Of a DNA stretch of 64,000 nt, positions 1-64,000 are shown in pieces (positions within the stretch are counted from its first letter, which is position 1; every line of letters starts with the position of its first letter). The position numbers were made by a program, and so were the translations under genes. The stretch is from assembly GCF_014518425.1 (NCBI RefSeq), contig NZ_JACVCU010000005.1, positions 372,678 through 436,677 of the forward strand, given 5' to 3'. The notes below the pieces were generated by a model. The model made no database searches. It was not told where the DNA came from and saw only the letters and a list, made by a program, of their open reading frames with translations. This DNA comes from Terrabacter sp. MAHUQ-38 (GTDB taxonomy: Bacteria > Actinomycetota > Actinomycetes > Actinomycetales > Dermatophilaceae).

Positions 1-264
1 GGCGTGGCCATGCTCCGAGGGAGCCTCCAGCGACTGCGCAGCGGCGTTGGCGAGGATGAGCGAGGTCGCACCGTCGAGCAGCCCGCTGTTGGCGAGCTCG
101 ACGACCGCTTCGGCGCGACGCACGAGACGGGCGTCGAGAGCCGCGAGCGTGCCGCTGAGGCGCACGTGCAGCCGGTCGAGCCGAGCCGCGGTGTAGGAGA
201 GGTACCAGCCGACGATGACGAGCACGAACAAGATCGCGAAAACCCAGGAGAGAACCTCGCTCAC
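1..264 (-). CDS. Membrane protein, Rv2609c-like, N-terminal part
   Basis: Only the first 88 codons lie in the window; the gene runs off the left edge. The GTG start at 264 sits just below the pimA stop (261) and overlaps it by 4 bp. Residues 5-20 form one hydrophobic helix (LSWVFAILFVLVIVGWYL), followed by an amphipathic Arg-rich helix (DRLHVRLSGTLAALDARL). In mycobacteria the gene after pimA, Rv2609c, encodes a membrane protein with this kind of N-terminus and a C-terminal NUDIX domain; position and N-terminal pattern suggest the same protein here. The NUDIX part is not visible, so the function is inferred from synteny only. Confidence 0.6.
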   Translation of the reverse strand, partial: MSEVLSWVFAILFVLVIVGWYLSYTAARLDRLHVRLSGTLAALDARLVRRAEAVVELANSGLLDGATSLILANAAAQSLEAPSEHGHA

Positions 265-1430
265 CGGGCGCCCCCGCGCAGGAAACGGTTCCAGCGGCCC
301 TGCGCCGGCATCGCGGCTGCCCGACCCTCGATGACCGTCTCGTAGACCGCGAGGATCTCGTCGGCCACGACCGACCAGTCGAAGATCCGCGCGCGCCGCT
401 GGCCCGCCTCGGCGAGCTCGGCCCGCCGCTCGGGACGGCGCAGCAGGTCCACCAGGGTGCGCGCCAGAGCGTCGGGCTGCTCGTTGGCGAACATCGCGCC
501 CGCCTGACCGCCGTCGAGCACCCGGGAGAACGCCGACAGGTCGCTGGCCAGGACGCAGGCGCCGGCACTCATCGCCTCGATGAGGATGATGCCGAAGCTC
601 TCGCCGCCGGTGTTGGGCGCGACATACACGTCCACCGACGCGAGCAGGGAGGCTTTGTCGTCGTCGGACACCGAGCCGAGGAACTCGCACGCGGCGACGA
701 CCTCGGCCGGCCAGCCCTCGGTCACGTCGTCGGGGTCGCCCGGTCCGGCGACGAGCACCCGCAGGCCGGGCACGGAGCGCAGCACCTCCGGCAGGGCCGC
801 TGCGAGGACAGGGAGACCCTTGCGCGGCTCGCCCATGCGGCCGAGGAAGGCGATCGTCGGGGCTGTGGGCGTGCCGATCCACGGTGAACGCCGCGGCGCC
901 TCGGCGAACCGGTCGACGTAGACACCGTTGGGGATGACGACGGCGTCGCCGCCGACGTGCGTCGTGACGGTGCGACGCGCGTCCTCGCTGACCGCGATGC
1001 GGCCGGCGATCTTCTCGAGGCTCGGCCGGATGATGGGGTATGCCGTCTGCATCGTCCGCGAGCGCAGCATCGACGTGTGGAAGGTCGCGACGATCGGACC
1101 TTCCGCGGCCATGAGCGCGAGCACGCTGACACTGGGCGTCACGGGCTCGTGCAGGTGCAGGACGTCGAACTCGCCGGCGTCGAGCCACTTGCCGACCTTC
1201 GAGGCGGTGACGGGACCGAAGTTGAGGCGCGCGACGGAGCCGTTGTAGCGCACCGCGGTGGCGCGACCCGCCGACGTGACGTAGCCGGGCAGCTCTGTCT
1301 CGCTGTCGGCGGGCGCGAGGACGGAGACGTCGTGGCCCTGGCCGATGAGGTGCTCGGCGAGGTCGCGGACGTGGAACTGCACCCCACCCGGCACGTCGAA
1401 CGAGTAAGGACAGACGATCCCGATCCTCAC
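261..1430 (-). CDS. pimA: Phosphatidylinositol mannosyltransferase PimA
   Basis: 389 aa GT4 glycosyltransferase that transfers mannose from GDP-mannose to phosphatidylinositol, the first step of PIM synthesis at the inner face of the membrane. The N-terminal Rossmann domain begins VRIGIVCPYSFDVPGGVQ, with the GGV loop at residues 15-17 that contacts phospholipid and nucleotide sugar. The C-terminal domain has LGRMGEPRKGL and the E-x7-E signature in GESFGIILIEAMSAG near residue 275. The GTG start at 1430 overlaps the upstream acyltransferase stop by 4 bp (GTGA), implying translational coupling. The open frame continues upstream, but that part is the shadow of the acyltransferase gene. Length matches the mycobacterial enzyme. 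Confidence 0.93.
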   Translation of the reverse strand: MRIGIVCPYSFDVPGGVQFHVRDLAEHLIGQGHDVSVLAPADSETELPGYVTSAGRATAVRYNGSVARLNFGPVTASKVGKWLDAGEFDVLHLHEPVTPSVSVLALMAAEGPIVATFHTSMLRSRTMQTAYPIIRPSLEKIAGRIAVSEDARRTVTTHVGGDAVVIPNGVYVDRFAEAPRRSPWIGTPTAPTIAFLGRMGEPRKGLPVLAAALPEVLRSVPGLRVLVAGPGDPDDVTEGWPAEVVAACEFLGSVSDDDKASLLASVDVYVAPNTGGESFGIILIEAMSAGACVLASDLSAFSRVLDGGQAGAMFANEQPDALARTLVDLLRRPERRAELAEAGQRRARIFDWSVVADEILAVYETVIEGRAAAMPAQGRWNRFLRGGAR

Positions 1431-2452
1431 GGTGTGGCCCCGGTTCGTCGTTCGGCCGGCATGGGGGGCACCGAGGCCGACGCCGAGGTGGTGGACGCGC
1501 TCGCGGCCGGGGAGACCGGCGCGTCGAGGTCGTCGACGAAGACGCGCTGGAGCATGTGCCAGCTCGACGTGTGCTCGCGGATCGTCACCGCGATGTGGTC
1601 GGCGCACTGCTGGACGAGGTCGGCGGCCCGCACCGCCGTGGTCCCCTCGACCCGCGGCACGAGCCGCCCGCTGAACTCGATCCTGGTGCGGTGTCCGCCG
1701 AGGCCCTCGCCGCGTGGCGCGCGCTCGTACCAGATACGGGCCGCGTAGAGCGGCGCGCCCGTCATGAGCGACAGCACCGCGGGGCCCTTCGCCATCCGGG
1801 CCCGATGCCCGAGCAGGTCGACCTCGACGCCGCCCTGGGTGAGGTCTCGGTCGGCCGCGAGCGCGATGAGCCGGCCGCCGTCCCGCGCCGCGGCGAGCAG
1901 ACCGTGGAAGGGGTCGGCGCCACCCGTCAGCGGGATGATGTCCATGCCGATGCTGCGCCGGAAGGCGACGAACTCCTGGTACACCTCCTCCGGCTCGAGG
2001 CGCTCGGCGACCGTCGTGACCGGCATCAGGTTGCCGGCCGACCATGCGGCGCCGAGGTCGAAGTTGCCGAGGTGCCCCACGAAGACGACGCCTGCCTCGC
2101 CGCGCGCACACAGCTCGCGCACCTCCTCGTCGCCGCTCGCCACCACGGCTGCGTCGATCTGCGCCCGGCTCAGCGACGGCATGCGGAACGCCTCGCAGTA
2201 GTAGCGCATGTAGGAGCGCATCCCCTGGTGTACGAGGGAGTCGAGCTCGCGCTCGTCGAGCTCGGGACGCACCTTGGCGTAGTTGGATCGAAGCCGCTCG
2301 ATGCCCCGGCCGCCGCGGCGGACGGCGATGTCGGCCACCCGGTCGAACAGGGCGTAGGCCGCCCGCTCCGGCAGCGCGCGTACGGCTGACCAGCCGAGCT
2401 TGAAGCCGAGCACGCTCACGGTGTCGGTGGCCCGTCGGGCAAGCCCGGTCAC
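1427..2452 (-). CDS. Phosphatidylinositol mannoside acyltransferase (PatA-like)
   Basis: 341 aa protein of the HtrB/LpxL lysophospholipid acyltransferase superfamily. The H-x4-D motif is His127-Asp132 in GHLGNFDLG. By synteny (pgsA - patA - pimA) it should acylate the 6-position of the mannose of PIM1/PIM2 (PatA, Rv2611c). The C-terminal 40 residues are Ala/Ser/Pro rich and probably disordered. The ATG at 2452 overlaps the pgsA stop by 4 bp, and the stop overlaps the pimA start by 4 bp, so three lipid genes are translated as one coupled unit. Confidence 0.9.
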   Translation of the reverse strand: MTGLARRATDTVSVLGFKLGWSAVRALPERAAYALFDRVADIAVRRGGRGIERLRSNYAKVRPELDERELDSLVHQGMRSYMRYYCEAFRMPSLSRAQIDAAVVASGDEEVRELCARGEAGVVFVGHLGNFDLGAAWSAGNLMPVTTVAERLEPEEVYQEFVAFRRSIGMDIIPLTGGADPFHGLLAAARDGGRLIALAADRDLTQGGVEVDLLGHRARMAKGPAVLSLMTGAPLYAARIWYERAPRGEGLGGHRTRIEFSGRLVPRVEGTTAVRAADLVQQCADHIAVTIREHTSSWHMLQRVFVDDLDAPVSPAASASTTSASASVPPMPAERRTGATP

Positions 2453-3072
2453 GCGCCCACCTCACCGGAGGCGAGGGCCTGCCGGCGCACGGTCAGCATG
2501 CGCTGCAGGACCGTCACGAAGCTCGCCACCGCGAGCAGCCCGAGCACCACGCCGAGCAACACGGTCGAGCCGAGGAGGTCGGCGAAGAAGGCCGCGACGA
2601 GCACCGCGACGAGCCGGTCGGCGCGTTCGGCGATGCCGACGTCCGCGGTGTAGCCGAGGCCCTCCGCCCGTGCCTTGGCGTAGGAGACGACGCTGCCGAG
2701 GATGAGGCACGCGAGGGCGAGGCCCGCCATGAGCTGGTTGTTGCCCCTGCCCGCGTAGAAGAGGACGAGGCCGCCGAAGATCGCGGCGTCGCCCATGCGG
2801 TCCAGGGTCGAGTCGAGGTAGGCGCCCCACTTGCTCGACCGGCCGGACTCACGCGCCATGATGCCGTCGACGTTGTCGGAGAAGACGAACGCGGTGATGA
2901 CCAGCACGCCCACCCAGATCTCACCTCGGGGGAAGAAGGCCAGCGCGCCGACGCAGACACCCGTCGTGCCCACGATCGTCACGATGTCGGGGCTGATCCC
3001 GAGGCGGAGGAACACGTGGGCGATCGGACCGAGGATCTTGGTCATCGACGCGCGCAGGAGTCTGTTGAGCAT
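2449..3072 (-). CDS. pgsA: Phosphatidylinositol phosphate synthase
   Basis: 207 aa integral membrane CDP-alcohol phosphotransferase. The full signature D-G-x2-A-R-x8-G-x3-D-x3-D is present at residues 69-91 (DG at 69-70, AR at 73-74, G83, D87, D91), with D66 as the extra metal ligand. Six hydrophobic segments fit the family fold. In actinobacteria this gene next to PatA and PimA makes phosphatidylinositol phosphate from CDP-diacylglycerol and inositol phosphate, the entry point for PIM. It is the second gene of the HIT-pgsA-patA-pimA operon, 59 bp after the HIT gene. Confidence 0.92.
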   Translation of the reverse strand: MLNRLLRASMTKILGPIAHVFLRLGISPDIVTIVGTTGVCVGALAFFPRGEIWVGVLVITAFVFSDNVDGIMARESGRSSKWGAYLDSTLDRMGDAAIFGGLVLFYAGRGNNQLMAGLALACLILGSVVSYAKARAEGLGYTADVGIAERADRLVAVLVAAFFADLLGSTVLLGVVLGLLAVASFVTVLQRMLTVRRQALASGEVGA

Positions 3073-3131
3073 GGTGGGGACAGCCTACTGACCGGTTGCG
3101 CATGCCCGGGCACGCCGTATGGTGCGGCGCG

Positions 3132-3713
3132 TCAGTCGGTGGGCCAGGCCGCGACGAGGCGCGAGCGGGTCTCCTCCAGCAGGACGGGCAGCGCCTTCGT
3201 CTGGGCGATGATCGGCAGGAAGTTGGAGTCGCCGCTCCAGCGGGGCACGACGTGCTGGTGCAGGTGGGCCGCTACGCCGGCTCCCGCGACCGCGCCCTGG
3301 TTCATCCCGAGGTTGAAGCCGTGCGGCTCGGAGGCGCCCTGCAGCGCACGGATGGCCTGCTTGGTCAGTGCCGTGAACTCGGTCGTCTCCTCGTCGCTGA
3401 GGTCTACGTAGAGCGAGACGTGCCGATAGGGGCAGACGAGGACGTGGCCGGGGTTGTACGGGAAGAGGTTCATGACGACGTAGCAGTGCTCGCCGCGGTG
3501 GACGATGAGTCCTTCGGCATCCGGCTTGGTCGGCGCGGAGCAGAACGGGCAGTCGGTGCCGGCGTCGTCGGCGGGCTTGTCCCCGAGGATGTAGGCCATC
3601 CGGTGCGGGGTCCAGAGCCGCTCGAAGCCGTCCTCGACGCGGGCGAACCCCTCGACGTGCTCCGGCGCCGCGGACTCGCCCGTGGACGTGGTGCCACTCG
3701 CCTGCGTCGTCAT
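3132..3713 (-). CDS. HIT-family nucleotide hydrolase/phosphorylase
   Basis: 193 aa. The histidine triad is HLHQH at residues 150-154 followed by VVPRW. A CPFC pair (55-58) precedes the HIT core, as in the AP4A phosphorylase-like HIT proteins of actinobacteria. Rv2613c, its positional equivalent upstream of pgsA, is an AP4A phosphorylase, so diadenosine-tetraphosphate cleavage is the best guess. The ATG at 3713 (MTTQAS) was chosen because upstream sequence in this frame has no domain content and crosses intergenic hairpins. It heads the PIM operon. Confidence 0.88.
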   Translation of the reverse strand: MTTQASGTTSTGESAAPEHVEGFARVEDGFERLWTPHRMAYILGDKPADDAGTDCPFCSAPTKPDAEGLIVHRGEHCYVVMNLFPYNPGHVLVCPYRHVSLYVDLSDEETTEFTALTKQAIRALQGASEPHGFNLGMNQGAVAGAGVAAHLHQHVVPRWSGDSNFLPIIAQTKALPVLLEETRSRLVAAWPTD

Positions 3714-3829
3714 GGTGTCTGATCCTAGGACGGGGGATCCCTCGGCGAGAGGGCCGGACCCGGGTCGCGAGACACCGGTGCAGCGTGTCGATTTCGGGAT
3801 CGGGTGCCGGAGCCGGTTGAATTGGGCGC

Positions 3830-3858
3830 GGCCCTGCGATGTGTGAGATCGCAGGGCC
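3830..3858. repeat. Hairpin with GTGTGAG loop, copy 1
   Basis: A perfect 11-bp inverted repeat (GGCCCTGCGAT / ATCGCAGGGCC) closes a 7-nt loop GTGTGAG on the plus strand. It lies 117 bp upstream of the HIT gene start. Three further hairpins with the same or nearly the same loop follow within 400 bp. It could be a terminator or part of a structured RNA; the transcribed strand is not known. Confidence 0.75.
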
Positions 3859-3908
3859 CTTGTCGTGCCGTCGCAGGCGTGCTCGTACGTCAGAGTCGAC
3901 ACGGAACA

Positions 3909-3935
3909 GCCCTGCGGGTGTGAGAGCCGCAGGGC
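3909..3935. repeat. Hairpin with GTGTGAG loop, copy 2
   Basis: A 9-bp perfect stem (GCCCTGCGG / CCGCAGGGC) closes a 9-nt loop that begins GTGTGAG. The stem starts with CCCTGCG like copy 1 but diverges at the loop end with compensating changes on both arms, which argues that base pairing is maintained. Confidence 0.7.
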
Positions 3936-3987
3936 CGTGGTCCTCGAGCACGCGCGGCGTCGAGCCGCCAGGCGCATGAAGGAAGGT

Positions 3988-4020
3988 GAAGGCCCGGGAA
4001 GTATGAGTTCCCGGGCCTTC
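3988..4020. repeat. Hairpin with GTATGAG loop, copy 3
   Basis: The longest stem of the family: 13 bp, GAAGGCCCGGGAA / TTCCCGGGCCTTC, loop GTATGAG. The sequence on either side is pyrimidine-rich on the strand leaving the hairpin, so it could terminate transcription in either direction. It lies about 50 nt downstream of a candidate minus-strand promoter (4080-4108). Confidence 0.75.
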
Positions 4021-4073
4021 GATTCTTCCTCGCCGAAGCGATTCAGAAACCGTCCCGCCGAAGCGGTTCGGTA
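3988..4073 (-). ncRNA. Candidate small RNA (hypothetical)
   Basis: On the minus strand a promoter-like TTGTCA - 17 bp - TAGAAC is followed by a 5' mini-hairpin (CCGAA-loop-TTCGG, 4059-4072), a repeated CGCTTCGGCG element, and the 13-bp GC-rich hairpin at 3988-4020, which could terminate it. The predicted transcript is roughly 86 nt with no start codon plus ribosome site. It could instead be the leader of the HIT-pgsA operon, since transcription is in the same direction. Confidence 0.3.
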
Positions 4074-4079
4074 AGGACT

Positions 4080-4108
4080 GTTCTAGCCCCGTAACACGCT
4101 CGTGACAA
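4080..4108 (-). promoter_or_regulatory. Promoter-like element in the 3.7-4.3 kb gap
   Basis: Reading the minus strand: -35 TTGTCA (4108-4103), 17-bp spacer, -10 TAGAAC (4085-4080). The start point would be near 4073. It faces the HIT-pgsA-patA-pimA operon about 360 bp downstream, so it may drive that operon, a small RNA, or both. Confidence 0.45.
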
Positions 4109-4234
4109 GGGGTTTGCCAAAGATTCTCCGGAGTTCGTGCAGAGCTCACGGCGTGTCCCCACAATCGGCGGCGTGTCGGCGGGGGTCGGCGGCTGGGCTC
4201 AGCCCCACCGATGCGGTTCAATGGTGCACGAGGA

Positions 4235-4259
4235 CCCCGTGGTGTGTGAGACCACGGGG
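4235..4259 (-). terminator. Hairpin with GTGTGAG loop, copy 4; likely GH92 terminator
   Basis: A perfect 9-bp stem CCCCGTGGT / ACCACGGGG with loop GTGTGAG on the plus strand. It lies 22 bp beyond the stop of the minus-strand GH92 gene, the usual place for an intrinsic terminator, although no T-run follows. It belongs to the same loop family as the three hairpins at 3830-4020. Confidence 0.6.
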
Positions 4260-4281
4260 CCCTCGTACGTTCGGCCGGCCG

Positions 4282-7200
4282 TCACCGCAGCGACACGGCA
4301 TACACCTCGAAACGGCCGTCCGCGGGCAGCGTGACCGACTGGAGCCGGCGGGCGGGGTCCGCCGCCGCCGTCGCCCCGAAGAGCTGCACGGGTGGCCCGT
4401 CGACGCCCGACCCGCCCTTGATCCGGTGGTCCATGGCGATGGCGACCGTGTTGCCGTTGTGGCCGCTGCCGGCCGCCCAGTCCGTCAGGGCGATCGGCAC
4501 CGTCTGGACGCTGCCGTCGGTGTAGGTCAGGCGCAGCGCGGTCGTGACGTCGCCGTTGTGGGTGGCCCCGATGACGTGGATCGAGGTCCGGGACCCGGCC
4601 GGAACGAGGAGGGTCTGCCCGCGGCCCTCGACGAAGTTCGGTGTGGTGCCGGACGTCGGAGGCGCGGCATACGTGACCCCGTTCCAGTCCCAGGTGCCGG
4701 CGGCCGGCAGCAGCGCGGCGTCGTAGCTCCACCCGCTGCCGTCGAAGTTGCCCTCGCTCGGCGACGCGACGGTCGCCGTGCCGTCGTGGTTGCGGGCCGG
4801 GCCCAGGTCGACGGCACAGGCCTCGCCGTCGCCGAGGCAGCCGAGGGCGTCACGGACCTGGACGGCGACCGTACGCGTGACGGGTTCGACGCCGGGTGCC
4901 GCCGCGGTCACGAGGACCTGGTGGTCACCCACGCCCAGTCCGGCCGGCAGCCGCAGGGTCACGGGGACCGACGCGCTCGCGGGCACGCCGTCGCTGTGCA
5001 GCACCGCCGCGCCCTCACCCTCCGGGCCGACCGTCGCACCCCATCCGCCGGGGACCGTGACCGACACGTCGACGGGGAGGCTCTTCGGCGCCTGGCCCAC
5101 TAGGTCGACGGACAGGCGCGCCTCCCGCGCGCCGGTCGGGACCACCACGGGGCTCGGACGCACCGTCATGGACAGACCGAGGCGCGGGTCGCGCCCTGCC
5201 TGCACGGCCGAGGGCGGGACGTCGGCCGGTGTCGTGCCCCAACCGCTCGGTGTGGTGCCGACGGTGTGGGCGACGGTGCCACCGCGGCGCAGGTCGTTCC
5301 AGCCGACCCAGCTCCTGGTGGTCGTGCGGCCGTTGACGGCCAGCGTCTGCACGTAGCGCCGGTCGTCGGAGACTCCGGGCGCGGTGACGGTCAGGCGTCC
5401 GCCCTGGCCCGTGCGCACCGTCGACGGCGCCGCCACGTCGATGTCGACGCGCTCGAACTGCGGCGAGGAGACGACGAAGAAGTTCGCGCCGCTCATCGTC
5501 GGGTACAGGCCCCACGACGAGAAGACGTACCAGGCGGACATCGTGCCGAGGTCGTCGTTGCCGGTCATGCCGTCGGCGCCGTCGGTGAACAGCGTGAACG
5601 CGGCGCGGGCGACCGTGGCGATCTTCGCCGGCTCCTGCACCCAGGCGTAGACGTAGGGCGCGAGCAGGTCCGGCTCGTTGTTCGGGTTGTACGTCGGCTT
5701 GCTGTAGTAGGCGTACGTCGCCTCGATCCAGTCGGTGCGGGCCGTGCCGGCGGGGTCGGTGAGCAGCTTCGGGTAGGCGAAGAAGTCATCGAGCCGCTGC
5801 TCCGTCGCGACGCGTCCGCCCATGAGCTTGACGAGCCCGGCCGGGTCCTGCGGAGCGAGCCACTGGTACTGGTAGGAGCCGCCCTCGTGGAACGCGTGCG
5901 ATGCCTCGACGGGCTCGTAGGGGTCGAGCCACGTGCCGTCGGCCAGGCGGGGCCGGAAGGTCTGCGTGCCGTCGTCCCAGAGGTTCCGGTACCAGCCGCT
6001 GCGCTCGGTGAGCATGGCTGCGTCGGCCGTGTGGCCGAGCCCTCTCGCCATGAGGGCGAGCGACGCGTCGGCCGCCGCGTACTCCATCGTGGCGGAGGCC
6101 GGGTGCGCGCAGTCGTTGTCCCCGCCGTGGGAGACGCAGTCCGTCCCCACCTCCAGACCGAACGGGATGTAGCCGAGCTTCTCGTACCAGTGCTGGCCGG
6201 AGCGGCCGTTGTACTGGCTGTCGGCCGGAGGTCGCTCGGTCGCGTTCTGCTTGAGCAGCGCGTACGCCTCCGCCTCGTGCCCGGCGAGGAAGCCCTTGCT
6301 CCAACCCTCGACGAGGAACGGCGTCACCGGGTCGCCGGTCATGATGTTCGTCTCGCTGTTGACGAGGGCCCAGCGCGGCAGCCAGCCGCCCTCGCGCCCG
6401 ATCGCGAGGACCGACAGGTGGGAGTCGCGTGCGACGTCGGGCGCGAGCACCTCGAGCAGCTGGTTCTGCGGGCGGTAGGTGTCCCAGAGGGAGAAGTTCT
6501 GACGCGGCGTATAGCCCTCCGCGACGTGCACCTTCCCGTCCCAGCCGTGATAGCGGCCGTCGACGTCCGAGGCGAGGTTCGGGTGCATGAGCGAGTGGTA
6601 GAGCGCCGTGTAGTACGCGGTACGCCGCTCGTGCGTGCCGCCCGTGACCCGAGCGCGACCGAGCTGCTCCTCCCACCGGCCCGTCAGGCGGGCGCGGGTC
6701 GCGTCGAAGTCGAACGAGTCGCCCGTCTCGGCGGTCAGGTTGGCCCGGGCGCCCTCGGCGCCGGTGTAGCTCAGGGCGACCTTCATCGTCACGGAGGTCG
6801 TGCCGCCGGCGAAGGTCAGGGCGGCCCCGTTGCCGCCGTCGGCCGTCCGCGCGTCGCGGGCGCCGGGCGTGAGCGTCGTGCCGCTCCACGTGCCGAACGA
6901 GCTGAAGGGCCGGTCGAACTCGGCCCGGAACCACACCGTGTGCTGGTCCTTGCCGGCGCAGAAGTTGCCGTCGTGGATGCGGCCCTCGACGACGCGGTCA
7001 CCGACGACGTGCACCTCGGAGTCGAAGACCCGCATGTTCGCCTTGCCGGTGTTGAGCAGGACGTTGGCCTGCTTGCCGGCCGGGAAGGTGTAGCGCTGCC
7101 AGCCGGTGCGGTCGGTCGCGGTCAGCTCCGCCTGGACGCCGTAGGTCGGCAGGCCGACGCGGTAGTAGCCGGGGCTCGCCTCCTCGTCGTCGTGCGAGTA

Positions 7201-7560
7201 CGCCGACCGGTACCGGGACGCGTCGACGGTCGTGACGGCCCCCGTGGTGGGCATGACCGGCAGCTCACCGACGACGGGACAGCCGACCCCCGACAGGTGG
7301 GTCTGGCTGAAGCCGTACATCGAGGACTGCGAGTAGTCGTAGCCGCCCTCTCCCCCGGTGTCGGGACTCACCTGGACCATGCCGAAGGGGGCACTGGCAC
7401 CCGGGAAGGTGTTCCCGTTGTCCTGCGTGCCGATGAACGGGTTGACCGACTCGACGAGCGGCTCGGACGCCGCCGCCGGTGGCGCCCCGGAGGGCAGGAC
7501 GGGGCCGAGGGCGGTGGCGGCGAGGACGACGGCGGAGAGCGGGCGGAGCACGGTGCGCAT
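4282..7560 (-). CDS. Secreted GH92 alpha-mannosidase
   Basis: 1092 aa. A Sec signal peptide (about residues 1-32, ending AAAS) precedes the GH92 N-terminal domain starting NPFIGTQDNGNTFPGASAPF (residue 40). Hallmarks of the catalytic (alpha/alpha)6 domain are HEGGSYQYQW with the likely general acid Glu559, and GNDDLGTMSAWY with Asp669/Asp670 as the base pair. GH92 enzymes are calcium-dependent exo-alpha-mannosidases acting with inversion. After about residue 790 there are extra beta-rich modules, including an Ig-like region and a C-terminal carbohydrate-binding-like domain (CAVDLGP... onwards). The gene separates thrS from the HIT-PIM operon, a position that is gene-free in mycobacteria, so it looks like an insertion. 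Its substrate could be external mannan/N-glycan or the cell's own mannolipids. Confidence 0.9.
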   Translation of the reverse strand: MRTVLRPLSAVVLAATALGPVLPSGAPPAAASEPLVESVNPFIGTQDNGNTFPGASAPFGMVQVSPDTGGEGGYDYSQSSMYGFSQTHLSGVGCPVVGELPVMPTTGAVTTVDASRYRSAYSHDDEEASPGYYRVGLPTYGVQAELTATDRTGWQRYTFPAGKQANVLLNTGKANMRVFDSEVHVVGDRVVEGRIHDGNFCAGKDQHTVWFRAEFDRPFSSFGTWSGTTLTPGARDARTADGGNGAALTFAGGTTSVTMKVALSYTGAEGARANLTAETGDSFDFDATRARLTGRWEEQLGRARVTGGTHERRTAYYTALYHSLMHPNLASDVDGRYHGWDGKVHVAEGYTPRQNFSLWDTYRPQNQLLEVLAPDVARDSHLSVLAIGREGGWLPRWALVNSETNIMTGDPVTPFLVEGWSKGFLAGHEAEAYALLKQNATERPPADSQYNGRSGQHWYEKLGYIPFGLEVGTDCVSHGGDNDCAHPASATMEYAAADASLALMARGLGHTADAAMLTERSGWYRNLWDDGTQTFRPRLADGTWLDPYEPVEASHAFHEGGSYQYQWLAPQDPAGLVKLMGGRVATEQRLDDFFAYPKLLTDPAGTARTDWIEATYAYYSKPTYNPNNEPDLLAPYVYAWVQEPAKIATVARAAFTLFTDGADGMTGNDDLGTMSAWYVFSSWGLYPTMSGANFFVVSSPQFERVDIDVAAPSTVRTGQGGRLTVTAPGVSDDRRYVQTLAVNGRTTTRSWVGWNDLRRGGTVAHTVGTTPSGWGTTPADVPPSAVQAGRDPRLGLSMTVRPSPVVVPTGAREARLSVDLVGQAPKSLPVDVSVTVPGGWGATVGPEGEGAAVLHSDGVPASASVPVTLRLPAGLGVGDHQVLVTAAAPGVEPVTRTVAVQVRDALGCLGDGEACAVDLGPARNHDGTATVASPSEGNFDGSGWSYDAALLPAAGTWDWNGVTYAAPPTSGTTPNFVEGRGQTLLVPAGSRTSIHVIGATHNGDVTTALRLTYTDGSVQTVPIALTDWAAGSGHNGNTVAIAMDHRIKGGSGVDGPPVQLFGATAAADPARRLQSVTLPADGRFEVYAVSLR

Positions 7561-7644
7561 CTGGACGTTCCTTCACGGGCGACGACGATGTCTCGCCCGA
7601 GACTCGTGACGTCCCCTCCCCCGCGTCAACCCGTGACCGATGTC

Positions 7645-7673
7645 CTGTCCGATGGACGCGCGACATCGGACAG
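7645..7673. promoter_or_regulatory. Palindrome upstream of GH92 (possible operator)
   Basis: A 10-bp inverted repeat CTGTCCGATG / CATCGGACAG with a 9-bp gap lies 85-113 bp upstream of the GH92 start. The overlapping half-site CCGATGTC at 7637-7644 also pairs with GACATCGG in the right arm. The spacing and lack of a downstream T-run fit a repressor or activator site better than a terminator. No regulator gene for it is in the window. Confidence 0.4.
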
Positions 7674-7679
7674 AACGGA

Positions 7680-7732
7680 CGTATGCCGCCGGGTGGGGTC
7701 ACACGGGCGCGGACCCGGCCCGGCGGCATACG
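7680..7732 (-). terminator. thrS terminator
   Basis: A perfect 14-bp stem, CGTATGCCGCCGGG (7680-7693) and CCCGGCGGCATACG (7719-7732), closes a 25-nt loop, 21 bp past the thrS stop. Both arms end in the CGTATGCC motif that recurs in this genome. It can act for thrS on the minus strand. Confidence 0.65.
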
Positions 7733-7753
7733 TCGTCGGTCGTGCTCGGGAGC

Positions 7754-9730
7754 TCAGACCTGGGCGCGCGACTCGATCGCGGCGACGATCTCGTCGATCG
7801 CGTCGTCGATCGGCACACCGTTCTTCTGCGACCCGTCACGGAACCGGAAGGACACCGCGCCCGCGGCCCGGTCCTCCTCGCCCGCGATGAGGGTGAACGG
7901 CACCTTCGACTTGCTGGCGTTGCGGATCTTCTTCGGGAAACGGTCGTCGCTGTCGTCGAGCTCGACGCGGACTCCCTTCGCCTTCAGGCGGTCCAGGACC
8001 TCACCGAGGTAGTCGGCGTAGTCCTCGGCGACGGGCACACCGAGCACCTGCACCGGGGAGAGCCACACCGGGAACGCGCCGGCGTAGTGCTCGGTGAGCA
8101 CACCGATGAACCGCTCGATCGAGCCGAACTTGGCCGAGTGGATCATGACCGGCTGCTCGCGCGAACCGTCGGCCGCCTGGTACTCGAGGCCGAACCGCTC
8201 CGGCTGGTTGAAGTCGTACTGGATCGTCGACATCTGCCAGGTGCGGCCGATCGCGTCGCGCGCCTGCACCGAGATCTTGGGGCCGTAGTACGCGGCGCCG
8301 CCCGGGTCGGGCACGAGGTCGAGCCCGGAGGCCGTCGCGACCTCCTCGAGAACCTTGGTCGCCGCGGCCCACTGCTCGTCGCTGCCGATGAACTTGTCCT
8401 TGGCGTCGTCGCGCGTCGACAGCTCGAGGTAGTAGTCGTCGAGACCGAAGTCCTTGAGCAGCCCGAGGACGAAGTCGAGCAGGTGCTTGACCTCCGCGCC
8501 CGCGGTCTCCTTGGTGACGTAGGAGTGCGAGTCGTCCTGGGTGATCATCCGCACCCGGGTCAGGCCCTGGAGCACGCCGGACTTCTCGTCGCGGTAGACG
8601 GTGCCGAACTCGAAGAGGCGAAGCGGCAGCTCGCGGTAGGAGCGCTGGCGCGCCTTGTAGATGAGGTTGTGCATCGGGCAGCTCATCGCCTTCAGCCGGT
8701 AGTGCTGCCCGTCGACGTCCATGGCCGGGAACATGCCCTGGGAGTAGTACGGCAGGTGCCCGGAGGTGAAGAAGAGCTCCTCCTTCGAGATGTGCGGTGT
8801 GCCGACGTACTGGAAGCCCTCCTCGATGTGCCGCGCGCGGACGTAGTCCTCCATCTCGCGCTTGAGCACGCCGCCCTTCGGGTGGAAGACGGGCAGGCCG
8901 GGACCGAGCTCGGTCGGGAACGAGAAGAGGTCGAGCTCGGCGCCGAGGCGCCGGTGGTCCCGCCGCTCAGCCTCCGCGAGCCGGTCGAGGTACGCCTTGA
9001 GGTCGTCCTTGGTGGGCCAGGCGGTGCCGTAGACGCGCTGGAGCTGCGGGTTCTTCTCGGAGCCGCGCCAGTACGCGGCCGCCGAGCGCATCAGCTTGAA
9101 CGCGTTGCCGATGAGCTTGGTGTTCGGGATGTGCGGCCCGCGGCACAGGTCGCCCCAGGCGCGGGTGCCGTCGCGGCGGACGTTGTCGTAGATCGTCAGC
9201 TCTCCGGCCCCGACCTCGACACCGGCACCCTCCGCGGCCTCCTCGGCGTTGCCACCCTTGAGACCGACGAGCTCGCACTTGTACGGCTCGTGGGCGAGCT
9301 CCTCGAGGGCCTCTGCGTCGGTGACGACGCGGCGCGCGAACGTCTGCCCCTCGTTGATGATCTTCTGCATGGCCTTCTCGAGCGCCTTGAGGTCATCCGG
9401 GTGGAACGGGGTCTCCACGTCGAAGTCGTAGTAGAAGCCGTCGCGGATGGGCGGCCCGATGCCGAGCTTCGCGTCGGCCCGCAGCTGCTGGACGGCCTGG
9501 GCGAGCACGTGCGCGGTCGAGTGGCGCAGCACGGCCAGGCCGTCCTCACTGTCGACGGTGACGGCCTCGACGACGTCTCCGTCGGCCAGGACGTGGAACA
9601 GGTCGCGCAGCTGACCGTTGACGCGTGCGACGACGACGGTGCGGTCACCCTCGAAGAGCTCACCCGCCGTCGTCTGCTCCGCGACCGATCGCTCGCTTCC
9701 GGCGACGGTGACGGTGATCTGTGCAGACAC
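7754..9730 (-). CDS. thrS: Threonyl-tRNA synthetase
   Basis: 658 aa class II synthetase that charges tRNA-Thr. Domains in order: TGS (about 1-65), second additional editing domain with [10 protein letters not shown], catalytic core with motif 2 ([12 protein letters not shown]), zinc ligands in AMSCPMH, TQDDSH and [12 protein letters not shown], and the C-terminal anticodon-binding domain (about 555-658). The GTG start at 9730 ([12 protein letters not shown]) is preceded by a clear GAGGAG eight bases upstream; the open frame extends further upstream but without homology. In mycobacteria thrS also sits just upstream of the HIT-PIM operon. Confidence 0.95.
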
Positions 9731-9881
9731 GGTTGGTGCTCCTCGTTCGACAGGGACCCGTCGACGGGGCGACGGGCCGGTGGTGGGTGCCGCGCGGTGC
9801 GGCCGTGCAAGCGTATCGAGCGCGCTCAGCACCCAGCGACGCGGTTTGCCCGCACGGCCGAAGCGGTCGACGGCTTCCGCG

Positions 9882-10739
9882 TCACCAGGTGTTCTCCACC
9901 ACGGCGTGCTCGACCTCACCGCGGGCGCCCTCGAGCGCCGACAGCGTTCGTCCGACCTCGAACACGCTGCGCAGGCGGACCGTGGACGGGAGCCGCACGG
10001 GCTTGCGGAACCACACGCGGCTGGTGAGCCCCGCACCGGGAAGTCGCGGCCCCAGCGACGACAGCGTCCTGGCGTACGTGTACATCCCGTGCGCGATGGC
10101 GGACGGGAAGCCGAGGGGACGCGCGGTGAGGGCGTGGACGTGGATCGGGTTCCAGTCGCCCGAGACGGCGGCGTAGGCACGCCCGGTGCCCTCGCCGAGT
10201 CGCCACACCGGGCCGCCGCCGCCGGAGCCGAGCGGCCCGACGGACGGCGGCTCCGAGACCGGCGCCTCGGGGTGCTCCCGACTGCGCGACAGGTAGGTGC
10301 TGACCCCTGTCCACACGACCTCGCCCCGGACACTGACCTCGGACAGGAGGTCGACCTGGCGGCCACGACGGTGTGGTCGCAGGTCCTGGGCCCACACGGA
10401 CACGTCGAGCACCTCGTCGGTGCCGATGGGTCTGCGGACCTCGATGCGGTTCTCGACGTGGACGGCGCCCATGAGCGGCAGAGGAAACCGGTCGCCGCTC
10501 ATGACGCTCATCTGCAGCGGGAACGCCACGAGGTGCGGGTAGGTCGCCGGCAGGATTCCGTCGACCGGGAAGCGGCAGACGTGGGAGTACGCGACGAGCT
10601 GGTCCAGGTCCACGCGTATGCCGGCGCGCGAGACCCGCACGTCGGGCAGGGTGTCGCTCGAGCTGCCTCGACGCAGGGCCGCGGTCGCGTAGATGCGTCG
10701 GAGGTCTGGGGCGGACTCCAGGGTGATCTCCTTGGTCAT
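9882..10739 (-). CDS. MaoC-family enoyl-CoA hydratase (HtdX-like)
   Basis: 285 aa double hot-dog protein. The C-terminal half carries the hydratase-2 motif [10 protein letters not shown] with Asp195 and His200, followed by [10 protein letters not shown]; the N-terminal half is a degenerate hot-dog domain. Such enzymes hydrate trans-2-enoyl thioesters to (R)-3-hydroxyacyl thioesters. It is the last gene of the thiolase-FabG-MaoC operon, 7 bp after the reductase. The order matches mycobacterial Rv0241c (HtdX)-Rv0242c-Rv0243, so a role in fatty-acid turnover or elongation with the neighbouring (R)-specific reductase is likely. Confidence 0.88.
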
Positions 10740-10746
10740 CGTCTGA

Positions 10747-12066
10747 TCACGCTCCCAGGAGGCTCTGGCCGCAGACGCGCACGACCTGGCCGGTCACGGC
10801 GGCCGCACCCGGCTGGGCGAGCCAGGCGATCGTCTCGGCGACGTCCTTGGGGTGGCCGCCCTGCTCGAGTGAGTTCATCCGCCGCCCGATCTCCCTCGTG
10901 GCAAAGGGGATGCGCGCCGTCATCTCGGTCTCGATGAAGCCCGGCGCGACCGCGTTGACGGTGATCCCTCGGTCGGCGACCTGGCGCGAGAGTGCCGACA
11001 CGAGGCCGATGACGCCGGCCTTGCTGGCGCCGTAGTTGGTCTGGCCGCGGTTGCCCGCGATGCCGGCGATCGAGGCCACGCACACGATGCGGCCACCGTC
11101 GGCCAACCCGCCGTCGCCGAGGATGGCCTCGTTCATGCGCAGGATCGAGCGGAGGTTGACCTCGAGGACCGTCCGCCAGCGGTCCTCGTCCATGTTGACG
11201 AAGAGCTTGTCGCGCGTGATGCCGGCGTTGTGGACCACGATGTCGAGGCCGCCGTGACGCGACGACGCGTGCTCGACGATGCGTCGACCGGCGTCCTCGG
11301 CGGTGACATCGAGCTGGAGCGCGGTGCCCTTGACCTCGTTGGCCACGGCCGCGAGAGCGTCCCCGGCACCCGGGACGTCGCCCGCCACGACGGCTGCCCC
11401 GTCCCGCGCCAGGACCCGCGCGATCTCGGCCCCGATGCCGCGTGCAGCGCCCGTCACGACCGCCACCTTGCCGGCGAGCGGGCGGAGCGGGTCGGTCTCC
11501 CCGCTCGTCGCCTCGTTGACCCGCACCACCTGGCCGTCGACGTATGCGGAGCGGCCGGACAGGAGGAACTCCACCGCCGAACGCACTCCGTCGTGCGCAT
11601 CGCCCTGGGCGAGAACGAGGTTCGCCGTGGCGCCCGCCCGCAACTCCTTGCCGATCGAGCGAACGGCCCCTTCCAGGGCACGCTGCGTCGTCACCTCGGC
11701 GACGTCGCTGAGGGACTGCGGGTCGGTGCCGATGACGACGACGCGGCCGTTGCGGCCGAGCGCCTTGACCGCGGGCGCGCCGAGCAGCCGCAGCTGGTCG
11801 AGCTCCGCAGGGTCGACGGCCGCACTGAGGTCCAGGAGGACTGCGCCCACCTTCTCCCCCGCGTCGCCAGGGGTCGACACCGTCGCGACGCCGACGCTCG
11901 CGAGCCATGACGCGATGCCGTCTGCGAAGCGCCCACCGCCCGCGACGAGGACAGGGCCCTCGCACAGCGGCAGGCCCGGCTCGTAGCGGCGCAGCCGCGT
12001 GGGCTGTGGCACACCCACCTTCTTCGCCACGGGCGACGTGACGAGCTTCGTGAACAGGTCGCTCAT
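10747..12066 (-). CDS. fabG: 3-oxoacyl-ACP/CoA reductase, FabG4 type
   Basis: 439 aa, much longer than ordinary FabG (about 245 aa). The C-terminal SDR domain (about 198-439) has the cofactor motif TGAARGIG (205-212), NAG at 280-282, Ser332 and the YxxxK pair Tyr345/Lys349. The N-terminal 190 residues form a second Rossmann-like domain without a catalytic tetrad (VLVAGGGRFADGIA), the architecture of the high-molecular-weight FabG4 (Rv0242c) that reduces 3-oxoacyl-CoA with NADH. The ATG at 12066 lies 2 bp after the thiolase stop. Confidence 0.9.
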   Translation of the reverse strand: MSDLFTKLVTSPVAKKVGVPQPTRLRRYEPGLPLCEGPVLVAGGGRFADGIASWLASVGVATVSTPGDAGEKVGAVLLDLSAAVDPAELDQLRLLGAPAVKALGRNGRVVVIGTDPQSLSDVAEVTTQRALEGAVRSIGKELRAGATANLVLAQGDAHDGVRSAVEFLLSGRSAYVDGQVVRVNEATSGETDPLRPLAGKVAVVTGAARGIGAEIARVLARDGAAVVAGDVPGAGDALAAVANEVKGTALQLDVTAEDAGRRIVEHASSRHGGLDIVVHNAGITRDKLFVNMDEDRWRTVLEVNLRSILRMNEAILGDGGLADGGRIVCVASIAGIAGNRGQTNYGASKAGVIGLVSALSRQVADRGITVNAVAPGFIETEMTARIPFATREIGRRMNSLEQGGHPKDVAETIAWLAQPGAAAVTGQVVRVCGQSLLGA

Positions 12067-12068
12067 GG

Positions 12069-13364
12069 TCAGGCCTCCAGGATCGCGACGACGCCCTGCC
12101 CACCGGCAGCGCAGATGGAGATGAGGCCGCGCCCACCGCCCGCCTCGTTGAGCTGCTTGGCGAGCGAGGCGACGATGCGCCCACCCGTCGCCGCGAACGG
12201 GTGACCGGCGGCGAGCGAGGAGCCGTTGACGTTGAGCTTGCTGCGATCGATCGAGCCGAGCGGGCCGTCGAGGCCCAGGCGCGCCTTGCAGAAGTCGGGG
12301 TCCTCCCACGCCTTGAGCGTGGTCAGGACTGTCGCGGCGAAGGCCTCGTGGATCTCGTAGAAGTCGAAGTCCTGCAGGCTCAGGCCGTTTCGAGCGAGAA
12401 GGCGCGGCACGGCATACGCCGGCGCCATGAGCAGGCCCTCCTCGCCGTGGACGTAGTCGACAGCCGCGGTCTCGGCGTCGACGAACCACGCCAACGGGGT
12501 CAGGCGGTGCTCGGCGGCCCAATCCTCGCTCGCGAGGAGCACGGCCGACGCGCCGTCGGTGAGCGGCGTCGAGTTGCCGGCCGTCATCGTCGCGCCGTCA
12601 CCCTTGCCGAAGACGGGCTTGAGGGTCGACAGCTTCTCGACGCTCGAGTCGGGGCGCAGGTTCGTGTCACGAGAGACGCCGAGGTAGGGCGTGACCAGGT
12701 CGTCGAAGAACCCCCTGTCGTAGGCGGCGGCCAGCTTCTGGTGGCTTGCGGCGGCCAGCTCGTCCTGCGCCTCGCGGGTGATGCCCCACTGGGCTGCGGT
12801 GAGCGCCATGTGCTCCCCCATCGACAGACCGGTCCGCGGCTCGACGTTCTCCGGGATCGCGGGGAGGAGGTGTCCGGGCCGTAGGCCGGCGAGCGCCTTG
12901 GCGCGGTCGACGGCCGAGCGGGCCCGGTTGGCGGCGAGCAGGGTCTGCCGCAGTCCCTCGCTGACGGCGATGGGAGCGTCGCTCGCACTGTCGACGCCGC
13001 CGGCGATGCCGGCGTCGACCTGGCCGACGGCGATCTTGTTGGCGACGAGGATCGCGGCCTCGAGGCCGGTGCCGCAGGCCTGCTGGATGTCGTAGGCCGG
13101 CGTCCTCGGGTCGAGCCTCGTGCCGAGCACGGTCTCGCGGGTCAGGTTGAAGTCGCGGCTGTGCTTGAGCACCGCTCCGGCGACGACCTCACCGAGCCGC
13201 TCTCCGGCGAGGCCGTAGCGGGCGACGAGGCCGTCGACCGTGGCCGTGAGCATGTCCTGGTTGGACGCCTTCGCGTACTTGCCGTTGGACCGGGCGAAGG
13301 GGATGCGGTTGCCTCCGAGGACCGCGACTCGACGGGACGTGCGCGGGGTGGAGTGGGGCGCCAT
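12069..13364 (-). CDS. Acetyl-CoA C-acyltransferase (thiolase, FadA2/FadI-like)
   Basis: 431 aa thiolase cleaving 3-oxoacyl-CoA with CoA, or condensing in reverse. The nucleophile is Cys97 (QQACGTG), His339 is in EIHEAF, His388 in GHP, and the second cysteine Cys418 in SICAAGGQG. The ATG at 13364 has AGGAGA six bases upstream. It heads the operon with FabG4-like and MaoC proteins and is divergent from a TetR regulator, the layout of mycobacterial fadA2 (Rv0243). Confidence 0.93.
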   Translation of the reverse strand: MAPHSTPRTSRRVAVLGGNRIPFARSNGKYAKASNQDMLTATVDGLVARYGLAGERLGEVVAGAVLKHSRDFNLTRETVLGTRLDPRTPAYDIQQACGTGLEAAILVANKIAVGQVDAGIAGGVDSASDAPIAVSEGLRQTLLAANRARSAVDRAKALAGLRPGHLLPAIPENVEPRTGLSMGEHMALTAAQWGITREAQDELAAASHQKLAAAYDRGFFDDLVTPYLGVSRDTNLRPDSSVEKLSTLKPVFGKGDGATMTAGNSTPLTDGASAVLLASEDWAAEHRLTPLAWFVDAETAAVDYVHGEEGLLMAPAYAVPRLLARNGLSLQDFDFYEIHEAFAATVLTTLKAWEDPDFCKARLGLDGPLGSIDRSKLNVNGSSLAAGHPFAATGGRIVASLAKQLNEAGGGRGLISICAAGGQGVVAILEA

Positions 13365-13462
13365 GGATCTCTCCTGCTGTCGGATGTCTGGCCTGTCGTT
13401 CCGGTCCAAGATAACCGAAACCGACAGTAGTCGATACAGCCAGTACCTGTTACTTTCGTGAG
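13365..13462. promoter_or_regulatory. Divergent promoter region, thiolase operon / TetR
   Basis: This 98-bp gap is the only regulatory space for both the thiolase operon (minus) and the TetR gene (plus). It is more AT-rich than its flanks (AAGATAACCGAAAC, TGTTACTTTCG). A -10-like TATCTT on the minus strand lies at 13413-13408. A short CGAC-AGTA-GTCG inverted repeat near its middle could be half of a TetR operator; no longer palindrome is clear. Confidence 0.4.
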
Positions 13463-14158
13463 ATGGACGATGAGGTGGACCACGCCCCAGGTGCACGCGC
13501 CACTCCCCGGGACGGGCGCGACGCACGGTGGGAGCGACATCGTGAGGAGCGGCGAGCCGCCCTCGTCGACGCGACGATCCGCGCCATCCGCAAGCACGGC
13601 GCAGGAGTCGGGATGGATGACATCGCGGCGGAGGCCGGCACGTCCAAGACCGTGATCTACCGCCACTTCGACGACAAGGCCGGCCTCTACCGCGCCGTCG
13701 CCGCGCGCATCGACGGGCGCGTCGTCCGCAACGTCGGCTCTGCGCTCGGCGGCACGGGCACGGCGCCCGGTGACACGCGCGATCTCGTCGCGTCCACGGT
13801 CGATGCCTACCTCGCCCTCGTCGAGTCCGACACGGAGGTCTACCGCTTCGTCGTCAACCGGCCGCTCGTCGACCTCCCTCTGCCCGACGACCCGGTCGGC
13901 GGCACGGTCGACCAGGTCACCGACCAGCTCACCGGGCTGCTCCTGGCCTCGCTCCGCGGGAACGCCACCGAGCCCTCCCGCGCCCGCACGTGGGCCATCG
14001 CCCTCGTCGGCTCGGTCCGCGCGGTCGCCGACGACTGGCTCGCCACCCCGGAGTCCGAGCGCGCGTCCCGCGTCGCCGTCGTCGAGGCCCTCACCGACCT
14101 CGCCTGGCACGGCCTCGCCCCGATCCTGTCCGCCGACGAGCCAGCCCGGACCCGCTGA
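13463..14158 (+). CDS. TetR-family regulator of the beta-oxidation locus
   Basis: 231 aa. The N-terminal helix-turn-helix (about residues 28-75) reads RRAALVDATIRAIRKHGAGV then MDDIAAEAGTSKTVIYRHF. The C-terminal ligand domain is all-helical and hydrophobic. It is divergent from the thiolase operon and 25 bp upstream of the acyl-CoA oxidase-like gene, so it probably represses both transcripts until an acyl-CoA binds. A TetR gene (Rv0238) sits near the corresponding mycobacterial locus. The ATG at 13463 was chosen; the preceding sequence has no strong ribosome site, so initiation may be near-leaderless. Confidence 0.85.
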   Translation: MDDEVDHAPGARATPRDGRDARWERHREERRAALVDATIRAIRKHGAGVGMDDIAAEAGTSKTVIYRHFDDKAGLYRAVAARIDGRVVRNVGSALGGTGTAPGDTRDLVASTVDAYLALVESDTEVYRFVVNRPLVDLPLPDDPVGGTVDQVTDQLTGLLLASLRGNATEPSRARTWAIALVGSVRAVADDWLATPESERASRVAVVEALTDLAWHGLAPILSADEPARTR

Positions 14159-14183
14159 GGTCCCCGAGTACCCAGGAGCCGAG

Positions 14184-16205
14184 ATGTCCACGGCCGAACG
14201 CACTCCCGCCGCCCCCACGCCCGCTAACCGACTCTCCGGCGTCTCCGACACAGTCACCGAGCAAGAGAACCTCGAGCCGATCGCGTCCGGGGCCCATGAC
14301 GGGCCCGACCTCGTCGCCGCATTGCGCCGCCATCTCGACGGACCCTTCACACCGGTGCGCGACCACTGTCGCGCCCTCGACGCCGCCACGTTCGGACCAC
14401 CAGCCGAGCCCCCGTCCATGGACGCGCACCGCGCCCGCGTCACGGCCCAGCTCGCCGAGCTCGCCAGGCAGCCGTATGCCGCCTACGGCTTCCCGGAGCA
14501 CCAGGGTGGGCATGCGCGCTTCGGCGAGGCGGTGGCCGCATTCGAGATGCTCGGCCACACCGACCTGTCGTTGTTCGTCAAGGCCGGGGTCCAGTGGGGT
14601 CTGTTCGGCGGTGCCGTGTCACTGCTCGGCACGAGCCGCCACGACCACCTCCTGCCGCTGATCACGTCCGGCGAGCTCCAGGGCTGTTTCGCGATGACCG
14701 AGACGGGTCACGGCAGCGACGTGCAAAGCCTGCTGACGACGATGACCTACGACGACGCCACCGACGAGCTCGTCGTCCACTCACCGGCGCCCGAGGCACG
14801 CAAGGACTACATCGGCAACGCGGCGCGCGACGGGCAGCTCGCGGCGGTGTTCGCCCAGCTCGTCGTCGGCGACGAGTCGCACGGCGTCCACTGCGTGCTC
14901 GTCCCGATCCGAGGCGCCGACGGGGCGCCCGCGCCCGGCGTCACCATCGAGGACTGCGGACCCAAGCTCGGCCTGACCGGGGTCGACAACGGCCGCCTCT
15001 CCTTCGACCACGTGCGGGTCCCGCGCACCAACCTGCTCGGCCGCTACGGCGACATCGACGAGACCGGTGCCTACTCGAGCCCCATCGACAACCCCGGCCG
15101 GCGGTTCTTCACGATGCTCGGCACCCTCGTGCGCGGGCGCATCTCCGTCGCCGGCGGTGCAGGTGCCGCGGCGCGGTCGGCCCTGGCCGTGACGACGACG
15201 TATGCCGCCCGTCGCCGCCAGTTCGCCCCACCCGGCACGGACGTGGAGACGACCGTCCTCGACTACCGCACGTACCAGCGCCGGCTGCTGCCCAGGGTCG
15301 CGACGGCATACGCCCTCCAGCTCGCCCAGCACGAGCTCGTCTGCGCGATGGACGACGTCCTCGCCGGTCGCGCCACCGGCGAGCAGGACCAACGCCGCCT
15401 CGAGACCCGAGCCGCCGGTATCAAGGTCCTGACGACCCGGCACGCGACCGACACGATCCAGGAGTGCCGCGAGCTGTGCGGTGGCGCCGGATACCTGTGG
15501 GCCAACCGCCTTGCAGCGCTCAAGGCGGACACCGACATCTTCACCACCTTCGAGGGCGACAACACGGTGCTGCTCCAGCTCGTCGCGAAGTCGCTCCTGA
15601 CGGACTACCAGGCGACGTTCGGCGACCTGGACACCGCCGGCATCGTGCGCTTCGGGGCGCGGCTCGCGGCGGGCGCCGTCATCGAGCGGACGGCGGCGCG
15701 CGGCATCATCCAGCGGCTCGTCGACGCCGCACCGGGCCGCGACGAGGACGTCACCTTCGCGATCCGCGGCACCCAGCTCCGGCTGCTGCGCGAGCGCGAG
15801 GAGCACCTGCTCGAGGGGCTCGCCCGCCGGCTGCGACGGGCCACGGTGCCGGGCGGGGACGCGTTCCAGGCCTTCAACGCCTGCCAGGACCACCTGGTCG
15901 ACGCGGCCATCGCGCACGTCGAGCGCACGGTCGCCGAGTCGTTCGCAGCCTCGGTCGAGGCGTGCACGGATCCTGAGGCCAGGGCCGTGCTGGCCCGGGT
16001 CTGCGACCTGCACATCCTCTCGGCCATCGAGAGACACAAGGCGTGGTACCTCGAGCACGACCGGCTGAGCCCGGCGCGCACCAAGGCGCTGACAGCGCTC
16101 GTCAACGAGATCTGCGCCGAGCTGCGGCCGCATGCGACGACGCTCGTCGACGCCTTCGGCATCCCCGACGGACTGCTCGCGACGGAGATGTCCGGGACGG
16201 CCTGA
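14184..16205 (+). CDS. Acyl-CoA oxidase/dehydrogenase family protein
   Basis: 673 aa flavoprotein. FAD/substrate motifs typical of acyl-CoA oxidases are present: CFAMTETGHGSDVQ, GRISVAGGAG, and the likely catalytic Glu in TFEGDN (about residue 457). The C-terminal 170 residues resemble the ACOX domain (WYLEHDRLSP). Ordinary acyl-CoA dehydrogenases are about 380-400 aa; this length and the GHGSDVQ motif favour the oxidase branch, which passes electrons to oxygen. It may do the first step for the adjacent hydratase, reductase and thiolase. The ATG at 14184 follows AGGAG by six bases and starts just after the TetR gene, probably in one operon. Confidence 0.85.
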   Translation: MSTAERTPAAPTPANRLSGVSDTVTEQENLEPIASGAHDGPDLVAALRRHLDGPFTPVRDHCRALDAATFGPPAEPPSMDAHRARVTAQLAELARQPYAAYGFPEHQGGHARFGEAVAAFEMLGHTDLSLFVKAGVQWGLFGGAVSLLGTSRHDHLLPLITSGELQGCFAMTETGHGSDVQSLLTTMTYDDATDELVVHSPAPEARKDYIGNAARDGQLAAVFAQLVVGDESHGVHCVLVPIRGADGAPAPGVTIEDCGPKLGLTGVDNGRLSFDHVRVPRTNLLGRYGDIDETGAYSSPIDNPGRRFFTMLGTLVRGRISVAGGAGAAARSALAVTTTYAARRRQFAPPGTDVETTVLDYRTYQRRLLPRVATAYALQLAQHELVCAMDDVLAGRATGEQDQRRLETRAAGIKVLTTRHATDTIQECRELCGGAGYLWANRLAALKADTDIFTTFEGDNTVLLQLVAKSLLTDYQATFGDLDTAGIVRFGARLAAGAVIERTAARGIIQRLVDAAPGRDEDVTFAIRGTQLRLLREREEHLLEGLARRLRRATVPGGDAFQAFNACQDHLVDAAIAHVERTVAESFAASVEACTDPEARAVLARVCDLHILSAIERHKAWYLEHDRLSPARTKALTALVNEICAELRPHATTLVDAFGIPDGLLATEMSGTA

Positions 16206-16239
16206 CGCGGCCGCGAGCACGGACCGGGGTACTCCGCGC

Positions 16240-16272
16240 CGCCGTCAGCGCGCCGTCAGCCCGCCGTCAGTC
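16240..16272. repeat. 11-bp tandem repeat x3
   Basis: CGCCGTCAG occurs three times with an 11-bp period between two convergent genes. On the minus strand each copy carries TGA, and because 11 is not a multiple of 3 the three TGAs fall in all three frames. The last copy supplies the stop codon of the flavin-reductase-like gene. Confidence 0.6.
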
Positions 16273-16788
16273 GGTGGGCCGCTGGTAGCGGCCGCGGCGG
16301 TGGACGAGGGGCACATCTTCCTCACCGACGACGGTGTGCTCGATCACCGCCTCGACGAGCACCGACCAGCCGACGTCGTGCCGGCTCAGCGGGTCGAGAC
16401 GCACGCCCATCCACGTGGTCGCGCCCACCGGGCGCGGCCCCCACTCCGTCTGCTCCCACTGCGTGAGCCGGAACGGGCCTCCCGGGGCGGGCATGACACC
16501 GGCGAAGGCATCGGCGAGCATCTGGTCGCGCCAGCCGAGGAGGGACACGACCGCGGTGCCGGTCTCCTCGAGCCGCTCGAGCAGGTCCGAGTCGGCGTGC
16601 ACCAGGGCAACGACGCGGCCCGGGTCACCCGTCGCGACGAGGTAGGACGACACGGTGAGCCCCGCCCGCTCGACGCCCTCGCCCGAGGTCCACAACGAGA
16701 CGGCTGCCCCGATGCGCCCACGCAGCCGACGCACCTGGTCGCGCTCGTCGTCGGGGGTCTCGAATGGGTGCTCGCTGTGGATCGTCAC
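16267..16788 (-). CDS. Flavin reductase-like (FMN-binding split-barrel) protein
   Basis: 173 aa. The sequence IGAAVSLWTSGEGVERAGLTV and VVSLLGWRDQMLADAFAG fits the flavin-reductase-like split-barrel fold that binds FMN and reduces it with NAD(P)H, or uses it in a monooxygenase pair. No partner oxygenase is adjacent. It converges on the acyl-CoA oxidase gene and is followed upstream by the MOSC-like gene on the same strand. Confidence 0.75.
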   Translation of the reverse strand: MTIHSEHPFETPDDERDQVRRLRGRIGAAVSLWTSGEGVERAGLTVSSYLVATGDPGRVVALVHADSDLLERLEETGTAVVSLLGWRDQMLADAFAGVMPAPGGPFRLTQWEQTEWGPRPVGATTWMGVRLDPLSRHDVGWSVLVEAVIEHTVVGEEDVPLVHRRGRYQRPTD

Positions 16789-16819
16789 GCTGCACTCCCC
16801 CGCGACAGAGCCCGAGCGC

Positions 16820-17170
16820 TCACTCGGGCTCGGCCACGAGGACGGTGTCGTCGACGGCGACGGTGCCCGGCGTGACGACCTCGGCGTAGACGCCCGCGCA
16901 CTGCGACGGAGCCTGCGTGATGCTCAGCGTGCAGTCGCCGATGCGGACGACGCGGCCGACGAGCTGGCCGAGCACCGAGGACTCCATGTCGAGCACGATG
17001 TTGGCCTTGGGATGCGTCTCGACGTAGTCGTCGGCCGAGACGAGGTGCACCGCGTGCTTCTTGGACCGGTTGCCCTCCGGGCCGCTCTGTGTCACCTCGA
17101 CCGAGTCGAGCTCCTGCCCCGGCGCGTCGGAGTCGGGGTAGATGAACAGGCTGGAGACCGTCGCGTTCAT
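16820..17170 (-). CDS. Small MOSC-like domain protein
   Basis: 116 aa, the size of a minimal MOSC domain (MoCo sulfurase C-terminal), which carries sulfur or binds molybdenum cofactor. The pattern VEVTQSGPEGNRSKKHAV followed by GRVVRIGDCTLSITQ and a conserved-type cysteine (SQCAGVY) matches the family loosely. The ATG at 17170 (MNATVSS) was chosen; the open frame further upstream runs through the tRNA-Val gene and is not coding. The assignment is by pattern only. Confidence 0.6.
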   Translation of the reverse strand: MNATVSSLFIYPDSDAPGQELDSVEVTQSGPEGNRSKKHAVHLVSADDYVETHPKANIVLDMESSVLGQLVGRVVRIGDCTLSITQAPSQCAGVYAEVVTPGTVAVDDTVLVAEPE

Positions 17171-17240
17171 GGGCGACACGCTAGCCCCTGCGGGGCCTCG
17201 CCGCGCGGGCGAGAGGGCGAGTCGTGCGCGTCGAGCGGGG

Positions 17241-17314
17241 TGGACGTGAAGGGACTCGAACCCCTGACCTCTCGCGTGTGAAGCGAACGCTCTAACCAAC
17301 TGAGCTACACGTCC
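17241..17314 (-). tRNA. tRNA-Val (anticodon CAC)
   Basis: A full cloverleaf is visible on the minus strand: acceptor GGACGTG / CACGTCC, D-loop AGCTCAGTTGG, anticodon loop TTCACAC (anticodon CAC), T-loop GGTTCGAGTCC. Discriminator base is A; CCA is not encoded. A -10-like TATTGT lies about 45 bp upstream. Confidence 0.95.
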
Positions 17315-17419
17315 GGGCACCCCTGTGCCGGCAGGCTGTCGGGGTGACGGAGGGAAACAATAGCCTGTGCCGGACCGGGGACGGTAATCGCCCCTCCCGC
17401 GCGGCCCCGGCGCCGCGGG

Positions 17420-17914
17420 TCAGTCGATGCCGGGCAACCGGGCCAGCAGGTCCTCGCCCCACTGCGGCACGATCTGCGGGATGCCCGCCAGGGCGAGGTA
17501 GGCCCAGATGACGGCCCACACGATGAGCAGCGTGCAGAGCGCCACGAGGCCGCGCACCCAGATGGCCTGGTCCATGATCCAGTCGTTCCAGCGGCTCACG
17601 TGGTGCTTGCCGAAGTCGAGCCAGCCTTGCGCGAACTCGAACTCGCTCGCGAGGATGAGCAGCCCGAAGAAGACGACAAGCCAGCCGGGCCCCGGCGCCG
17701 GCACCATGATGAGGCCCGCGACGGTGACGACCGCTCCGACGACGCCGACAGCCGTGCGCCAGACGAGGTGCGTGACGCGGTTCCGCCGCAGCCGGGCCCG
17801 CCAGGCCCAGCGGTCCTCCGCCGCGTCGAGGGTGACGTTGGAGTCGGAGTAGTCGACCTCGGGGCCCCGGGTGGCGCCTGGCGCACCTGGCGCAGTCTTG
17901 TCGTGGTCGCTCAC
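17420..17914 (-). CDS. PGPGW-motif transmembrane protein (TIGR02611-like)
   Basis: 164 aa with the PAPGPGWLVVFFGLLILASE signature of the PGPGW / TIGR02611 family, which has no assigned function. Hydrophobic segments lie at about residues 52-95 (two helices flanking the PGPGW turn) and 118-145. The GTG start (VSDHDKTAPG) overlaps the pabC stop by 4 bp, so it is translated after pabC, although no functional link to folate synthesis is evident. Confidence 0.8.
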   Translation of the reverse strand: MSDHDKTAPGAPGATRGPEVDYSDSNVTLDAAEDRWAWRARLRRNRVTHLVWRTAVGVVGAVVTVAGLIMVPAPGPGWLVVFFGLLILASEFEFAQGWLDFGKHHVSRWNDWIMDQAIWVRGLVALCTLLIVWAVIWAYLALAGIPQIVPQWGEDLLARLPGID

Positions 17915-18756
17915 GGGTCGGCGTCCCGTTCGGCGTTGCTGCGGAAGACTGCCCGGAGCTCGGACGTGACCGGCCGCTCGCTCGACAGCTCGCGGGCGTC
18001 GACGCGGTGGATCGGCAGGACGTCCTTCGTGGAGCTCGTGATGAACACCTCGTCGGCCGTCTGGAGGACCTCGAGCGGGAGCGCCTCCTCGCGGATCTCG
18101 ACCCCCGCGGCGCGTCCCCACTCGATGACGAGCTCGCGGGTGATGCCGAGGAGCAGGCCGGAATCGGCCGGGGGCGTGCGCACCACCCCGTCGACGACGA
18201 CGAAGATGTTGCTGCCCGTGCACTCGCACAGCTCGCCCCGCGTGTTGGCGAAGACGGCCTCGACGGCGCCGGCCTCCTTGGCGCGCGCCAGCGCGACGAC
18301 GTTCTCGGCATACGACGTCGTCTTGAGGCCGACGACCGCGCTGCGCTCGTTGCGTGTCCACGGCACCACTGTCAGGGCACCGCTGGCGGGCGGCCGGGAC
18401 TGCGGTCCGGCCACGACGATGTAGGTGAGCGAGGCGTCGGCGCGGTCGGACCCGAGCGGTCCGATGCCGCCCGTGACGCTGTAGCGCAGTCGGCCGAAGT
18501 CGATCTCGGGCCCGTCGAGCACGGCCGCGATGCCCTTGTCGAGGAAGGGAAGGTCGAGCAACGGCAGGCCGAGGCCGGCCGCGGAGCGTTCGAGACGGCG
18601 GTGGTGACGGGTCAGCGCGAACGGTGTGCCGGTGTCGATCTTCGCGGTCTCGAAGACGCCGTCGCCGACGGTGACCGAGTGGTCGAGGGCGGAGACAGAG
18701 GGTCCGGTCGGGTCGACGAGGTCGCCGTTGACCCAGACGCGCGTGGTCGTGCTCAT
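17911..18756 (-). CDS. pabC: Aminodeoxychorismate lyase
   Basis: 281 aa class IV PLP aminotransferase-fold enzyme releasing pyruvate from aminodeoxychorismate to give p-aminobenzoate for folate. The PLP lysine is Lys145 in GLKTTSYAENV, and the phosphate-binding segment is ECTGSNIFVV. Close relatives in this fold include D-amino-acid and branched-chain aminotransferases, but the pabB gene 64 bp upstream makes the lyase the natural call. Confidence 0.85.
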   Translation of the reverse strand: MSTTTRVWVNGDLVDPTGPSVSALDHSVTVGDGVFETAKIDTGTPFALTRHHRRLERSAAGLGLPLLDLPFLDKGIAAVLDGPEIDFGRLRYSVTGGIGPLGSDRADASLTYIVVAGPQSRPPASGALTVVPWTRNERSAVVGLKTTSYAENVVALARAKEAGAVEAVFANTRGELCECTGSNIFVVVDGVVRTPPADSGLLLGITRELVIEWGRAAGVEIREEALPLEVLQTADEVFITSSTKDVLPIHRVDARELSSERPVTSELRAVFRSNAERDADP

Positions 18757-18820
18757 GGTCCCTTTCCTCGTGGCTGGGCGCCTGCCGGGCGTGCAACGGT
18801 GCGGCGCCGGGCCGGTGTCC

Positions 18821-19855
18821 TCATGGTGTCACAGTGCCGGCCGCCAGCCCGATGAGCCTGGCCGCCTTCAGCTCCGTCTCGGCCCACTCGCCCTCGGGGT
18901 CCGAGTGCCAGGTGATCCCGGCGCCGGTGCCGAAGCGCAGCCAGCGTCCCCCGGTGTCGTCGTGCTCGGCCCAGAAGGTGCGGATGCCGACGGCGAGGTC
19001 GGCCTCACGCGCGTCCGCGTCGACCCAGCCGATGGCGCCGCAGTACGGCCCGCGTGGAGCTGTCTCGAGGTCCTGGATCGCCGTGAGTGCGCTCGACTTG
19101 GGCGCGCCCGACACCGAGCCCGGTGGGTAGGCGGCGGCGAACACGTCCCTCCAGCCCACGTCGGCACGCAGCCGCCCGCTGACCGTCGAGACGAGGTGCA
19201 CGAGCCCTGGGTGCGGCTCGACCGCGCACAGCTCGTCGACCGAGACGGTGCCCGGTTCGCACACGCCCGAGATGTCGTTGCGCATGAGGTCCACGATCAT
19301 GACGTTCTCGGCGTAGTCCTTGGGCAGCATCTCCTCGGCGGTCGGCGCCGTGCCCTTGATCGGCCGAGTGACGATGCGCCGGTCCCGGCGCGACAGGAAG
19401 AGCTCGGGCGAGGCGCTGACGACATCGAGCCCGGCCTCGCGGCAGCGGATCCGAGCGGCGTGCGGCGCGGGGTTGCCTTGCCGCAGGAGCGCGTCGAGCC
19501 CGTCGAGATCTGCGGCCGCGGGGAGCTCGTGACTGAGGACACGGCATACGTTCACCTGGTAGACGGTGCCCGCCGCGATGCGCTCGCGGACCTCCCGGAC
19601 CGCCTGCACGTATGCCGCCCGGTCGAGCGAGCTGCGCCAGCGGCGATCCAGCGGCTGCCATCCGACGGGCGACGCGCTCGTCGCTTCAGGACGGCGGCGC
19701 GCGACGTCGGCGAAGCGGACGGCGGTGACGTCGCCCTCGAAGGAGGCCACGACGGCCCAGAAGCCCTCGCCGGACATGGCGTCGAGGGCCGCTGGGCCGT
19801 GCCGGACGTCGATGACGCCGTGGGCGTCCCGGTCGGCGAAGCGGGCGTGGTCCAC
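18821..19855 (-). CDS. pabB: Aminodeoxychorismate synthase component I
   Basis: 344 aa chorismate-binding enzyme. Signature motifs are PIKGTAPTAEE, ENVMIVDLMRNDISGV and YPPGSVSGAPKSSAL. There is no fused glutamine amidotransferase domain, so a PabA/TrpG partner elsewhere must supply ammonia. The protein is shorter than E. coli PabB (about 450 aa), mainly at the N-terminus. The start is uncertain: GTG at 19855 is used because it gives a plausible N-terminus clear of the preceding glutathione peroxidase gene, but no Shine-Dalgarno is visible. It feeds pabC downstream. Confidence 0.85.
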   Translation of the reverse strand: MDHARFADRDAHGVIDVRHGPAALDAMSGEGFWAVVASFEGDVTAVRFADVARRRPEATSASPVGWQPLDRRWRSSLDRAAYVQAVREVRERIAAGTVYQVNVCRVLSHELPAAADLDGLDALLRQGNPAPHAARIRCREAGLDVVSASPELFLSRRDRRIVTRPIKGTAPTAEEMLPKDYAENVMIVDLMRNDISGVCEPGTVSVDELCAVEPHPGLVHLVSTVSGRLRADVGWRDVFAAAYPPGSVSGAPKSSALTAIQDLETAPRGPYCGAIGWVDADAREADLAVGIRTFWAEHDDTGGRWLRFGTGAGITWHSDPEGEWAETELKAARLIGLAAGTVTP

Positions 19856-19871
19856 CCGCAGATCGTAGGGC

Positions 19872-20354
19872 CTAGGAGGCCAGCGCCTTCTCGATGTCTG
19901 CTGCGAGGTCGGCGGGTTCGGTCGTCGGCGAGTAGCGAGCGATGACCGTGCCGTCCCGGGCGACGAGGAACTTCGTGAAGTTCCACTTGATCTTCTTGCC
20001 GAGCAGACCGCCCGCCTCGGACTTGAGCCACGTGAAGAGCGGGTGCTCGCCGGAGCCGTTGACCTCGACCTTGGCGAACATCGGGAACGTGACGCCGTAG
20101 TTCTTCTGGCAGAAGGCGCCGATCTCCTCGTCGGAGGCGGGGTCCTGGCCGCCGAACTGGTTGCACGGGAAGCCGAGCACGGTGAGGCCCTGCACCCGGT
20201 ACGTCTCGTAGAGCTGCTCGAGCCCACCGAGCTGCGGCGTGTAGCCACATTCGCTGGCGGTGTTGACGACGAGGACGACGTCACCGGCGCACTCGCCCAG
20301 GGACACCTCCGCGCCGTCGATCGCGGTGGCCTTGAAGTCGTGCAGCACGGTCAC
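19872..20354 (-). CDS. Glutathione peroxidase-family thiol peroxidase
   Basis: 160 aa thioredoxin-fold peroxidase. The catalytic residue is Cys36 (NTASECGYTPQ), not selenocysteine, with Gln70 in FPCNQFGGQ and the Trp in KWNFTKF completing the tetrad. Bacterial Cys-GPx enzymes usually take electrons from thioredoxin or mycoredoxin rather than glutathione, and actinobacteria use mycothiol. The GTG at 20354 has GAGGAGA six bases upstream. It stands between the LigD polymerase and pabB genes on the same strand. Confidence 0.9.
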   Translation of the reverse strand: MTVLHDFKATAIDGAEVSLGECAGDVVLVVNTASECGYTPQLGGLEQLYETYRVQGLTVLGFPCNQFGGQDPASDEEIGAFCQKNYGVTFPMFAKVEVNGSGEHPLFTWLKSEAGGLLGKKIKWNFTKFLVARDGTVIARYSPTTEPADLAADIEKALAS

Positions 20355-20445
20355 GGTCTCTCCTCTGTGGTTACGCGTCGGTAGGCCATCTTCGCCCGGA
20401 CCGCGCCCGAAGCGCGAATCGTGGGCGTGAGGCCCGTCGCCGAGC

Positions 20446-21423
20446 TCAGCCGGTGGCGTCCTCGGGCTCGGGCGGCACGTCCTTGCCCTCCCGCTCGTCG
20501 CGCTCGGCCCACTCGAGCAGCGAGCTGAAGTCGAAGACGGCCTCGTCGATGCCGGCATGGAGGTCGCCGAGCTCCGCGAAACGATCCGGCATCGTCGCGA
20601 TGGTGAAGTCCTGCGGCTCGGCATCCGGGATCTCGTCCCACGCGAGCGGCGCGGAGACGGTGCCCCGCGGGTTGCCTCGAACGCTGTACGCGGCGGCGAT
20701 CGTGTGGTCGCGTGCGTTCTGGTTGTAGTCGACGAACAGGTCGTGGGGCGAGCGGTCCCGGCGCCACCACGTCGTCGTGACCTCGTCGGGAAGCCGGCGC
20801 TCGACCTCGCGCGCGAACGCGAGGGCACCGCTGCGTACGTCCTTGAACCCCCAGCGCGGCTCGATGCGCACGTAGACGTGCAGCCCCGCGCCACCGGACG
20901 TCTTAGGCCAACCGACGGCACCGAGCTCGTCGAGGATCTCGTGCGTCGTCGCCGCGGCCCGACGCACGGTGTCGAACGAACACTTCGGCATCGGGTCGAG
21001 GTCGATGCGCCACTCGTCGGGCTTCTCGGTGTCGGCGCGTCGGCTGTTCCACGGGTGGAACTCCACCGTCGACATCTGGACCGCCCAGATGACGTCGGCC
21101 AGGCGCGTGACGCACAGCTCGTCGGCGTGCAGCCCGTAGCGCGGGAAGTGCAGGCGCACGGTCTCCACCCACGGCGGCGCGCCGGCGGGCAGCCGCTTCT
21201 GGTGCACCTTTGCGCCGTCGACCCCCTTGGGGAAGCGGTGCAGCATGCACGGTCGCTCGCGCAGGGCGTTGACGATCCCCGGTCCCACCGACTGGTAGTA
21301 CTTCACCAGGTCGAGCTTGGTCTCGCCGCGCTCGGAGAAGTAGACGCGGTCCGGGCTGGAGAGACGCACCGTGAAGTCGCCGACCTCGATCTCCATCGCT
21401 GGGCTCTTGCTCGACGCCGCCAT
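20446..21423 (-). CDS. LigD-type NHEJ polymerase domain protein (stand-alone)
   Basis: 325 aa, corresponding only to the primase-polymerase (PolDom) part of LigD. Catalytic acidic residues are Asp141 and Asp143 in EWRIDLDPMP, with the third in DLFVDYNQN; HRFPKGVDG and SGGAGLHVYVR are family hallmarks. It adds nucleotides at double-strand breaks during Ku-dependent end joining. No ligase or phosphoesterase domain or ku gene is in the window, so partners must be elsewhere. The ATG at 21423 follows a 111-bp gap after the tRNA-Gly gene. Confidence 0.9.
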   Translation of the reverse strand: MAASSKSPAMEIEVGDFTVRLSSPDRVYFSERGETKLDLVKYYQSVGPGIVNALRERPCMLHRFPKGVDGAKVHQKRLPAGAPPWVETVRLHFPRYGLHADELCVTRLADVIWAVQMSTVEFHPWNSRRADTEKPDEWRIDLDPMPKCSFDTVRRAAATTHEILDELGAVGWPKTSGGAGLHVYVRIEPRWGFKDVRSGALAFAREVERRLPDEVTTTWWRRDRSPHDLFVDYNQNARDHTIAAAYSVRGNPRGTVSAPLAWDEIPDAEPQDFTIATMPDRFAELGDLHAGIDEAVFDFSSLLEWAERDEREGKDVPPEPEDATG

Positions 21424-21497
21424 GCCGGACAGCCTACGGACCAGAGGCCCGCGTGGGCCGTATGCCGCGTGGCCGGGTCGGTGCCGGACGCGCGGAA

Positions 21498-21525
21498 GGG
21501 CCCGCCGACGCGTGTCGACGGACCC
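21498..21525 (-). terminator. tRNA-Gly terminator (imperfect hairpin)
   Basis: Arms GGGCCCGCCGAC and GTCGACGGACCC pair over 12 positions with two mismatches and a 4-nt loop, immediately past the 3' end of the tRNA-Gly gene on the minus strand. The exit side reads CCGCGC, with no T-run. Confidence 0.5.
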
Positions 21526-21534
21526 CTCCTGACG

Positions 21535-21607
21535 AGCGGACGACCGGGCTCGAACCGGCGACCTCAACCTTGGCAAGGTTGCGCTCTACCAACTGAGCTA
21601 CGTCCGC
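21535..21607 (-). tRNA. tRNA-Gly (anticodon GCC), copy 1
   Basis: Acceptor GCGGACG / CGTCCGC, anticodon loop TTGCCAA, T-arm GGTTCGAGCC. Discriminator U; CCA not encoded. A TATGGT -10-like box lies about 45 bp upstream. An identical gene lies at 45704-45776 in the same orientation; identity covers 76 bp. Confidence 0.95.
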
Positions 21608-21744
21608 GTGCAGTCCTCCGGCGACCGAGGCCGCCGTGGTTGCGTGGTAGACCATAGCGGACCTGCGGGCCGGTTGCGAAACCCACTCTCCGAGTTGCCG
21701 TTCCGAGACAGATGCGTGCAGCCCGCCGGGGACGGGCGAGGCGA

Positions 21745-21778
21745 GGAGCCCCGCTCGTTTGCGGGTGAGCGGGGCTCC
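21745..21778. terminator. 12-bp hairpin upstream of the maleylpyruvate-isomerase-like gene
   Basis: GGAGCCCCGCTC / GAGCGGGGCTCC with a 10-nt loop lies 25 bp upstream of the start at 21803 and about 140 bp upstream of tRNA-Gly. No gene ends here, so it is either an attenuator in the leader of the plus-strand gene or an isolated structure. Confidence 0.45.
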
Positions 21779-21802
21779 GAGTGGCCGCATAGGTTGGTTC
21801 GC

Positions 21803-22456
21803 ATGAGGCACCTGTCATTCGCGCACGCGCCGGCGGTCGAGCGTCTTGGCCAGCAGATCAGACAGACCGTGAGTGCTGCAGATGCACTCAGTGACCTGCA
21901 GCTGCTGGCTCCCTCGAGATGCCACGGGTGGAGTGCGCTGGACGTCGTCGTCCACCTCCGCATGGGTCTGCAGGAAATGGTGGTCGGCGCCGGCCCTACG
22001 GACGACGGGCCAGACCATGATGCTGCGTCGTACTGGGCGAGCCACCCGGACGACCGGGACGACGATCCGGTGCCACACATCCTGTGGTTGCGACGGGTCG
22101 CCAGCGCCTACGGTCGCCCGTCCGCCGCCGTGAGCCATCTCAAAGACGTCGCCGAGGGCGCCATCGTCGCGGTCCGCTCGATGCAGGAGGGGCTGATCGC
22201 CTTTCAGGGCAAGCACCTGCGCAGCGGCGACTTCCTGGCAACTTGGGTCGTCGAGCTGGCCGTCCATCAGCTCGACTTCGACATCGATGGGGACGAACCT
22301 GTCGGGATCGACTGGGCGCGCAGAACGCTGGAGGCCATCGCGGACGCCGACCTGTCGTCGGGGATGGATGACCGGTCGGCGGTGCTCGTGGGCCTGGGGC
22401 GCATACCGCCTCCGGCCGGGGTCGCGCTGTACGACTCCTACCCGGTGTCGCTCTGA
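21803..22456 (+). CDS. Maleylpyruvate isomerase N-terminal (DinB-like) domain protein
   Basis: 217 aa with the mycothiol-dependent maleylpyruvate isomerase/DinB four-helix fold: SRCHGWSALDVVVHLRMGLQ carries the first histidine region and ELAVHQLDFD the later one, the positions of the metal-binding histidines in this family. Many actinobacterial members are uncharacterised mycothiol S-transferases. The ATG at 21803 was chosen because the upstream frame runs into tRNA-Gly. Substrate cannot be named. Confidence 0.7.
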   Translation: MRHLSFAHAPAVERLGQQIRQTVSAADALSDLQLLAPSRCHGWSALDVVVHLRMGLQEMVVGAGPTDDGPDHDAASYWASHPDDRDDDPVPHILWLRRVASAYGRPSAAVSHLKDVAEGAIVAVRSMQEGLIAFQGKHLRSGDFLATWVVELAVHQLDFDIDGDEPVGIDWARRTLEAIADADLSSGMDDRSAVLVGLGRIPPPAGVALYDSYPVSL

Positions 22457-22488
22457 CGCGCAGCACCCTACGGCGTCCTCGCGCTTGA

Positions 22489-22516
22489 ACCATGGGGATG
22501 ACCTGATCCCCTTGGT
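22489..22516. terminator. Bidirectional terminator between convergent genes
   Basis: ACCATGGGGAT and ATCCCCTTGGT pair over 11 positions with one mismatch and a 6-nt loop, located between the stop of the isomerase-like gene (plus) and the stop of the lipoprotein gene (minus). Confidence 0.6.
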
Positions 22517-22521
22517 CCGAG

Positions 22522-23016
22522 CTAAGCGGAGCGTGGGGTGAGGGCCCTGGACCCGAGGGGCTCGGCCAGCGGGACGCGGACCCCGAAGACTCCGAGGACG
22601 GCTGGGATACCGGCGCACACCGCCCCCGGCACCCGACCCGTCCAGACGTCGAGCCGCACAGCGGAGCGTGTCTCGTCCACGTCGAGATAGGTCACGACGT
22701 CGCAGGGCGGTCCGCCGGCCTTCACCTCCACGAGGACGCTCGGCCCCGGTCCGGCGTCGACGAGGCTCCACGAGGCTCGGCGTTCGCGCAGTGCGGGTAC
22801 AGGCGTGACCTCGCTCACGGTGGACGACGGCGTCGGGCCGCCCGACGTGGGTGCGGGTCGCCGGCTCGGGGGCCTGGGCGGTGCCGACTGCCCGGGCGTA
22901 GCGGCGTCGCCGCAGGCACCGATGGCGAGCACGAGGATCACGCAGGCCGCCGCGAACGCGCCGAGGGGCGCGCCCGGTCGGACCGGACGCGCCCTTCGTG
23001 TGTGCGGGTTGGGCAT
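22522..23016 (-). CDS. Putative lipoprotein of unknown function
   Basis: 164 aa. A basic N-terminus (MPNPHTRRARPVRPG) and hydrophobic core lead to the lipobox LAIGAC, so Cys35 is probably lipidated. A Pro/Ser-rich linker (about 38-68) follows, then about 95 residues with two cysteines (PPCDVVTY, GAVCAGIP) that could form a disulfide. I do not recognise the domain. It starts one base after the stop of the secreted protease gene, so the two are almost certainly co-translated. Confidence 0.7.
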   Translation of the reverse strand: MPNPHTRRARPVRPGAPLGAFAAACVILVLAIGACGDAATPGQSAPPRPPSRRPAPTSGGPTPSSTVSEVTPVPALRERRASWSLVDAGPGPSVLVEVKAGGPPCDVVTYLDVDETRSAVRLDVWTGRVPGAVCAGIPAVLGVFGVRVPLAEPLGSRALTPRSA

Positions 23017-23017
23017 C

Positions 23018-24136
23018 TCAGAGGTAGCGGGTGAAGTTGAAGAGGCTCCACGCGTCGTCGTCGAAGTACGGCGACAGCATGATCGTCGGGCCGGAGATGC
23101 GGTCGATACGGCTGTTGACGCCGTTGAGCCAGCCCCAGTCGCCGTTGTAGCCGTTGAGCCAGCCGCCGCCGCTCGAGCCGCGCGTCATGTCGCACGGGAT
23201 CTTGACGGTCTGGGACCACGTGAACCAGTAGTCCCACTCCGGCGAGGTCGTCCCCTGGCAGCGCATGAGGTTGCCGCCGTCGAAGGGGGTCTCGGCCGGG
23301 TAGCCGAACGCGTACTCGTACACGTTCTTGCCCTTGTTGACGGTGAGTCCCTGACCGCCGAAGTAGTCGGCGATGTGCCAGCCGCCGAAGTTCGTGTTCA
23401 TCGTCGCCACGCCGAAGTCCTGGGAGAAGTCGGAGCTGCCGGTCCAGGCGGTGCGCGCCTGCAGCGATGCCGCGGACCACGTGCCGTACGGCCGCGGGTT
23501 GGCCAGGTCGTCGTCGTATGCCGGGACGAACGTCCAGTTGCTGTGCCACGTGCCGCCCTGGCCGCCGTGGACGCAGTGACCTGCGGTCCAGACCGAGTCC
23601 CTGCCCTCGGTGTTGATGATCGTCCCGGAGCAGACGTAGTTGAGACCGCCCTTGGTGAAGAAGACCTTCCCGGCCGTGTACGCCGTCGGAACGTAGTAGG
23701 GCAGGTTGGGGTTGTAGGCCGCCTGCAGACCGGAGGCGAAGAACTTGCTGGGCGCACCGTCGACACTGCGGACCGGGCCGTCGTTGGTGACTGGCTTCTT
23801 GCCGGCCTGGTGCAGCGCCTTCTGCGAGGCGACGTACTTCTCTGCCTTGGCGGCAAAGTCTCCGGAACTGGCCACCGGTGTCGCGGAGCGCATCCGCGCC
23901 GGCGTCCAGAACGCCTCGAGCGACTGGCTGTCGGTGGCCTTGGCCCCGAACTTCGCCTTGCCGGCCGCCTTCGCCTCGGCGGTGACCTGCACCGTGCTGG
24001 TTGCGTTGGCCGCCGTCGCGGACTGCTTGTCGTGCTGCGGCGCCGCGCCCGCGGCGCCGATCGACATGCTGGTCGCCGCAAGCAGCCCGACGCCGACGGC
24101 GACCGACTTCGTGGTGAGAGAGCGGAGTGTGCCCAT
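23018..24136 (-). CDS. Secreted trypsin-like serine protease
   Basis: 372 aa. A signal peptide (about 1-32, ending AGAAP) and a 90-residue Ala/Lys-rich pro-region precede a chymotrypsin-fold domain. The catalytic triad reads TAGHCVHG (His), SQDFGVATM (Asp) and MTRGSSGGGW (Ser). The arrangement resembles the V8/glutamyl-endopeptidase-like family of secreted bacterial proteases. Substrate preference cannot be read from the sequence. The lipoprotein gene follows with a single-base gap, and a lipoprotein serpin is encoded 2 kb away. Confidence 0.88.
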   Translation of the reverse strand: MGTLRSLTTKSVAVGVGLLAATSMSIGAAGAAPQHDKQSATAANATSTVQVTAEAKAAGKAKFGAKATDSQSLEAFWTPARMRSATPVASSGDFAAKAEKYVASQKALHQAGKKPVTNDGPVRSVDGAPSKFFASGLQAAYNPNLPYYVPTAYTAGKVFFTKGGLNYVCSGTIINTEGRDSVWTAGHCVHGGQGGTWHSNWTFVPAYDDDLANPRPYGTWSAASLQARTAWTGSSDFSQDFGVATMNTNFGGWHIADYFGGQGLTVNKGKNVYEYAFGYPAETPFDGGNLMRCQGTTSPEWDYWFTWSQTVKIPCDMTRGSSGGGWLNGYNGDWGWLNGVNSRIDRISGPTIMLSPYFDDDAWSLFNFTRYL

Positions 24137-24257
24137 GATGTGAGTTCCTTCCCCGAGCCAGCCGCCCGATGCGGCCGAGCTTCAGGCGTTCAGAGCAGGA
24201 ACCACGCCGCGTGATACGGACCTCTCGGCAAGACCCTCGCGGTCACGTGCCCGAGTT

Positions 24258-25571
24258 TCAGAGCCTCAGCACGATCAGCGCGATGTCGTCGCGTAGGGCA
24301 GAGTGCGGTGGCAGCTCAGCGAGAAGCGTGTCCGCAAGTGACTCGACGTCCAGCCCCCGGAGCCGGACGAGGGCCGCTGCCAGGCGGCGGATCCCCCTGT
24401 CGAGGGGCTCGCCGCGGCGCTCGACCAAGCCGTCGGTGTACATGACGAGGGTGTCGCCCTTGCCCAGGGTTGCCGTGCCGAGGGGCCTGGTGACGATGTG
24501 CTCGGTGACGGCGAGCGGCGGCCCCAGTGCCTGGTCCATGGCGTGGACCGTGCCGTCCTCGCGCAGGACGAGTGGCGGCAGGTGACCGGCGTTGCTGTAG
24601 ATGGCCAGGTCGAGCTCTGGGTCGATGACGACCTTCACCGCCGTCGTGGCCGTCGCATCAGGGCTGTGACGAGCCACCCGATCGAGCGCCGTCATGGCCG
24701 CGGCCGGACCCACATCGGCGACGGTCAGGGCACTCAACGCGCTACGGAGCTGGCCCATCACGGCGGCCGCGCGCAGCCCATGACCGACCACATCACCGAC
24801 GGCTACCGCCAGACGACCCTGTCCGAGGTCCGCGACGTCGTACCAGTCTCCGCCGACCTGGAGCGCGTCCGAGGCCGGCCGGTAGCGGACCGCAACCTGG
24901 ACCGCCTCGGTGACGCTCGCGGGAACTTCAGCGGGAAGCATGACCTCCTGGACGGCGATGCCCAGCTGCCGCTGCGTCTCCAGCGCCAGGTCGAACATCT
25001 GGCTCTGTTCCGCGACCGCGGTGGCGGCCACCACCGCGGCCCTCGCCTGCAGGCCACCGAGCTCGAGGGATCCGCTCAGAGCGGCACCGAGATGGGGGAC
25101 GAGGGCGGTGACGTCGTGAATGTTGTACAGCACGTCCGTCCCCACGCCACCTGGCCTCGGCACGGGCACGGCGGTGCCGATCCAGTAGTGCCGCCCTTCG
25201 TCGGCCCCCTCGGACCGACCCAGCTCGAGCTCGTACCGCTGGAGGCCGACCACGACCGTCCGGCCGGTCTCCAGAGCGGACAGGACGGCGCGGCGAACGG
25301 TGTCGACGACTGGCTCGGTCCCGGCTGTCTCTGTCGGCAGCACGGCGAACAGGTTCGTCCCGATCACCTCGCTCCGCGTCCGGCCGGACACCTCCACGTA
25401 GGCGTCGTTGCAGTCACGAACCATCAGATCCGCGTCGAGTACGACGCAGGGAGTCGGCACCGCGCGAAACAACGCCGGGTAGTCAAGGTCCACCGCTGAC
25501 CGCGCGCCATTGGAGCCGGGCGCCGACGCCAAAGGTGGCCGGCGCACCGGGCGGGTCTCGGGAGTGGACAC
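24258..25571 (-). CDS. PAS-PP2C (SpoIIE/RsbU-type) phosphatase
   Basis: 437 aa cytoplasmic protein. A PAS domain (about 28-150: PTPCVVLDADLMVRDCNDAY) and a helical linker lead to a SpoIIE-type PP2C domain (about 215-437) with VGGDWYDV, VGDVVGHGLRAA and the metal aspartates near SALRDDIALIVLRL. Such proteins dephosphorylate anti-sigma-factor antagonists (STAS proteins) in response to signals. No STAS, kinase or sigma gene is adjacent. The start is uncertain: GTG at 25571 gives a natural N-terminus, and a GTG at 25667 would add 32 residues. Confidence 0.85.
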   Translation of the reverse strand: MSTPETRPVRRPPLASAPGSNGARSAVDLDYPALFRAVPTPCVVLDADLMVRDCNDAYVEVSGRTRSEVIGTNLFAVLPTETAGTEPVVDTVRRAVLSALETGRTVVVGLQRYELELGRSEGADEGRHYWIGTAVPVPRPGGVGTDVLYNIHDVTALVPHLGAALSGSLELGGLQARAAVVAATAVAEQSQMFDLALETQRQLGIAVQEVMLPAEVPASVTEAVQVAVRYRPASDALQVGGDWYDVADLGQGRLAVAVGDVVGHGLRAAAVMGQLRSALSALTVADVGPAAAMTALDRVARHSPDATATTAVKVVIDPELDLAIYSNAGHLPPLVLREDGTVHAMDQALGPPLAVTEHIVTRPLGTATLGKGDTLVMYTDGLVERRGEPLDRGIRRLAAALVRLRGLDVESLADTLLAELPPHSALRDDIALIVLRL

Positions 25572-26074
25572 GCGCTCACGGTAAACGGGGCCCGCATCGG
25601 ACGGGGCCCACTTGGCAAAACACGATGCGCGGTTCGTGCCGACTCGACGCCGCGGCCCTGGCGTCACGGCCTCACGTCGAGAAGCGACCGCTGTCGCGGC
25701 AACATGGCCGGGTCGGCCTGCTTCTCCACTGGGCTACACGCTGAGCCGGATCACAAAGGTGACCATCCGGATCGCCACCTGACAGCCTTGTCCGTCATCG
25801 CAGGTAGCGCCCCATCAGCTGCACCACCGCCCAACGGCACATCGTCAACCGGACATCACGCTGTCCCCCGCGGTCGTGCCGATACATGGTGCGCGGCCAG
25901 GTGACGCCCTGAGAGTTCTCGTGGATCGGCGGAGTGCAACTGCGGAGACGGCGGTGGAGAGCCGCGTCCATCGTGCAACGCTCGGTACTGCTGTGGTGTC
26001 TCATAGGGCATGAGCGACGATGCCCCAGAAGCCTTCGTGCCTACGGAGCAGGCCCCGATGCGCCGCCGACGATC
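25572..26074. other. Intergenic region between divergent phosphatase and serpin genes
   Basis: About 500 bp with no convincing gene, RNA or repeat. It must contain both promoters. A 23-codon reading frame (26010-26081, MSDDAPEAFVPTEQAPMRRR...) overlaps the serpin start in another frame and may be a leader peptide or the displaced N-terminus of the serpin. Confidence 0.4.
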
Positions 26075-27376
26075 GTGGTAGCACGACGCGCCGTCCTGCG
26101 CCTGGCCGTCCTGACGGCCATCGCCCCCTCGCTGGCGGCGTGTGGTGACAGCGGCGATGCTCCAGACCCCGGCGGGCTCGACCTGGTCAAGTCCGACCTG
26201 GCCCGGTCGACGGGCAGACCAGACGCCATCCCAGAGCCAGCCGAGGCGCTACATGGCCTCGCCGGCGACCTGTACGGCCAGCTCGCGACGAAGCAGGGCA
26301 ACCTGGTCCTGTCGCCGTACTCCGTCGCGGTGGCCCTCGGTATGACTCTGCCGGGGGCAGCTGGCCGCACCGCCACCGAGATCCGCCAGGTGCTCGGAGT
26401 ACGAGACGACGCCCGATTCCACAGCGGTCTCAACTCATTGTCGGCGTACCTCGAAGGGCTGGCCGGGAACCAGCACCGCGCCGACGGAAGCGGTGCCGAA
26501 CTGGCACTGGAGGGCGCGAACCAGCTGTACGGCCAGGAGCGTGTGACCTGGGAACGCGGCTTCCTCGACCTGCTCGCGCGCGAGTACGGCGCGGGCTTGC
26601 GGACCGTCGACTACCAGCGCGCCCCGGAGAAGGCGCGGGGGTTGGTCAACGGCTGGGTCGCAGAGCGCACGCGCGATCGAATCCCGGAACTCATTCAGGC
26701 AGGTGTGCTGGACGCGTTGACCCGCCTCGTCCTGGTCAACGCGCTCTACCTCAAAGCGCCTTGGGAGAACCCGTTCGAGAAGTCGCTGACCAGACCCAGT
26801 CCGTTTCACCGCTCGGACGGCAGCACGATCAATGTCGCCACGATGCAGCAACCACCTCTGGCCACCACGATGACCCGAGGCAAGGGGTGGCGGGCCGCAC
26901 GGCTGCCCTATGCCGGTCGCAGACTCGCCATGACGCTGGTCCTGCCGGACCCGGGGCGGTTGCGCCAGGTGGAGCAGCAGGTGACCTCGGGTGGCTTGGC
27001 CCAGGTGCTGGCCGCCGGACCGGAAGTCATGCTCGACGTGCGGCTGCCGAGATTGACGTTCCGGAGCCAGTCTGAGTTGAAGGGCGCCCTGCAGCAGTTG
27101 GGGATGCGGACAGCCTTCGACGCCTACATGGCCGACTTCCGACCGATGACCGTAGAGGATCTGGACCTGTATGTGAGCGCAGTCCCGCACGAGGCCTTCG
27201 TCGCGGTCGACGAGGACGGCACGGAGGCCGCGGCTGCGACGGCAGTCGTGATCTCCACCCTCTCGGCATCCGTCACCGAACCGTTCCACGTCGACCGGCC
27301 GTTCCTGTTCGTCATTCACGACGTCAAGCACGGCACGCCCCTGTTCCTCGGCAGAGTCGAGGACCCGAGCGAGTGA
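26075..27376 (+). CDS. Membrane-anchored serpin (lipoprotein)
   Basis: 433 aa serine-protease inhibitor. The N-terminus VARRAVLRLAVL followed by lipobox SLAAC is a lipoprotein signal, with an RR motif that could suit Tat export. The serpin body shows NLVLSPYSVAVALGM and the C-terminal FHVDRPFLFVIHD. The reactive-centre hinge EDGTEAAAATA (P17 Glu380 to P7) is fully of the inhibitory type; counting from it places Leu396-Ser397 at P1-P1', predicting chymotrypsin- or elastase-like targets. The start is uncertain: GTG at 26075 has no good ribosome site, and a short frame beginning at 26010 ends MRRRRSW right here, so a frameshift could hide a longer N-terminus. Confidence 0.88.
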   Translation: MVARRAVLRLAVLTAIAPSLAACGDSGDAPDPGGLDLVKSDLARSTGRPDAIPEPAEALHGLAGDLYGQLATKQGNLVLSPYSVAVALGMTLPGAAGRTATEIRQVLGVRDDARFHSGLNSLSAYLEGLAGNQHRADGSGAELALEGANQLYGQERVTWERGFLDLLAREYGAGLRTVDYQRAPEKARGLVNGWVAERTRDRIPELIQAGVLDALTRLVLVNALYLKAPWENPFEKSLTRPSPFHRSDGSTINVATMQQPPLATTMTRGKGWRAARLPYAGRRLAMTLVLPDPGRLRQVEQQVTSGGLAQVLAAGPEVMLDVRLPRLTFRSQSELKGALQQLGMRTAFDAYMADFRPMTVEDLDLYVSAVPHEAFVAVDEDGTEAAAATAVVISTLSASVTEPFHVDRPFLFVIHDVKHGTPLFLGRVEDPSE

Positions 27377-27500
27377 CTGCCCATCGACAGAGCCACGACA
27401 GCCAGAGACCAGGGGTAGGTCGGGTAGGCGTCGGCCGTGATCCGTGCGCGACGAACATGTCGGGGTCCGCAACGGTGAGTTCGCGCGTAGGCTCCGAAAG

Positions 27501-28025
27501 ATGGAGCGCATCAATCTGGGTGAGGCGGATGGCTTGCCGCCGGTGGATTGGGCCGAGGTCGTCGAGAAGCTCGATGCGGGGTCGATGCCGCTGCCCGACG
27601 CGGCAAACGCCCGCACGACCTGGCTGTCTACGGTCAACGACGACGGCAGCCCGCACGTGACCGCGGTCGGTGCTCTCTGGATGGACGGCGCGTTCTGGTT
27701 CCAGACCGGCGCGGGGACGCGCAAAGGGCACAACGTCGCCCGCGATCCGCGGTGTTCGGTCGCGGTGTCGGTCCGCGACGCGGACGTGGTGATCGAGGGT
27801 GACGCGATGCGGGTAACCGAGCCCGGCGCGCTGGCGCGGATTGCGAAGGCGTGGGCGGACAATGGTTGGCCGGCGGAGCCCGATGAGAGCGGGCCGGGCA
27901 TCACGGCCCCGTTCAACGCACCGTCGCAAGGCCCTCCGCCGTGGAACGTGTATCGGATCGAGCCCCGCTCGGCGATTGTGGTCTCGGCGACGGAGCCGGG
28001 AGGCCTGACTCGCTTCCTCTTCTGA
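27501..28025 (+). CDS. Pyridoxamine 5'-phosphate oxidase-family protein
   Basis: 174 aa FMN split-barrel protein: ARTTWLSTVNDDGSPHVTAV, GALWMDGAFWFQTGAGTRK and NVARDPRCSVAVS are the usual motifs of the F420/FMN-binding PNPOx-like families common in actinobacteria. These use F420H2 or FMN on diverse substrates; true vitamin B6 synthesis is unlikely. The ATG at 27501 (MERINLGEADG) was preferred over one 19 codons upstream because the upstream residues are not family-like. Confidence 0.78.
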   Translation: MERINLGEADGLPPVDWAEVVEKLDAGSMPLPDAANARTTWLSTVNDDGSPHVTAVGALWMDGAFWFQTGAGTRKGHNVARDPRCSVAVSVRDADVVIEGDAMRVTEPGALARIAKAWADNGWPAEPDESGPGITAPFNAPSQGPPPWNVYRIEPRSAIVVSATEPGGLTRFLF

Positions 28026-28209
28026 CGCTCGGAGGGTCCCACAAGTGCCGCAGTTCGTGAAGATCCCCCGTGCAGGTCGCCGCGCTAGGCATCTGGCTTC
28101 CGGTCGGTTTCGCGGGGGTGGGTCTACCCGTGCTCGCCATCGAGTCGCCGAAGGGGCCGGTCACTCGCACGGGTGACGCACGTTGCCTGCGAGACCGCCG
28201 GCGAGCCCA

Positions 28210-28226
28210 GCGGGCATCTCGCCCGC
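28210..28226 (-). terminator. Weak hairpin after GH43 gene
   Basis: GCGGGC / GCCCGC with a 5-nt loop lies 44 bp past the stop of the GH43-like gene. It is short and lacks a T-run, so it is only a candidate. Confidence 0.3.
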
Positions 28227-28269
28227 ACGCGACCGGGAGGGGTCCTTGACCAGATGCGTCGCTCGCAGA

Positions 28270-30033
28270 TCAAACAAAGATCGTGCCAGCTGGATCCAGG
28301 AAGTCTGTTGCGATGATTTGCGCGACGCCGTAGGGCTGGGTGTCGAAGCCCTTGTAGTTGTGCCAGGCCTTGATCCGACCGTCGGTCTGGATGAGGGCGA
28401 TCTCGGACCGTCCATTGCCGTCAAGGTCCATGAACCGCACCCTTGCCGGATCGGTGAACCCCGTCGCAATGATGACGGCGTAGCCGAACGGCGAATCGGC
28501 GAAGCCGAGGTCGTTGTGCCAGGCCTTGATCTGCCCGTCAGTCTGGATGAGGACGATCTCGGACCGGCCGTCATCGTCCAGGTCGGTGAACACCGTCCGC
28601 GCAGGGTTGGTGAAGCCGGTCGCGATGATGAGCGAGCTCCCATAGGGCGAGGTGGCGAAGCCGAGGTCGTTGTGCCACGCCCGGACCTGGCCGTCTGCCT
28701 GGACCTGGATCAGCTCGGACTTGCCGTCGTCGTCGAGGTCGGCGAACCGTACCCTTGTCGGATCAGTGAACCCGGTCGCGATGATGAGCGAGCTCCCATA
28801 GGGCGAGGTGGCGAAGCCGAGGTCGTTGTGCCACGCCCGGATTTGGCCGTCTGCCTGGACCTGGATCAGCTCGGACTTCCCGTCGTCGTCGAGATCGGCG
28901 AACCGAACCCGTGTCGGGTCGCTGAAGTCAGTCCCGATGATCGCTGCGGATCCGAACGGCATGGCTTCGAAGCCCTTGTAGTTCTGCCAGGCCTTGATCT
29001 GACCATCGGTCTGTATCAGCGCGATCTCAGCGCGGCCATTGCCGTCAAGGGACGACTTCCGGCTACCGCCCTGCACCGGCAGCCCGTTCACCCAGCTGAG
29101 GTTGATCGAGAACATGTGCCTGCTTCCGCCCGCCGCAGCGGCGTGCAACACGACCTTGTCACCACCGCCCAGCCCGTCCTGGGACGTCACGACGTCAGCG
29201 CCACCGGGGCCGCACAGTCCGGTGTTGGCCTGAGTCATGAAGGCACTCGGGGCTGACGTCCAAGGGCCGGTGACCGCTGGCGCCGTTGCGTACGACGTGT
29301 AGTAGCCACAGCTGGCAAAGGATCCGCCGGAGTAGAACAGCACCATTTTGTCATCACGCTCGACCAGGTCCGGCGCCTCGATGATCTGGCCGGCTGGAAC
29401 AGTGAGCATCGCAGTCGTCGCACCGACCAGGGTGGTGCCGTTGTTGCTGACCCGGCTGACCCAGAGCGTAGACGGCTGGTTGACGGCATTGCCGTCGCTC
29501 TTCCAGGTGAGATACCGCGTTCCGTCCCGGGCGACGAAGGTGTTTGCGTCGATCGCGCCACCTTGGCTGAGCGGGCAGATGAGCGGTCCTGAACCGTGGG
29601 GTACGAACCCTCCCACCGGCGAATTGCTGAACGCCACGCCGATGCACTGACGACCAGAGGCTGCGTCCTGGGCCGTGTAGGTGAGCGTCAGACTGCCGTC
29701 GGGGTTGGGTTGAACGTCGGGAGCCCAAGTCCTGCCCGCGACGGCCCAGCTGCCGGGCCCGCCGGGCATCGCGTCACCGAGGACTTGCCAAGGTCCGTCG
29801 ATGGTGGGCGCGCTGGCCACCGGGAGATGCCTGAAGTCGTTGGTGGCGTAGGCGTACCAGGTCTGTCCGATGCGGACCACGTCAGGATCTGCAAACCCTT
29901 GAGCGATGAGCTCTCTCGGGGCGGAGGGGGTGGCGGCGAGGGCGATCGGGGCTGCCATAACCAGCGCCGCCTGAACGACGAGGCTGAGGGCGGCCAGCGT
30001 AGCGAGCCAGGGCGCGCAGAGCTCCTTGGTCAT
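28270..30033 (-). CDS. Secreted GH43-like glycosidase with five FG-GAP-type repeats
   Basis: 587 aa. A signal peptide (about 1-34, IALAATP) is followed by a five-bladed GH43-type domain: base Asp49 in GFADPDVV, pKa modulator Asp106 in TWAPDVQP, acid Glu219 in IIEAPDLV, and the family-like IDANTFV at 161-167. GH43 enzymes cut arabinose, xylose or galactose linkages. Residues 327-587 are five repeats of 52-53 aa, each with a calcium-type D-L-D-x-D/N-G-x-S/A-E loop, probably a small beta-propeller binding module. The ATG overlaps the stop of the upstream GH gene by 4 bp, so the two are co-translated. Confidence 0.85.
   Translation of the reverse strand: MTKELCAPWLATLAALSLVVQAALVMAAPIALAATPSAPRELIAQGFADPDVVRIGQTWYAYATNDFRHLPVASAPTIDGPWQVLGDAMPGGPGSWAVAGRTWAPDVQPNPDGSLTLTYTAQDAASGRQCIGVAFSNSPVGGFVPHGSGPLICPLSQGGAIDANTFVARDGTRYLTWKSDGNAVNQPSTLWVSRVSNNGTTLVGATTAMLTVPAGQIIEAPDLVERDDKMVLFYSGGSFASCGYYTSYATAPAVTGPWTSAPSAFMTQANTGLCGPGGADVVTSQDGLGGGDKVVLHAAAAGGSRHMFSINLSWVNGLPVQGGSRKSSLDGNGRAEIALIQTDGQIKAWQNYKGFEAMPFGSAAIIGTDFSDPTRVRFADLDDDGKSELIQVQADGQIRAWHNDLGFATSPYGSSLIIATGFTDPTRVRFADLDDDGKSELIQVQADGQVRAWHNDLGFATSPYGSSLIIATGFTNPARTVFTDLDDDGRSEIVLIQTDGQIKAWHNDLGFADSPFGYAVIIATGFTDPARVRFMDLDGNGRSEIALIQTDGRIKAWHNYKGFDTQPYGVAQIIATDFLDPAGTIFV
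28588..28899 (-). repeat. Two nearly identical 156-bp tandem units
   Basis: Units 2 (28744-28899, residues 379-430) and 3 (28588-28743, residues 431-482) of the FG-GAP-type array are almost identical at DNA level, for example sharing GCGAGCTCCCATAGGGCGAG, while units 1, 4 and 5 have diverged. This indicates a recent in-frame duplication and a site prone to copy-number change. Confidence 0.75.
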
Positions 30034-33000
30034 TGGTCACCTGCTGTGCTGTGTCCAGTGACCGTCGTTCCCTTGACGTGGTGTGCCGCGACCTGGGCGT
30101 GCGACAGCGCTCGGTCGTAGAGCGCGACGTCCGCCATCCAGCCGACGAACCGGTTGCCGGCGTCGTCGCCTCGAGCACCGATCTTGAGTGATCCCTCTCC
30201 CCGACCTGGCGCGCGCGTCATCGGCGTTGACTTGAGCAGTTCCCCGTCCAGGTAGACGGTCAGCGTGGAGCCGTCGAAGACCGAGACCACATGGTGCCAA
30301 CCCCATTGGAGCACGGGTTTCTGCGCTGGCCCGGTGGTGGACAGGGCATCCGAGAGGTTCATCGCCTCGGGCCGGTTTCTGGCAGCCAACCTGAGGAGGT
30401 ACCCGTTGTTGGCTGGTCGGTCGTACTTCTCCAGCACGCCTTGGTCACCTGACTCCCGGGGGTATACCCAGGCCTCGAGAGTGTACGGACCCGTCAGGTT
30501 CAGCGTCGGTGAGCTGGGGACATCGATGTAGCCGCCTGCGAGGCTCATCGACCGACTGGGCTCGCCGGCGAGCGGTCCCGCCTGACCGGTCACGACCGTC
30601 CCACGGACCTGGCCGTCGTTGCCGTGTCCCGACTCATCCGAGGCGGTGCCCGCCGTGTCCTCGAGGGGCCAGTAGCCGACGGCTCCGTCTGCACGTACGA
30701 GGTCCGCATAGTTGCCGGTGGCCGGGCGCGACACAGTCACTGAGGTCGTGTGAGAGGTCGGCGTTCCGCCCTCCGGGTGCACCGTCACCGTGAGTGGATA
30801 GCGGCCGGCGGCAGCGTCGGGTGGGGCCGTGACGCTGGTGCTCACTCGCTGCCAGGCCAGACCGTTGCCAGCATTGCGTGCGAAAGGAACCTGCCCGGCG
30901 GCCACCGTCCACCCGGACGGGGCCTCCACAGTGACTCGCCCCTTGACGACGCTGGTGCCCGAGGTCTCGACGAGCATCCCCAGCTGGGCGGAGGCGCCGG
31001 GCGCGATCATCTCCGCGAGGTCCGTAGACACGACTCGGGCTTGGGACGTGGACCGAGCGGCGACCGGGGTCACCACAGCCCGGACGCTGGCCCTTCCGGA
31101 GGTCGGCACCGTCACGGCATCGCCGACGAGGAGGACCGGCGCTCCGTTGACGGTCGCCGAGGTGATGCGGTAGCCGGCAGGCACGCGAAGATGCACCGAG
31201 ATCCGTTGCAGCTTGGGCCGGTTCGGCTGAGCTGCTGGCGGCACAATCGTCGCCTCGACGGTGCCCTTGGCCACGCGGGAGGTGATTGCGTACGTCATCG
31301 GCCCGAAGGAGGTCGGGAGGTCGGTGACGCCAACGGTCTGTCCCTCGGCCAGCCAGAGCTTCGGCGTGGCAGCGGCGAGCTGGAGTCCGCTCGGCATGCC
31401 TTGGGCATCCTGCGTCTCGTTGATGAGCATGCCGGAGAGCGCCTTGAGGTACGTCGCGTTGTTCGCCGACAGCGGCGCCCGGAACTGGGATCGGTAGTAC
31501 TCCATCGGGCAGGGAGCGACAGTCACCCCTTCGCCGCCGATGAAGGTGTTCGGCGTGAAGCCCTGCGAGAGCATGCCGTAGAAGGTCAGTCCGATCCGGT
31601 CTGCATCACCGACCTGGCTCAGGTACTTGAGGTACGACCAGCCGTACTGCTGGTCGATGCCGCTCGACCGGTAGCCGTCCGCCGCCGGCCAGGCCCCACC
31701 GGGGCGGGTCTGACACGCCTCTACTGGTTCGCCGCTGAGGTTGAACCGCGTGAGCCCGAGGAACAGCCCGCCGTGGGTGTTGAGATACGTGCGCAGACCC
31801 TTGCCGATACGGCTGTCCGGGTCTATGAGTCCACTGCCCAACGCGTAGGGCATGATCAGGTTCCAGTAGCTCCCTTGCTGCGAATCGGTGATTCGACCCG
31901 ATGGGTCGAAGTCGCTGGGATCACCGAGCGCGATCGGGACGAAGACCGAGCCGTCCGGCAGCTCGGTGCTGCTGCGTTCGATCGCCTTCAAGGTCGCGAT
32001 CCGCAGCCCTTGGGCCTGCGCCGTGAAGGCTGCCGCGTCGGTGTCATGGTCCAGGAGGCGCAGCACCAGTCCCATGTCCCGCAGCCCGCGCCACACGTCG
32101 GCGTGGTGGTGTATGCCGTGTGCCTTGGTGCTGTTGTCCGAGTAGAGGCGCGTCTTGGCGAGCAGCCCGTCGGGGTCCTGGCTGCGTTGCGCGGAGATGT
32201 CGGTCAGCCACGTGCGGAAGTTCGGGAGGTTGTCCGAGATCAGACTGGCATCACCCGTCTGGAGGTAGTACCGCGCAGCGGTCTGGAGCTTGATCCCGCG
32301 TTCCCAGGTGGTGAAGCCGTCGTTGTACTGACCTCGAACGAGGAACTGGTCGATGGCCTGCCGCGTGCGAGTGGTGAACCCGAAGTCACCGAGTGACCCC
32401 ACGGTTGCGACGGCCTCGGGGATCCACGCGAATCGCTCGTCGTCGGGGAGCTCGTACCCGTTGCCGACGGTGAGGTTGTAGCCCATGACAAGGTTGGTCA
32501 ACAGCATGGAGCGCATCGCGTCGGCCGCGTACCTCTCCGGAATCCGAACGGTGCTGCCGGCCGCGAGCTGGCTCTTCCAGTACGTGACCATGTCGGCACG
32601 CCGGGCGTCGTAGGCGTCGCGGTCCATCACGACCGCACCGAGCGCTTGGGGCTGGTTCATCAGCAGCAGGTAGACATCGGCCGGGCCTTGGCTCAGGTCG
32701 AGGTCGAACGTGAGGTCGGGCGCGCTCCACCTGGCCGACCCGCTATGGGCAAGCGACAGCTTGTCGCCAACCACGAGGCTGTTCGCGGCCTGCGCCGCGG
32801 CGGCGACATACATCCCGTTGAGGTTGACGCGCAGCCTGGTGGAGGACTCGGCCGAGCTTCCCGGTCGCACCTTGAAGTGGATCATGGTCATCAGCCGCGC
32901 GGAGGACGAGAGTCTCGTGACGTAGGACTCGCGCTCGTAGACGCGGCCCTGCCGGTCGGTGTAGCGATTCTGGAGGATGGGCAGGTAACCGTCAGCCAGC

Positions 33001-33539
33001 GTCGGCGGGTCCAAGCGGTTCTCGGCCGAGCCGAAGAGCTCCGAGCCCTCGCCAACGTAGAACTTGACCCACTGGCGGGTCCGCGAGTCCGCGAAGTCCG
33101 AGTTGATCTGGCTGCCGTCGACGAAGGGGAAGCTGAAGTCGCGCTCGGCGCTGAACCGGGCGAGATCCGGCATGGGGTATGTGAGCGGAAGATAGTTCGA
33201 CCGGCTGTCGTGCCAGTAGTCGTCCCCGTGGTTGGGCGGAACCAGCAGGTCGCGCGTGTTGTCCAGGGTGGGTCCGTTCGGCAGTGCCATCAGCTGCTCG
33301 CCCCAGGTGTCGGCGCCCTCGCGGAGCGCGGCCTGCACGCGATCGACATAGTTGGCTGGGAACTGCGGCTGGTCGGGCTGACCGATCGGCCCGTCGGCCA
33401 TGAGGTCACGGTCAGCCACGGTGGCGATCGCGGCAGGCGACGCGGCGGTCGCCGGGGGCGCCGCAGTCCAGAGCCCAGCCGCTGCTGCGACTGCCAGCAG
33501 TACCGCAGATGCACTCCAACGATGTGGCCCTCGTCGCAT
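30030..33539 (-). CDS. Secreted multidomain (alpha/alpha)-barrel glycosidase-like protein with LamG
   Basis: 1169 aa. A signal peptide (about 1-35, PPATAAS) leads to an N-terminal beta-rich region, then a large helical domain (about 330-730: WIPEAVATVGSLGDFGFT, HGIHHHADVWRGL, SGIDQQYGWSYLKYL) resembling six-hairpin glycosidases. A NEW3/NPCBM-associated Ig-like domain (about 835-935) and a C-terminal LamG/concanavalin-like domain (about 950-1150, VGYWPLEDTAGTASDESGHG) follow. I cannot assign a GH family or catalytic residues. The ATG at 33539 was preferred over GTG at 33551 because GAGGAGTGAGGG sits at proper spacing. It is preceded by a DasR-type operator and co-translated with the GH43-like gene. 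Confidence 0.75.
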   Translation of the reverse strand: MRRGPHRWSASAVLLAVAAAAGLWTAAPPATAASPAAIATVADRDLMADGPIGQPDQPQFPANYVDRVQAALREGADTWGEQLMALPNGPTLDNTRDLLVPPNHGDDYWHDSRSNYLPLTYPMPDLARFSAERDFSFPFVDGSQINSDFADSRTRQWVKFYVGEGSELFGSAENRLDPPTLADGYLPILQNRYTDRQGRVYERESYVTRLSSSARLMTMIHFKVRPGSSAESSTRLRVNLNGMYVAAAAQAANSLVVGDKLSLAHSGSARWSAPDLTFDLDLSQGPADVYLLLMNQPQALGAVVMDRDAYDARRADMVTYWKSQLAAGSTVRIPERYAADAMRSMLLTNLVMGYNLTVGNGYELPDDERFAWIPEAVATVGSLGDFGFTTRTRQAIDQFLVRGQYNDGFTTWERGIKLQTAARYYLQTGDASLISDNLPNFRTWLTDISAQRSQDPDGLLAKTRLYSDNSTKAHGIHHHADVWRGLRDMGLVLRLLDHDTDAAAFTAQAQGLRIATLKAIERSSTELPDGSVFVPIALGDPSDFDPSGRITDSQQGSYWNLIMPYALGSGLIDPDSRIGKGLRTYLNTHGGLFLGLTRFNLSGEPVEACQTRPGGAWPAADGYRSSGIDQQYGWSYLKYLSQVGDADRIGLTFYGMLSQGFTPNTFIGGEGVTVAPCPMEYYRSQFRAPLSANNATYLKALSGMLINETQDAQGMPSGLQLAAATPKLWLAEGQTVGVTDLPTSFGPMTYAITSRVAKGTVEATIVPPAAQPNRPKLQRISVHLRVPAGYRITSATVNGAPVLLVGDAVTVPTSGRASVRAVVTPVAARSTSQARVVSTDLAEMIAPGASAQLGMLVETSGTSVVKGRVTVEAPSGWTVAAGQVPFARNAGNGLAWQRVSTSVTAPPDAAAGRYPLTVTVHPEGGTPTSHTTSVTVSRPATGNYADLVRADGAVGYWPLEDTAGTASDESGHGNDGQVRGTVVTGQAGPLAGEPSRSMSLAGGYIDVPSSPTLNLTGPYTLEAWVYPRESGDQGVLEKYDRPANNGYLLRLAARNRPEAMNLSDALSTTGPAQKPVLQWGWHHVVSVFDGSTLTVYLDGELLKSTPMTRAPGRGEGSLKIGARGDDAGNRFVGWMADVALYDRALSHAQVAAHHVKGTTVTGHSTAGDQ

Positions 33540-33634
33540 GGTCGCCCTCACTCCTCGTCGAATGCGCGGTCGCGACCGACTGGCGATGCCCTGCAGCCGC
33601 GGTACAGGCCTGCAACGGTCGCGTGATATCGAAA

Positions 33635-33663
33635 ATGCTAATACTGGTCTATACCAATTACAA
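33635..33663 (-). promoter_or_regulatory. Promoter with DasR-type operator, glycosidase pair
   Basis: Minus strand: -35 TTGTAA (33663-33658), 17-bp spacer, -10 TAGCAT (33640-33635). The spacer holds TGGTATAGACCA (33645-33656), one mismatch from the palindrome TGGTCTAGACCA bound by DasR/NagR-type GntR regulators. A bound repressor would block polymerase. It lies about 100 bp upstream of the large glycosidase gene. Confidence 0.7.
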
Positions 33664-33804
33664 GGGTGCGGAACGATTCCCGCCGCGATCGGACTGTCGT
33701 GGGTGTCCTTTGGCCCGAAGGACGTTCGTCGAGCGTCGCGGCGGAGCCGGCGACAGTTACCTCAGCGGTGCGATTCCCACCTCAGGACTGAAGGCCGGCC
33801 AGCG

Positions 33805-34878
33805 CTAGGTGGTGCGCGTGACCTTGGAGAGACCTCGCGGCTCGTCGGGGTCGAGTCCCCGAGCGATGCTGAGGTCCAGCGCCAGCCTCTGCAGAGGCAC
33901 GATCTGGAGGATGGGTGACAGCTCCTCTGGCACGTCTGTCCCGACCGGGATGACCGCCGGATGCCCGTGACGTGCAGCGAAGTCGCGGTCGCCCACGACG
34001 AGCGTGTCGGCGCCTGTCTGACGGATGTGTTCGACGACCGGGCCCAGCAGCTCGCCGCCCACACCTGGCGGTACGACGATGATGGCCGACTGGTCGACAT
34101 CGAGCATCGCCAAGGGGCCGTGCATGAGATCTGCGCCGGAGAAGGCCTGTGCGGCAAGGTAGCTCGTCTCCATCATCTTGAGCGCCCCTTCCCGAGCCGT
34201 TGGGTAGGAGAAGCCTCGCCCGACGGTGACGAGCCGCTGGATGAGGCGGTGTCCGTCGGCCCACGGCGGTAGGTCCTGGCCGAGCAGATGCGTCAGTTCC
34301 TCTGGCAGCCCACGCGCGCTCGCGCCGTCCCGCCCGCGCCAGGCATCGACGAGCAGCCAGAGCGCCTGCAGCTCGGCCGTATACGTCTTCGTCGCCGCCA
34401 CGGACCGTTCCACGCCCGCACGGATATCGACGTGCCACTGCGCGGTCGCTGCCAAGGCAGAGACAGGAGCGTTCGTGACCGCTACCGTCATGGCCCCGTG
34501 ACGGCCAGCCACCCGTGTGGACTCGATGAGGTCGGGTGACCCGCCTGACTGGCTGATCGCCAGCCAGAGGCATCGTTCCAGGCGCGGCCTGGCTGCGTAA
34601 CCGGTGTACGTGGACAGCGATGCCAATCCGCACGGGATCCCGAGCTGGGTCTCGATGAGGTACTTGACGTACAGCGCCGCGTGGTCGCTCGTCCCCCTGG
34701 CTGCGATCAGGGCGAAGCGGGGGTCAGTGTCTCGCACTGCGGCTGCGACGGCCCGTATGTTGCCAAGCTCGGTCTCGAACTGCCGTGTGAGTACGTGCGG
34801 TTGCTCGTGGATCTCGGCGCGCATGTGCCGGCCCCGGTCGGTGCGAGAGGACGCGGGGCCCAGTGGCGTGCTCGTCAC
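33805..34878 (-). CDS. SIS-domain aminosugar-phosphate isomerase/deaminase (NagB-II/GlmS-isomerase type)
   Basis: 357 aa with two SIS domains like the isomerase half of GlmS, but no glutaminase domain. Motifs: ARGTSDHAALY, LAISQSGGSPDLIEST, REGALKMMETSYLAAQ and the C-terminal GLDPDEPRGLSKVTRT. Stand-alone proteins of this kind (NagB-II, AgaS) deaminate glucosamine-6-phosphate or related sugars to ketose phosphates. It is the last gene of the sugar operon; its GTG start overlaps the preceding SIS gene by 4 bp. An internal ATG 18 codons in (MRAEIHEQP) aligns well with family N-termini and is an alternative start. Confidence 0.85.
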   Translation of the reverse strand: MTSTPLGPASSRTDRGRHMRAEIHEQPHVLTRQFETELGNIRAVAAAVRDTDPRFALIAARGTSDHAALYVKYLIETQLGIPCGLASLSTYTGYAARPRLERCLWLAISQSGGSPDLIESTRVAGRHGAMTVAVTNAPVSALAATAQWHVDIRAGVERSVAATKTYTAELQALWLLVDAWRGRDGASARGLPEELTHLLGQDLPPWADGHRLIQRLVTVGRGFSYPTAREGALKMMETSYLAAQAFSGADLMHGPLAMLDVDQSAIIVVPPGVGGELLGPVVEHIRQTGADTLVVGDRDFAARHGHPAVIPVGTDVPEELSPILQIVPLQRLALDLSIARGLDPDEPRGLSKVTRTT

Positions 34879-35624
34879 GGCTCGATGGGGCGGATCCGCG
34901 CCCCGTACATCGAGTAGAGGCCGGCGTTGTGCGCGTCGCCGTCCGGCGTGTTGGCAGAGACGTACACGGGCACCCGCGCACCGCTCTCCTCGAGGGCCCG
35001 GCAGGTGGCTTCGGTCAACAGCTGCGCGATGAGCACACCGGTCAGGGACGACACGGCACCGATCCGCTCGCCGCCGGCGAGCTGAATCGTGGCGTCGCCT
35101 CGTGGTGCCATGTTGTCGATGACGACGTCCGCGAGATCGACCAGCCGCTGACCCGAACGGGTGCGGGACGTCACCCCGCGCGTGTGGTTGAGCGACGTGA
35201 TCGCGACGAGGCGGTGTCCCCTCTCCGTGACAAGTGACGCCATTTCCACGATGGCGGCGTTGATCCCGGAGTTGGACACGATGACGAACAGGTCGCCGGC
35301 CTCGGGTCGGGCCAGCTCGTAGATGCGCGCAGCCAACCCCGGCTCTCGCTCGTACGTCGGGTCCAGGATGTCCGCCGGGTCGGCGCCGCCGAACATCACT
35401 AGGTCCTTGACGCTGAGCATCCCCACCGACGCGAGTCCACCGGCCCGCGCCGCGAGCTCGAGCGCGACTATCCGGGAGTGTCCTGTCCCGTATGCCTGCA
35501 CGACCCCGCCGTCGCGGATCGCCGTCGCCATGAGCTCCCCGGCCCGGCGCACCTCCCCCAGCTGACTGTCGAGGACGTCGGCTACCACCGACCGTGCGAT
35601 GTTCGCATATTCCAGCTCAGACAA
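34875..35624 (-). CDS. SIS-domain protein (UPF0309-like)
   Basis: 249 aa single SIS domain: AYGTGHSRIVALELAARAGG, LFVIVSNSGINAAIVEMA and NMAPRGDATIQL. The family is related to phosphoheptose isomerase and MurNAc-6-phosphate etherase folds and is uncharacterised; it commonly neighbours sugar importers and BadF-type kinases. It presumably acts on a phosphorylated aminosugar between the kinase and the deaminase. It overlaps the ceramidase-like gene by 8 bp. Confidence 0.8.
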   Translation of the reverse strand: MSELEYANIARSVVADVLDSQLGEVRRAGELMATAIRDGGVVQAYGTGHSRIVALELAARAGGLASVGMLSVKDLVMFGGADPADILDPTYEREPGLAARIYELARPEAGDLFVIVSNSGINAAIVEMASLVTERGHRLVAITSLNHTRGVTSRTRSGQRLVDLADVVIDNMAPRGDATIQLAGGERIGAVSSLTGVLIAQLLTEATCRALEESGARVPVYVSANTPDGDAHNAGLYSMYGARIRPIEP

Positions 35625-36918
35625 CTGACTGCTCCTCTTCCTTGGAGTCGTGCGCCCGACGTGCGAGATCGACGGCGACGTCGACCACGTGCTCCCCGCT
35701 GCCCGGCGCCACGGGGCTCACCAGCACCTCGTAGCCGACGTTCGCGGCGCGGGTGGGCAGATAGCCGAGGTAGCCGTTCGTGTAGCCGAGGACCACCGTC
35801 CGCTCGGGCACGGGCGAGCGGCGACGGATGTCGTTGCCGAGGGACAGGAACAGCTCGGCGGGCACGGCCACGAGCGTCACTCCGGGCAGCTGCGCCACCT
35901 CGACGTCGATCGAGAGCTCGTCCATGTACTCGGAGGCTTGCCGCCGGCTGGCGATCTCGACCCCCTGACGCAGGACATGGAGCAGCCGCGCGTCGCGTGA
36001 ATCCCTACCCCGGGTCCCAGCAGGACTGAGCTCGTTGCTCAGTGCAGACGCGGGCTTCGGCTTGAGGGTGACGGTCTGGGCCTTGGCAACTGTCGCCGCG
36101 GATGCGTCGCCGGCCTCGGCGGGATGTTTCCGCGCGAGGATCTCGTCGAGCGCCGGCGTGACGGCATCCGCGAGCACCTCACCCAAACGCTCGATCTCGG
36201 GCGCGACACGGCCACGACGACTGAACCGCGTGCTGATGTCTCCCGCTGCGCCTGTCGCCGATACCACCCAGGGGCCGCCCGTCTGACGCTCCTGAAGGCG
36301 TCGGAGCAGGGCTCGGCGAATGCCGCCGCAGAGGTCGGCACTCACGCAGGAGTTCTCCGCCCCGAGAACCGTGGGGTGCACCGGCGTCACCACGAGCAGG
36401 CCCTCCACGTGTCCTTTCCTCGACGCCACCACGAGATCGACTGGAACCCCCTGTGGCTCAGTCGCGCTCGCGGTGCGGTCACCCGCAAGACCGGTGACGT
36501 CGACGCGAACCACGTCAACGCGGCTGGCCACCTGCTCCTGGATCGCGAGGCGGACCGCCGCAACGGACGCCTCCACGAGCCTTCCCAGCACTGTGGGCGG
36601 CGTGACGGCGCCGCCGGGGTGGCAGCCGCTCTCCGGGCCCGCGTGTGTATGCGTGGCGGCGACCCATGCGCCGGTGATCGCCAATCGGGCACGGAGTGCT
36701 TCGCGGACCGCGAGGACGGCGTCACGGTTGACGCACACGAGGTCCGCGACGACGAGCGCCCAACGGCTGTCTCGAGAGTCGCCGGCGTCAACGACGATCG
36801 CGTGCACCTCCAACGGGTCTTGGATACCGCCGACGCCGCTGTCTCGGTCGGCGTAGCCGCCCATCGCTTCCCCTGTGGCGACCGGAAGGGGCGCCGTGCC
36901 GTGACCCAGCCGGATCAT
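35617..36918 (-). CDS. Neutral/alkaline ceramidase-like zinc amidase, cytoplasmic
   Basis: 433 aa, shorter than secreted neutral ceramidases (about 650 aa) and without signal peptide or C-terminal Ig domain. The zinc-site pattern of the family is kept: ATHTHAGPESG (two His), VTPVHPTVLG (third His), AGDIS, Glu in VPAELFLSLG and Tyr in GYTNGYLGYLP. Neutral ceramidases hydrolyse an N-acyl amide. Embedded in an aminosugar import/catabolism operon that lacks a recognisable nagA, it may remove an acyl (acetyl) group from a sugar; this is inference. The ATG overlaps the kinase stop by 4 bp. Confidence 0.8.
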   Translation of the reverse strand: MIRLGHGTAPLPVATGEAMGGYADRDSGVGGIQDPLEVHAIVVDAGDSRDSRWALVVADLVCVNRDAVLAVREALRARLAITGAWVAATHTHAGPESGCHPGGAVTPPTVLGRLVEASVAAVRLAIQEQVASRVDVVRVDVTGLAGDRTASATEPQGVPVDLVVASRKGHVEGLLVVTPVHPTVLGAENSCVSADLCGGIRRALLRRLQERQTGGPWVVSATGAAGDISTRFSRRGRVAPEIERLGEVLADAVTPALDEILARKHPAEAGDASAATVAKAQTVTLKPKPASALSNELSPAGTRGRDSRDARLLHVLRQGVEIASRRQASEYMDELSIDVEVAQLPGVTLVAVPAELFLSLGNDIRRRSPVPERTVVLGYTNGYLGYLPTRAANVGYEVLVSPVAPGSGEHVVDVAVDLARRAHDSKEEEQSVV

Positions 36919-37871
36919 GCGGCCGTTCCCTGTCGGGCGATGAGCGGCGCGTACATGCGGTGCTCGCCGTGCCAGCCACGGCGGGCCAGCAGCACCGAAC
37001 CGGACAGGGGATCACCCGACGGTTCGGCGAACTGCAGTCCCGCGGCCTCGACGGCAGCCTGGAAGGGGCGCCTGACCGCGCCTGCACCCGTGAGGAGGCG
37101 GCCGGCATATGACACGCGTGGAGCGTTCGACTCGGCGCCGACGGCGCGTGCTGCCGCCAGTGCGCTGGCGGCGAGTGCCGCGCCGGCCAGGCCGCAGATG
37201 GCGTTCGCGACCTCGTCGCCGGCGTCGGCGTGGCGTGCGACGACGCGAGCGAGCCCGGAGATGAAGGCGACTCGGTCATGGCGTCGATGGAGGCGTTGGA
37301 GCGCTGCAAGGTCTGCGCCTCCAAGAGCCGAGAAGATCTCGTCGCTCATGGTGGTGGGCGCTTCCGTGTGGTCCGCAGCCGCGGCCGCGGCGCGCAGCGC
37401 GCTTCGTCCGATGTCGTAGGCGCTCCCACGGTCGCCCACGATCGGGCCCCAGCCATCGCAGCGGGCCCACCTCCCGTCGGGGGCCACCGCCACCGCGACC
37501 GTCCCGGTGCCGGCCGAGACGACGGTGCCCGGGCCGGCGAGGGCGCCGGCGTGCGCGGTCACCGCGTCGTCGACGAGCACGACCTCGGCCGAGAACATCG
37601 AGGACAGCGCAGCGCCGAGAGCCCTTCTCTCCGCGGACGCACCAGGGAGACCGGTGAGCCCTGCGCACACTCGAGTGGGGACGTCGTCGCGCAGGGCGCC
37701 GGCCGCGGCACGGACGGCCGCCCTGATGGTGTCGAGGTCAGAGTCGGCCTCGGGAGCGTAAGAGAAGCCAGGACCCTCGCCCTGCCAAAGGGTGTTGCCG
37801 GCAGCGTCTGTTGCGCAGACTCGGGTGGCGGACTTTCCCCCGTCGATCCCGATGAACCGCTGCGCGCTCAT
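36915..37871 (-). CDS. BadF/BcrA-family sugar kinase (GlcNAc kinase-like)
   Basis: 318 aa ASKHA-fold ATPase: phosphate 1 motif GIDGGKSATR (8-17), VVLVDDAVTAHAGAL, adenosine motif VVSAGTGTVAVAV and GWGPIVGDRGSAYDIG. The last motif is typical of N-acetylglucosamine kinases of the BadF branch. It should phosphorylate the sugar delivered by the adjacent ABC importer at C6. It overlaps both neighbours by 4 bp. Confidence 0.85.
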   Translation of the reverse strand: MSAQRFIGIDGGKSATRVCATDAAGNTLWQGEGPGFSYAPEADSDLDTIRAAVRAAAGALRDDVPTRVCAGLTGLPGASAERRALGAALSSMFSAEVVLVDDAVTAHAGALAGPGTVVSAGTGTVAVAVAPDGRWARCDGWGPIVGDRGSAYDIGRSALRAAAAAADHTEAPTTMSDEIFSALGGADLAALQRLHRRHDRVAFISGLARVVARHADAGDEVANAICGLAGAALAASALAAARAVGAESNAPRVSYAGRLLTGAGAVRRPFQAAVEAAGLQFAEPSGDPLSGSVLLARRGWHGEHRMYAPLIARQGTAA

Positions 37872-38737
37872 CGGCCGATCCCGGCCGTGAGGCCTGCCAC
37901 GATCTGCTTCGTCGCGAAGACGAACACGAGCACCAGGGGCGCGAGCGCCAGCACAAGCCCGGCGAAGAGCGCTCCGCGGTCCGCCGCGTACTCGCCGATG
38001 AATCGCGTGAGCCCTACCGGAATCGTGTACTTCTCGTCGGAGCGGATGAGCACCAGCGGGTAGAAGAAGTCATTCCAGATCGGCGCGAACTGGAACACCG
38101 TCACGGCGGCGACGGCGGGCCGCATCAGCGGCAGGACGACCGAGCGGAAGATGCGCCACTCGTTGGCACCGTCGATCAGGGCCGCCTCTTCCAGCTCAGG
38201 CGGAACTCCCCGAAGGAAGCCCATGAGGACGAAGACCGAGAAGGGGATGCCGCCCGCCGCATACAGGAGTACGAGGCCGAGACGGCTGTCGATGAGTCCG
38301 GCCGACTCGAACATGTAGAAGACGGGAAGCAGGCCGAGCTTGGCCGGGATCATGAGGCCGGCGATCACATAGGCGGCAAGCACCGCTCCCCCTCGGAAAC
38401 GCCACCGCGAGAGTCCGTAGGCGAGCATGCTCGCGAGGCCGACACAGAGCGCGACGGACGCCACGGACACCAGGGCCGAGTTGAGGAAGTAGGTGGACAA
38501 CGAAGCCGTCTGCCATGCGCGCGCGTAATTGGTCAGCCCTGCGCTGCCGGGGAGGCCGATCGGCTGGCCGAGCAGATCGCTGTTGCTCCGGAACGAGCCG
38601 ATCAGCACGAGCAGGATCGGGCCGAAGGCAACCACCGCGTAGGCGCACAGGAGCAGCTGGACGCCGACCGACCGGGCGGTCGATGGGCGCCGGACGGGTT
38701 GGATCCGGGCGGGTGGCACAGATGCTGCAGCGGTCAC
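37868..38737 (-). CDS. Sugar ABC transporter permease (MalG type)
   Basis: 289 aa with six predicted membrane helices and the EAA loop EEAALIDGANEWRIFRSVVL that docks the ATPase. CUT1-family importers take up oligosaccharides or aminosugars. No ATPase gene is in the operon; such importers in actinobacteria usually share a housekeeping MsiK-type ATPase. It overlaps the first permease and the kinase by 4 bp each. Confidence 0.92.
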   Translation of the reverse strand: MTAAASVPPARIQPVRRPSTARSVGVQLLLCAYAVVAFGPILLVLIGSFRSNSDLLGQPIGLPGSAGLTNYARAWQTASLSTYFLNSALVSVASVALCVGLASMLAYGLSRWRFRGGAVLAAYVIAGLMIPAKLGLLPVFYMFESAGLIDSRLGLVLLYAAGGIPFSVFVLMGFLRGVPPELEEAALIDGANEWRIFRSVVLPLMRPAVAAVTVFQFAPIWNDFFYPLVLIRSDEKYTIPVGLTRFIGEYAADRGALFAGLVLALAPLVLVFVFATKQIVAGLTAGIGR

Positions 38738-39672
38738 AGTTGCACCTCTCGGCGGCGCAGGAGGCGTTCGAGCAGAAGCGCCACGCCGAAGATCAGGACG
38801 AACATCAGCATGGCGACGGCTGAGGACTCACCGATGGCGTTTGAGCCGCCACGGAAGGCGGTTCGGTAGTAGAGGAGTCCGAGGACGTCCATCGACCCCC
38901 CGGGACCCCCGCTCGTGCCGCCCAGGGCGTAGACGAGGTCGAAGACGTTGAAGCAGCCGATGAAGGTGAGCACGGTGATCACCCCGACGGCGGGCATGAG
39001 CAAGGGGAAGCGGATCCTCCAGAACAGCGTCCAAGGGCGGGCCCCGTCGATCTGGGCGGCCTCCTCGAGGGACTGCGGGATGCCACCGAGTGCTGCGCCG
39101 AAGATGAGCAGGGGGCCGCCGATCCACTGCCAGGCGTTGACGAGGATAAGGACGGGCAGGGCCAGGTCGGGCTCACCGAGCCATGGCTGCGCCCAGGACT
39201 CGAGGCTCACTGCCTTGAGCGCGGCGTTGACCGGACCGAAGGTGGGGCTGAGCAGGAGCGACCAGAGGTAGCCCACGATGAGCGGGCTGATCAGGAACGG
39301 CATCGAGAAGAGGGTCTGGAAGAAGCGCTTGCCCCTGGGATTGCGGTGCAGGATCAGGGCCAGACCGAGACCGATGGTGTTCTGGATCGCCATCGTGCCG
39401 ACGAAGAAGAGGACGTTGTGCAGCAGGGCCGCGCCGAGCTCGGAGCTGATCGGGTACCGCGTCAGCACCTCGAGGTAGTTGCCGACTCCGACGAACGGGC
39501 CGCGCGTCGTTCCCTCCCAGGCGAAGAAACCGTAGACGAGTGCAGTGAGCAGCGGGTAGATGACCATCGCTGAGTAGAGCCCGGCGCCGGGGAGGCAGAA
39601 GGCCACGACCCATCGCCAGGCAACGCGGCGGCCCTGTGCTGGGCCGCCGCGTCCGCGGCGACGTCGACTCAC
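38734..39672 (-). CDS. Sugar ABC transporter permease (MalF type)
   Basis: 312 aa. A basic cytoplasmic N-terminus (VSRRRRGRGG) and six helices, with the EAA loop LEEAAQIDGARPWTLFWRIR. It pairs with the MalG-type permease to form the membrane channel for the upstream binding protein. The GTG start at 39672 overlaps the binding-protein stop by 4 bp (GTGA); the longer open frame upstream is a shadow. Confidence 0.92.
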   Translation of the reverse strand: MSRRRRGRGGPAQGRRVAWRWVVAFCLPGAGLYSAMVIYPLLTALVYGFFAWEGTTRGPFVGVGNYLEVLTRYPISSELGAALLHNVLFFVGTMAIQNTIGLGLALILHRNPRGKRFFQTLFSMPFLISPLIVGYLWSLLLSPTFGPVNAALKAVSLESWAQPWLGEPDLALPVLILVNAWQWIGGPLLIFGAALGGIPQSLEEAAQIDGARPWTLFWRIRFPLLMPAVGVITVLTFIGCFNVFDLVYALGGTSGGPGGSMDVLGLLYYRTAFRGGSNAIGESSAVAMLMFVLIFGVALLLERLLRRREVQL

Positions 39673-40958
39673 GACTTCGGCTTGAACCACTGGTCTACAC
39701 CGCGCTGGATCGAGGCCGCCGCCTGCGCCGGGGTGACCTTGCCCAGCACCGCGTTGGAGAGCTCCTTCGAGGCAAGATCCCAGGCGCCCGGGGTCCCGGC
39801 AGAGAAGTACGCGTAGGTCAGGTAGGGACTGGGGTTGGCGGCATAGTCCTTGACGGCCTGTGCCAACACCTCGCCCTTGGGCGTGACACCTGGCACCGGC
39901 GAGATCTGCTGGAGCTCGTCGGTGAAGGCCTGACCGAACTCGGCGCCGGCCATCCAACGCACCAGCTCGAGGGCTGCAGCCTGGTTCGACGTCTTGGACG
40001 ACACGCCGAAGGAGCCGTCGACGAAGCCGGGCACGAGCGTCTTCTGCGAGACCGCGTCCGGAGCGGGTGGCGCGTTGAAGACCCCGATGTTGAGCTGCGG
40101 GTTGGCGGTCTTGAAACCAGCCACTTCCCAGACGCCCCCGGGAAAGGTGGCGGCCTTGCCCGACGCGAACTGAGCCTTGGCGTCGTCGTACCCGACCCCA
40201 GTCGCCTGGGGCTCCCAGTACGGCTTCGTACTCAGCCAGGTGCCGATCGAGGCGACCCACGCCTCGTCGGTGAACTTGCCCTCGCCGCGCAGCATCCTGT
40301 CGCGCTGCTCGATGCCGCCGTAGCGCGTCGCCCCGAAGATCTCCTGTTGGATCGGCAGCATCCACGTGTCGGTCACCGTGGCGGCCACCGGCACGACGCC
40401 GGCCGCCTTGAGCTTGTCGAACCCGGCGGTCATCTCGGCCCACGTCGTGGGCACGGACAGACCGTGCTTCGCGTAGATGTCCTTGTTGTAGATCACGTGC
40501 ATGGTCTGGATGGCGAACGGCACGCCGTAGACCTTCTGGTCCCTGTCGCTGCGCGCTCCGTCGAGCACGTCGGACGAGAACTCCTTCAGCTCGGGCACGG
40601 TCGAGTCGAGCTCGACGAGGGAACCGGCAGCGGCGAGCGGCTGTAGGAGGCCGTAGGACCGCAGTTGGGCGACATCAGGGCCGTTCGTGCCCGTGAGGCC
40701 GGTCTTGAGGATCGTGTCGTACTCGGTGTTCTTGTACGGGACGTACTCGACCGTGACCCCGGGGTGCTTGTCCTCGTAGAGCTTGAAGATCTTCTTGTAT
40801 GCGGCGACGTCCTCCTGCCGCCAGCCCCAGACCTTCAGCGTCACGGGGCCGCCCTGGTCCTCCGTGCTGCCGCTGCCGCCCGCCGTGCCCGGCGAACACG
40901 CGGCCACAACACCAAGCAACACGGCCATCGCGGCGGCCTTCGTCCATCGAGTGCCCAC
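39669..40958 (-). CDS. Sugar ABC transporter substrate-binding lipoprotein
   Basis: 429 aa extracellular solute-binding protein family 1. The lipobox LGVVAAC puts the lipidated Cys at residue 21. The mature protein begins with a Gly/Ser linker, then VTLKVWGWRQEDVAAYKKIF, and has the hinge-region motif YGVPFAIQTMHVIYNKDIY. It delivers a sugar to the two permeases and is the first gene of the seven-gene operon. The DasR-type operator at 41021-41032 lies 63 bp upstream. Ligand unknown; GlcNAc or a GlcNAc-containing oligosaccharide is inferred from the regulator and enzymes. Confidence 0.92.
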   Translation of the reverse strand: MGTRWTKAAAMAVLLGVVAACSPGTAGGSGSTEDQGGPVTLKVWGWRQEDVAAYKKIFKLYEDKHPGVTVEYVPYKNTEYDTILKTGLTGTNGPDVAQLRSYGLLQPLAAAGSLVELDSTVPELKEFSSDVLDGARSDRDQKVYGVPFAIQTMHVIYNKDIYAKHGLSVPTTWAEMTAGFDKLKAAGVVPVAATVTDTWMLPIQQEIFGATRYGGIEQRDRMLRGEGKFTDEAWVASIGTWLSTKPYWEPQATGVGYDDAKAQFASGKAATFPGGVWEVAGFKTANPQLNIGVFNAPPAPDAVSQKTLVPGFVDGSFGVSSKTSNQAAALELVRWMAGAEFGQAFTDELQQISPVPGVTPKGEVLAQAVKDYAANPSPYLTYAYFSAGTPGAWDLASKELSNAVLGKVTPAQAAASIQRGVDQWFKPKS

Positions 40959-41011
40959 GGGGACCTCCCTCGCTCTGCGACCGGTCGATGTGACCTCGTC
41001 GATGGAAAGGA

Positions 41012-41040
41012 CCGTAATACTGGTCTAGACCGCCCGTCAA
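41012..41040 (-). promoter_or_regulatory. Promoter with DasR-type operator, importer operon
   Basis: Minus strand: -35 TTGACG (41040-41035), 17-bp spacer, then a weak -10 TTACGG (41017-41012) or TATTAC two bases earlier. The spacer contains the perfect palindrome GGTCTAGACC (41022-41031) within ACTGGTCTAGACCG. It stands between the divergent binding-protein and regulator genes and can control both. Confidence 0.75.
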
Positions 41041-41133
41041 TGGATACGATGCAATTGGCGACGGGTCGTGAAGCACATACCGATCGGCGGCCGGCGGGCT
41101 AAGTTGTGTCCACCCATCGACGAGGAGGGGCAA

Positions 41134-41913
41134 ATGCCCAGACATCGGCAAGAGGCGACCCTCGACTCACTGGTCACTCGGGTCCCCACGCACGGCCAGA
41201 CCAAGGGTGAGCACATCCTCGAGACACTGCAGTCGTTTGCCCAGGCGACACCTGCTGGCACCCTCCTCCCCTCGGAACGTGCCCTGGCCGACCACTTCCA
41301 TGTCTCCCGAATGACCGTCCGCGGAGCGGTCGACGAACTGGAGAGCAAGGGCTTCGCGAGACGCGTCCCTGGGCGCGGCACGTTCGTCAACCACCCCCAG
41401 CTAACTCATTCCGAGACGTTCCGGTCGTTCAGTGACGATATGCGTCTACGCGGCCTGGAGCCGGGATCCGTTGGCTACCGCGCGTCTACGCGCAGGGCAA
41501 CGCGTTCGATCGCGGCCTCGCTCGGGGTCGAGGTGGGTGCGGAGACCCTGCACATCGAACGCGTCCGCACGGCCGACGGCGAGCCCATGGCGCTCGAGCG
41601 GACGAACGTCTCACTCGAGCGCTTCCCCGGCCTGCGCTCCCAGATGAGCCCCGACCAGTCGCTCTACGACATCATCCAGCGCATCTACAACATCCGGCTG
41701 GAGAGCGCCCGGCAGCGAGTTTCCATCGTTCGACTCTCGGCCCCCGACGCAGTCAAGCTCGCTGTGGCAGAGGGAGAACCCGCCTTCCTGGTCGAGCGCA
41801 CGGCGCTCGACAACATGGGCCGCGTCGTCGAGTTCGGTCGATCGCTCTACCGGGGCGACCGCTACGCCATCGAGATGCATGTCGGCACGCCGGGTGCGCG
41901 GCCGCTCAGCTGA
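41134..41913 (+). CDS. GntR/HutC-family regulator (DasR-like)
   Basis: 259 aa. The N-terminal winged helix (about 26-90) reads LLPSERALADHFHVSRMTVR and RRVPGRGTFV; the C-terminal UTRA effector domain spans about 105-250 (ERFPGLRSQMSPDQSLYDII). HutC-type proteins such as DasR and NagR bind TGGTCTAGACCA-like sites and respond to glucosamine-6-phosphate or GlcNAc-6-phosphate. Three such sites sit in promoters around this gene. The ATG at 41134 has GAGGAGGGG five bases upstream; an upstream in-frame ATG adds only non-family residues. Confidence 0.88.
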   Translation: MPRHRQEATLDSLVTRVPTHGQTKGEHILETLQSFAQATPAGTLLPSERALADHFHVSRMTVRGAVDELESKGFARRVPGRGTFVNHPQLTHSETFRSFSDDMRLRGLEPGSVGYRASTRRATRSIAASLGVEVGAETLHIERVRTADGEPMALERTNVSLERFPGLRSQMSPDQSLYDIIQRIYNIRLESARQRVSIVRLSAPDAVKLAVAEGEPAFLVERTALDNMGRVVEFGRSLYRGDRYAIEMHVGTPGARPLS

Positions 41914-41964
41914 CCCACGACATCACGGCGCCCGCCCCCACCGCACCTGCCACATGGGTGACCA

Positions 41965-41993
41965 TTGACGCCTCTTCTGGTCTAGTCCAGTAT
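41965..41993 (+). promoter_or_regulatory. Promoter with DasR-type operator, GH84 gene
   Basis: Plus strand: -35 TTGACG (41965-41970), 17-bp spacer, -10-like CAGTAT (41988-41993). The operator CTGGTCTAGTCCAG (41977-41990) overlaps spacer and -10; it has one mismatch from a perfect palindrome. It lies about 80 bp upstream of the GH84 start. Confidence 0.7.
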
Positions 41994-42071
41994 CTCGACC
42001 ACGGCACGGGGTCGCATGGGCGATCCGCCTGCTTCGACAGAGGATCGGCCGTCAGCGAACGGAGCACGTCA

Positions 42072-45026
42072 ATGCGACCCGGAAGTCCCCATCGATCCCG
42101 ACGGGCGCGCGGAGCCCTGGCCGGAGGCTTGGCGCCCATCGCCCTGGCCGCCGTCACCATCGCCGGACCAGCGGCTGGCGCAGCCGAGAGCGCCGCGGCG
42201 GCCCCCGAGGTCAGCCCTCGACCGCAAAAGATGACCGTGACCGGTGCGGCCCTCGACCTCGCGGCCTCTGTCACCGTGGTCCGCGGCGTGGGCGCCGATC
42301 CGGCGGCCGTGACCGCGACCCTGGCGGCGCTGGCGGCCACGAACACCTCGGTCACGATCACCACCACCGATCCCGGCACGGGCGACACCGTCTACGTAGG
42401 CGGGCCGACCGAGACCGCACCGAGTCGTCCGGCGCTCGTCGCGCTCGGGGTGACCGCCGCGAACGGCCCAAGGCAGCAGGGCTACGTCCTGGCCAGCGGC
42501 ACGGACTCGCGCGGCCGCAAACGCGTCGTGCTCTCCGGCCACGACAAGGTGGGCACCTTCTACGCCGCCCAGACGCTGCGCCAGCTCCTGTCCCCCGACG
42601 CCACCGGGGCCTCCATTGACCGGGTGACGATCGAGGACTGGCCGGGCTTCGGGTTCCGCGGAGGCATGGACTCGGCCAACCCGCCGCCGCCTGGTGTCGC
42701 CCGCTGGACCACGGCCGACCGCCTCGAGCAGGTCGAGGTCCTGGCCCGCAACAAGATGAACCGCTTCTTCTACGGCCCGGCGATCGATCCGCGCACCGGC
42801 GGCTTGCCCGGGCAGGGCAGCTGGCGCACCGAGTACTCCACCCAGGAGCTCAACGACTTCGCCGCGATCGTCGCCAAGGCGAAGCGCCTGCACGTCGACT
42901 TCATCTACCGCATCTCGCCCGCTGCTCCCCTCGACCAGGCCTACGGGATCTGCCACTCGTCGGCCGATGACCGAGCCAAGCTGTTGGCCCGCCTCGACAC
43001 GCTGCGCTCGAAGGGCGTGCGCCACTTCGTCGTCGCCTGGGACGACATCGCCGCCGGCGAGCAGTTCACCTGCCCCGCAGACACTTCCGCCTACGGCACC
43101 CCCGGCCCGAACGGCACCAAGGTCGTCGACAAGGCGGCATGGGCTCGGGCGCAGGCAGCCGTCACGAACTACGTCCAGACCCAGTTCATCGCGAAGAACG
43201 CCCTCCCCCAGCTGTTCACTGTCCCGACGGAGTACGCGGGCGGCGCCGCTTCCTCGTACCGGGCCGTGTTCGACCAGTCGCTGAGCCCGGCCGTTGGGAT
43301 CTACTGGACCGGACCCGAGGTCATCTCGCCGACCATCGGCGTCGCCGACCTCACCGCGGCGTCACAGACCTTCCCGCGACACACCCTCGCGATCTGGGAC
43401 AACTACCCGGTCAACGACCAGGTCTGGGACCGCCTGCACCTGGGACCTGTCCAGGGGCGCGACGCCGGGCTCGGCCGCGCCCCGGGGATCCTCTTCAACG
43501 AGATGACCCAACAGGGCCCCTCACAGCTGCCGCTCCTGACCGCTGCAGACTACGCCTGGAACCCCGCGAACTACGACGCCGAGAAGGCGTGGGGCCGAGC
43601 CATCGCGACCCTGGGCGCGTCACGCGCGGCTGACCTGCGAACCTTCGCCGAGCTGAACCGATCGTCCGCGCTCACGCACGCCGACTCACTCGCCCTCGCC
43701 GAGGGCATCGACGCGTTCCGTCAGGCTTTGCGGACCAACACGAACGTGGCGGCAACCGCGAGCACCCTCAAGCAGAAGCTCACCTCCGTCCGCGCCGCCG
43801 GAACCAACCTCCAGACGATGCAGACCAGTTTCGCCAGCCAGGCCCGACCCTGGCTGCAGCAAACGGTGCGTCTCGCCGACGCCGGATCCATCGCCGTCGA
43901 CCTGCTGGTCGCCGAACGCAACGGCCAGACGATGACGGCCGAAACCCTACGAGCCCAGCTCATCGGGCAGCTCCCGTCAATCGCCGCCGAACCAGCCGCG
44001 GTGGGCGCGGGCGTCCTGCCGGCGCTCGTGTCCTTCGCGCTGCGCCGCGGGATCGACACCATCGACCTCAGCGGCGACGGCCGCGCCGACGTGCTGGCCG
44101 TCAACAGCGCAGGCGAGCTCAAGGCGTACGAGAACCAACGCACGACCTACAACTGGCCCGAGTTGGAGGCGACGGGCGTGAGGGTCGGCGAGGGGTGGAG
44201 CGCCTCTATGCTCCCCATCCCGGGAGATCTTGACGGGGACCGGCTCGCAGACCTGCTCGCCGTCACCCCATCCGGCCAGCTCATGCAGTATCGGAACACG
44301 GGAGCCTCCTTCGGAAGCATCGCCCCGAACGGGGTGCAGGTCGGCAGCGGCTGGCAAGGCGCCCTCGCGGTCCGATCGGCTGACCTCGACGCCGACGGGC
44401 GCGCCGACCTGCTCGGCGTCTTCCCCGACGGAAGCCTCCTGGCCTTCCGCAACACCGGCATGAGCGCGGCGGGAGCGGTCACGTGGGCGGCTCCGCTCAC
44501 CGTCGGCCAAGGATGGTCGGCAAACGAGCTGCCGTTCGTCGGTGACCTGAACGCCGACGGTCGTGCAGACCTCATGACGATCAAGCCGGACGGCACACTC
44601 TGGCACTTCCTCAACACGGGCAGTCTGTCCGGGACGACGTTCGCCGCCGGCCAGAAGGTCGGCCAGGGGTGGACGGGCTATCTCGACATGCATGTCGTCG
44701 ACCTCGACGGCGACGCCCGCGCCGACGTCTTGGGCGTCATGGGCAATGGAGAACTGCGCGCCTTCCGTAACGCCGGAGTCACGCCGGCAAGCACCGGTGC
44801 GTACGTGAGGTTCGGTGCGGGCGTGTCGGTGGGCGGCGGATGGAGCGCCTCGAACCTGCCCGTCCCGACCGACTTCAACGGCGACGGTCGCGCCGACTTG
44901 GTGTCGATCGCAAGCAGCGGTTACCTGGTCACGAATGTCAACGCTGGTCGCTTCGACAGCGGCTTGATGTTCCCCACCGGCGTGTGGCACGGCCCAGGTT
45001 GGACGGGGACGCAGTTCCTGCGCTGA
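42072..45026 (+). CDS. Secreted GH84 beta-N-acetylglucosaminidase with FG-GAP-type repeats
   Basis: 984 aa. Signal peptide (about 1-38), then a GH20b/GH84 N-terminal domain (about 45-150, VSPRPQKMTVTG). The GH84 barrel spans about 180-470, with FRGGMDS, KMNRFFYGPAIDP, DFIYRISPAAPL and the catalytic pair Asp324-Asp325 in VAWDDIAAG, plus IWDNYPVND. GH84 enzymes use substrate-assisted catalysis on beta-linked GlcNAc (hyaluronan, mucin O-glycans, O-GlcNAc). A helical region follows, and residues about 665-984 hold about six DxDxDG-type repeats of about 50 aa, probably a GlcNAc-binding or calcium-binding propeller. The ATG at 42072 has GGAG eight bases upstream. It supplies sugar for the adjacent importer operon. 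Confidence 0.88.
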   Translation: MRPGSPHRSRRARGALAGGLAPIALAAVTIAGPAAGAAESAAAAPEVSPRPQKMTVTGAALDLAASVTVVRGVGADPAAVTATLAALAATNTSVTITTTDPGTGDTVYVGGPTETAPSRPALVALGVTAANGPRQQGYVLASGTDSRGRKRVVLSGHDKVGTFYAAQTLRQLLSPDATGASIDRVTIEDWPGFGFRGGMDSANPPPPGVARWTTADRLEQVEVLARNKMNRFFYGPAIDPRTGGLPGQGSWRTEYSTQELNDFAAIVAKAKRLHVDFIYRISPAAPLDQAYGICHSSADDRAKLLARLDTLRSKGVRHFVVAWDDIAAGEQFTCPADTSAYGTPGPNGTKVVDKAAWARAQAAVTNYVQTQFIAKNALPQLFTVPTEYAGGAASSYRAVFDQSLSPAVGIYWTGPEVISPTIGVADLTAASQTFPRHTLAIWDNYPVNDQVWDRLHLGPVQGRDAGLGRAPGILFNEMTQQGPSQLPLLTAADYAWNPANYDAEKAWGRAIATLGASRAADLRTFAELNRSSALTHADSLALAEGIDAFRQALRTNTNVAATASTLKQKLTSVRAAGTNLQTMQTSFASQARPWLQQTVRLADAGSIAVDLLVAERNGQTMTAETLRAQLIGQLPSIAAEPAAVGAGVLPALVSFALRRGIDTIDLSGDGRADVLAVNSAGELKAYENQRTTYNWPELEATGVRVGEGWSASMLPIPGDLDGDRLADLLAVTPSGQLMQYRNTGASFGSIAPNGVQVGSGWQGALAVRSADLDADGRADLLGVFPDGSLLAFRNTGMSAAGAVTWAAPLTVGQGWSANELPFVGDLNADGRADLMTIKPDGTLWHFLNTGSLSGTTFAAGQKVGQGWTGYLDMHVVDLDGDARADVLGVMGNGELRAFRNAGVTPASTGAYVRFGAGVSVGGGWSASNLPVPTDFNGDGRADLVSIASSGYLVTNVNAGRFDSGLMFPTGVWHGPGWTGTQFLR

Positions 45027-45036
45027 CGAGCACGTC

Positions 45037-45073
45037 CGGTCCCGCAACCTCCATCTCGTCGGTTGCGGGACCG
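45037..45073 (+). terminator. GH84 terminator
   Basis: A perfect 13-bp stem CGGTCCCGCAACC / GGTTGCGGGACCG with an 11-nt loop begins 11 bp after the GH84 stop. No T-run follows. Confidence 0.7.
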
Positions 45074-45168
45074 CAGTGCGCCCGCCCATGGTGAACCGAC
45101 GCTGATGAAGTGGGGAACCAGTGGCGACGACGGACGGCGGCCGTGCGCTGGCCCGACGCAAGCGCTGA

Positions 45169-45399
45169 GCCTGGGCACGAAACGCTGCTGCGCCTGCTCA
45201 GGCGGCCCTTGACGGCGCAGGCCGACTGCCCGAACAGCTCGCGTCAGCCATCCGCGACTTCGTCATCCACCATGCCAACGACCACACCACCGCACGCGTG
45301 ATCAACTACGAGCTCGCCGCGCTGACTGAGGCCCATCGCCGCGAGATCGGCCGCCTACGCCACACCGGCCGACCTCTGCGGACGGCGGTCAGGGACTAA
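45169..45399 (+). pseudogene. Remnant of a TetR-family regulator (C-terminal part)
   Basis: Reading from after a TGA at 45166-45168 to the TAA at 45397-45399 gives LPEQLASAIRDFVIHHANDH then TTARVINYELAALTEAHRRE. This resembles the ligand-domain segment of KstR-like TetR regulators (helix with HHxxH and an N/xELAALTxxHRxEI stretch). There is no DNA-binding domain and no start codon; a short in-frame piece upstream (45121-45165) ends at the TGA. It looks like a decayed gene. It is assigned by pattern only. Confidence 0.45.
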
Positions 45400-45456
45400 G
45401 TCGGGGCGCTCGTCACTCAGTTGGGCAAGCATCGGCTGTTCGGATCCGCCGGACAC

Positions 45457-45498
45457 AAACAGCCCCTGACCGGCGTTTCCGCTGGTCAGGGGCTGTTT
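45457..45498 (-). terminator. Terminator of the tRNA cluster
   Basis: A 15-bp perfect stem (AAACAGCCCCTGACC / GGTCAGGGGCTGTTT) with a 12-nt loop. On the minus strand it ends in TTTG, directly downstream of tRNA-Val. It is among the strongest intrinsic terminators in the window and symmetrical enough to work both ways. Confidence 0.8.
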
Positions 45499-45506
45499 CG
45501 TGCTGG

Positions 45507-45578
45507 TGGGCGATACTGGGTTTGAACCAGTGACCTCTTCCGTGTCAAGGAAGCGCGCTACCGCTGCGCCAATCGCCC
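45507..45578 (-). tRNA. tRNA-Val (anticodon GAC)
   Basis: Acceptor GGGCGAT / ATCGCCC, anticodon loop TTGACAC, T-arm GGTTCAAACC, discriminator A, no encoded CCA. Third gene of the tRNA Gly-Cys-Val cluster. Confidence 0.95.
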
Positions 45579-45603
45579 GTGGGTCCTGCTGGGTGTTGCA
45601 CCG

Positions 45604-45674
45604 AGGTGGAGACGGGATTTGAACCCGTGTACGCGGCTTTGCAGGCCGCTGCCTCGCCTCTCGGCCACTCCACC
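45604..45674 (-). tRNA. tRNA-Cys (anticodon GCA)
   Basis: Acceptor GGTGGAG / CTCCACC, anticodon loop CTGCAAA, T-arm GGTTCAAATCC, discriminator U. It lies between tRNA-Gly and tRNA-Val on the same strand. Confidence 0.95.
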
Positions 45675-45703
45675 GTGGAAGGCACGTGGAACTGCTGCCT
45701 CCG

Positions 45704-45776
45704 AGCGGACGACCGGGCTCGAACCGGCGACCTCAACCTTGGCAAGGTTGCGCTCTACCAACTGAGCTACGTCCGC
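45704..45776 (-). tRNA. tRNA-Gly (anticodon GCC), copy 2
   Basis: Identical in all 73 positions to the gene at 21535-21607 and in the same orientation. Anticodon loop TTGCCAA. First gene of the three-tRNA transcript. Confidence 0.95.
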
Positions 45777-45817
45777 GGAACACCAGCGGTGTAACTTCCC
45801 CGCTGCGTGCTTGGTAG

Positions 45818-45846
45818 ACATTAGCCGATCGCCCGACGAGATACAA
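45818..45846 (-). promoter_or_regulatory. Promoter of the tRNA cluster
   Basis: Minus strand: -35 TTGTAT (45846-45841), 17-bp spacer, -10 TAATGT (45823-45818). The start point would be near 45811, about 35 nt upstream of tRNA-Gly. Confidence 0.6.
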
Positions 45847-45866
45847 AACCGGCCTCGGCGTCCCCT

Positions 45867-47054
45867 TCAGCGCCGTCCGGCACCCCCGTCGGAGGCCCCC
45901 CGAGCGGCTTCCTCAGCCGCGTCGCGGGCCGCCTGCGCCCCCTTGTCGACCCCCCGCTCGAGTGCGGCGCGAAGGGGTCCACGGTCGGTGCTCTCGTACT
46001 GCTGCTCGCGGCCCCGACCCGCCCCGTCGGCCGGCGCGGCCGGCCCAGCTGGCCCACCCCCCTCGGTCTCACCGGAAGCGTCGGCAGCATCGCCGGCGTC
46101 GGTGCGGCTCAGCAGGCCACCGGCGCCATCCATGGCCCAGTTCACGAGGCGTACGTCCGCCCCCTCGTGCAGCTCCACCGGCCACAGCGTCCGCACAGCC
46201 GCGTTGAGTCCGGCGCCGATGAGAATGGCGACAGCGAGCGCGTACAGCCAGATCAGCAGGACGATCGGGGTGCTGAGGGGGCCGTAGATCGACGTGCCGC
46301 CCATCGACGCCTCGAGGGAGATCCGCACGACGTACGACGCCCCGAGCCAGATCGCCATCGCGAGGACGGCACCTGGGATGTTGCGTCGCCAAGGCGCCCG
46401 TCGTGGCGTCGACACGTGGTACATCGAGGCGAGCAGCAGGACGCCGAGCAGGACGAGGGTCGGCCAGTACAGCGCCCTGGTCACGGTCGCGGCGACATCG
46501 GGCAGCCACGACGACAGCAGCTCAGGCCCGAGGAGCATCAACGGCAGCACGACGACGGCCGAGACGATGCCGAACGAGTAGAGCAGCAGGCTGAACGCCC
46601 GCATGTGCACGATGCCGCGGGCATCCCGCTGCCCGTACATGATCGAGACGGTGTCGACGAAGACGTTGAGCGCGCGGGAGCCGGACCACAGTGAGAGGAG
46701 AAAGCCCACGGAGATGATGTCGAAGCGCCCGCCGCGCAGGACGTCGCCGATGGTCGGCAGCAGTAGCTCGTTGATGCTGGACTCGCTCAGGAAGCGGGAT
46801 GCGTAGACCTCGATCGCCGAGACGATGCTCTCGGTCGTGTCGGGTCCGATCCAACCGCCGACGAAACCGAGGCCGCCGAAGATCCCGAGCACCAGCGGCG
46901 GCAGGCTGAGGAGCATGAAGAACGCCCCCTCGGCCGCGAGCCCCGTGACGCGGTAGCGCAGGCAGACCCGGATCGTCTCCAGGGTCAGCCGCGCGAGCGG
47001 GATGCCCCATGGGACCCGCTCCAGCCCTGACCGCACCCTCGTCCGCATGCCCAT
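45867..47054 (-). CDS. YihY/BrkB-family membrane protein
   Basis: 395 aa with about six to seven membrane helices across residues 35-300, for example FFMLLSLPPLVLGIFGGLGF and IVLLIWLYALAVAILIGAGL, the family hallmark being the LLxWLYxxAxxxxxGAxLNA segment. The function of the family is unsettled; it was once called ribonuclease BN in error. A polar Ala/Gly-rich tail of about 90 residues follows, probably disordered. It stands alone between the tRNA cluster and the acyl-CoA dehydrogenase gene. Confidence 0.88.
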   Translation of the reverse strand: MGMRTRVRSGLERVPWGIPLARLTLETIRVCLRYRVTGLAAEGAFFMLLSLPPLVLGIFGGLGFVGGWIGPDTTESIVSAIEVYASRFLSESSINELLLPTIGDVLRGGRFDIISVGFLLSLWSGSRALNVFVDTVSIMYGQRDARGIVHMRAFSLLLYSFGIVSAVVVLPLMLLGPELLSSWLPDVAATVTRALYWPTLVLLGVLLLASMYHVSTPRRAPWRRNIPGAVLAMAIWLGASYVVRISLEASMGGTSIYGPLSTPIVLLIWLYALAVAILIGAGLNAAVRTLWPVELHEGADVRLVNWAMDGAGGLLSRTDAGDAADASGETEGGGPAGPAAPADGAGRGREQQYESTDRGPLRAALERGVDKGAQAARDAAEEAARGASDGGAGRR

Positions 47055-47154
47055 CGACTCCGAGGCTACGGGGGCGCGACGCCGGACGTCAGGATGGCCG
47101 GCGCGACACGGGCTGAACGGGACACCGTGATCCGCCGCGGCCTAGTCTCGGCGG

Positions 47155-48795
47155 GTGAGCACCCATGACGTGACGAACCAGGTGCCGCCGTTCGTCGACG
47201 GTGACTTCCTTGCCGACGACGTGGCGTTGATCGAGGCCGTCCAGCGCTGGTCGGGACCCGAGGGGGTCGAGACGCTCGCACCGCTCGGCCGCCTGGCAGG
47301 CACCGATCAGGCGCAGGAGCACGGCCGCCTCGCCGACGCGTATCGGCCGGTCCTGCGCACCCATGACGCGCGTGGCAACCGCGTCGACGAGGTCGAGTTC
47401 CACCCCTCGTGGCACTGGCTCATGACGCAAGCCGTCGGCGCCGGGCTGACCGCCGAACCATGGACACGGCCCGTGTCGTCGGGGGCCCACGTGCGCCGCG
47501 CTGCGGGGTTCGTCCTGTGGTCCCGCGTCGAGGCGGGCCACGCCTGCCCCATCTCGATGACGTATGCCGCCGGGTCGGCCCTGCGCCACGACCCCACGTT
47601 GGGTTCACGCTGGCTGCCGGCCCTGGCCAGCCGCTCGTACGACGTCGGGATCAGGCCGGTGACCGAGAAGGCGGGCGCCATCTCCGGGATGGGGATGACG
47701 GAGAAGCAGGGCGGCTCGGACGTGCGCGCCAACACGACCCGCGCAGTACCGACGGCCGGAGGACCTTTGCCGGGCGAGACGTACCGGCTGACCGGCCACA
47801 AGTGGTTCTGCTCGGCACCGATGAGCGACGTCTTCCTCATGCTCGCGCAGGCGCCGGGCGGGCTCACCTGCTTCGTCGTGCCACGCGCCCTGGACGACGG
47901 CACACGCAACCCGTTCGCGCTGCACCGCCTCAAGGACAAGCTCGGCAACCACTCGAACGCGGCCAGCGAGGTGGAGCTCGACTGGACGTGGGGCAGCCGG
48001 CTCGGCGACGAGGGTCGCGGCGTCCGGACCATCATCGACATGGTCGCGGCCACGCGGCTCGACTGCGTGCTGGGCTCGACCGCCACCATGCGCGACGCAC
48101 TCTCCCGTGCTGTCCACCACGCCCGCCATCGGTTCGCCTTCGGGTCCCGGCTCGTCGACCAGCCGCTGATGCGCAACGTCCTCGCCGACCTGGCCCTCGA
48201 GGCCGAGGCAGCCACGGTGCTCGGGATGCGGCTCGCCCACGCCCTCGACCGGGGTGAGACCGACCTCTTGAGGCTCGGCGTCGCGCTCGGCAAGTTCTGG
48301 GTGTGCAAGCGAACCGCCCCGATGGTCGCGGAGGCGCTCGAGTGCCTGGGCGGCAACGGCTACGTCGAGGAGAACGGGCTGGCCCGGCTCTACCGGGAGG
48401 CGCCGCTCAACTCGATCTGGGAGGGGTCGGGCAACGTCAACGCGCTCGACGTCGTCCGGGCCGTGAGCCGCGAGCCGGCCTGCCTCGAGGCGCTGACGAA
48501 GGAGCTGCACCAGATCCGAGGTCAGAGCCACGAGCTCGACGCGCACGTGGACTCCGCTGTGGCTCAAGCCCATTCGCTTGATCCGACGTCTGCGGAAGCC
48601 GCTTTCGGCGCCCGGTCCGTCGTCGAACGGCTCGCTCTTGCGCTCCAGGCCGGGCTGCTGGTCCAACACTCCCCCGGCCCGGTCGCCGACGCGTTCATCG
48701 CGAGCCGGATCGCCGGCCGACGCGGCCACACGTTCGGGTCGCTCGATACCGACCTCGCGGGCGTGGCCTCGACCCTCATCGACCGAGCCGGCTGA
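47155..48795 (+). CDS. AidB-type acyl-CoA dehydrogenase
   Basis: 546 aa, the length of AidB/isovaleryl-CoA dehydrogenase-like proteins rather than the 380-aa enzymes. Motifs: MGMTEKQGGSDVRANTT, GHKWFCSAPMSDVFLML, and the catalytic-region LNSIWEGSGNVNALDV. E. coli AidB is induced by alkylating agents and binds DNA; most homologues act as acyl-CoA dehydrogenases or are uncharacterised. The GTG at 47155 (VSTHDVTNQ) was chosen; no strong ribosome site is seen. It converges on ppk2. Confidence 0.88.
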   Translation: MSTHDVTNQVPPFVDGDFLADDVALIEAVQRWSGPEGVETLAPLGRLAGTDQAQEHGRLADAYRPVLRTHDARGNRVDEVEFHPSWHWLMTQAVGAGLTAEPWTRPVSSGAHVRRAAGFVLWSRVEAGHACPISMTYAAGSALRHDPTLGSRWLPALASRSYDVGIRPVTEKAGAISGMGMTEKQGGSDVRANTTRAVPTAGGPLPGETYRLTGHKWFCSAPMSDVFLMLAQAPGGLTCFVVPRALDDGTRNPFALHRLKDKLGNHSNAASEVELDWTWGSRLGDEGRGVRTIIDMVAATRLDCVLGSTATMRDALSRAVHHARHRFAFGSRLVDQPLMRNVLADLALEAEAATVLGMRLAHALDRGETDLLRLGVALGKFWVCKRTAPMVAEALECLGGNGYVEENGLARLYREAPLNSIWEGSGNVNALDVVRAVSREPACLEALTKELHQIRGQSHELDAHVDSAVAQAHSLDPTSAEAAFGARSVVERLALALQAGLLVQHSPGPVADAFIASRIAGRRGHTFGSLDTDLAGVASTLIDRAG

Positions 48796-48808
48796 CCGAG
48801 CCGGCACG

Positions 48809-49738
48809 TCAGCTCTCGGCGAGCCGCCTCTTCTCGACCTCGACGTCGAAGTCCGCCTCCGGCCACTGGAGGTCCATGCCACGCAGGGCGTCGAGCAGCA
48901 CCTGCTGCACGGCGAGCCGTGCATACCACTTGCGGTCGGCGGGCACGACGTACCACGGCGCGCCGGCGGTCGAGGTGGTGTCGAGGACTGCTTGGTACGC
49001 CTCCATGTAGTCGCTCCAGCGCGCTCGTTCGTCGACGTCGCCCGGGTTGTACTTGTAGTACTTGTCCGGCCGATCCAGTCGCTGCTGGAGCCGCGCCTGC
49101 TGCTCGTCCTTGGAGATGTGGGTGAGGATCTTGATGACCGTCGTGCCCGCAGCGGTGACCTCACGCTCGAACTCGTTGATCTCCGCGTAACGGGCGGACC
49201 ACACCTCCTCGGGCACGAGCTGGTGCACCCGGACGATGAGCACGTCCTCGTAGTGCGACCGGTCGAAGACCCCGAGCTGGCCGGGAGCCGGCAGCGCGTT
49301 CCGGATCCGCCAGAGGTAGTGGTGGGCGAGCTCCTCCTTGGTCGGCGCCTTGAAGGCGATCGCCTTGACGCCCTGCGGGTTCACCGAGATGACGTGGCGC
49401 ATGATGCCGCCCTTGCCGGAGGTGTCCATGCCCTGCACGACGAGCAGCACCGAACGCGTGGATCCCGCGGTCGACTCGGCGAAGAGCCGCTCGAGCAGGT
49501 CGGCGAGCTCGTCCTCGCACGCGGCGAGTGCGGCCGCCCCAGCCAGCTTGTCTCCCGAGAACGCGGGTGTCGCCCGCGTGTCGACGTCGGCGAGACGGAA
49601 GCCGCTGCCCGGAGCAACGCGTAGGGCTTCGGCGAAGTCGCCGAGCAGGCCGACGGCGGCGCGCTCCTCGGCGGCCACGCGCTTGTCGTGCGCCGCCTTC
49701 TGCTTCTGCTGGTCCTTCGCCTTCGCGCCTTTGCCCAT
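48809..49738 (-). CDS. ppk2: Polyphosphate kinase 2
   Basis: 309 aa. Walker A GMDTSGKGG (103-111) and Walker B FDRSHYEDV (158-166) are those of PPK2; YYKYNPGDVDERARWSDY matches the lid module. The enzyme moves phosphate between polyphosphate and nucleotides. The single-domain form with the GMDTSGKGG sequence fits the class that phosphorylates AMP/ADP or GDP from polyphosphate; the exact class cannot be read. A Lys/Gln-rich N-terminus (1-25) precedes the domain. It is divergent from the RibD-like gene. Confidence 0.92.
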   Translation of the reverse strand: MGKGAKAKDQQKQKAAHDKRVAAEERAAVGLLGDFAEALRVAPGSGFRLADVDTRATPAFSGDKLAGAAALAACEDELADLLERLFAESTAGSTRSVLLVVQGMDTSGKGGIMRHVISVNPQGVKAIAFKAPTKEELAHHYLWRIRNALPAPGQLGVFDRSHYEDVLIVRVHQLVPEEVWSARYAEINEFEREVTAAGTTVIKILTHISKDEQQARLQQRLDRPDKYYKYNPGDVDERARWSDYMEAYQAVLDTTSTAGAPWYVVPADRKWYARLAVQQVLLDALRGMDLQWPEADFDVEVEKRRLAES

Positions 49739-49818
49739 GGCGTCATCCTGCCTGACGGGGGCCTGACGCGAGGGTCAGCGCGCGGGCCGATCTGTCCCCG
49801 GTCCCCGATACTGGCGTC

Positions 49819-50565
49819 ATGCGCCTCATCGTGCCCGGCAGTTCCGGCTTGTCCAGCCTCGACGACCTCGATGCGGCAGGGCTTTTCAGGGTCTACGCGA
49901 CACCTGGACCCAACTGGGTCCGCTGCAACATGGTGACCTCGCTCGACGGAGCCGCCACGGGGCCGGACGGCCGGTCGGGGTCGATCAACAACGAGGCGGA
50001 CCACATCGTCTTCGAGGTGCTTCGCGCGTCCAGCCACGTCGTCGTCGTCGGCGCGGGCACGATCCGCACAGAGGCCTATCCCCCGCTGTCCGTGCAGGAC
50101 TCGCTCGTCGACCTGCGCCGTGAGCGCGGTCTGCCCGATATCCTGCCCCTCGTCGCCGTGAGCAACCGCGGCGCCGTGCCGCCCACCCTGAGCGGATGCC
50201 GTGACGGCCGGGCGCTCCTCGCCGTGCCCTCGTCGGCAACCGGCCTCGACGCCGCCCGCGCCGACCTCGGGCCCGACAACGTCCTCGTCTGCGGCGATGA
50301 CGTCGTCGACCTGGCCGCTCTCGTCGCGGCCCTCCGCGAGCGTGGCTGGGGCCAGGTCCTGACCGAGGGCGGCCCCGGACTGCTGGGGTCGTTCCTGGCG
50401 GCCGGGCAGATCGACGAGCTCTGCTACACGCTCGTCCCGCAGGTCGTCGGCGGCGAGCACCCGCGCACGGTCGGACCGCAGGCGGTGCCGGCCGAGCTCC
50501 ACCTCGAGACGCTCGTCGAGCAGGACGGCACGATCATGGGCCGGTGGCTCGTCCGTCGCCGCTGA
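49819..50565 (+). CDS. RibD C-terminal-type reductase (pyrimidine reductase family)
   Basis: 248 aa dihydrofolate-reductase-like fold: VRCNMVTSLDGAATGPDG, VVVGAGTIRTEAYPPL and LTEGGPGLLGSFL are the RibD-C signatures for NADPH-dependent reduction of a ribosyl-aminopyrimidine. There is no deaminase domain, and no rib genes are nearby; many actinobacterial genomes carry stand-alone paralogues of unknown role. Its last 32 bp overlap the 3' end of the convergent hydrolase gene. Confidence 0.85.
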   Translation: MRLIVPGSSGLSSLDDLDAAGLFRVYATPGPNWVRCNMVTSLDGAATGPDGRSGSINNEADHIVFEVLRASSHVVVVGAGTIRTEAYPPLSVQDSLVDLRRERGLPDILPLVAVSNRGAVPPTLSGCRDGRALLAVPSSATGLDAARADLGPDNVLVCGDDVVDLAALVAALRERGWGQVLTEGGPGLLGSFLAAGQIDELCYTLVPQVVGGEHPRTVGPQAVPAELHLETLVEQDGTIMGRWLVRRR

Positions 50566-51751
50566 GCGGGGCGGTGAGCCCGGAACGGGAGACGAGCCAC
50601 TCGCGCAGCACCCGCTCCCAGCGTTCCGGGTCGACGTTCCACTCCCGGCAGTGACGAGCGGTGTCCCAGCGCTCGAAGCGCACGAGGTCGGGGCGCCGGC
50701 CGGCGAGTGCCACGGCCGGGCCGATCGGGACGAAGTCGTCGCCGTCCGAAGCCATGACGAGCATCGGGTGACGCAGCTCGTCCGCGCGGGCGACCCAGTC
50801 GGTGCGGGCCACGTCGATCGGTTCGCGCACCCCGACGAGACGGCGCGAGCGCCGAGAACCCATGAGGTCGGTCGCCATCCGGACCAGCGGCCCGGGCAGG
50901 AGGTGCAGCCGACCGTGGTGGCGCAGGACGACGCCCCAGTCGATGACCGCCGAGTTGAGCACGACACCCACGACATACTCCGCGAGGGGCGAGTGGTCCA
51001 GTGTCTGCAGCACGATGGCACCGCCCATCGACCACCCGAGGAGGATGATGCGACGCGCACCGTGCGACACGGCATACCCCATGGCTGCCTCGACGTCCCG
51101 CCACTCCGACAGCCCGAGGTTGTAGCGCCCGTCGGGGCCGCGCGGGGCGTCGCGGTCGTTGCGGTAGGCGGTGACGACGCTCGTCCACCCCTCCGCCCGG
51201 AGGACGGGAACGGCTCGCAGCGTCTCCTCCTTGCGCGCGCCCCGGCCGTGCACGAGCACGGCCCAGTCGGTGCCGGTCACGCCGCCCTCGGGTCGTACCA
51301 GCCAGCCCGGTAGCGCGCCGACGTCGGACAGGATGCTGACGTCCTCGTCTGGGAGCCCGAGACACACGCTCGGCCGGTCCCAGTAGTAGTACTGGTTCCA
51401 CCGAGCCGGGCCCGGCTCCAGACGCCCGCGGTCCACCGCGATGAGCCGGCGCGCGACGGAGCGCGCGTCGCTCTCGACGATGTCGCCGACCCGGGCGTGG
51501 CCGGTCCCCCCGTCGAGCCACACTCCGTAGCGACCCGGCACCACGGTGTCAGGCATCGCCGCGAAGGTGACCGTGTCGTCGTCACGGCGCAGGATGGTCA
51601 GGTTCTCGGGTTGGAGCTCGTCGGGGGTGAGCACCCGGCGGGCGAAGTAGGCGGCCGCCGCGACGGACCCGCTGGCAGCGCCGAGGACCGAGCCGGTCCC
51701 CGCAGCCGCCGCCACGAGCACCGGACGCGAGACGAGACGGCGCACCTGCAC
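50534..51751 (-). CDS. Alpha/beta hydrolase with N-terminal membrane anchor
   Basis: 405 aa. The N-terminal helix (about 8-36, VSRPVLVAAAAGTGSVLGAA then VAAAAYF) may anchor or export the protein. The hydrolase domain (about 165-395) has the nucleophile Ser in LLGWSMGGAIVL (GxSxG), oxyanion-region HGRGARKEE, Asp in MASDGDDFVP, and the terminal His in ARHCREW. An extra domain of about 100 residues lies before it. Substrate unknown. The GTG start at 51751 is a choice; in-frame upstream residues lack family character. Confidence 0.8.
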   Translation of the reverse strand: MQVRRLVSRPVLVAAAAGTGSVLGAASGSVAAAAYFARRVLTPDELQPENLTILRRDDDTVTFAAMPDTVVPGRYGVWLDGGTGHARVGDIVESDARSVARRLIAVDRGRLEPGPARWNQYYYWDRPSVCLGLPDEDVSILSDVGALPGWLVRPEGGVTGTDWAVLVHGRGARKEETLRAVPVLRAEGWTSVVTAYRNDRDAPRGPDGRYNLGLSEWRDVEAAMGYAVSHGARRIILLGWSMGGAIVLQTLDHSPLAEYVVGVVLNSAVIDWGVVLRHHGRLHLLPGPLVRMATDLMGSRRSRRLVGVREPIDVARTDWVARADELRHPMLVMASDGDDFVPIGPAVALAGRRPDLVRFERWDTARHCREWNVDPERWERVLREWLVSRSGLTAPLSGDGRATGP

Positions 51752-52040
51752 GAGCCCATCGTTGCAAAGCCTCCGAGCAGAGCGTGGAGCGGCGTGCCGG
51801 AGGAAAGACGCGAATCGGGACGAATGCGTATCAACGACCACGCGGGCGCCACCTTCTGTCGGGAGCATCGGGACACGGACGGGCGGTCCGCACCGGTCCG
51901 ATGTTCCCCGGCCCGCCCCCGCGGGCCGGTCGCAGACCGGCGACGACCGTTGGGGTCACGGCCGCCGCCGGGATGTCTCGGGGTGCGAGGGGCATCCACG
52001 CACCGCTTCTCACCATCTCGTTCCCACGAAAGGGGACATC

Positions 52041-53366
52041 GTGTTCACAGCCATGCGCCGAAGTGCGCTCACGCTCGCCGCCGCCGGGGCTCTTGTAGCA
52101 ACTCCGGCCCTTGCGATGGGTGCCGGCGTCAGCCCGGCCACCTACGACGCGTCGGTCGATCCGGGCGACACCGTCCACGTCACCAAGACCGTCAGCACAC
52201 CTGCGATCCCGCCCAAGCCCGACATCGTCCTCGTCGTCGACGAGACGGGCAGCATGGGGTCCGCCATCGCCAACGTGAAGTCGGAGATGGGATCGATCGT
52301 CACCACGGTGCAGTCGGCCCAGCCGCAGGCGCAGTTCGCGGTCGTGTCCTACAAGGACGCGACCGACGGGGCGCAGTTCTTCCAGGTCGAGTCCGACCTG
52401 ACGGGCAGCCAGGCCACCGCTCAGGGGGCCATCGACAGCCTCGTCGCGGGTGGCGGGGGTGACACCCCTGAGGGCCAGCTCAACGCCCTCTGGGAGGTCG
52501 GGACCGGCGGCAGCGCCATCTCGTTCCGTCCGGACTCCTCGCGCATCGTCGTCTGGTTCGGCGACGCCAGCGGCCACGACCCGAGCGGCGGCCACTCCGA
52601 GGCCGACGCGACCGCGTCCCTCACGGGTGTGGGCGCCCAGGTCATCGCCATCAACGTGGCGTCCGGTGGGGCCGACGGCCTCAACGCCACGGGACAGGCT
52701 CAGCGCATCGCCGCCGCCACCTCCGGCACGTTCTTCCCGAGCGTGACCCCGGGGAATGTCGCGGCCACGATCCTCGCCGGGCTGGGCAACCTGCCGGCCG
52801 AGGTGAGCGCCGACGTCTCGTGCGACCCGGGCCTGTCCATCGCGTTCACGCCCTCCCTGCCGCAGACCGTGACGAGCGGCAGCGACGTCGTGCTCGACGA
52901 GGCCATCACCGTGGCGGCGGACGCACCCCAGGGCTCGACCCTGACGTGCACGACCACGTTCCTGATCAACGGTGCCGAGGCCGGGCCGGAGTTCGTCCAG
53001 ACCGTCAGCATCAAGGTCAACGACGTCACCCCGCCCACCGTGTCGTGCGGTCCCGGCGTCAACCCCGACGGCGTCACGCCGCCCGGGTACAAGAAGGCCG
53101 GTTTCTACCAGCTCGTCGCCGACGACAACCTGCCTGGTACCACCGTGACGGTCTCCGACACCGCGACGGGCGCCAGCTTCGGCCCGTACGACCCGGGGAC
53201 GTACATCAAGATGACGCAGGCTCTCGGCGCGACGCCGTCGGCGGTGCCGTTCGAGGGCATGGTCGACTGGCACGTCACCGTCCAGGGCGACCTGCTCCTG
53301 ACGGCAACCGACGCGGCGGGCAACACGGCCACCGCCACCTGCTCGGCGCCGCCGAACAAGAAGTGA
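52041..53366 (+). CDS. Secreted von Willebrand factor A domain protein
   Basis: 441 aa. A signal peptide (about 1-28, LVATPALAMG) precedes a vWA domain (about 55-255) with the MIDAS loop DETGSMG (67-73), a DxTxS-like variant of DxSxS, and the later aspartate in VVWFGDASGHD. Three further beta-domain segments follow with paired cysteines (SADVSCDP, TLTCTTTF, VSCGPG, ATCSAP) suggesting disulfide-linked Ig-like modules. No LPXTG or membrane anchor is present, so it is probably released or non-covalently bound; partner unknown. The GTG has AAGGGG six bases upstream; an ATG lies four codons later. Confidence 0.85.
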   Translation: MFTAMRRSALTLAAAGALVATPALAMGAGVSPATYDASVDPGDTVHVTKTVSTPAIPPKPDIVLVVDETGSMGSAIANVKSEMGSIVTTVQSAQPQAQFAVVSYKDATDGAQFFQVESDLTGSQATAQGAIDSLVAGGGGDTPEGQLNALWEVGTGGSAISFRPDSSRIVVWFGDASGHDPSGGHSEADATASLTGVGAQVIAINVASGGADGLNATGQAQRIAAATSGTFFPSVTPGNVAATILAGLGNLPAEVSADVSCDPGLSIAFTPSLPQTVTSGSDVVLDEAITVAADAPQGSTLTCTTTFLINGAEAGPEFVQTVSIKVNDVTPPTVSCGPGVNPDGVTPPGYKKAGFYQLVADDNLPGTTVTVSDTATGASFGPYDPGTYIKMTQALGATPSAVPFEGMVDWHVTVQGDLLLTATDAAGNTATATCSAPPNKK

Positions 53367-53396
53367 GCCCGCTCGACCCACCCACTCCGGGCTGAG

Positions 53397-53441
53397 CAGC
53401 GCGAGGGGTCCCGGCACCGTCCGGGGCCCCTCGTCGCGCTG
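53397..53441 (+). terminator. Terminator of the vWA gene
   Basis: A long stem CAGCGCGAGGGGTCCCGG / CCGGGGCCCCTCGTCGCGCTG with a 6-nt loop and a 3-nt bulge begins 30 bp past the stop. Confidence 0.7.
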
Positions 53442-53535
53442 CGGCCCGTAGGAAGCGATGCGGCCCGTAAGAAGTCGTAACCACGGACAGCCCGGGACCG
53501 GGCACAAACCCCGGAGACGTGGCGTTGGTCTGGAC

Positions 53536-53982
53536 ATGAGCGACAAGAGCACCTCAGCCAAGCCGTATGCCGTCCAGCGCACCGACGACGAGTGGCGCGC
53601 CGCCCTGAGTCCCGCCGAGTACCAGGTGCTGCGAAAGGCCGGCACCGAGCCCGCGTTCCGCGGCGAGTACACCGATACGAAGACCCATGGCGTCTACTCG
53701 TGCCGCGCGTGCGGCGCCGAGCTCTTCCGCAGTGACACGAAGTTCGAGTCGCACTGCGGCTGGCCGTCCTTCTACTCACCCCTCGCCGGCGACTCGGTGG
53801 AGTACATCGAGGACCGCAGCCTGGGGATGAAGCGCGTGGAGGTGCGATGCGCAACGTGCGGCTCGCACCTCGGCCACGTCTTCGAGGGCGAGGGGTATGA
53901 CACCCCCACCGACCAGCGCTACTGCATCAACTCGATCTCGTTGCGCCTGCAGCCCGACGAGGACGCCGCACCCGAGGCCTGA
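53536..53982 (+). CDS. msrB: Peptide methionine (R)-S-oxide reductase
   Basis: 148 aa, full length for MsrB. Zinc is held by Cys56/Cys59 (CRAC) and Cys105/Cys108 (CATC); the catalytic residue is Cys130 in QRYCINSISL. It reduces methionine-R-sulfoxide in proteins using thioredoxin. The ATG at 53536 (MSDKSTSAKP) begins just before the domain. It is transcribed alone, converging on hemQ. Confidence 0.95.
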   Translation: MSDKSTSAKPYAVQRTDDEWRAALSPAEYQVLRKAGTEPAFRGEYTDTKTHGVYSCRACGAELFRSDTKFESHCGWPSFYSPLAGDSVEYIEDRSLGMKRVEVRCATCGSHLGHVFEGEGYDTPTDQRYCINSISLRLQPDEDAAPEA

Positions 53983-54055
53983 GCCCGGCTTCGGACTCGC
54001 GAGGCCGTGTCGCGGTCGCGCCGCCCCTGACGGCGGCCCCCCGCGCCTCGGCGCG

Positions 54056-54757
54056 TCAGCGCAGGTTGGCGACGAGCTCGGCCGGCTGCACCTTGGGGCC
54101 GGTGAAGAACGGCACCTCCTCGCGCACGTGCAGACGTGCCCGGGAGGCGCGCAGCTCGCGCATGAGGTCGACGATGCGGTGCAGCTCGTCCGCCTCGAAG
54201 GCCAGCAGCCACTCGTAGTCGCCGAGGGCGAACGACGCGATGGTGTTGGCTCGCACGTCGGGGTAGTCGCGGGCCATCTGGCCGTGCTCGCGCAACATGT
54301 CCCGGCGCTCGTCGTCCTCCAGGAGGTACCAGTCGTACGAGCGCACGAACGGGTAGACGCAGACGTACTTCCGAGCGACCTCGTCGGCCATGAACGCCGG
54401 CACGTGGCTCTTGTTGAACTCCGCGGGACGGTGCAGCGCCGCGGAGCTCCACGTCGGCTCGAGGTGCTGCCCGAGCTCGGTGCGCAGCAGCCGGTGGTAG
54501 GCCGACTGGAGCTGCTCGATGCTCTCGGCGTGCCACCACACCATGAAGTCGGCGTCACCCCGCAGGCCCGCGACGTCGTAGAGTCCGCGGACGACCACCC
54601 CTTCGGCGGCGATCTCGTCGAGGAAGGCCTCGAGCTCTGCCGTGAGCTTGTCGCGGTCGTCACCGAGCGGACTCACGGTGCTGAACACCGACCACATGCT
54701 GTAACGGATCGTGTCGTTGATCTCCCGCATCCGGGCCGGGCTCACGCGCTCGCTCAT
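54056..54757 (-). CDS. hemQ: Coproheme decarboxylase HemQ (ChdC)
   Basis: 233 aa chlorite-dismutase-fold protein. The catalytic Tyr135 ([11 protein letters not shown]) and the haem-side His158 (LREHGQM) match actinobacterial ChdC. It converts iron-coproporphyrin III to haem b with peroxide, the last step of the coproporphyrin-dependent pathway used by Gram-positive bacteria. The gene follows hemY by 34 bp on the same strand. Confidence 0.93.
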
Positions 54758-54791
54758 GCGCCCATCATCCCAAGCCGTCCGGACGCGCGCG

Positions 54792-56171
54792 TCAGCGGGT
54801 CAGCACGGCGCGAGCGGCGGCACGCCCGGACGCGATGCACGCCGGGACCCCGACGCCGTCGTATGCCGCCCCGCACAGCGCCAGCCCGGGCGGGAGCTCG
54901 CGCGTGGGGGCCAGCCGGGTCCGGTGCCCGACTGCGTACTGGGGCAGTCCCCCGCCCCAGCGCTGGACGTGTGCGGCGACGGGGTCCGGGAGCGCGGGGC
55001 CCAGGACGGTGCGCAGGTCGGCGAGGGCGACCTCGACGAGCTCGTCGTCGCTGCGCTGGACCGACGCCTCTTCCCGATGGCGTCCGACAGAGGCACGCAG
55101 GAAGGTCCGGTCGGGGTGGGCGGCGGCGAGCCAGGGCCACTTGACGGTGCTGAACGTCGCGGCCTTGATCGTCAGCGGCTCGGTGGGCGGCACGAGGAAC
55201 CCGGTGCCGTCGAGAACCTCAGGGGCCGACCCCGACAGTGCGAACGAGATGATCGCCATCGACGCGAGCTCGATCCCCGCGAGCGCGTATGCGGCCGCGG
55301 GCGCTTCGTCACGCAGCAGCCGAGCGGTCGCGGGCGGCGGGGTGGCGACGACGACGGCGTCGAAGAGGTCGTCGACCACGTCTGTCGTGGGACCCGTCGA
55401 GACGACCCAACCGTCGCCGGTGCGGCGCAGTCCGCGCACGACCGCTCCGGTGCGCACGTCGGCGCCCGCCCGGGCGAGCTCGCGCAGCAGGATCTCCGGG
55501 AGGCCGCCGAGCCCGCCCACCAGGGTGGCGAACACCGGCATCACGGCCATCGGCCCGCCTGCTGCCGCCTCCACGGCGGCCCGCGCGACCTCGAGAAGGG
55601 GGCGTCCGTCGCGTGCGGCGGCGGCGAGCGCCGGGACGGCCTGCTCGGCGGAGATCTCGCGGGCGTGGCCCGCGTAGACGCCGGCGAGAAGGGGCTCGAC
55701 GAGGCGGTCGGTGACAGCAGGCCCCAGGCGGGCGTCGACGAGGTCGCCGACCGAGACGTCGCCATGGAGGACGCCGTCGACGCGCTCGTGGACGAGACGG
55801 TCCACCTCGGCGTCGGTGAGCAGTCCGCGGACGGACTCCGGGTCGGAGGGCACGCCCATGACCGTCCCCTTGGGCATCGGCCAGCGCCGGCCGCGGGACA
55901 CGATCGAGGCGCCGGCCCCGCCCGGGTGGGTCGTCCGGTCATCGACACCGAGCTCCTCGAAGAGGCCGAGGGCCTCGGGACGACGCGCGAGCACCGACTC
56001 GGCGCCGACGTCGATGCGCACGCCGCCGACGTCCTCGAGCCGCAGCTTGCCGCCGACGCGGTCGCTGCCCTCCAGGACCGTGACGGCGACGTCACTGCCC
56101 GGTCTGGTCAGCTCCCACGCCGCCGCGAGACCACTGATGCCACCGCCGATGACCGCGACGCTCCTGACCAT
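54792..56171 (-). CDS. hemY: Coproporphyrinogen III oxidase, HemY/CgoX type
   Basis: 459 aa FAD-dependent oxidase. The dinucleotide-binding motif is [16 protein letters not shown] (6-21) followed by EGSDRVGGK; the C-terminal FAD segment is [20 protein letters not shown]. Together with HemQ it indicates that coproporphyrinogen, not protoporphyrinogen, is the physiological substrate. hemE lies 4 kb further along the same strand, separated by murJ and two plus-strand genes, so the usual haem cluster is split here. Confidence 0.92.
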
Positions 56172-56264
56172 GTCGCCACTCTCCCACCCATGCGATCAGC
56201 CCCGAGCGCGGCCCCGGCCGGGAGCGTTTGTCCACCGCGGGGCCGATGGGGGAATGTGGAGGAC

Positions 56265-56981
56265 ATGACAGCCCCCGCCCTGCTGCTCGCCCTGCCCACG
56301 GCCGAGCTGTCGGGTCTGGTCGGGATCGCCAGCCGAGTCATCCGCACTCTGGGCGAGTGGGGCGTCGCGGCGCTCACGTTCGTCGAGACGGTCCTCCCGC
56401 CGATCCCCAGCGAGGTGGTGCTGCCCCTCTCCGGCTTCATCGCCCGGCAGGGCCAGATGAGCCTCGCCCTCCTGCTCGTGACCAGCACGCTCGGTTCCTA
56501 CCTGGGCGCCATGGCCCTGTACCTGCTCGCCTCTCGACTCGGCCAGGCCCGAGCAATCGCGCTGCTCGCGCGGTTGCCGCTCGTCGACCGAAGCGACTTC
56601 GTCCGCACCACTGCGTGGTTCGCGGACCACGGGCGACGCTCCGTCTTCTTCGGCCGCCTCGTGCCGGGCGTGCGCAGCCTCGTCTCGCTCCCGGCCGGCG
56701 CGGTGCACATGCCGATCCTGCGGTTCACCGTCTTCACGGTCGCCGGCAGCGCGATCTGGAACGGGCTGCTCATCGGGCTGGGCTGGCTGCTCGGGTCGCG
56801 CTACGAGCTCGTCGACCGGTACTCCTCGGTCCTGGACGTCGTCGTGGTGACCGCCGTCGCGGCCCTCGTCGCGTGGCTCGTCGCGCGCCGGGTCCGACGG
56901 GGCCGCGCCGACCGGACGTCCCCACGAGCGACCGAGGAAGCGACCGAACGCGCGAGCGAAGAGTCGACCGGGCGCGGTTGA
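56265..56981 (+). CDS. DedA-family membrane protein
   Basis: 238 aa SNARE-associated/DedA protein. Signature features are ETVLPPIPSEVVLPLSGF near residue 40, GSYLGAMALYLLASRLG and GRLVPGVRSLVSLPAG, with four to five hydrophobic segments. DedA proteins are half-transporters, some of which flip polyprenyl phosphate or phospholipid. The last 35 residues are charged (ATEEATERASEESTGRG). The ATG at 56265 sits only 3 bases after GGAGG; a GTG nine bases earlier is possible. Confidence 0.88.
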   Translation: MTAPALLLALPTAELSGLVGIASRVIRTLGEWGVAALTFVETVLPPIPSEVVLPLSGFIARQGQMSLALLLVTSTLGSYLGAMALYLLASRLGQARAIALLARLPLVDRSDFVRTTAWFADHGRRSVFFGRLVPGVRSLVSLPAGAVHMPILRFTVFTVAGSAIWNGLLIGLGWLLGSRYELVDRYSSVLDVVVVTAVAALVAWLVARRVRRGRADRTSPRATEEATERASEESTGRG

Positions 56982-57137
56982 GCCGGCCACCTCCTGCCGG
57001 TCATGGGTCCGACGCGTCCCCCGCAACGTTCCGGGACCGCCCGGTGTCTTTGGAGGCAACAGGACGTCGCCAGCACACCGCACGGACCAGCACAGCATCC
57101 GGCACCGCACGGGAGGCGACCCGTCGAAAGGCTCGCC

Positions 57138-58331
57138 ATGACCGACACCTCGCGCCTCCCCCGCCCATCCTCCCTCGCACCCTCACGTCGTCGGCTCCTC
57201 GCCTTCGTCGTGGCACTCGCTCTCGTGCTCGTGGCCGCGGTCCCGCTGGGCCTGCGAGCGCTGTCGGGGGCCTCGCCCGGGGCCCCCTCGGACGCGACCG
57301 TCGAGCTGGGCCCGAACGCGGTCCGGGGCGGCACCGCGGCCACCCCCGACGACCTGTCGCAGGACGGCGGAGCCCCCGCCGCGTCCGACCGCTCGGCCAA
57401 GTCCCCGGCGGCCGACGCGCCGTCGAGCCCCGGCGCGTCGGTCGCCGTCATCGGGGAGAAGCTCGCGCGTACGGCCTGGCTGGGCATCAAGGTCACCGAT
57501 CTCACGGGGGCTGCGGCCCGAGCCCGGGTCATCGCCACCAGCGCGGGCGGTCAGGTGACCTCGGAGAACGTCGTGACGGCGGACGATCCGACGGGCGGCC
57601 CCGGCATGGTCGGCCCGGCCACCGAGTCGGGTCGGGCCCTGCCCCGGGTCGGCGTCGACGAGGCCGGCATGGTGCTCAGTGTCCCCGCCGAGTCACTCGA
57701 CAAGGTGCTCACGGAGCTCTCGCGGATCGGGTCCGTGTCGTACCGTTCGTCGCAGACCCAGGACGTCACCGACACCTACGTCGACACGAAGGCCCGCATC
57801 CAGCCGATGCGTGACGGCATCGACCGGCTGCGCGCGCTCCTCGCCAAGACCACCGAGCTCCAGCAGATCATCACGCTCGAGAGCGAGCTGACCCGGCGCC
57901 AGGCCGAGCTCGACTCACTCACGCAGCGCCTCGCGCAGCTCGACAAGCTGACGACGATGAGCGACGTGACCGTGTCGCTGTGGACCGACGCCACCACGCC
58001 GGTCGAGGACGACAACGGTCCCGGCGGCGGGCTGCGTACGGCTTGGGAGAGCTTCCTCGGCTCGCTCACCGTCATCGTCACCGGCCTCGCGGTCCTGCTC
58101 CCGTGGCTCGTCATCCTCGTCCCCCTGATCCTGCTCGCGCTGCGCCGCTGGCGCCGCCGCGACACGGGTGCCCCCGTCGCGACCTCCCACGCGGCCGAGG
58201 CCCCGGGCGCCGGGGCCGCTCCGCAGCCGGTCGGCGCCCCGACCGGGACCAGCGCCACCGGGACGAGCGCCACCGGGACGAGCGGCACGCCGTCGAAGCC
58301 TGAGTCGGCGGGCCCGCCCTCGGGTGCGTGA
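57138..58331 (+). CDS. DUF4349-domain membrane protein
   Basis: 397 aa. The N-terminal helix (about 21-42, LLAFVVALALVLVAAVPLGL), Ala/Pro/Ser-rich linker, DUF4349 domain (about 100-290: ARTAWLGIKVTDLTGAAAR, YVDTKARIQPMRDGIDRLRA) with a coiled-coil stretch (LQQIITLESELTRRQAELDS), then a second membrane helix (about 310-340, VIVTGLAVLLPWLVILVPLI) fit the family. The C-terminal tail contains a short tandem repeat of GTSAT. Function unknown. Confidence 0.82.
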   Translation: MTDTSRLPRPSSLAPSRRRLLAFVVALALVLVAAVPLGLRALSGASPGAPSDATVELGPNAVRGGTAATPDDLSQDGGAPAASDRSAKSPAADAPSSPGASVAVIGEKLARTAWLGIKVTDLTGAAARARVIATSAGGQVTSENVVTADDPTGGPGMVGPATESGRALPRVGVDEAGMVLSVPAESLDKVLTELSRIGSVSYRSSQTQDVTDTYVDTKARIQPMRDGIDRLRALLAKTTELQQIITLESELTRRQAELDSLTQRLAQLDKLTTMSDVTVSLWTDATTPVEDDNGPGGGLRTAWESFLGSLTVIVTGLAVLLPWLVILVPLILLALRRWRRRDTGAPVATSHAAEAPGAGAAPQPVGAPTGTSATGTSATGTSGTPSKPESAGPPSGA

Positions 58332-58372
58332 CCGGCGACGCCGACGGGTGACGGTCGCCGCGGGCGGCTCGG

Positions 58373-60055
58373 TCAGCGACCGAGCCGCCCGCGGACCAGG
58401 TCGGCGACCTGTCGGACCTCGCGGACGTGCAGCACGTGCGCGAGGCCGAGGTAGATGACCGTGAAGACGAGGCCGACGAGGCCGATCTCGAGGGCGCTGG
58501 CGAACATCCGCTTGACGATCGACGACGTGCTGTCGATGGCGCCACTGGTGATCGGCTCGAGGACGACGGTCACCGCCCACGCGACGACGCCAGCGACAGC
58601 GGCGGCGACGCCGACCCGGGCCATGGTGACCACCGCACCGCTGAGGCCGAGGCTGCCCGTGCGCCGTCGCAACAGGTACAGGCCGACCCCGGAGCTGACG
58701 ACGTTGCCGACCGTCTGCCCCATCGCCATGACGCCGATGGCCCAGACGGGGTTGACGAACAGCGTGATGACACCGGCCAGTGCACTGATGCCGGTGAGCA
58801 GCACCTGCATGACCACAGTGGGTCGGCCGTCCTCCAGTGCGAAGAACATCCGGTAGCACAGCAGGTCGAGCCCGAACGGAACGAGCCCGAGGATCATGAT
58901 GACGAGCACGCTGGCGGCTACTTGGACGGACCGCGTGTCGATGCCGGGGTTGAGCAGCGCGACGATCGGGTTGGCCAGCACCATGACGGCCACCATGATC
59001 GGCACGTTGGCGACGAGCGGCATCGTCAGGCCGGTGCGGAAGTCGTTGCGCAGGCTCTCGGTGTCTCCGGATGCGGCCGCCGCCGAGAAGCGCGGGAAGA
59101 GCGCCGTGATGATCGAGACGGTGACGAACGCGTGCGGCAGCATGAAGAGCGTGAAGGCGATGCTGTATGCCGCCGGGCCGCGTGCCACGGCAGCGAGGCC
59201 GAGCTCCTTCGCATGGGACGTCGCGTTGTTGAGGACGCCTTGGCTGATGAAGAAGCCGAGCTGCGAGATGGCGAGGCCGGCGAAGGCCCACAGCGCGAGC
59301 CGGCTCACGCCGCCGAGCCCGACGCCCCGCAGTCCCCATCGCGGCCGGTAGTGGAAGCCCGTGCGGCGCAGCGCCGGCACCAGAGACAGCGCCTGCACGA
59401 CGACGGACAACGTGGCCGATCCCGCGAAGAGCCAGATCATCGGCCCCGTCCACTCCGACGGGTCGCGCGGCCGTGGGTGTCTGTCGGGCCCGAGCAGGTG
59501 CGGCTGCGGGAAGACCACGAGGAACAGCACGAGCCCCGCTACAGCCACGACGTTCGCGAGGAACGGCGCCCAGGCGAACGCGCCGAAGCGCCCTCGCGCA
59601 TTGAGGATCTGGCCGAGCAGCGCGAAGAGCCCGTAGAAGAAGATCTGCGGCAGGCAGATGAGCGAGAACGCGAGTGCAAGCTCCTTGAAGTCCGGTGTGG
59701 AGTTGCGCGCGAGCAACCACACGAAACCTCCCGCCCCGGCCATGACGACGACGGTGATGACAGCCATGCCGGCGAGCGCGACCGTGATGACTCGGTCGGT
59801 GAACTCCTGGCCGCCGTCCTCGAGCTTCATGGCGCGGGCGAGCGAGGGGATCAGCACCGCGTTGAGGATGCCGCCGGCAGCCAGGACGTAGAGGACGTTG
59901 GGCAGGGTGTTTGCGAGGGAGAAGGCGTCACCGGCGAAGGTGGCGCCGATGATGGCGGTGATGAGTCCGTTGCGCACGGTGCCGAGCACGCGTGAGGCGA
60001 CAGACCCACCGAACATGGTGAGGCTGGAGCGGGCGACCGACGGCGCAGCCGTCAT
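58373..60055 (-). CDS. murJ: Lipid II flippase MurJ (MviN)
   Basis: 560 aa with about 14 membrane helices. N-terminal family features: GGSVASRVLGTVRNGLITAI and DAFSLANTLPNVLYVLAAGG; the conserved middle includes ALFPRFSAAAASGD. MurJ moves lipid II across the membrane for peptidoglycan synthesis. Unlike mycobacterial MviN (Rv3910) there is no fused pseudokinase domain. Its ATG overlaps the hemE stop by 4 bp (ATGA). A second MviN copy may exist elsewhere, near the replication origin as is usual in actinobacteria. Confidence 0.92.
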   Translation of the reverse strand: MTAAPSVARSSLTMFGGSVASRVLGTVRNGLITAIIGATFAGDAFSLANTLPNVLYVLAAGGILNAVLIPSLARAMKLEDGGQEFTDRVITVALAGMAVITVVVMAGAGGFVWLLARNSTPDFKELALAFSLICLPQIFFYGLFALLGQILNARGRFGAFAWAPFLANVVAVAGLVLFLVVFPQPHLLGPDRHPRPRDPSEWTGPMIWLFAGSATLSVVVQALSLVPALRRTGFHYRPRWGLRGVGLGGVSRLALWAFAGLAISQLGFFISQGVLNNATSHAKELGLAAVARGPAAYSIAFTLFMLPHAFVTVSIITALFPRFSAAAASGDTESLRNDFRTGLTMPLVANVPIMVAVMVLANPIVALLNPGIDTRSVQVAASVLVIMILGLVPFGLDLLCYRMFFALEDGRPTVVMQVLLTGISALAGVITLFVNPVWAIGVMAMGQTVGNVVSSGVGLYLLRRRTGSLGLSGAVVTMARVGVAAAVAGVVAWAVTVVLEPITSGAIDSTSSIVKRMFASALEIGLVGLVFTVIYLGLAHVLHVREVRQVADLVRGRLGR

Positions 60056-61104
60056 CGGCGGCTCGAGCACTCGTGCACGAGCGCGGTGACCCGGGTGAGG
60101 ACGTCCGGGTCGACGTCGGGCAGCACGCCGTGCCCGAGGTTGAAGATGTGGCCGGGTGCGTGCCTGCCCTCGTCGACGATCTCGCGCACGCGGCGCTCGA
60201 GAGCCTCCCATGGCGCGAACAGCAGGGCCGGGTCGAGGTTGCCCTGCACGGCATACCTCGGCCCGAGCCGCTCGACGGCGTCGGTCAGCGAGACGCGGTA
60301 GTCGACGCCGACGACCTCGGCTCCGGCCTCGCCCATGAGCGAGAGCAGCTCTCCCGTGCCGACGCCGAAGTGGATGCGCGGCACGTCGAGGTCGGCCACC
60401 GCCCCGAGGGCGAGGGCGGAGTGCGGCATCGCCCGGGCCGCGTAGTCGGCCCGGGACAGTGCCCCCGCCCATGAGTCGAAGAGCTGGACCGCGCTCGCGC
60501 CGGCCTGTGCCTGGACCCGCAGGAACGCCCCCGAGATCTGGGCCAGCCTCTCGCACAGGGCGTCCCAGAGCTGCGGGTCACCGTGCATGAGCGCCTTCGT
60601 CTTCTCGTGGTTCTTCGAGGGGCCGCCCTCGACGAGGTAGGAGGCGAGCGTGAACGGTGCGCCGGCGAACCCGATGAGCGGGACGTCACCCAGCTCGGCG
60701 ACGAGCTGGCGCACCGCCTCGGTGACGAAGGGGACGTGCTCGGGGGTCAGCGGGACGAGCTGGTCGAGGTCGGCGCGCGTGCGAATGGGATGGGCCACCA
60801 CCGGCCCGACCCCGGGCACGATGTCGAGGTCGACCCCGATGGCCTTGAGCGGTACGACGATGTCACTGAAGAAGATGGCGGCGTCGACGCCGTGACGGCG
60901 CACCGGCTGCAGGGTGATCTCGGTGACGAGGTCGGGACGCATGCACGACTCGAGCATCGGGACGCCCTCGCGCACGGCGCGGTACTCCGGCAGCGAGCGC
61001 CCGGCCTGACGCATGAACCACACCGGCGTACGCGTCACCGGCTCGCGGCGTGCAGCGCGGACGAGGTCGCTCTGGCTTGTGGCTGGCGGGGCGGTGGTCG
61101 GCAC
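60052..61104 (-). CDS. hemE: Uroporphyrinogen decarboxylase
   Basis: 350 aa. The signature WFMRQAGRSLPEYR (residues 29-42) carries the substrate-binding arginines; FFSDIVVPLKA holds the catalytic Asp, with GFAGAPFTLASY and LGHGVLP as further hallmarks. It makes coproporphyrinogen III, the substrate of HemY/CgoX encoded nearby. The GTG at 61104 has CAGGA at suitable spacing; codons upstream are not family-like. Confidence 0.95.
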   Translation of the reverse strand: MPTTAPPATSQSDLVRAARREPVTRTPVWFMRQAGRSLPEYRAVREGVPMLESCMRPDLVTEITLQPVRRHGVDAAIFFSDIVVPLKAIGVDLDIVPGVGPVVAHPIRTRADLDQLVPLTPEHVPFVTEAVRQLVAELGDVPLIGFAGAPFTLASYLVEGGPSKNHEKTKALMHGDPQLWDALCERLAQISGAFLRVQAQAGASAVQLFDSWAGALSRADYAARAMPHSALALGAVADLDVPRIHFGVGTGELLSLMGEAGAEVVGVDYRVSLTDAVERLGPRYAVQGNLDPALLFAPWEALERRVREIVDEGRHAPGHIFNLGHGVLPDVDPDVLTRVTALVHECSSRR

Positions 61105-61186
61105 CGGACAATCCTGCCACGGTGCCTGGCGCCTGCTCGCCACGCTGGTCCGGCGCGCCCTGAGGACAGATCACCCGACTCCGGCA

Positions 61187-61192
61187 TACCCT
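61187..61192 (+). promoter_or_regulatory. -10 box for a leaderless DUF3000 transcript
   Basis: TACCCT ends six bases before the GTG at 61199, and no Shine-Dalgarno precedes the GTG. This spacing would put the transcription start at the start codon. The box overlaps a copy of the recurring GGCATAC motif. Confidence 0.45.
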
Positions 61193-61198
61193 CATCTG

Positions 61199-61783
61199 GT
61201 GCACACGAGAACGTTGCCGGGCAACCACGGCGCGGTCTTCGCGAGGACGCTGAGCGCCCTGCGAGACGTCCGTCTGCGCTCCGAGGTTCGCCTGACCGAG
61301 GTGCCGGCCCCGACGCGCATCGCTCCCTATGCTGCCGCGCTGACCGCCGACGTCATCGACATCGCCGACCCCGACGACGACCTCGCGACCGGGCGCTTCG
61401 TCCTGCTGCACGACCCGGCGGCCCCAGAGACGTGGGACGGGCAGTGGCGAGTCGTCACGTTCGCTCGGGCCGAGCTCGAGCCAGAGCTCGCCGGCGACCC
61501 GATGCTGGGCGCCGTCGGCTGGTCGTGGCTCACGGAGTCGCTCACCGAGCGCGGCCTCGCGTGGACGGCCGAGGCCGGCACCGTGACCCGCGTCGTCAGC
61601 GAGAGCTTCGCGGGGCTCGCAGACCGCGAGGCGAGCGTCGAGATGGAGATCCGTGCGTCATGGACCCCGGTGGGTGACGACGTCGTCGACCACCTGCGCG
61701 CGTGGGCCGACATGCTGTGCACCATCGCCGGCATCCCGCCGCTGCCCGACGGCGTCGTGCCCCTGCCGGGGCAGCGCCGGTGA
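61199..61783 (+). CDS. DUF3000-family protein
   Basis: 194 aa actinobacterial protein of unknown function. The body VRLTEVPAPTRIAPYAAALT and DLATGRFVLLHDPAAPETWD is characteristic. In actinobacteria it regularly precedes the RNase D-like gene, as here, where the two overlap by 4 bp (GTGA). hemE is divergent. The GTG start seems leaderless. Confidence 0.82.
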   Translation: MHTRTLPGNHGAVFARTLSALRDVRLRSEVRLTEVPAPTRIAPYAAALTADVIDIADPDDDLATGRFVLLHDPAAPETWDGQWRVVTFARAELEPELAGDPMLGAVGWSWLTESLTERGLAWTAEAGTVTRVVSESFAGLADREASVEMEIRASWTPVGDDVVDHLRAWADMLCTIAGIPPLPDGVVPLPGQRR

Positions 61784-63051
61784 CGGCTGAGCCCGCAGAG
61801 ACCGCGGAGGACCTCGGCGACGACGCGGTCGCCGACACCACCCTGACACCGCTGACCCACCCGCGTGACGGCGTCCCCGACGTCGTCGTCGACGAGCGTG
61901 CGCTGGTGCGCGCCGCTGAGGCGATCGCGTCCGGCACGGGCCCGGTAGGCATCGACGCCGAGCGCGCGTCGGGCTACCGGTACGGACAGAAGGCCTATCT
62001 CGTGCAGATCCGCCGTGAGGGCTCGGGCACGTGGCTCATCGACCCGATCGCGTGCCCCGACCTCTCTCCGGTCGGTGACGCCATCGGCGACGCCGAGTGG
62101 ATCCTGCACGCCGCGACGCAGGACCTCCCGTGCCTCGCCGAGGTCGGGCTGAAGCCGACGTCGCTCTTCGACACCGAGCTCGGTGGACGCCTGGTCGGTC
62201 TGCCGCGTGTCGGTCTCGGCGCCATGGTCGAACACTTCCTCGGCCTCCAGCTCGCCAAGGAGCACTCCGCCGTCGACTGGTCGGCGCGCCCCCTGCCCGA
62301 GCCGTGGCTGCTGTATGCCGCCCTCGACGTCGAGGTGCTCGTCGACCTACGCGACGCGGTGGCCGCTGAGCTCGCCACGCAGGGCAAGTCCGCCTGGGCC
62401 GCCGAGGAGTTCGACGCCCTGCTCGGGTTCACCGGCCCCGAGCCGCGCGTCGACCCGTGGCGGCGCACGTCGGGCATGCACAAGGTCCGCGGCCGTCGCG
62501 GCCTCGCCATCGTGCGCGAGCTGTGGCTGTGGCGCGACGGCATGGCCCAGCAGCGCGACACCTCACCCGGCCGGGTCCTGCCCGACGCGGCGATCAGCGA
62601 GATCGCGCTGGCCAACCAACGAGCCACCAAGCCGCCCCGACAGGTCAGCTCGTCGGAGCCTCGGCTGGCACGGTCCGTCCGGCGTCACCAGGAGGCGATC
62701 ATCGAGGTGGTCGCCCGGGCGCTCGCCCTCCCGGAGTCCGACCTTCCGGTGCTGTCGCTCCCCCCGACCGGTCCCCCACCGCCGAAGGCCTGGGCTGATC
62801 GCGACCCGGTCGCCGCGGCCCGGCTCGCCCGTTCGCGAGAGCTGCTCGGCGCGATCTCCGAGGAGCTCTCGGTCCCGGTCGAGAACCTCCTGACGCCAGA
62901 CCTGCTGCGACGCTTCCTCTGGGAGGGCCCCGCTGCGCCGACGACGGCCGAGGTCGCCGACGCCCTCGCGGCGATGGGGGCGCGGCGTTGGCAGACGACG
63001 ATCACGGCGCCCCTCGTCTCCCTCGCCTGCCAGGAGAACCCGCCCGCCTGA
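61780..63051 (+). CDS. RNase D-like 3'-5' exonuclease with HRDC domain
   Basis: 423 aa. DEDD exonuclease domain (about 40-215): Asp59/Glu61 in GIDAERASGYRYGQ, Asp in HAATQDLPCL, and YxxxD in LLYAALDVEVLVDL. An HRDC domain (about 230-310, RELWLWRDGMAQQRD) and a C-terminal helical region follow, as in E. coli Rnd. It probably trims tRNA and other small RNA 3' ends. It is translationally coupled to the DUF3000 gene. Confidence 0.9.
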   Translation: MTAEPAETAEDLGDDAVADTTLTPLTHPRDGVPDVVVDERALVRAAEAIASGTGPVGIDAERASGYRYGQKAYLVQIRREGSGTWLIDPIACPDLSPVGDAIGDAEWILHAATQDLPCLAEVGLKPTSLFDTELGGRLVGLPRVGLGAMVEHFLGLQLAKEHSAVDWSARPLPEPWLLYAALDVEVLVDLRDAVAAELATQGKSAWAAEEFDALLGFTGPEPRVDPWRRTSGMHKVRGRRGLAIVRELWLWRDGMAQQRDTSPGRVLPDAAISEIALANQRATKPPRQVSSSEPRLARSVRRHQEAIIEVVARALALPESDLPVLSLPPTGPPPPKAWADRDPVAAARLARSRELLGAISEELSVPVENLLTPDLLRRFLWEGPAAPTTAEVADALAAMGARRWQTTITAPLVSLACQENPPA

Positions 63052-63062
63052 CCACCCCCCGT

Positions 63063-63160
63063 TTCGCGCGCTCAGGCGTGGAGCGCGCGATCCGGTCAGT
63101 CGCGCGTGAGATGTCGCGCGCTCGTCGCATGCTTCGCGCGCTCAGGCGTGGAGCGCGCGA
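63063..63160. repeat. Two 28-bp direct repeats, each an inverted repeat
   Basis: TTCGCGCGCTCAGGCGTGGA with eight more bases is found exactly at 63063-63090 and 63133-63160. Each copy folds as TTCGCGCGCTC / GAGCGCGCGA with a 7-nt loop, and GTCGCGCGCTC between them repeats part of the stem. They lie between the RNase D-like gene and fadA and may be a terminator pair or a regulatory site. Confidence 0.65.
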
Positions 63161-63202
63161 AATGTCGGGACCTCCAGGTGAGGATGGTCACCCGGACGGC
63201 CA

Positions 63203-63231
63203 TTGGCGCCGAAGTTACCGGGAAGTAGTAT
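63203..63231 (+). promoter_or_regulatory. fadA promoter
   Basis: -35 TTGGCG (63203-63208), 17-bp spacer, -10 TAGTAT (63226-63231), about 100 bp upstream of the fadA start. The 28-bp repeats lie just upstream of the -35. Confidence 0.6.
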
Positions 63232-63334
63232 CGAGAGCGGTCGCGGTCCATGGACCCGACCCGACGCCGGCGTCCGAGTCGGCCCAGCGACCCCTCGATC
63301 ATCCCGATCACCCCCGACCCACCTGGGAGGCACC

Positions 63335-64000
63335 GTGCCCCGCGCACTCAACGAGGTCGTCTTCGTCGACGGCGTCCGAACGCCCTTCGGCAAGGCGGGT
63401 GACAAGGGCATGTACGCCCAGACCCGCGCCGACGACCTCGTCATCCGGTGCATCCGGGAGCTGCTGCACCGCAACCCGGGGCTACCGAAGGAGCGCGTGG
63501 AGGAGGTCGCCATCGCGGCCACGACGCAGATCGGCGACCAGGGACTGACCCTCGGGCGCACGGCGGCACTGCTCTCCGGCCTGCCCAACACGACCCCGGG
63601 CTACTCCGTCGACCGCATGTGCGCGGGCGCCATGACCGCGGTCACCAACACGGCGAGCTCGATCGCGTTCGGCGCCTACGACGTCGCCATCGCCGGCGGC
63701 GTCGAGCACATGGGCCGTCACCCGATGGGCGAGGGCGTCGACCCCAACCCGCGCATCGTCGCCGAGAAGGTCGTCGACCCCGACGCGCTCGTCATGGGCA
63801 AGACCGCCGAGAACCTGCACGACCGCTTCCCCACGCTCACCAAGGAGCGCTCCGACGCCTTCGCGGTCGGCAGCCAGGACAAGCTCGCCGCGGCCTACGC
63901 CGGCGGCAAGATCCAGCGCGACCTCGTCACCGTCGCCACCCGCCACGTCGAGCAGGGCTGGGGCATCGCGACGGCCGACGAGCCGCCGCGGCCCGGCACG
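63335..64000 (+). CDS. fadA: Acetyl-CoA C-acyltransferase FadA, N-terminal part
   Basis: The first 222 codons are present; the gene runs off the right edge. The thiolase N-terminal domain is clear: VVFVDGVRTPFGKAGDKG, catalytic Cys96 in VDRMCAGAMTAV, AIAGGVEHMGRHPMG. The length to the cysteine and the context of an own promoter match FadA of the beta-oxidation FadAB complex, with fadB expected just downstream outside the window. The GTG at 63335 follows GGGAGG by about five bases. Confidence 0.92.
   Translation, partial: MPRALNEVVFVDGVRTPFGKAGDKGMYAQTRADDLVIRCIRELLHRNPGLPKERVEEVAIAATTQIGDQGLTLGRTAALLSGLPNTTPGYSVDRMCAGAMTAVTNTASSIAFGAYDVAIAGGVEHMGRHPMGEGVDPNPRIVAEKVVDPDALVMGKTAENLHDRFPTLTKERSDAFAVGSQDKLAAAYAGGKIQRDLVTVATRHVEQGWGIATADEPPRPGT

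Follow-up and report, generated by a model that had tools for sequence, protein, structure and literature searches.

A predicted local DasR/NagR-type regulon in Terrabacter and the conserved linkage of a ceramidase-like protein with a UPF0309 SIS protein

Why should a ceramidase-like protein be encoded in the middle of a set of genes that looks designed for the use of an amino sugar? The question is raised by a cluster in the stretch of Terrabacter sp. MAHUQ-38 DNA that we analysed (64,000 nucleotides, here called the window). An earlier note on this DNA had proposed a DasR-type regulon for a GlcNAc-containing sugar, and had regarded the ceramidase-like protein (CER) and its neighbor, a UPF0309 protein, as an odd mixture. 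The analysis described below leads us to the reading, which we hold with moderate confidence, that a local regulon contains a phospho-amino-sugar amidase, CER, working with a NagS- or MurQ-type SIS lyase.

The regulator lies on the plus strand at 41134..41913, within an open frame that begins at 41068. It is a GntR/HutC protein of the DasR/NagR-like kind: both its GntR DNA-binding domain and its UTRA domain (3e-36) are above the Pfam gathering score, and its top PDB chains are those of DasR (9i0v/4zs8, ~4e-40), followed by YvoA/NagR. The earlier identification of a HutC/DasR-like gene was therefore correct. The genome has one UTRA match elsewhere. By eye, the alignment with DasR keeps the arginines of (P/S)ER, SRxTVR and ERxR. 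Arg38 and Arg48 of NagR read G-5 and G-4 (PMC4333415), and in DasR two arginines on one strand hold the effector phosphate (PMC4918961); in our reading, the kept arginines would be these DNA-reading and phosphate-holding residues.

We then consider the operators, using TGGTCTAGACCA, which we take to be the perfect dre consensus, as the search pattern. Three sites had been claimed, and each indeed has a single mismatch. Operator 1 (TGGTCTATACCA, 33645..33656) is upstream of the genes for a 1173-aa protein and a GH43 protein, and its context, TGGT..ACCAGTATTA, is shared with the importer promoters. Operator 2 (TGGTCTAGACCG, 41021..41032) is in the promoter of the importer operon, about 60 bp ahead of the sugar-binding protein (SBP) gene and about 100 bp ahead of the regulator gene. 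Operator 3 (TGGTCTAGTCCA, 41978..41989) is upstream of the GH84 gene. A scan of the 5.16 Mb genome, which the earlier note had suggested, returned just these three sites at up to one mismatch, every one of them within the cluster. As a count, three is no more than chance allows: eight sites match the reversed control pattern at the same threshold, and a dinucleotide model for TGGTCTAGACCA expects about four. Their location, unlike their number, exceeds chance, as 0.05 sites are expected in the 64-kb window and three are observed, spanning 8.4 kb and each ahead of a cluster gene. At up to two mismatches the genome holds 136 sites, compared with 181 for the reversed pattern; in view of these counts, a two-mismatch site at 39691, within the SBP gene, was taken as chance and rejected as an operator.

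Each operator had been placed between a -35 and a -10 box, a claim that survives in part. The -35 boxes (TTGTAA, TTGACG and TTGACG at operators 1, 2 and 3) are present, but the -10 boxes are weak at all three, and at 17-nt spacing the GH84 site fits only CAGTAT. Because none of the three operator places was called as a promoter in a strict sigma-70 scan, the promoter claim rests on comparison with relatives. Of the 18 loci whose operon is of this type (L041-L058), 17 have an operator between TTGAC and GTAT(T/A), with at most two mismatches in 15 and three in L042 and L054. This operator precedes the importer, except that in L044 and L055, which have no transporter matches, it precedes the kinase instead. 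The sole exception among the 18 is L047, where the SBP and the first permease have no match. The 18 loci are related to each other and so do not count as independent trials of operator conservation. By this comparison, the placement of the operator in the promoter spacer is convincing for the importer and likely for the site at 33645. Ahead of GH84, sites with one or two mismatches occur in four of the six relatives that have a GH84 match (L041, L043, L050 and L052; not L048 or L058). Sites of this quality, with one or two mismatches, also precede phosphoesterase genes in L046, L048, L049 and L057. Outside these 18 loci, L061, L064, L067 and L070 carry sites with one or two mismatches ahead of either the regulator gene or the gene that opens the operon, and the stretches searched in L060 and L066 contain nothing better than three or four mismatches.

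Most of the remaining genes belong to the families that had been assigned to them, as Pfam confirmed for the SBP, two permeases, BadF-type kinase, ceramidase_alk-like protein, SIS_2, SIS, GH43 with FG-GAP repeats, and GH84. On the minus strand, the importer consists of the SBP (39669..40958; SBP_bac_1, with a weak NgcE match of 62 bits, below the cut-off of 400) and two BPD_transp_1 permeases (38734..39600, start approximate, and 37868..38737). Then come, on the same strand, a NagK-like BadF-type sugar kinase (36915..37871; BcrAD_BadFG 6.5e-21, NagK_SO3507 1.6e-15, below cut-off), CER (35617..36918), UPF0309 (34875..35624) and a two-SIS protein resembling NagB-II and the GlmS isomerase (33805..34878). 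The last is a probable GlcN-6-P deaminase, judging from its match to NCBIfam NagB_SO3506 (1.5e-58; 198.7 bits, below the cut-off of 430). Further along the minus strand are two proteins with signal-peptide-like starts. The 1173-aa protein (30030..33551) has C-terminal NPCBM_assoc and laminin-G domains, and its first 800 aa have no Pfam or PDB match; a six-hairpin fold had been claimed for it, and its single-sequence structure model was useless (pLDDT 35), while a PDB profile search with four relatives reached a best E of 0.75. The GH43 protein (28270..30033; Glyco_hydro_43 3e-33, 115.8 bits, above the gathering score) ends in FG-GAP repeats. On the plus strand, the GH84 beta-N-acetylglucosaminidase (42072..45026) has a signal-peptide-like start, a catalytic NAGidase domain (4e-70, 236.8 bits, above the gathering score), GH20b, NagJ_C and FG-GAP repeats, and, in its translation, the WDD motif of GH84. 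A tblastn search of L041-L058 at 1e-5 found no gene for the NagB-II-like SIS protein, only the C-terminal part of the 1173-aa protein (in L043, L052 and L058), and only short pieces of the GH43 protein (in L058 alone), so these three genes look like local additions.

Taken together, the location of the sites, the DasR/NagR-like regulator, the operator kept in relatives, GH84, the NagK-like kinase and the NagB-II-like SIS protein make a local DasR/NagR-type regulon for a GlcNAc-type sugar, with predicted operators, well supported.

How does the cluster relate to the other amino-sugar genes of this genome? A NagA match (206 bits, below the cut-off of 225.65, covering profile positions 16-374) is on another contig, as is a MurQ match (290 bits, cut-off 302). 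The NagB-like gene, likewise outside the contig of the cluster, is the second PF01182 match (C1, L123:7347-8162), which by eye adjoins a ROK kinase. The first PF01182 match (C14:165617) was rejected as NagB, since it sits among glycolysis and pentose-phosphate genes and by eye reads as a 6-phosphogluconolactonase. Around nagA and nagB there is no site with fewer than two mismatches. The cluster therefore constitutes a second amino-sugar system. Each of the two stretches has a single two-mismatch site (L120:6741 and L123:2136).

CER itself has a recognizable ancestry. It is 433 aa long, has no signal peptide by eye, and just exceeds the Ceramidase_alk cut-off (34.5 bits, cut-off 32.1). Its profile matches the neutral ceramidase 2zws at 3.7e-35, and its structure model (pLDDT 91) matches 2zws in Foldseek at 1e-25, with neutral ceramidases the sole matches at E<0.001. 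In the profile alignment, four zinc ligands of 2zws, which we take to be H, H, E and Y, align with CER H90, H181, E355 and Y386, all in invariant columns. This fold and these ligands would also suit a true lipid ceramidase or N-acyl hydrolase in an operon for glycolipid use. However, CER seems to lack a signal peptide, it is linked to a sugar kinase or a PTS, and its residues 226-231, GDISTR, occupy the place of the GDVSPN motif, which is important for ceramidase activity (PMC5874051); we give a lipid substrate hardly any credence. CERs near UPF0309 carry HPT and (T/N)GxxG(D/N)(I/V/M)STRxxxR. We infer that the STR arginines hold a phosphate; the substrates of this clade of CER are probably sugar phosphates, not lipids.

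The distribution of the STR motif was followed in 79 loci collected via CER, in which the window genes were compared by tblastn. Of 37 loci with an STR-type CER, drawn from several phyla, 34 also have UPF0309 close by. The three others are L048, L070, whose contig ends, and L075, where the gene is partial. UPF0309 was found in two of the 42 loci without a detected STR motif, namely L115, with a CER of another kind, and L116, where the contig end cuts it; the other 40 have neither. The association has a Fisher p of 3e-16 over the 79 loci, with kinship ignored. In a tree of 67 rows, drawn from the 79 loci plus the window after 13 weak or short matches were dropped, a single branch, with support of 98/88, separates the 37 STR rows, including the window, from the others. 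The rule is not strict: in L214, outside the 79-locus count, a CER without the STR motif adjoins UPF0309 and NagA.

Gene order tells the same story. Regulator, SBP, two permeases, kinase, CER and UPF0309 follow one another in Jiangella, Phytoactinopolyspora, Nonomuraea, Micromonospora, Microbacterium and Actinophytocola, and in Streptosporangium (L048) the order is the same as far as CER. In a second form (L059-L062, L065, L066, L069, L071 and L110) the regulator is on the same strand. In the Lachnospiraceae loci L072-L074 and L076, CER and UPF0309 occur with no kinase or importer match. Rather than an odd mixture, then, the CER-UPF0309 pair is, by these comparisons, a conserved operon core in many actinomycetes and recurs as a pair in other phyla. 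This linkage also bears on the idea that the locus is an ordinary DasR GlcNAc regulon whose neighbors have no joint function. The regulator and most of the genes do come from known families, but an order maintained across several actinomycete families, and a core pair found beyond that phylum, make an accidental assembly very improbable.

The variable parts of these operons give clues to the substrate. In six of the nine second-form loci, a gene of family f9 lies between kinase and CER, and its scanned member (L060) is NanE. A profile identifies NanE in L060 and L068, and five further loci have its relatives; NanE opens L068, a short contig, and, judged by eye, L067 as well. In L063, L064 and L070, no kinase match was found, and the ABC importer and kinase are swapped for a mannose-type PTS (the subunits scanned were IIB in L063 and IIC, IID and IIA in L064, with relatives of these in L064 and L070). 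The exchange of kinase for PTS suggests that sugar phosphates, most simply a sugar-6-phosphate, are the substrates of the pair. NagA is in the same locus as CER in L063, L064, L068 and L070. In L070, the first four bases of CER also belong to a MurQ gene (7286-8197; 319 bits, above cut-off), and only 13 bases of the contig remain after CER; this MurQ has no match in any other of the 79 loci at 1e-10. NanE, NagA, GH84 and the DasR-type switch point to N-acetylated hexosamines, and the MurQ of L070 makes muramic compounds possible.

CER could in principle be a second, non-homologous deacetylase of GlcNAc-6-P or ManNAc-6-P that acts before the deaminase, with UPF0309 as a helping sugar-phosphate isomerase or anomerase. 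The run of kinase, CER, UPF0309 and NagB-II-like SIS genes in the window, with no nagA, would fit this arrangement, and NanE in related operons points to ManNAc-6-P and GlcNAc-6-P. NagA, however, is beside or near CER in the four loci just named, and among the 26 cluster-bearing genomes, including our own, 25 have a NagA match of at least 200 bits (22 of them above the cut-off; in the genomes of L064 and L070 the match is the one inside the cluster). The one genome with no NagA match is G416, a Roseburia MAG. CER was thus rejected as a general replacement for NagA, and we consider the second deacetylase unlikely.

What might UPF0309 do? The window protein is a SIS_2 protein (1.4e-35) of the NagS family, matching 3cvj and SCO4393/NagS (9eol). 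H53, R64, E94, D179 and N228, reported as essential or important in NagS (PMC12680351), are kept in the window protein and in all counted alignment rows; L115 was left out of this count, and keeps at least the H, R and E. At the S91 position the window protein has P. Serine is present there in just nine rows, of family f26 and presumed streptomycete, to which the window protein is 32-36% identical. It therefore lies outside the NagS orthologue group, for which S91 and an identity of at least 58.7% are given, and which is said to be limited to Streptomycetaceae (PMC12680351). In the assays reported there, one of four UPF0309 homologues, from Streptacidiphilus, was active on GlcNAc-6P, and the three from outside Streptomycetaceae, 26-36% identical to NagS, showed GlcNAc-6P dehydratase activity that was negligible or absent, and failed to complement (PMC12680351). 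The window protein falls within the identity range of these three homologues and has no S91, so its substrate may differ from GlcNAc-6P.

In Streptomyces, dehydration by NagS is followed by deacetylation by NagA (PMC12680351), and this published order could serve as a model for an amidase acting after dehydration, here with CER as the amidase. A kinase or PTS would make a HexNAc-6-phosphate, UPF0309 would dehydrate it at C2-C3, and the STR-site CER would deacylate the product. We put this dehydrative route forward only tentatively. Genes for further use of the dehydrated sugar were not seen among the neighbors scanned. Entry by way of 3-deoxyglucosone-6-P into KDPG was considered and rejected, as no aldehyde dehydrogenase or KDPG aldolase is among the annotated neighbors of the representatives.

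UPF0309 is also found apart from CER. Among 296 genomes of the class, 67 have a match to it. In 19 further stretches that contain it without CER, an RpiR-type family gene is present in 13 and a BadF-kinase family gene in 12, as judged from scanned members of these families, and GH84 is nearby in L156, L157 and L159. A sample of Lachnospiraceae gave UPF0309 matches in 12 of 150 genomes. In five of the 13 stretches from this sample, UPF0309 is accompanied by another amidase, either directly alongside or within the same gene run: NagA in L211, L212 and L214 (by profile) and L217 (by tblastn), and a creatininase-family protein in L209. The other eight have no amidase adjoining UPF0309 among the genes examined; three of them have PTS, PRD-regulator, PfkB or GH20 genes near it, and in the rest its neighbors are unrelated or outside the scan.

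RpiR-type regulators and BadF kinases also occur in MurNAc operons, and their company with CER-less UPF0309 proteins fits another possibility: that UPF0309 acts like MurQ, as an etherase or lyase on a 3-O-substituted HexNAc-6-phosphate, and that CER cuts an amide of this compound, for example a muramyl peptide or a muramic compound. UPF0309 is related to MurQ (PMC12680351), and in L070 the overlapping MurQ and CER genes lie amid mannose-type PTS genes and NagA. It is this juxtaposition that led us to keep a MurNAc link among the alternatives, and it raises the MurNAc reading while lowering both the dehydrative route and the plain deacetylase. Against it, a MurQ-like match near CER occurs in only one of the 79 loci, NanE in related operons is left unexplained, and we know of no muropeptide role for GH84. 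Moreover, MurQ matches of at least 260 bits are present in our own genome and in 21 of the 25 other cluster-bearing genomes, 22 of 26 in all, with 14 above cut-off and with the one in the L070 genome being that beside CER. On this count CER and UPF0309 were rejected as a replacement for MurQ. We regard a muramic substrate as possible but doubtful.

Our preferred reading remains a phospho-amino-sugar amidase partnered by a SIS lyase, weakened by the NagA matches in 25 of 26 genomes, the negligible or absent GlcNAc-6P activity of the three UPF0309 homologues and the pairing of MurQ with CER in L070. The regulon is read from sequence and the enzyme pair from conserved linkage; the reactions are what we infer. 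The DasR/NagR-type repressor would bind three dre-like operators, each overlapping a promoter (importer operon, 1173-aa/GH43 pair, GH84), and would let go once an amino-sugar 6-phosphate accumulates. GH84 and its partners would free a GlcNAc-type sugar outside the cell; judging from their families, the ABC importer would bring it in and the BadF kinase would form the 6-phosphate. UPF0309 may then carry out a SIS-type elimination at C2-C3, losing water as NagS does or an ether group as MurQ does. The CER zinc amidase, assisted by the arginines of its GD(I/V)STRxxxR motif, may act on the sugar phosphate or on the product of its elimination, cleaving either the N-acyl group or some other amide. 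Deamination of GlcN-6-P would fall to the local NagB-II-like SIS protein. The earlier scheme of release, import, phosphorylation and deamination is thus upheld as far as a GlcNAc-type regulon goes, but it omitted the roles of CER and UPF0309.

We found no description of the CER-UPF0309 pair in the open-licence PMC literature, and the word ceramidase is absent from the main text of the 2025 NagS paper, in which the tested UPF0309 proteins from outside Streptomycetaceae are left without a substrate (PMC12680351). The linkage gives many UPF0309 proteins a partner, an amino-sugar operon setting and a short list of candidate substrates. It also predicts that one clade of a family named for a lipid enzyme acts on sugar phosphates; if this is true, annotations should be corrected. 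And if the dehydrative pathway is real, a chemistry that is a toxic side route in Streptomyces would serve many other bacteria as a dedicated means of catabolism.

Finally, the locus can be set beside known systems. Like the regulons of DasR in Streptomyces coelicolor and NagR/YvoA in Bacillus subtilis, it combines a GntR/HutC repressor, dre-like operators and genes for GlcNAc-type import and metabolism; here, however, the three one-mismatch sites are all local, and they cover the kinase-CER-UPF0309 genes and secreted hydrolases, not the nagA and nagB of the genome. The BadF-like kinase and SIS-type deaminase-like protein recall NagK and NagB-II (NagK_SO3507 and NagB_SO3506), although both window proteins fall below the curated cut-offs and CER and UPF0309 are additional. 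With MurNAc use by MurQ the locus shares a SIS lyase related to UPF0309, and MurQ overlaps CER in L070, but the window operon has UPF0309 instead and the MurQ match of the genome is on another contig. CER shares its N-terminal fold and four zinc ligands with the neutral ceramidases 2zws and 4wgk, and differs from them in its length, the apparent absence of a signal peptide, GDISTR in place of GDVSPN, and its setting in a sugar-phosphate operon. UPF0309 shares with the GlcNAc-6P dehydratase NagS (SCO4393) its SIS fold family, five kept residues and an amidase partner; but whereas NagS is encoded beside dmdR1, the window protein, with S91 changed and 32-36% identity to the nine presumed streptomycete rows, belongs to an amino-sugar operon and has a partner of ceramidase fold.

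Some proteins of the regulon have accessory domains in common. Pfam searches placed FG-GAP repeats at the C-terminus of both the GH43 (28270-30033) and the GH84 (42072-45026) proteins. The C-terminus of the 1173-aa protein (30030-33551) carries NPCBM_assoc and laminin-G domains, as does that of the GH84 protein in the homologous Micromonospora operon locus, L043. Going by these likenesses, accessory domains are swapped within the regulon. The first 800 aa of the 1173-aa protein, in which we found no known domain, form a rare family, with matches in only 3 of the 295 other genomes of the class that were searched. A bacterial serpin gene (25934-27376; Pfam Serpin, 5e-94) lies directly outside the cluster.

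Other loci show further gene neighbours of the ceramidase-like protein (CER) and of the NagS-family SIS protein UPF0309. In a Nocardioides MAG (L070:7286-9417), the genes for MurQ and for a CER of the clade with the GD(I/V)STR motif share four bases, and upstream of them are NagA and mannose-type PTS genes. In one Lachnospiraceae stretch (L217), tblastn gave a UPF0309 match followed by two NagA-like matches and one NagB-like match; in another (L209), a UPF0309 gene overlaps at its start with the gene for a creatininase-family amidohydrolase. In the Terrabacter genome itself, nagB on contig C1 adjoins a replicative-helicase-like gene (L123:8498-11134) with an apparent intein-like insert, as judged by eye from the translation.

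Finally, two gene families recur upstream of the regulator in homologous operon loci: f6 (L042, L045, L046, L048, L049, L051, L053, L056 and L057) and f17 (L049, L053, L054, L056 and L057). The members scanned (L042, L049 and L056) are Calcineurin-like and Exo_endo_phos phosphoesterases, and several of these regulator-adjoining proteins have signal-peptide-like starts. Because phosphoesterases adjoin the regulator, accompanied in four loci (L046, L048, L049 and L057) by an operator-like site, a phosphodiester-linked amino-sugar polymer perhaps serves as a source.
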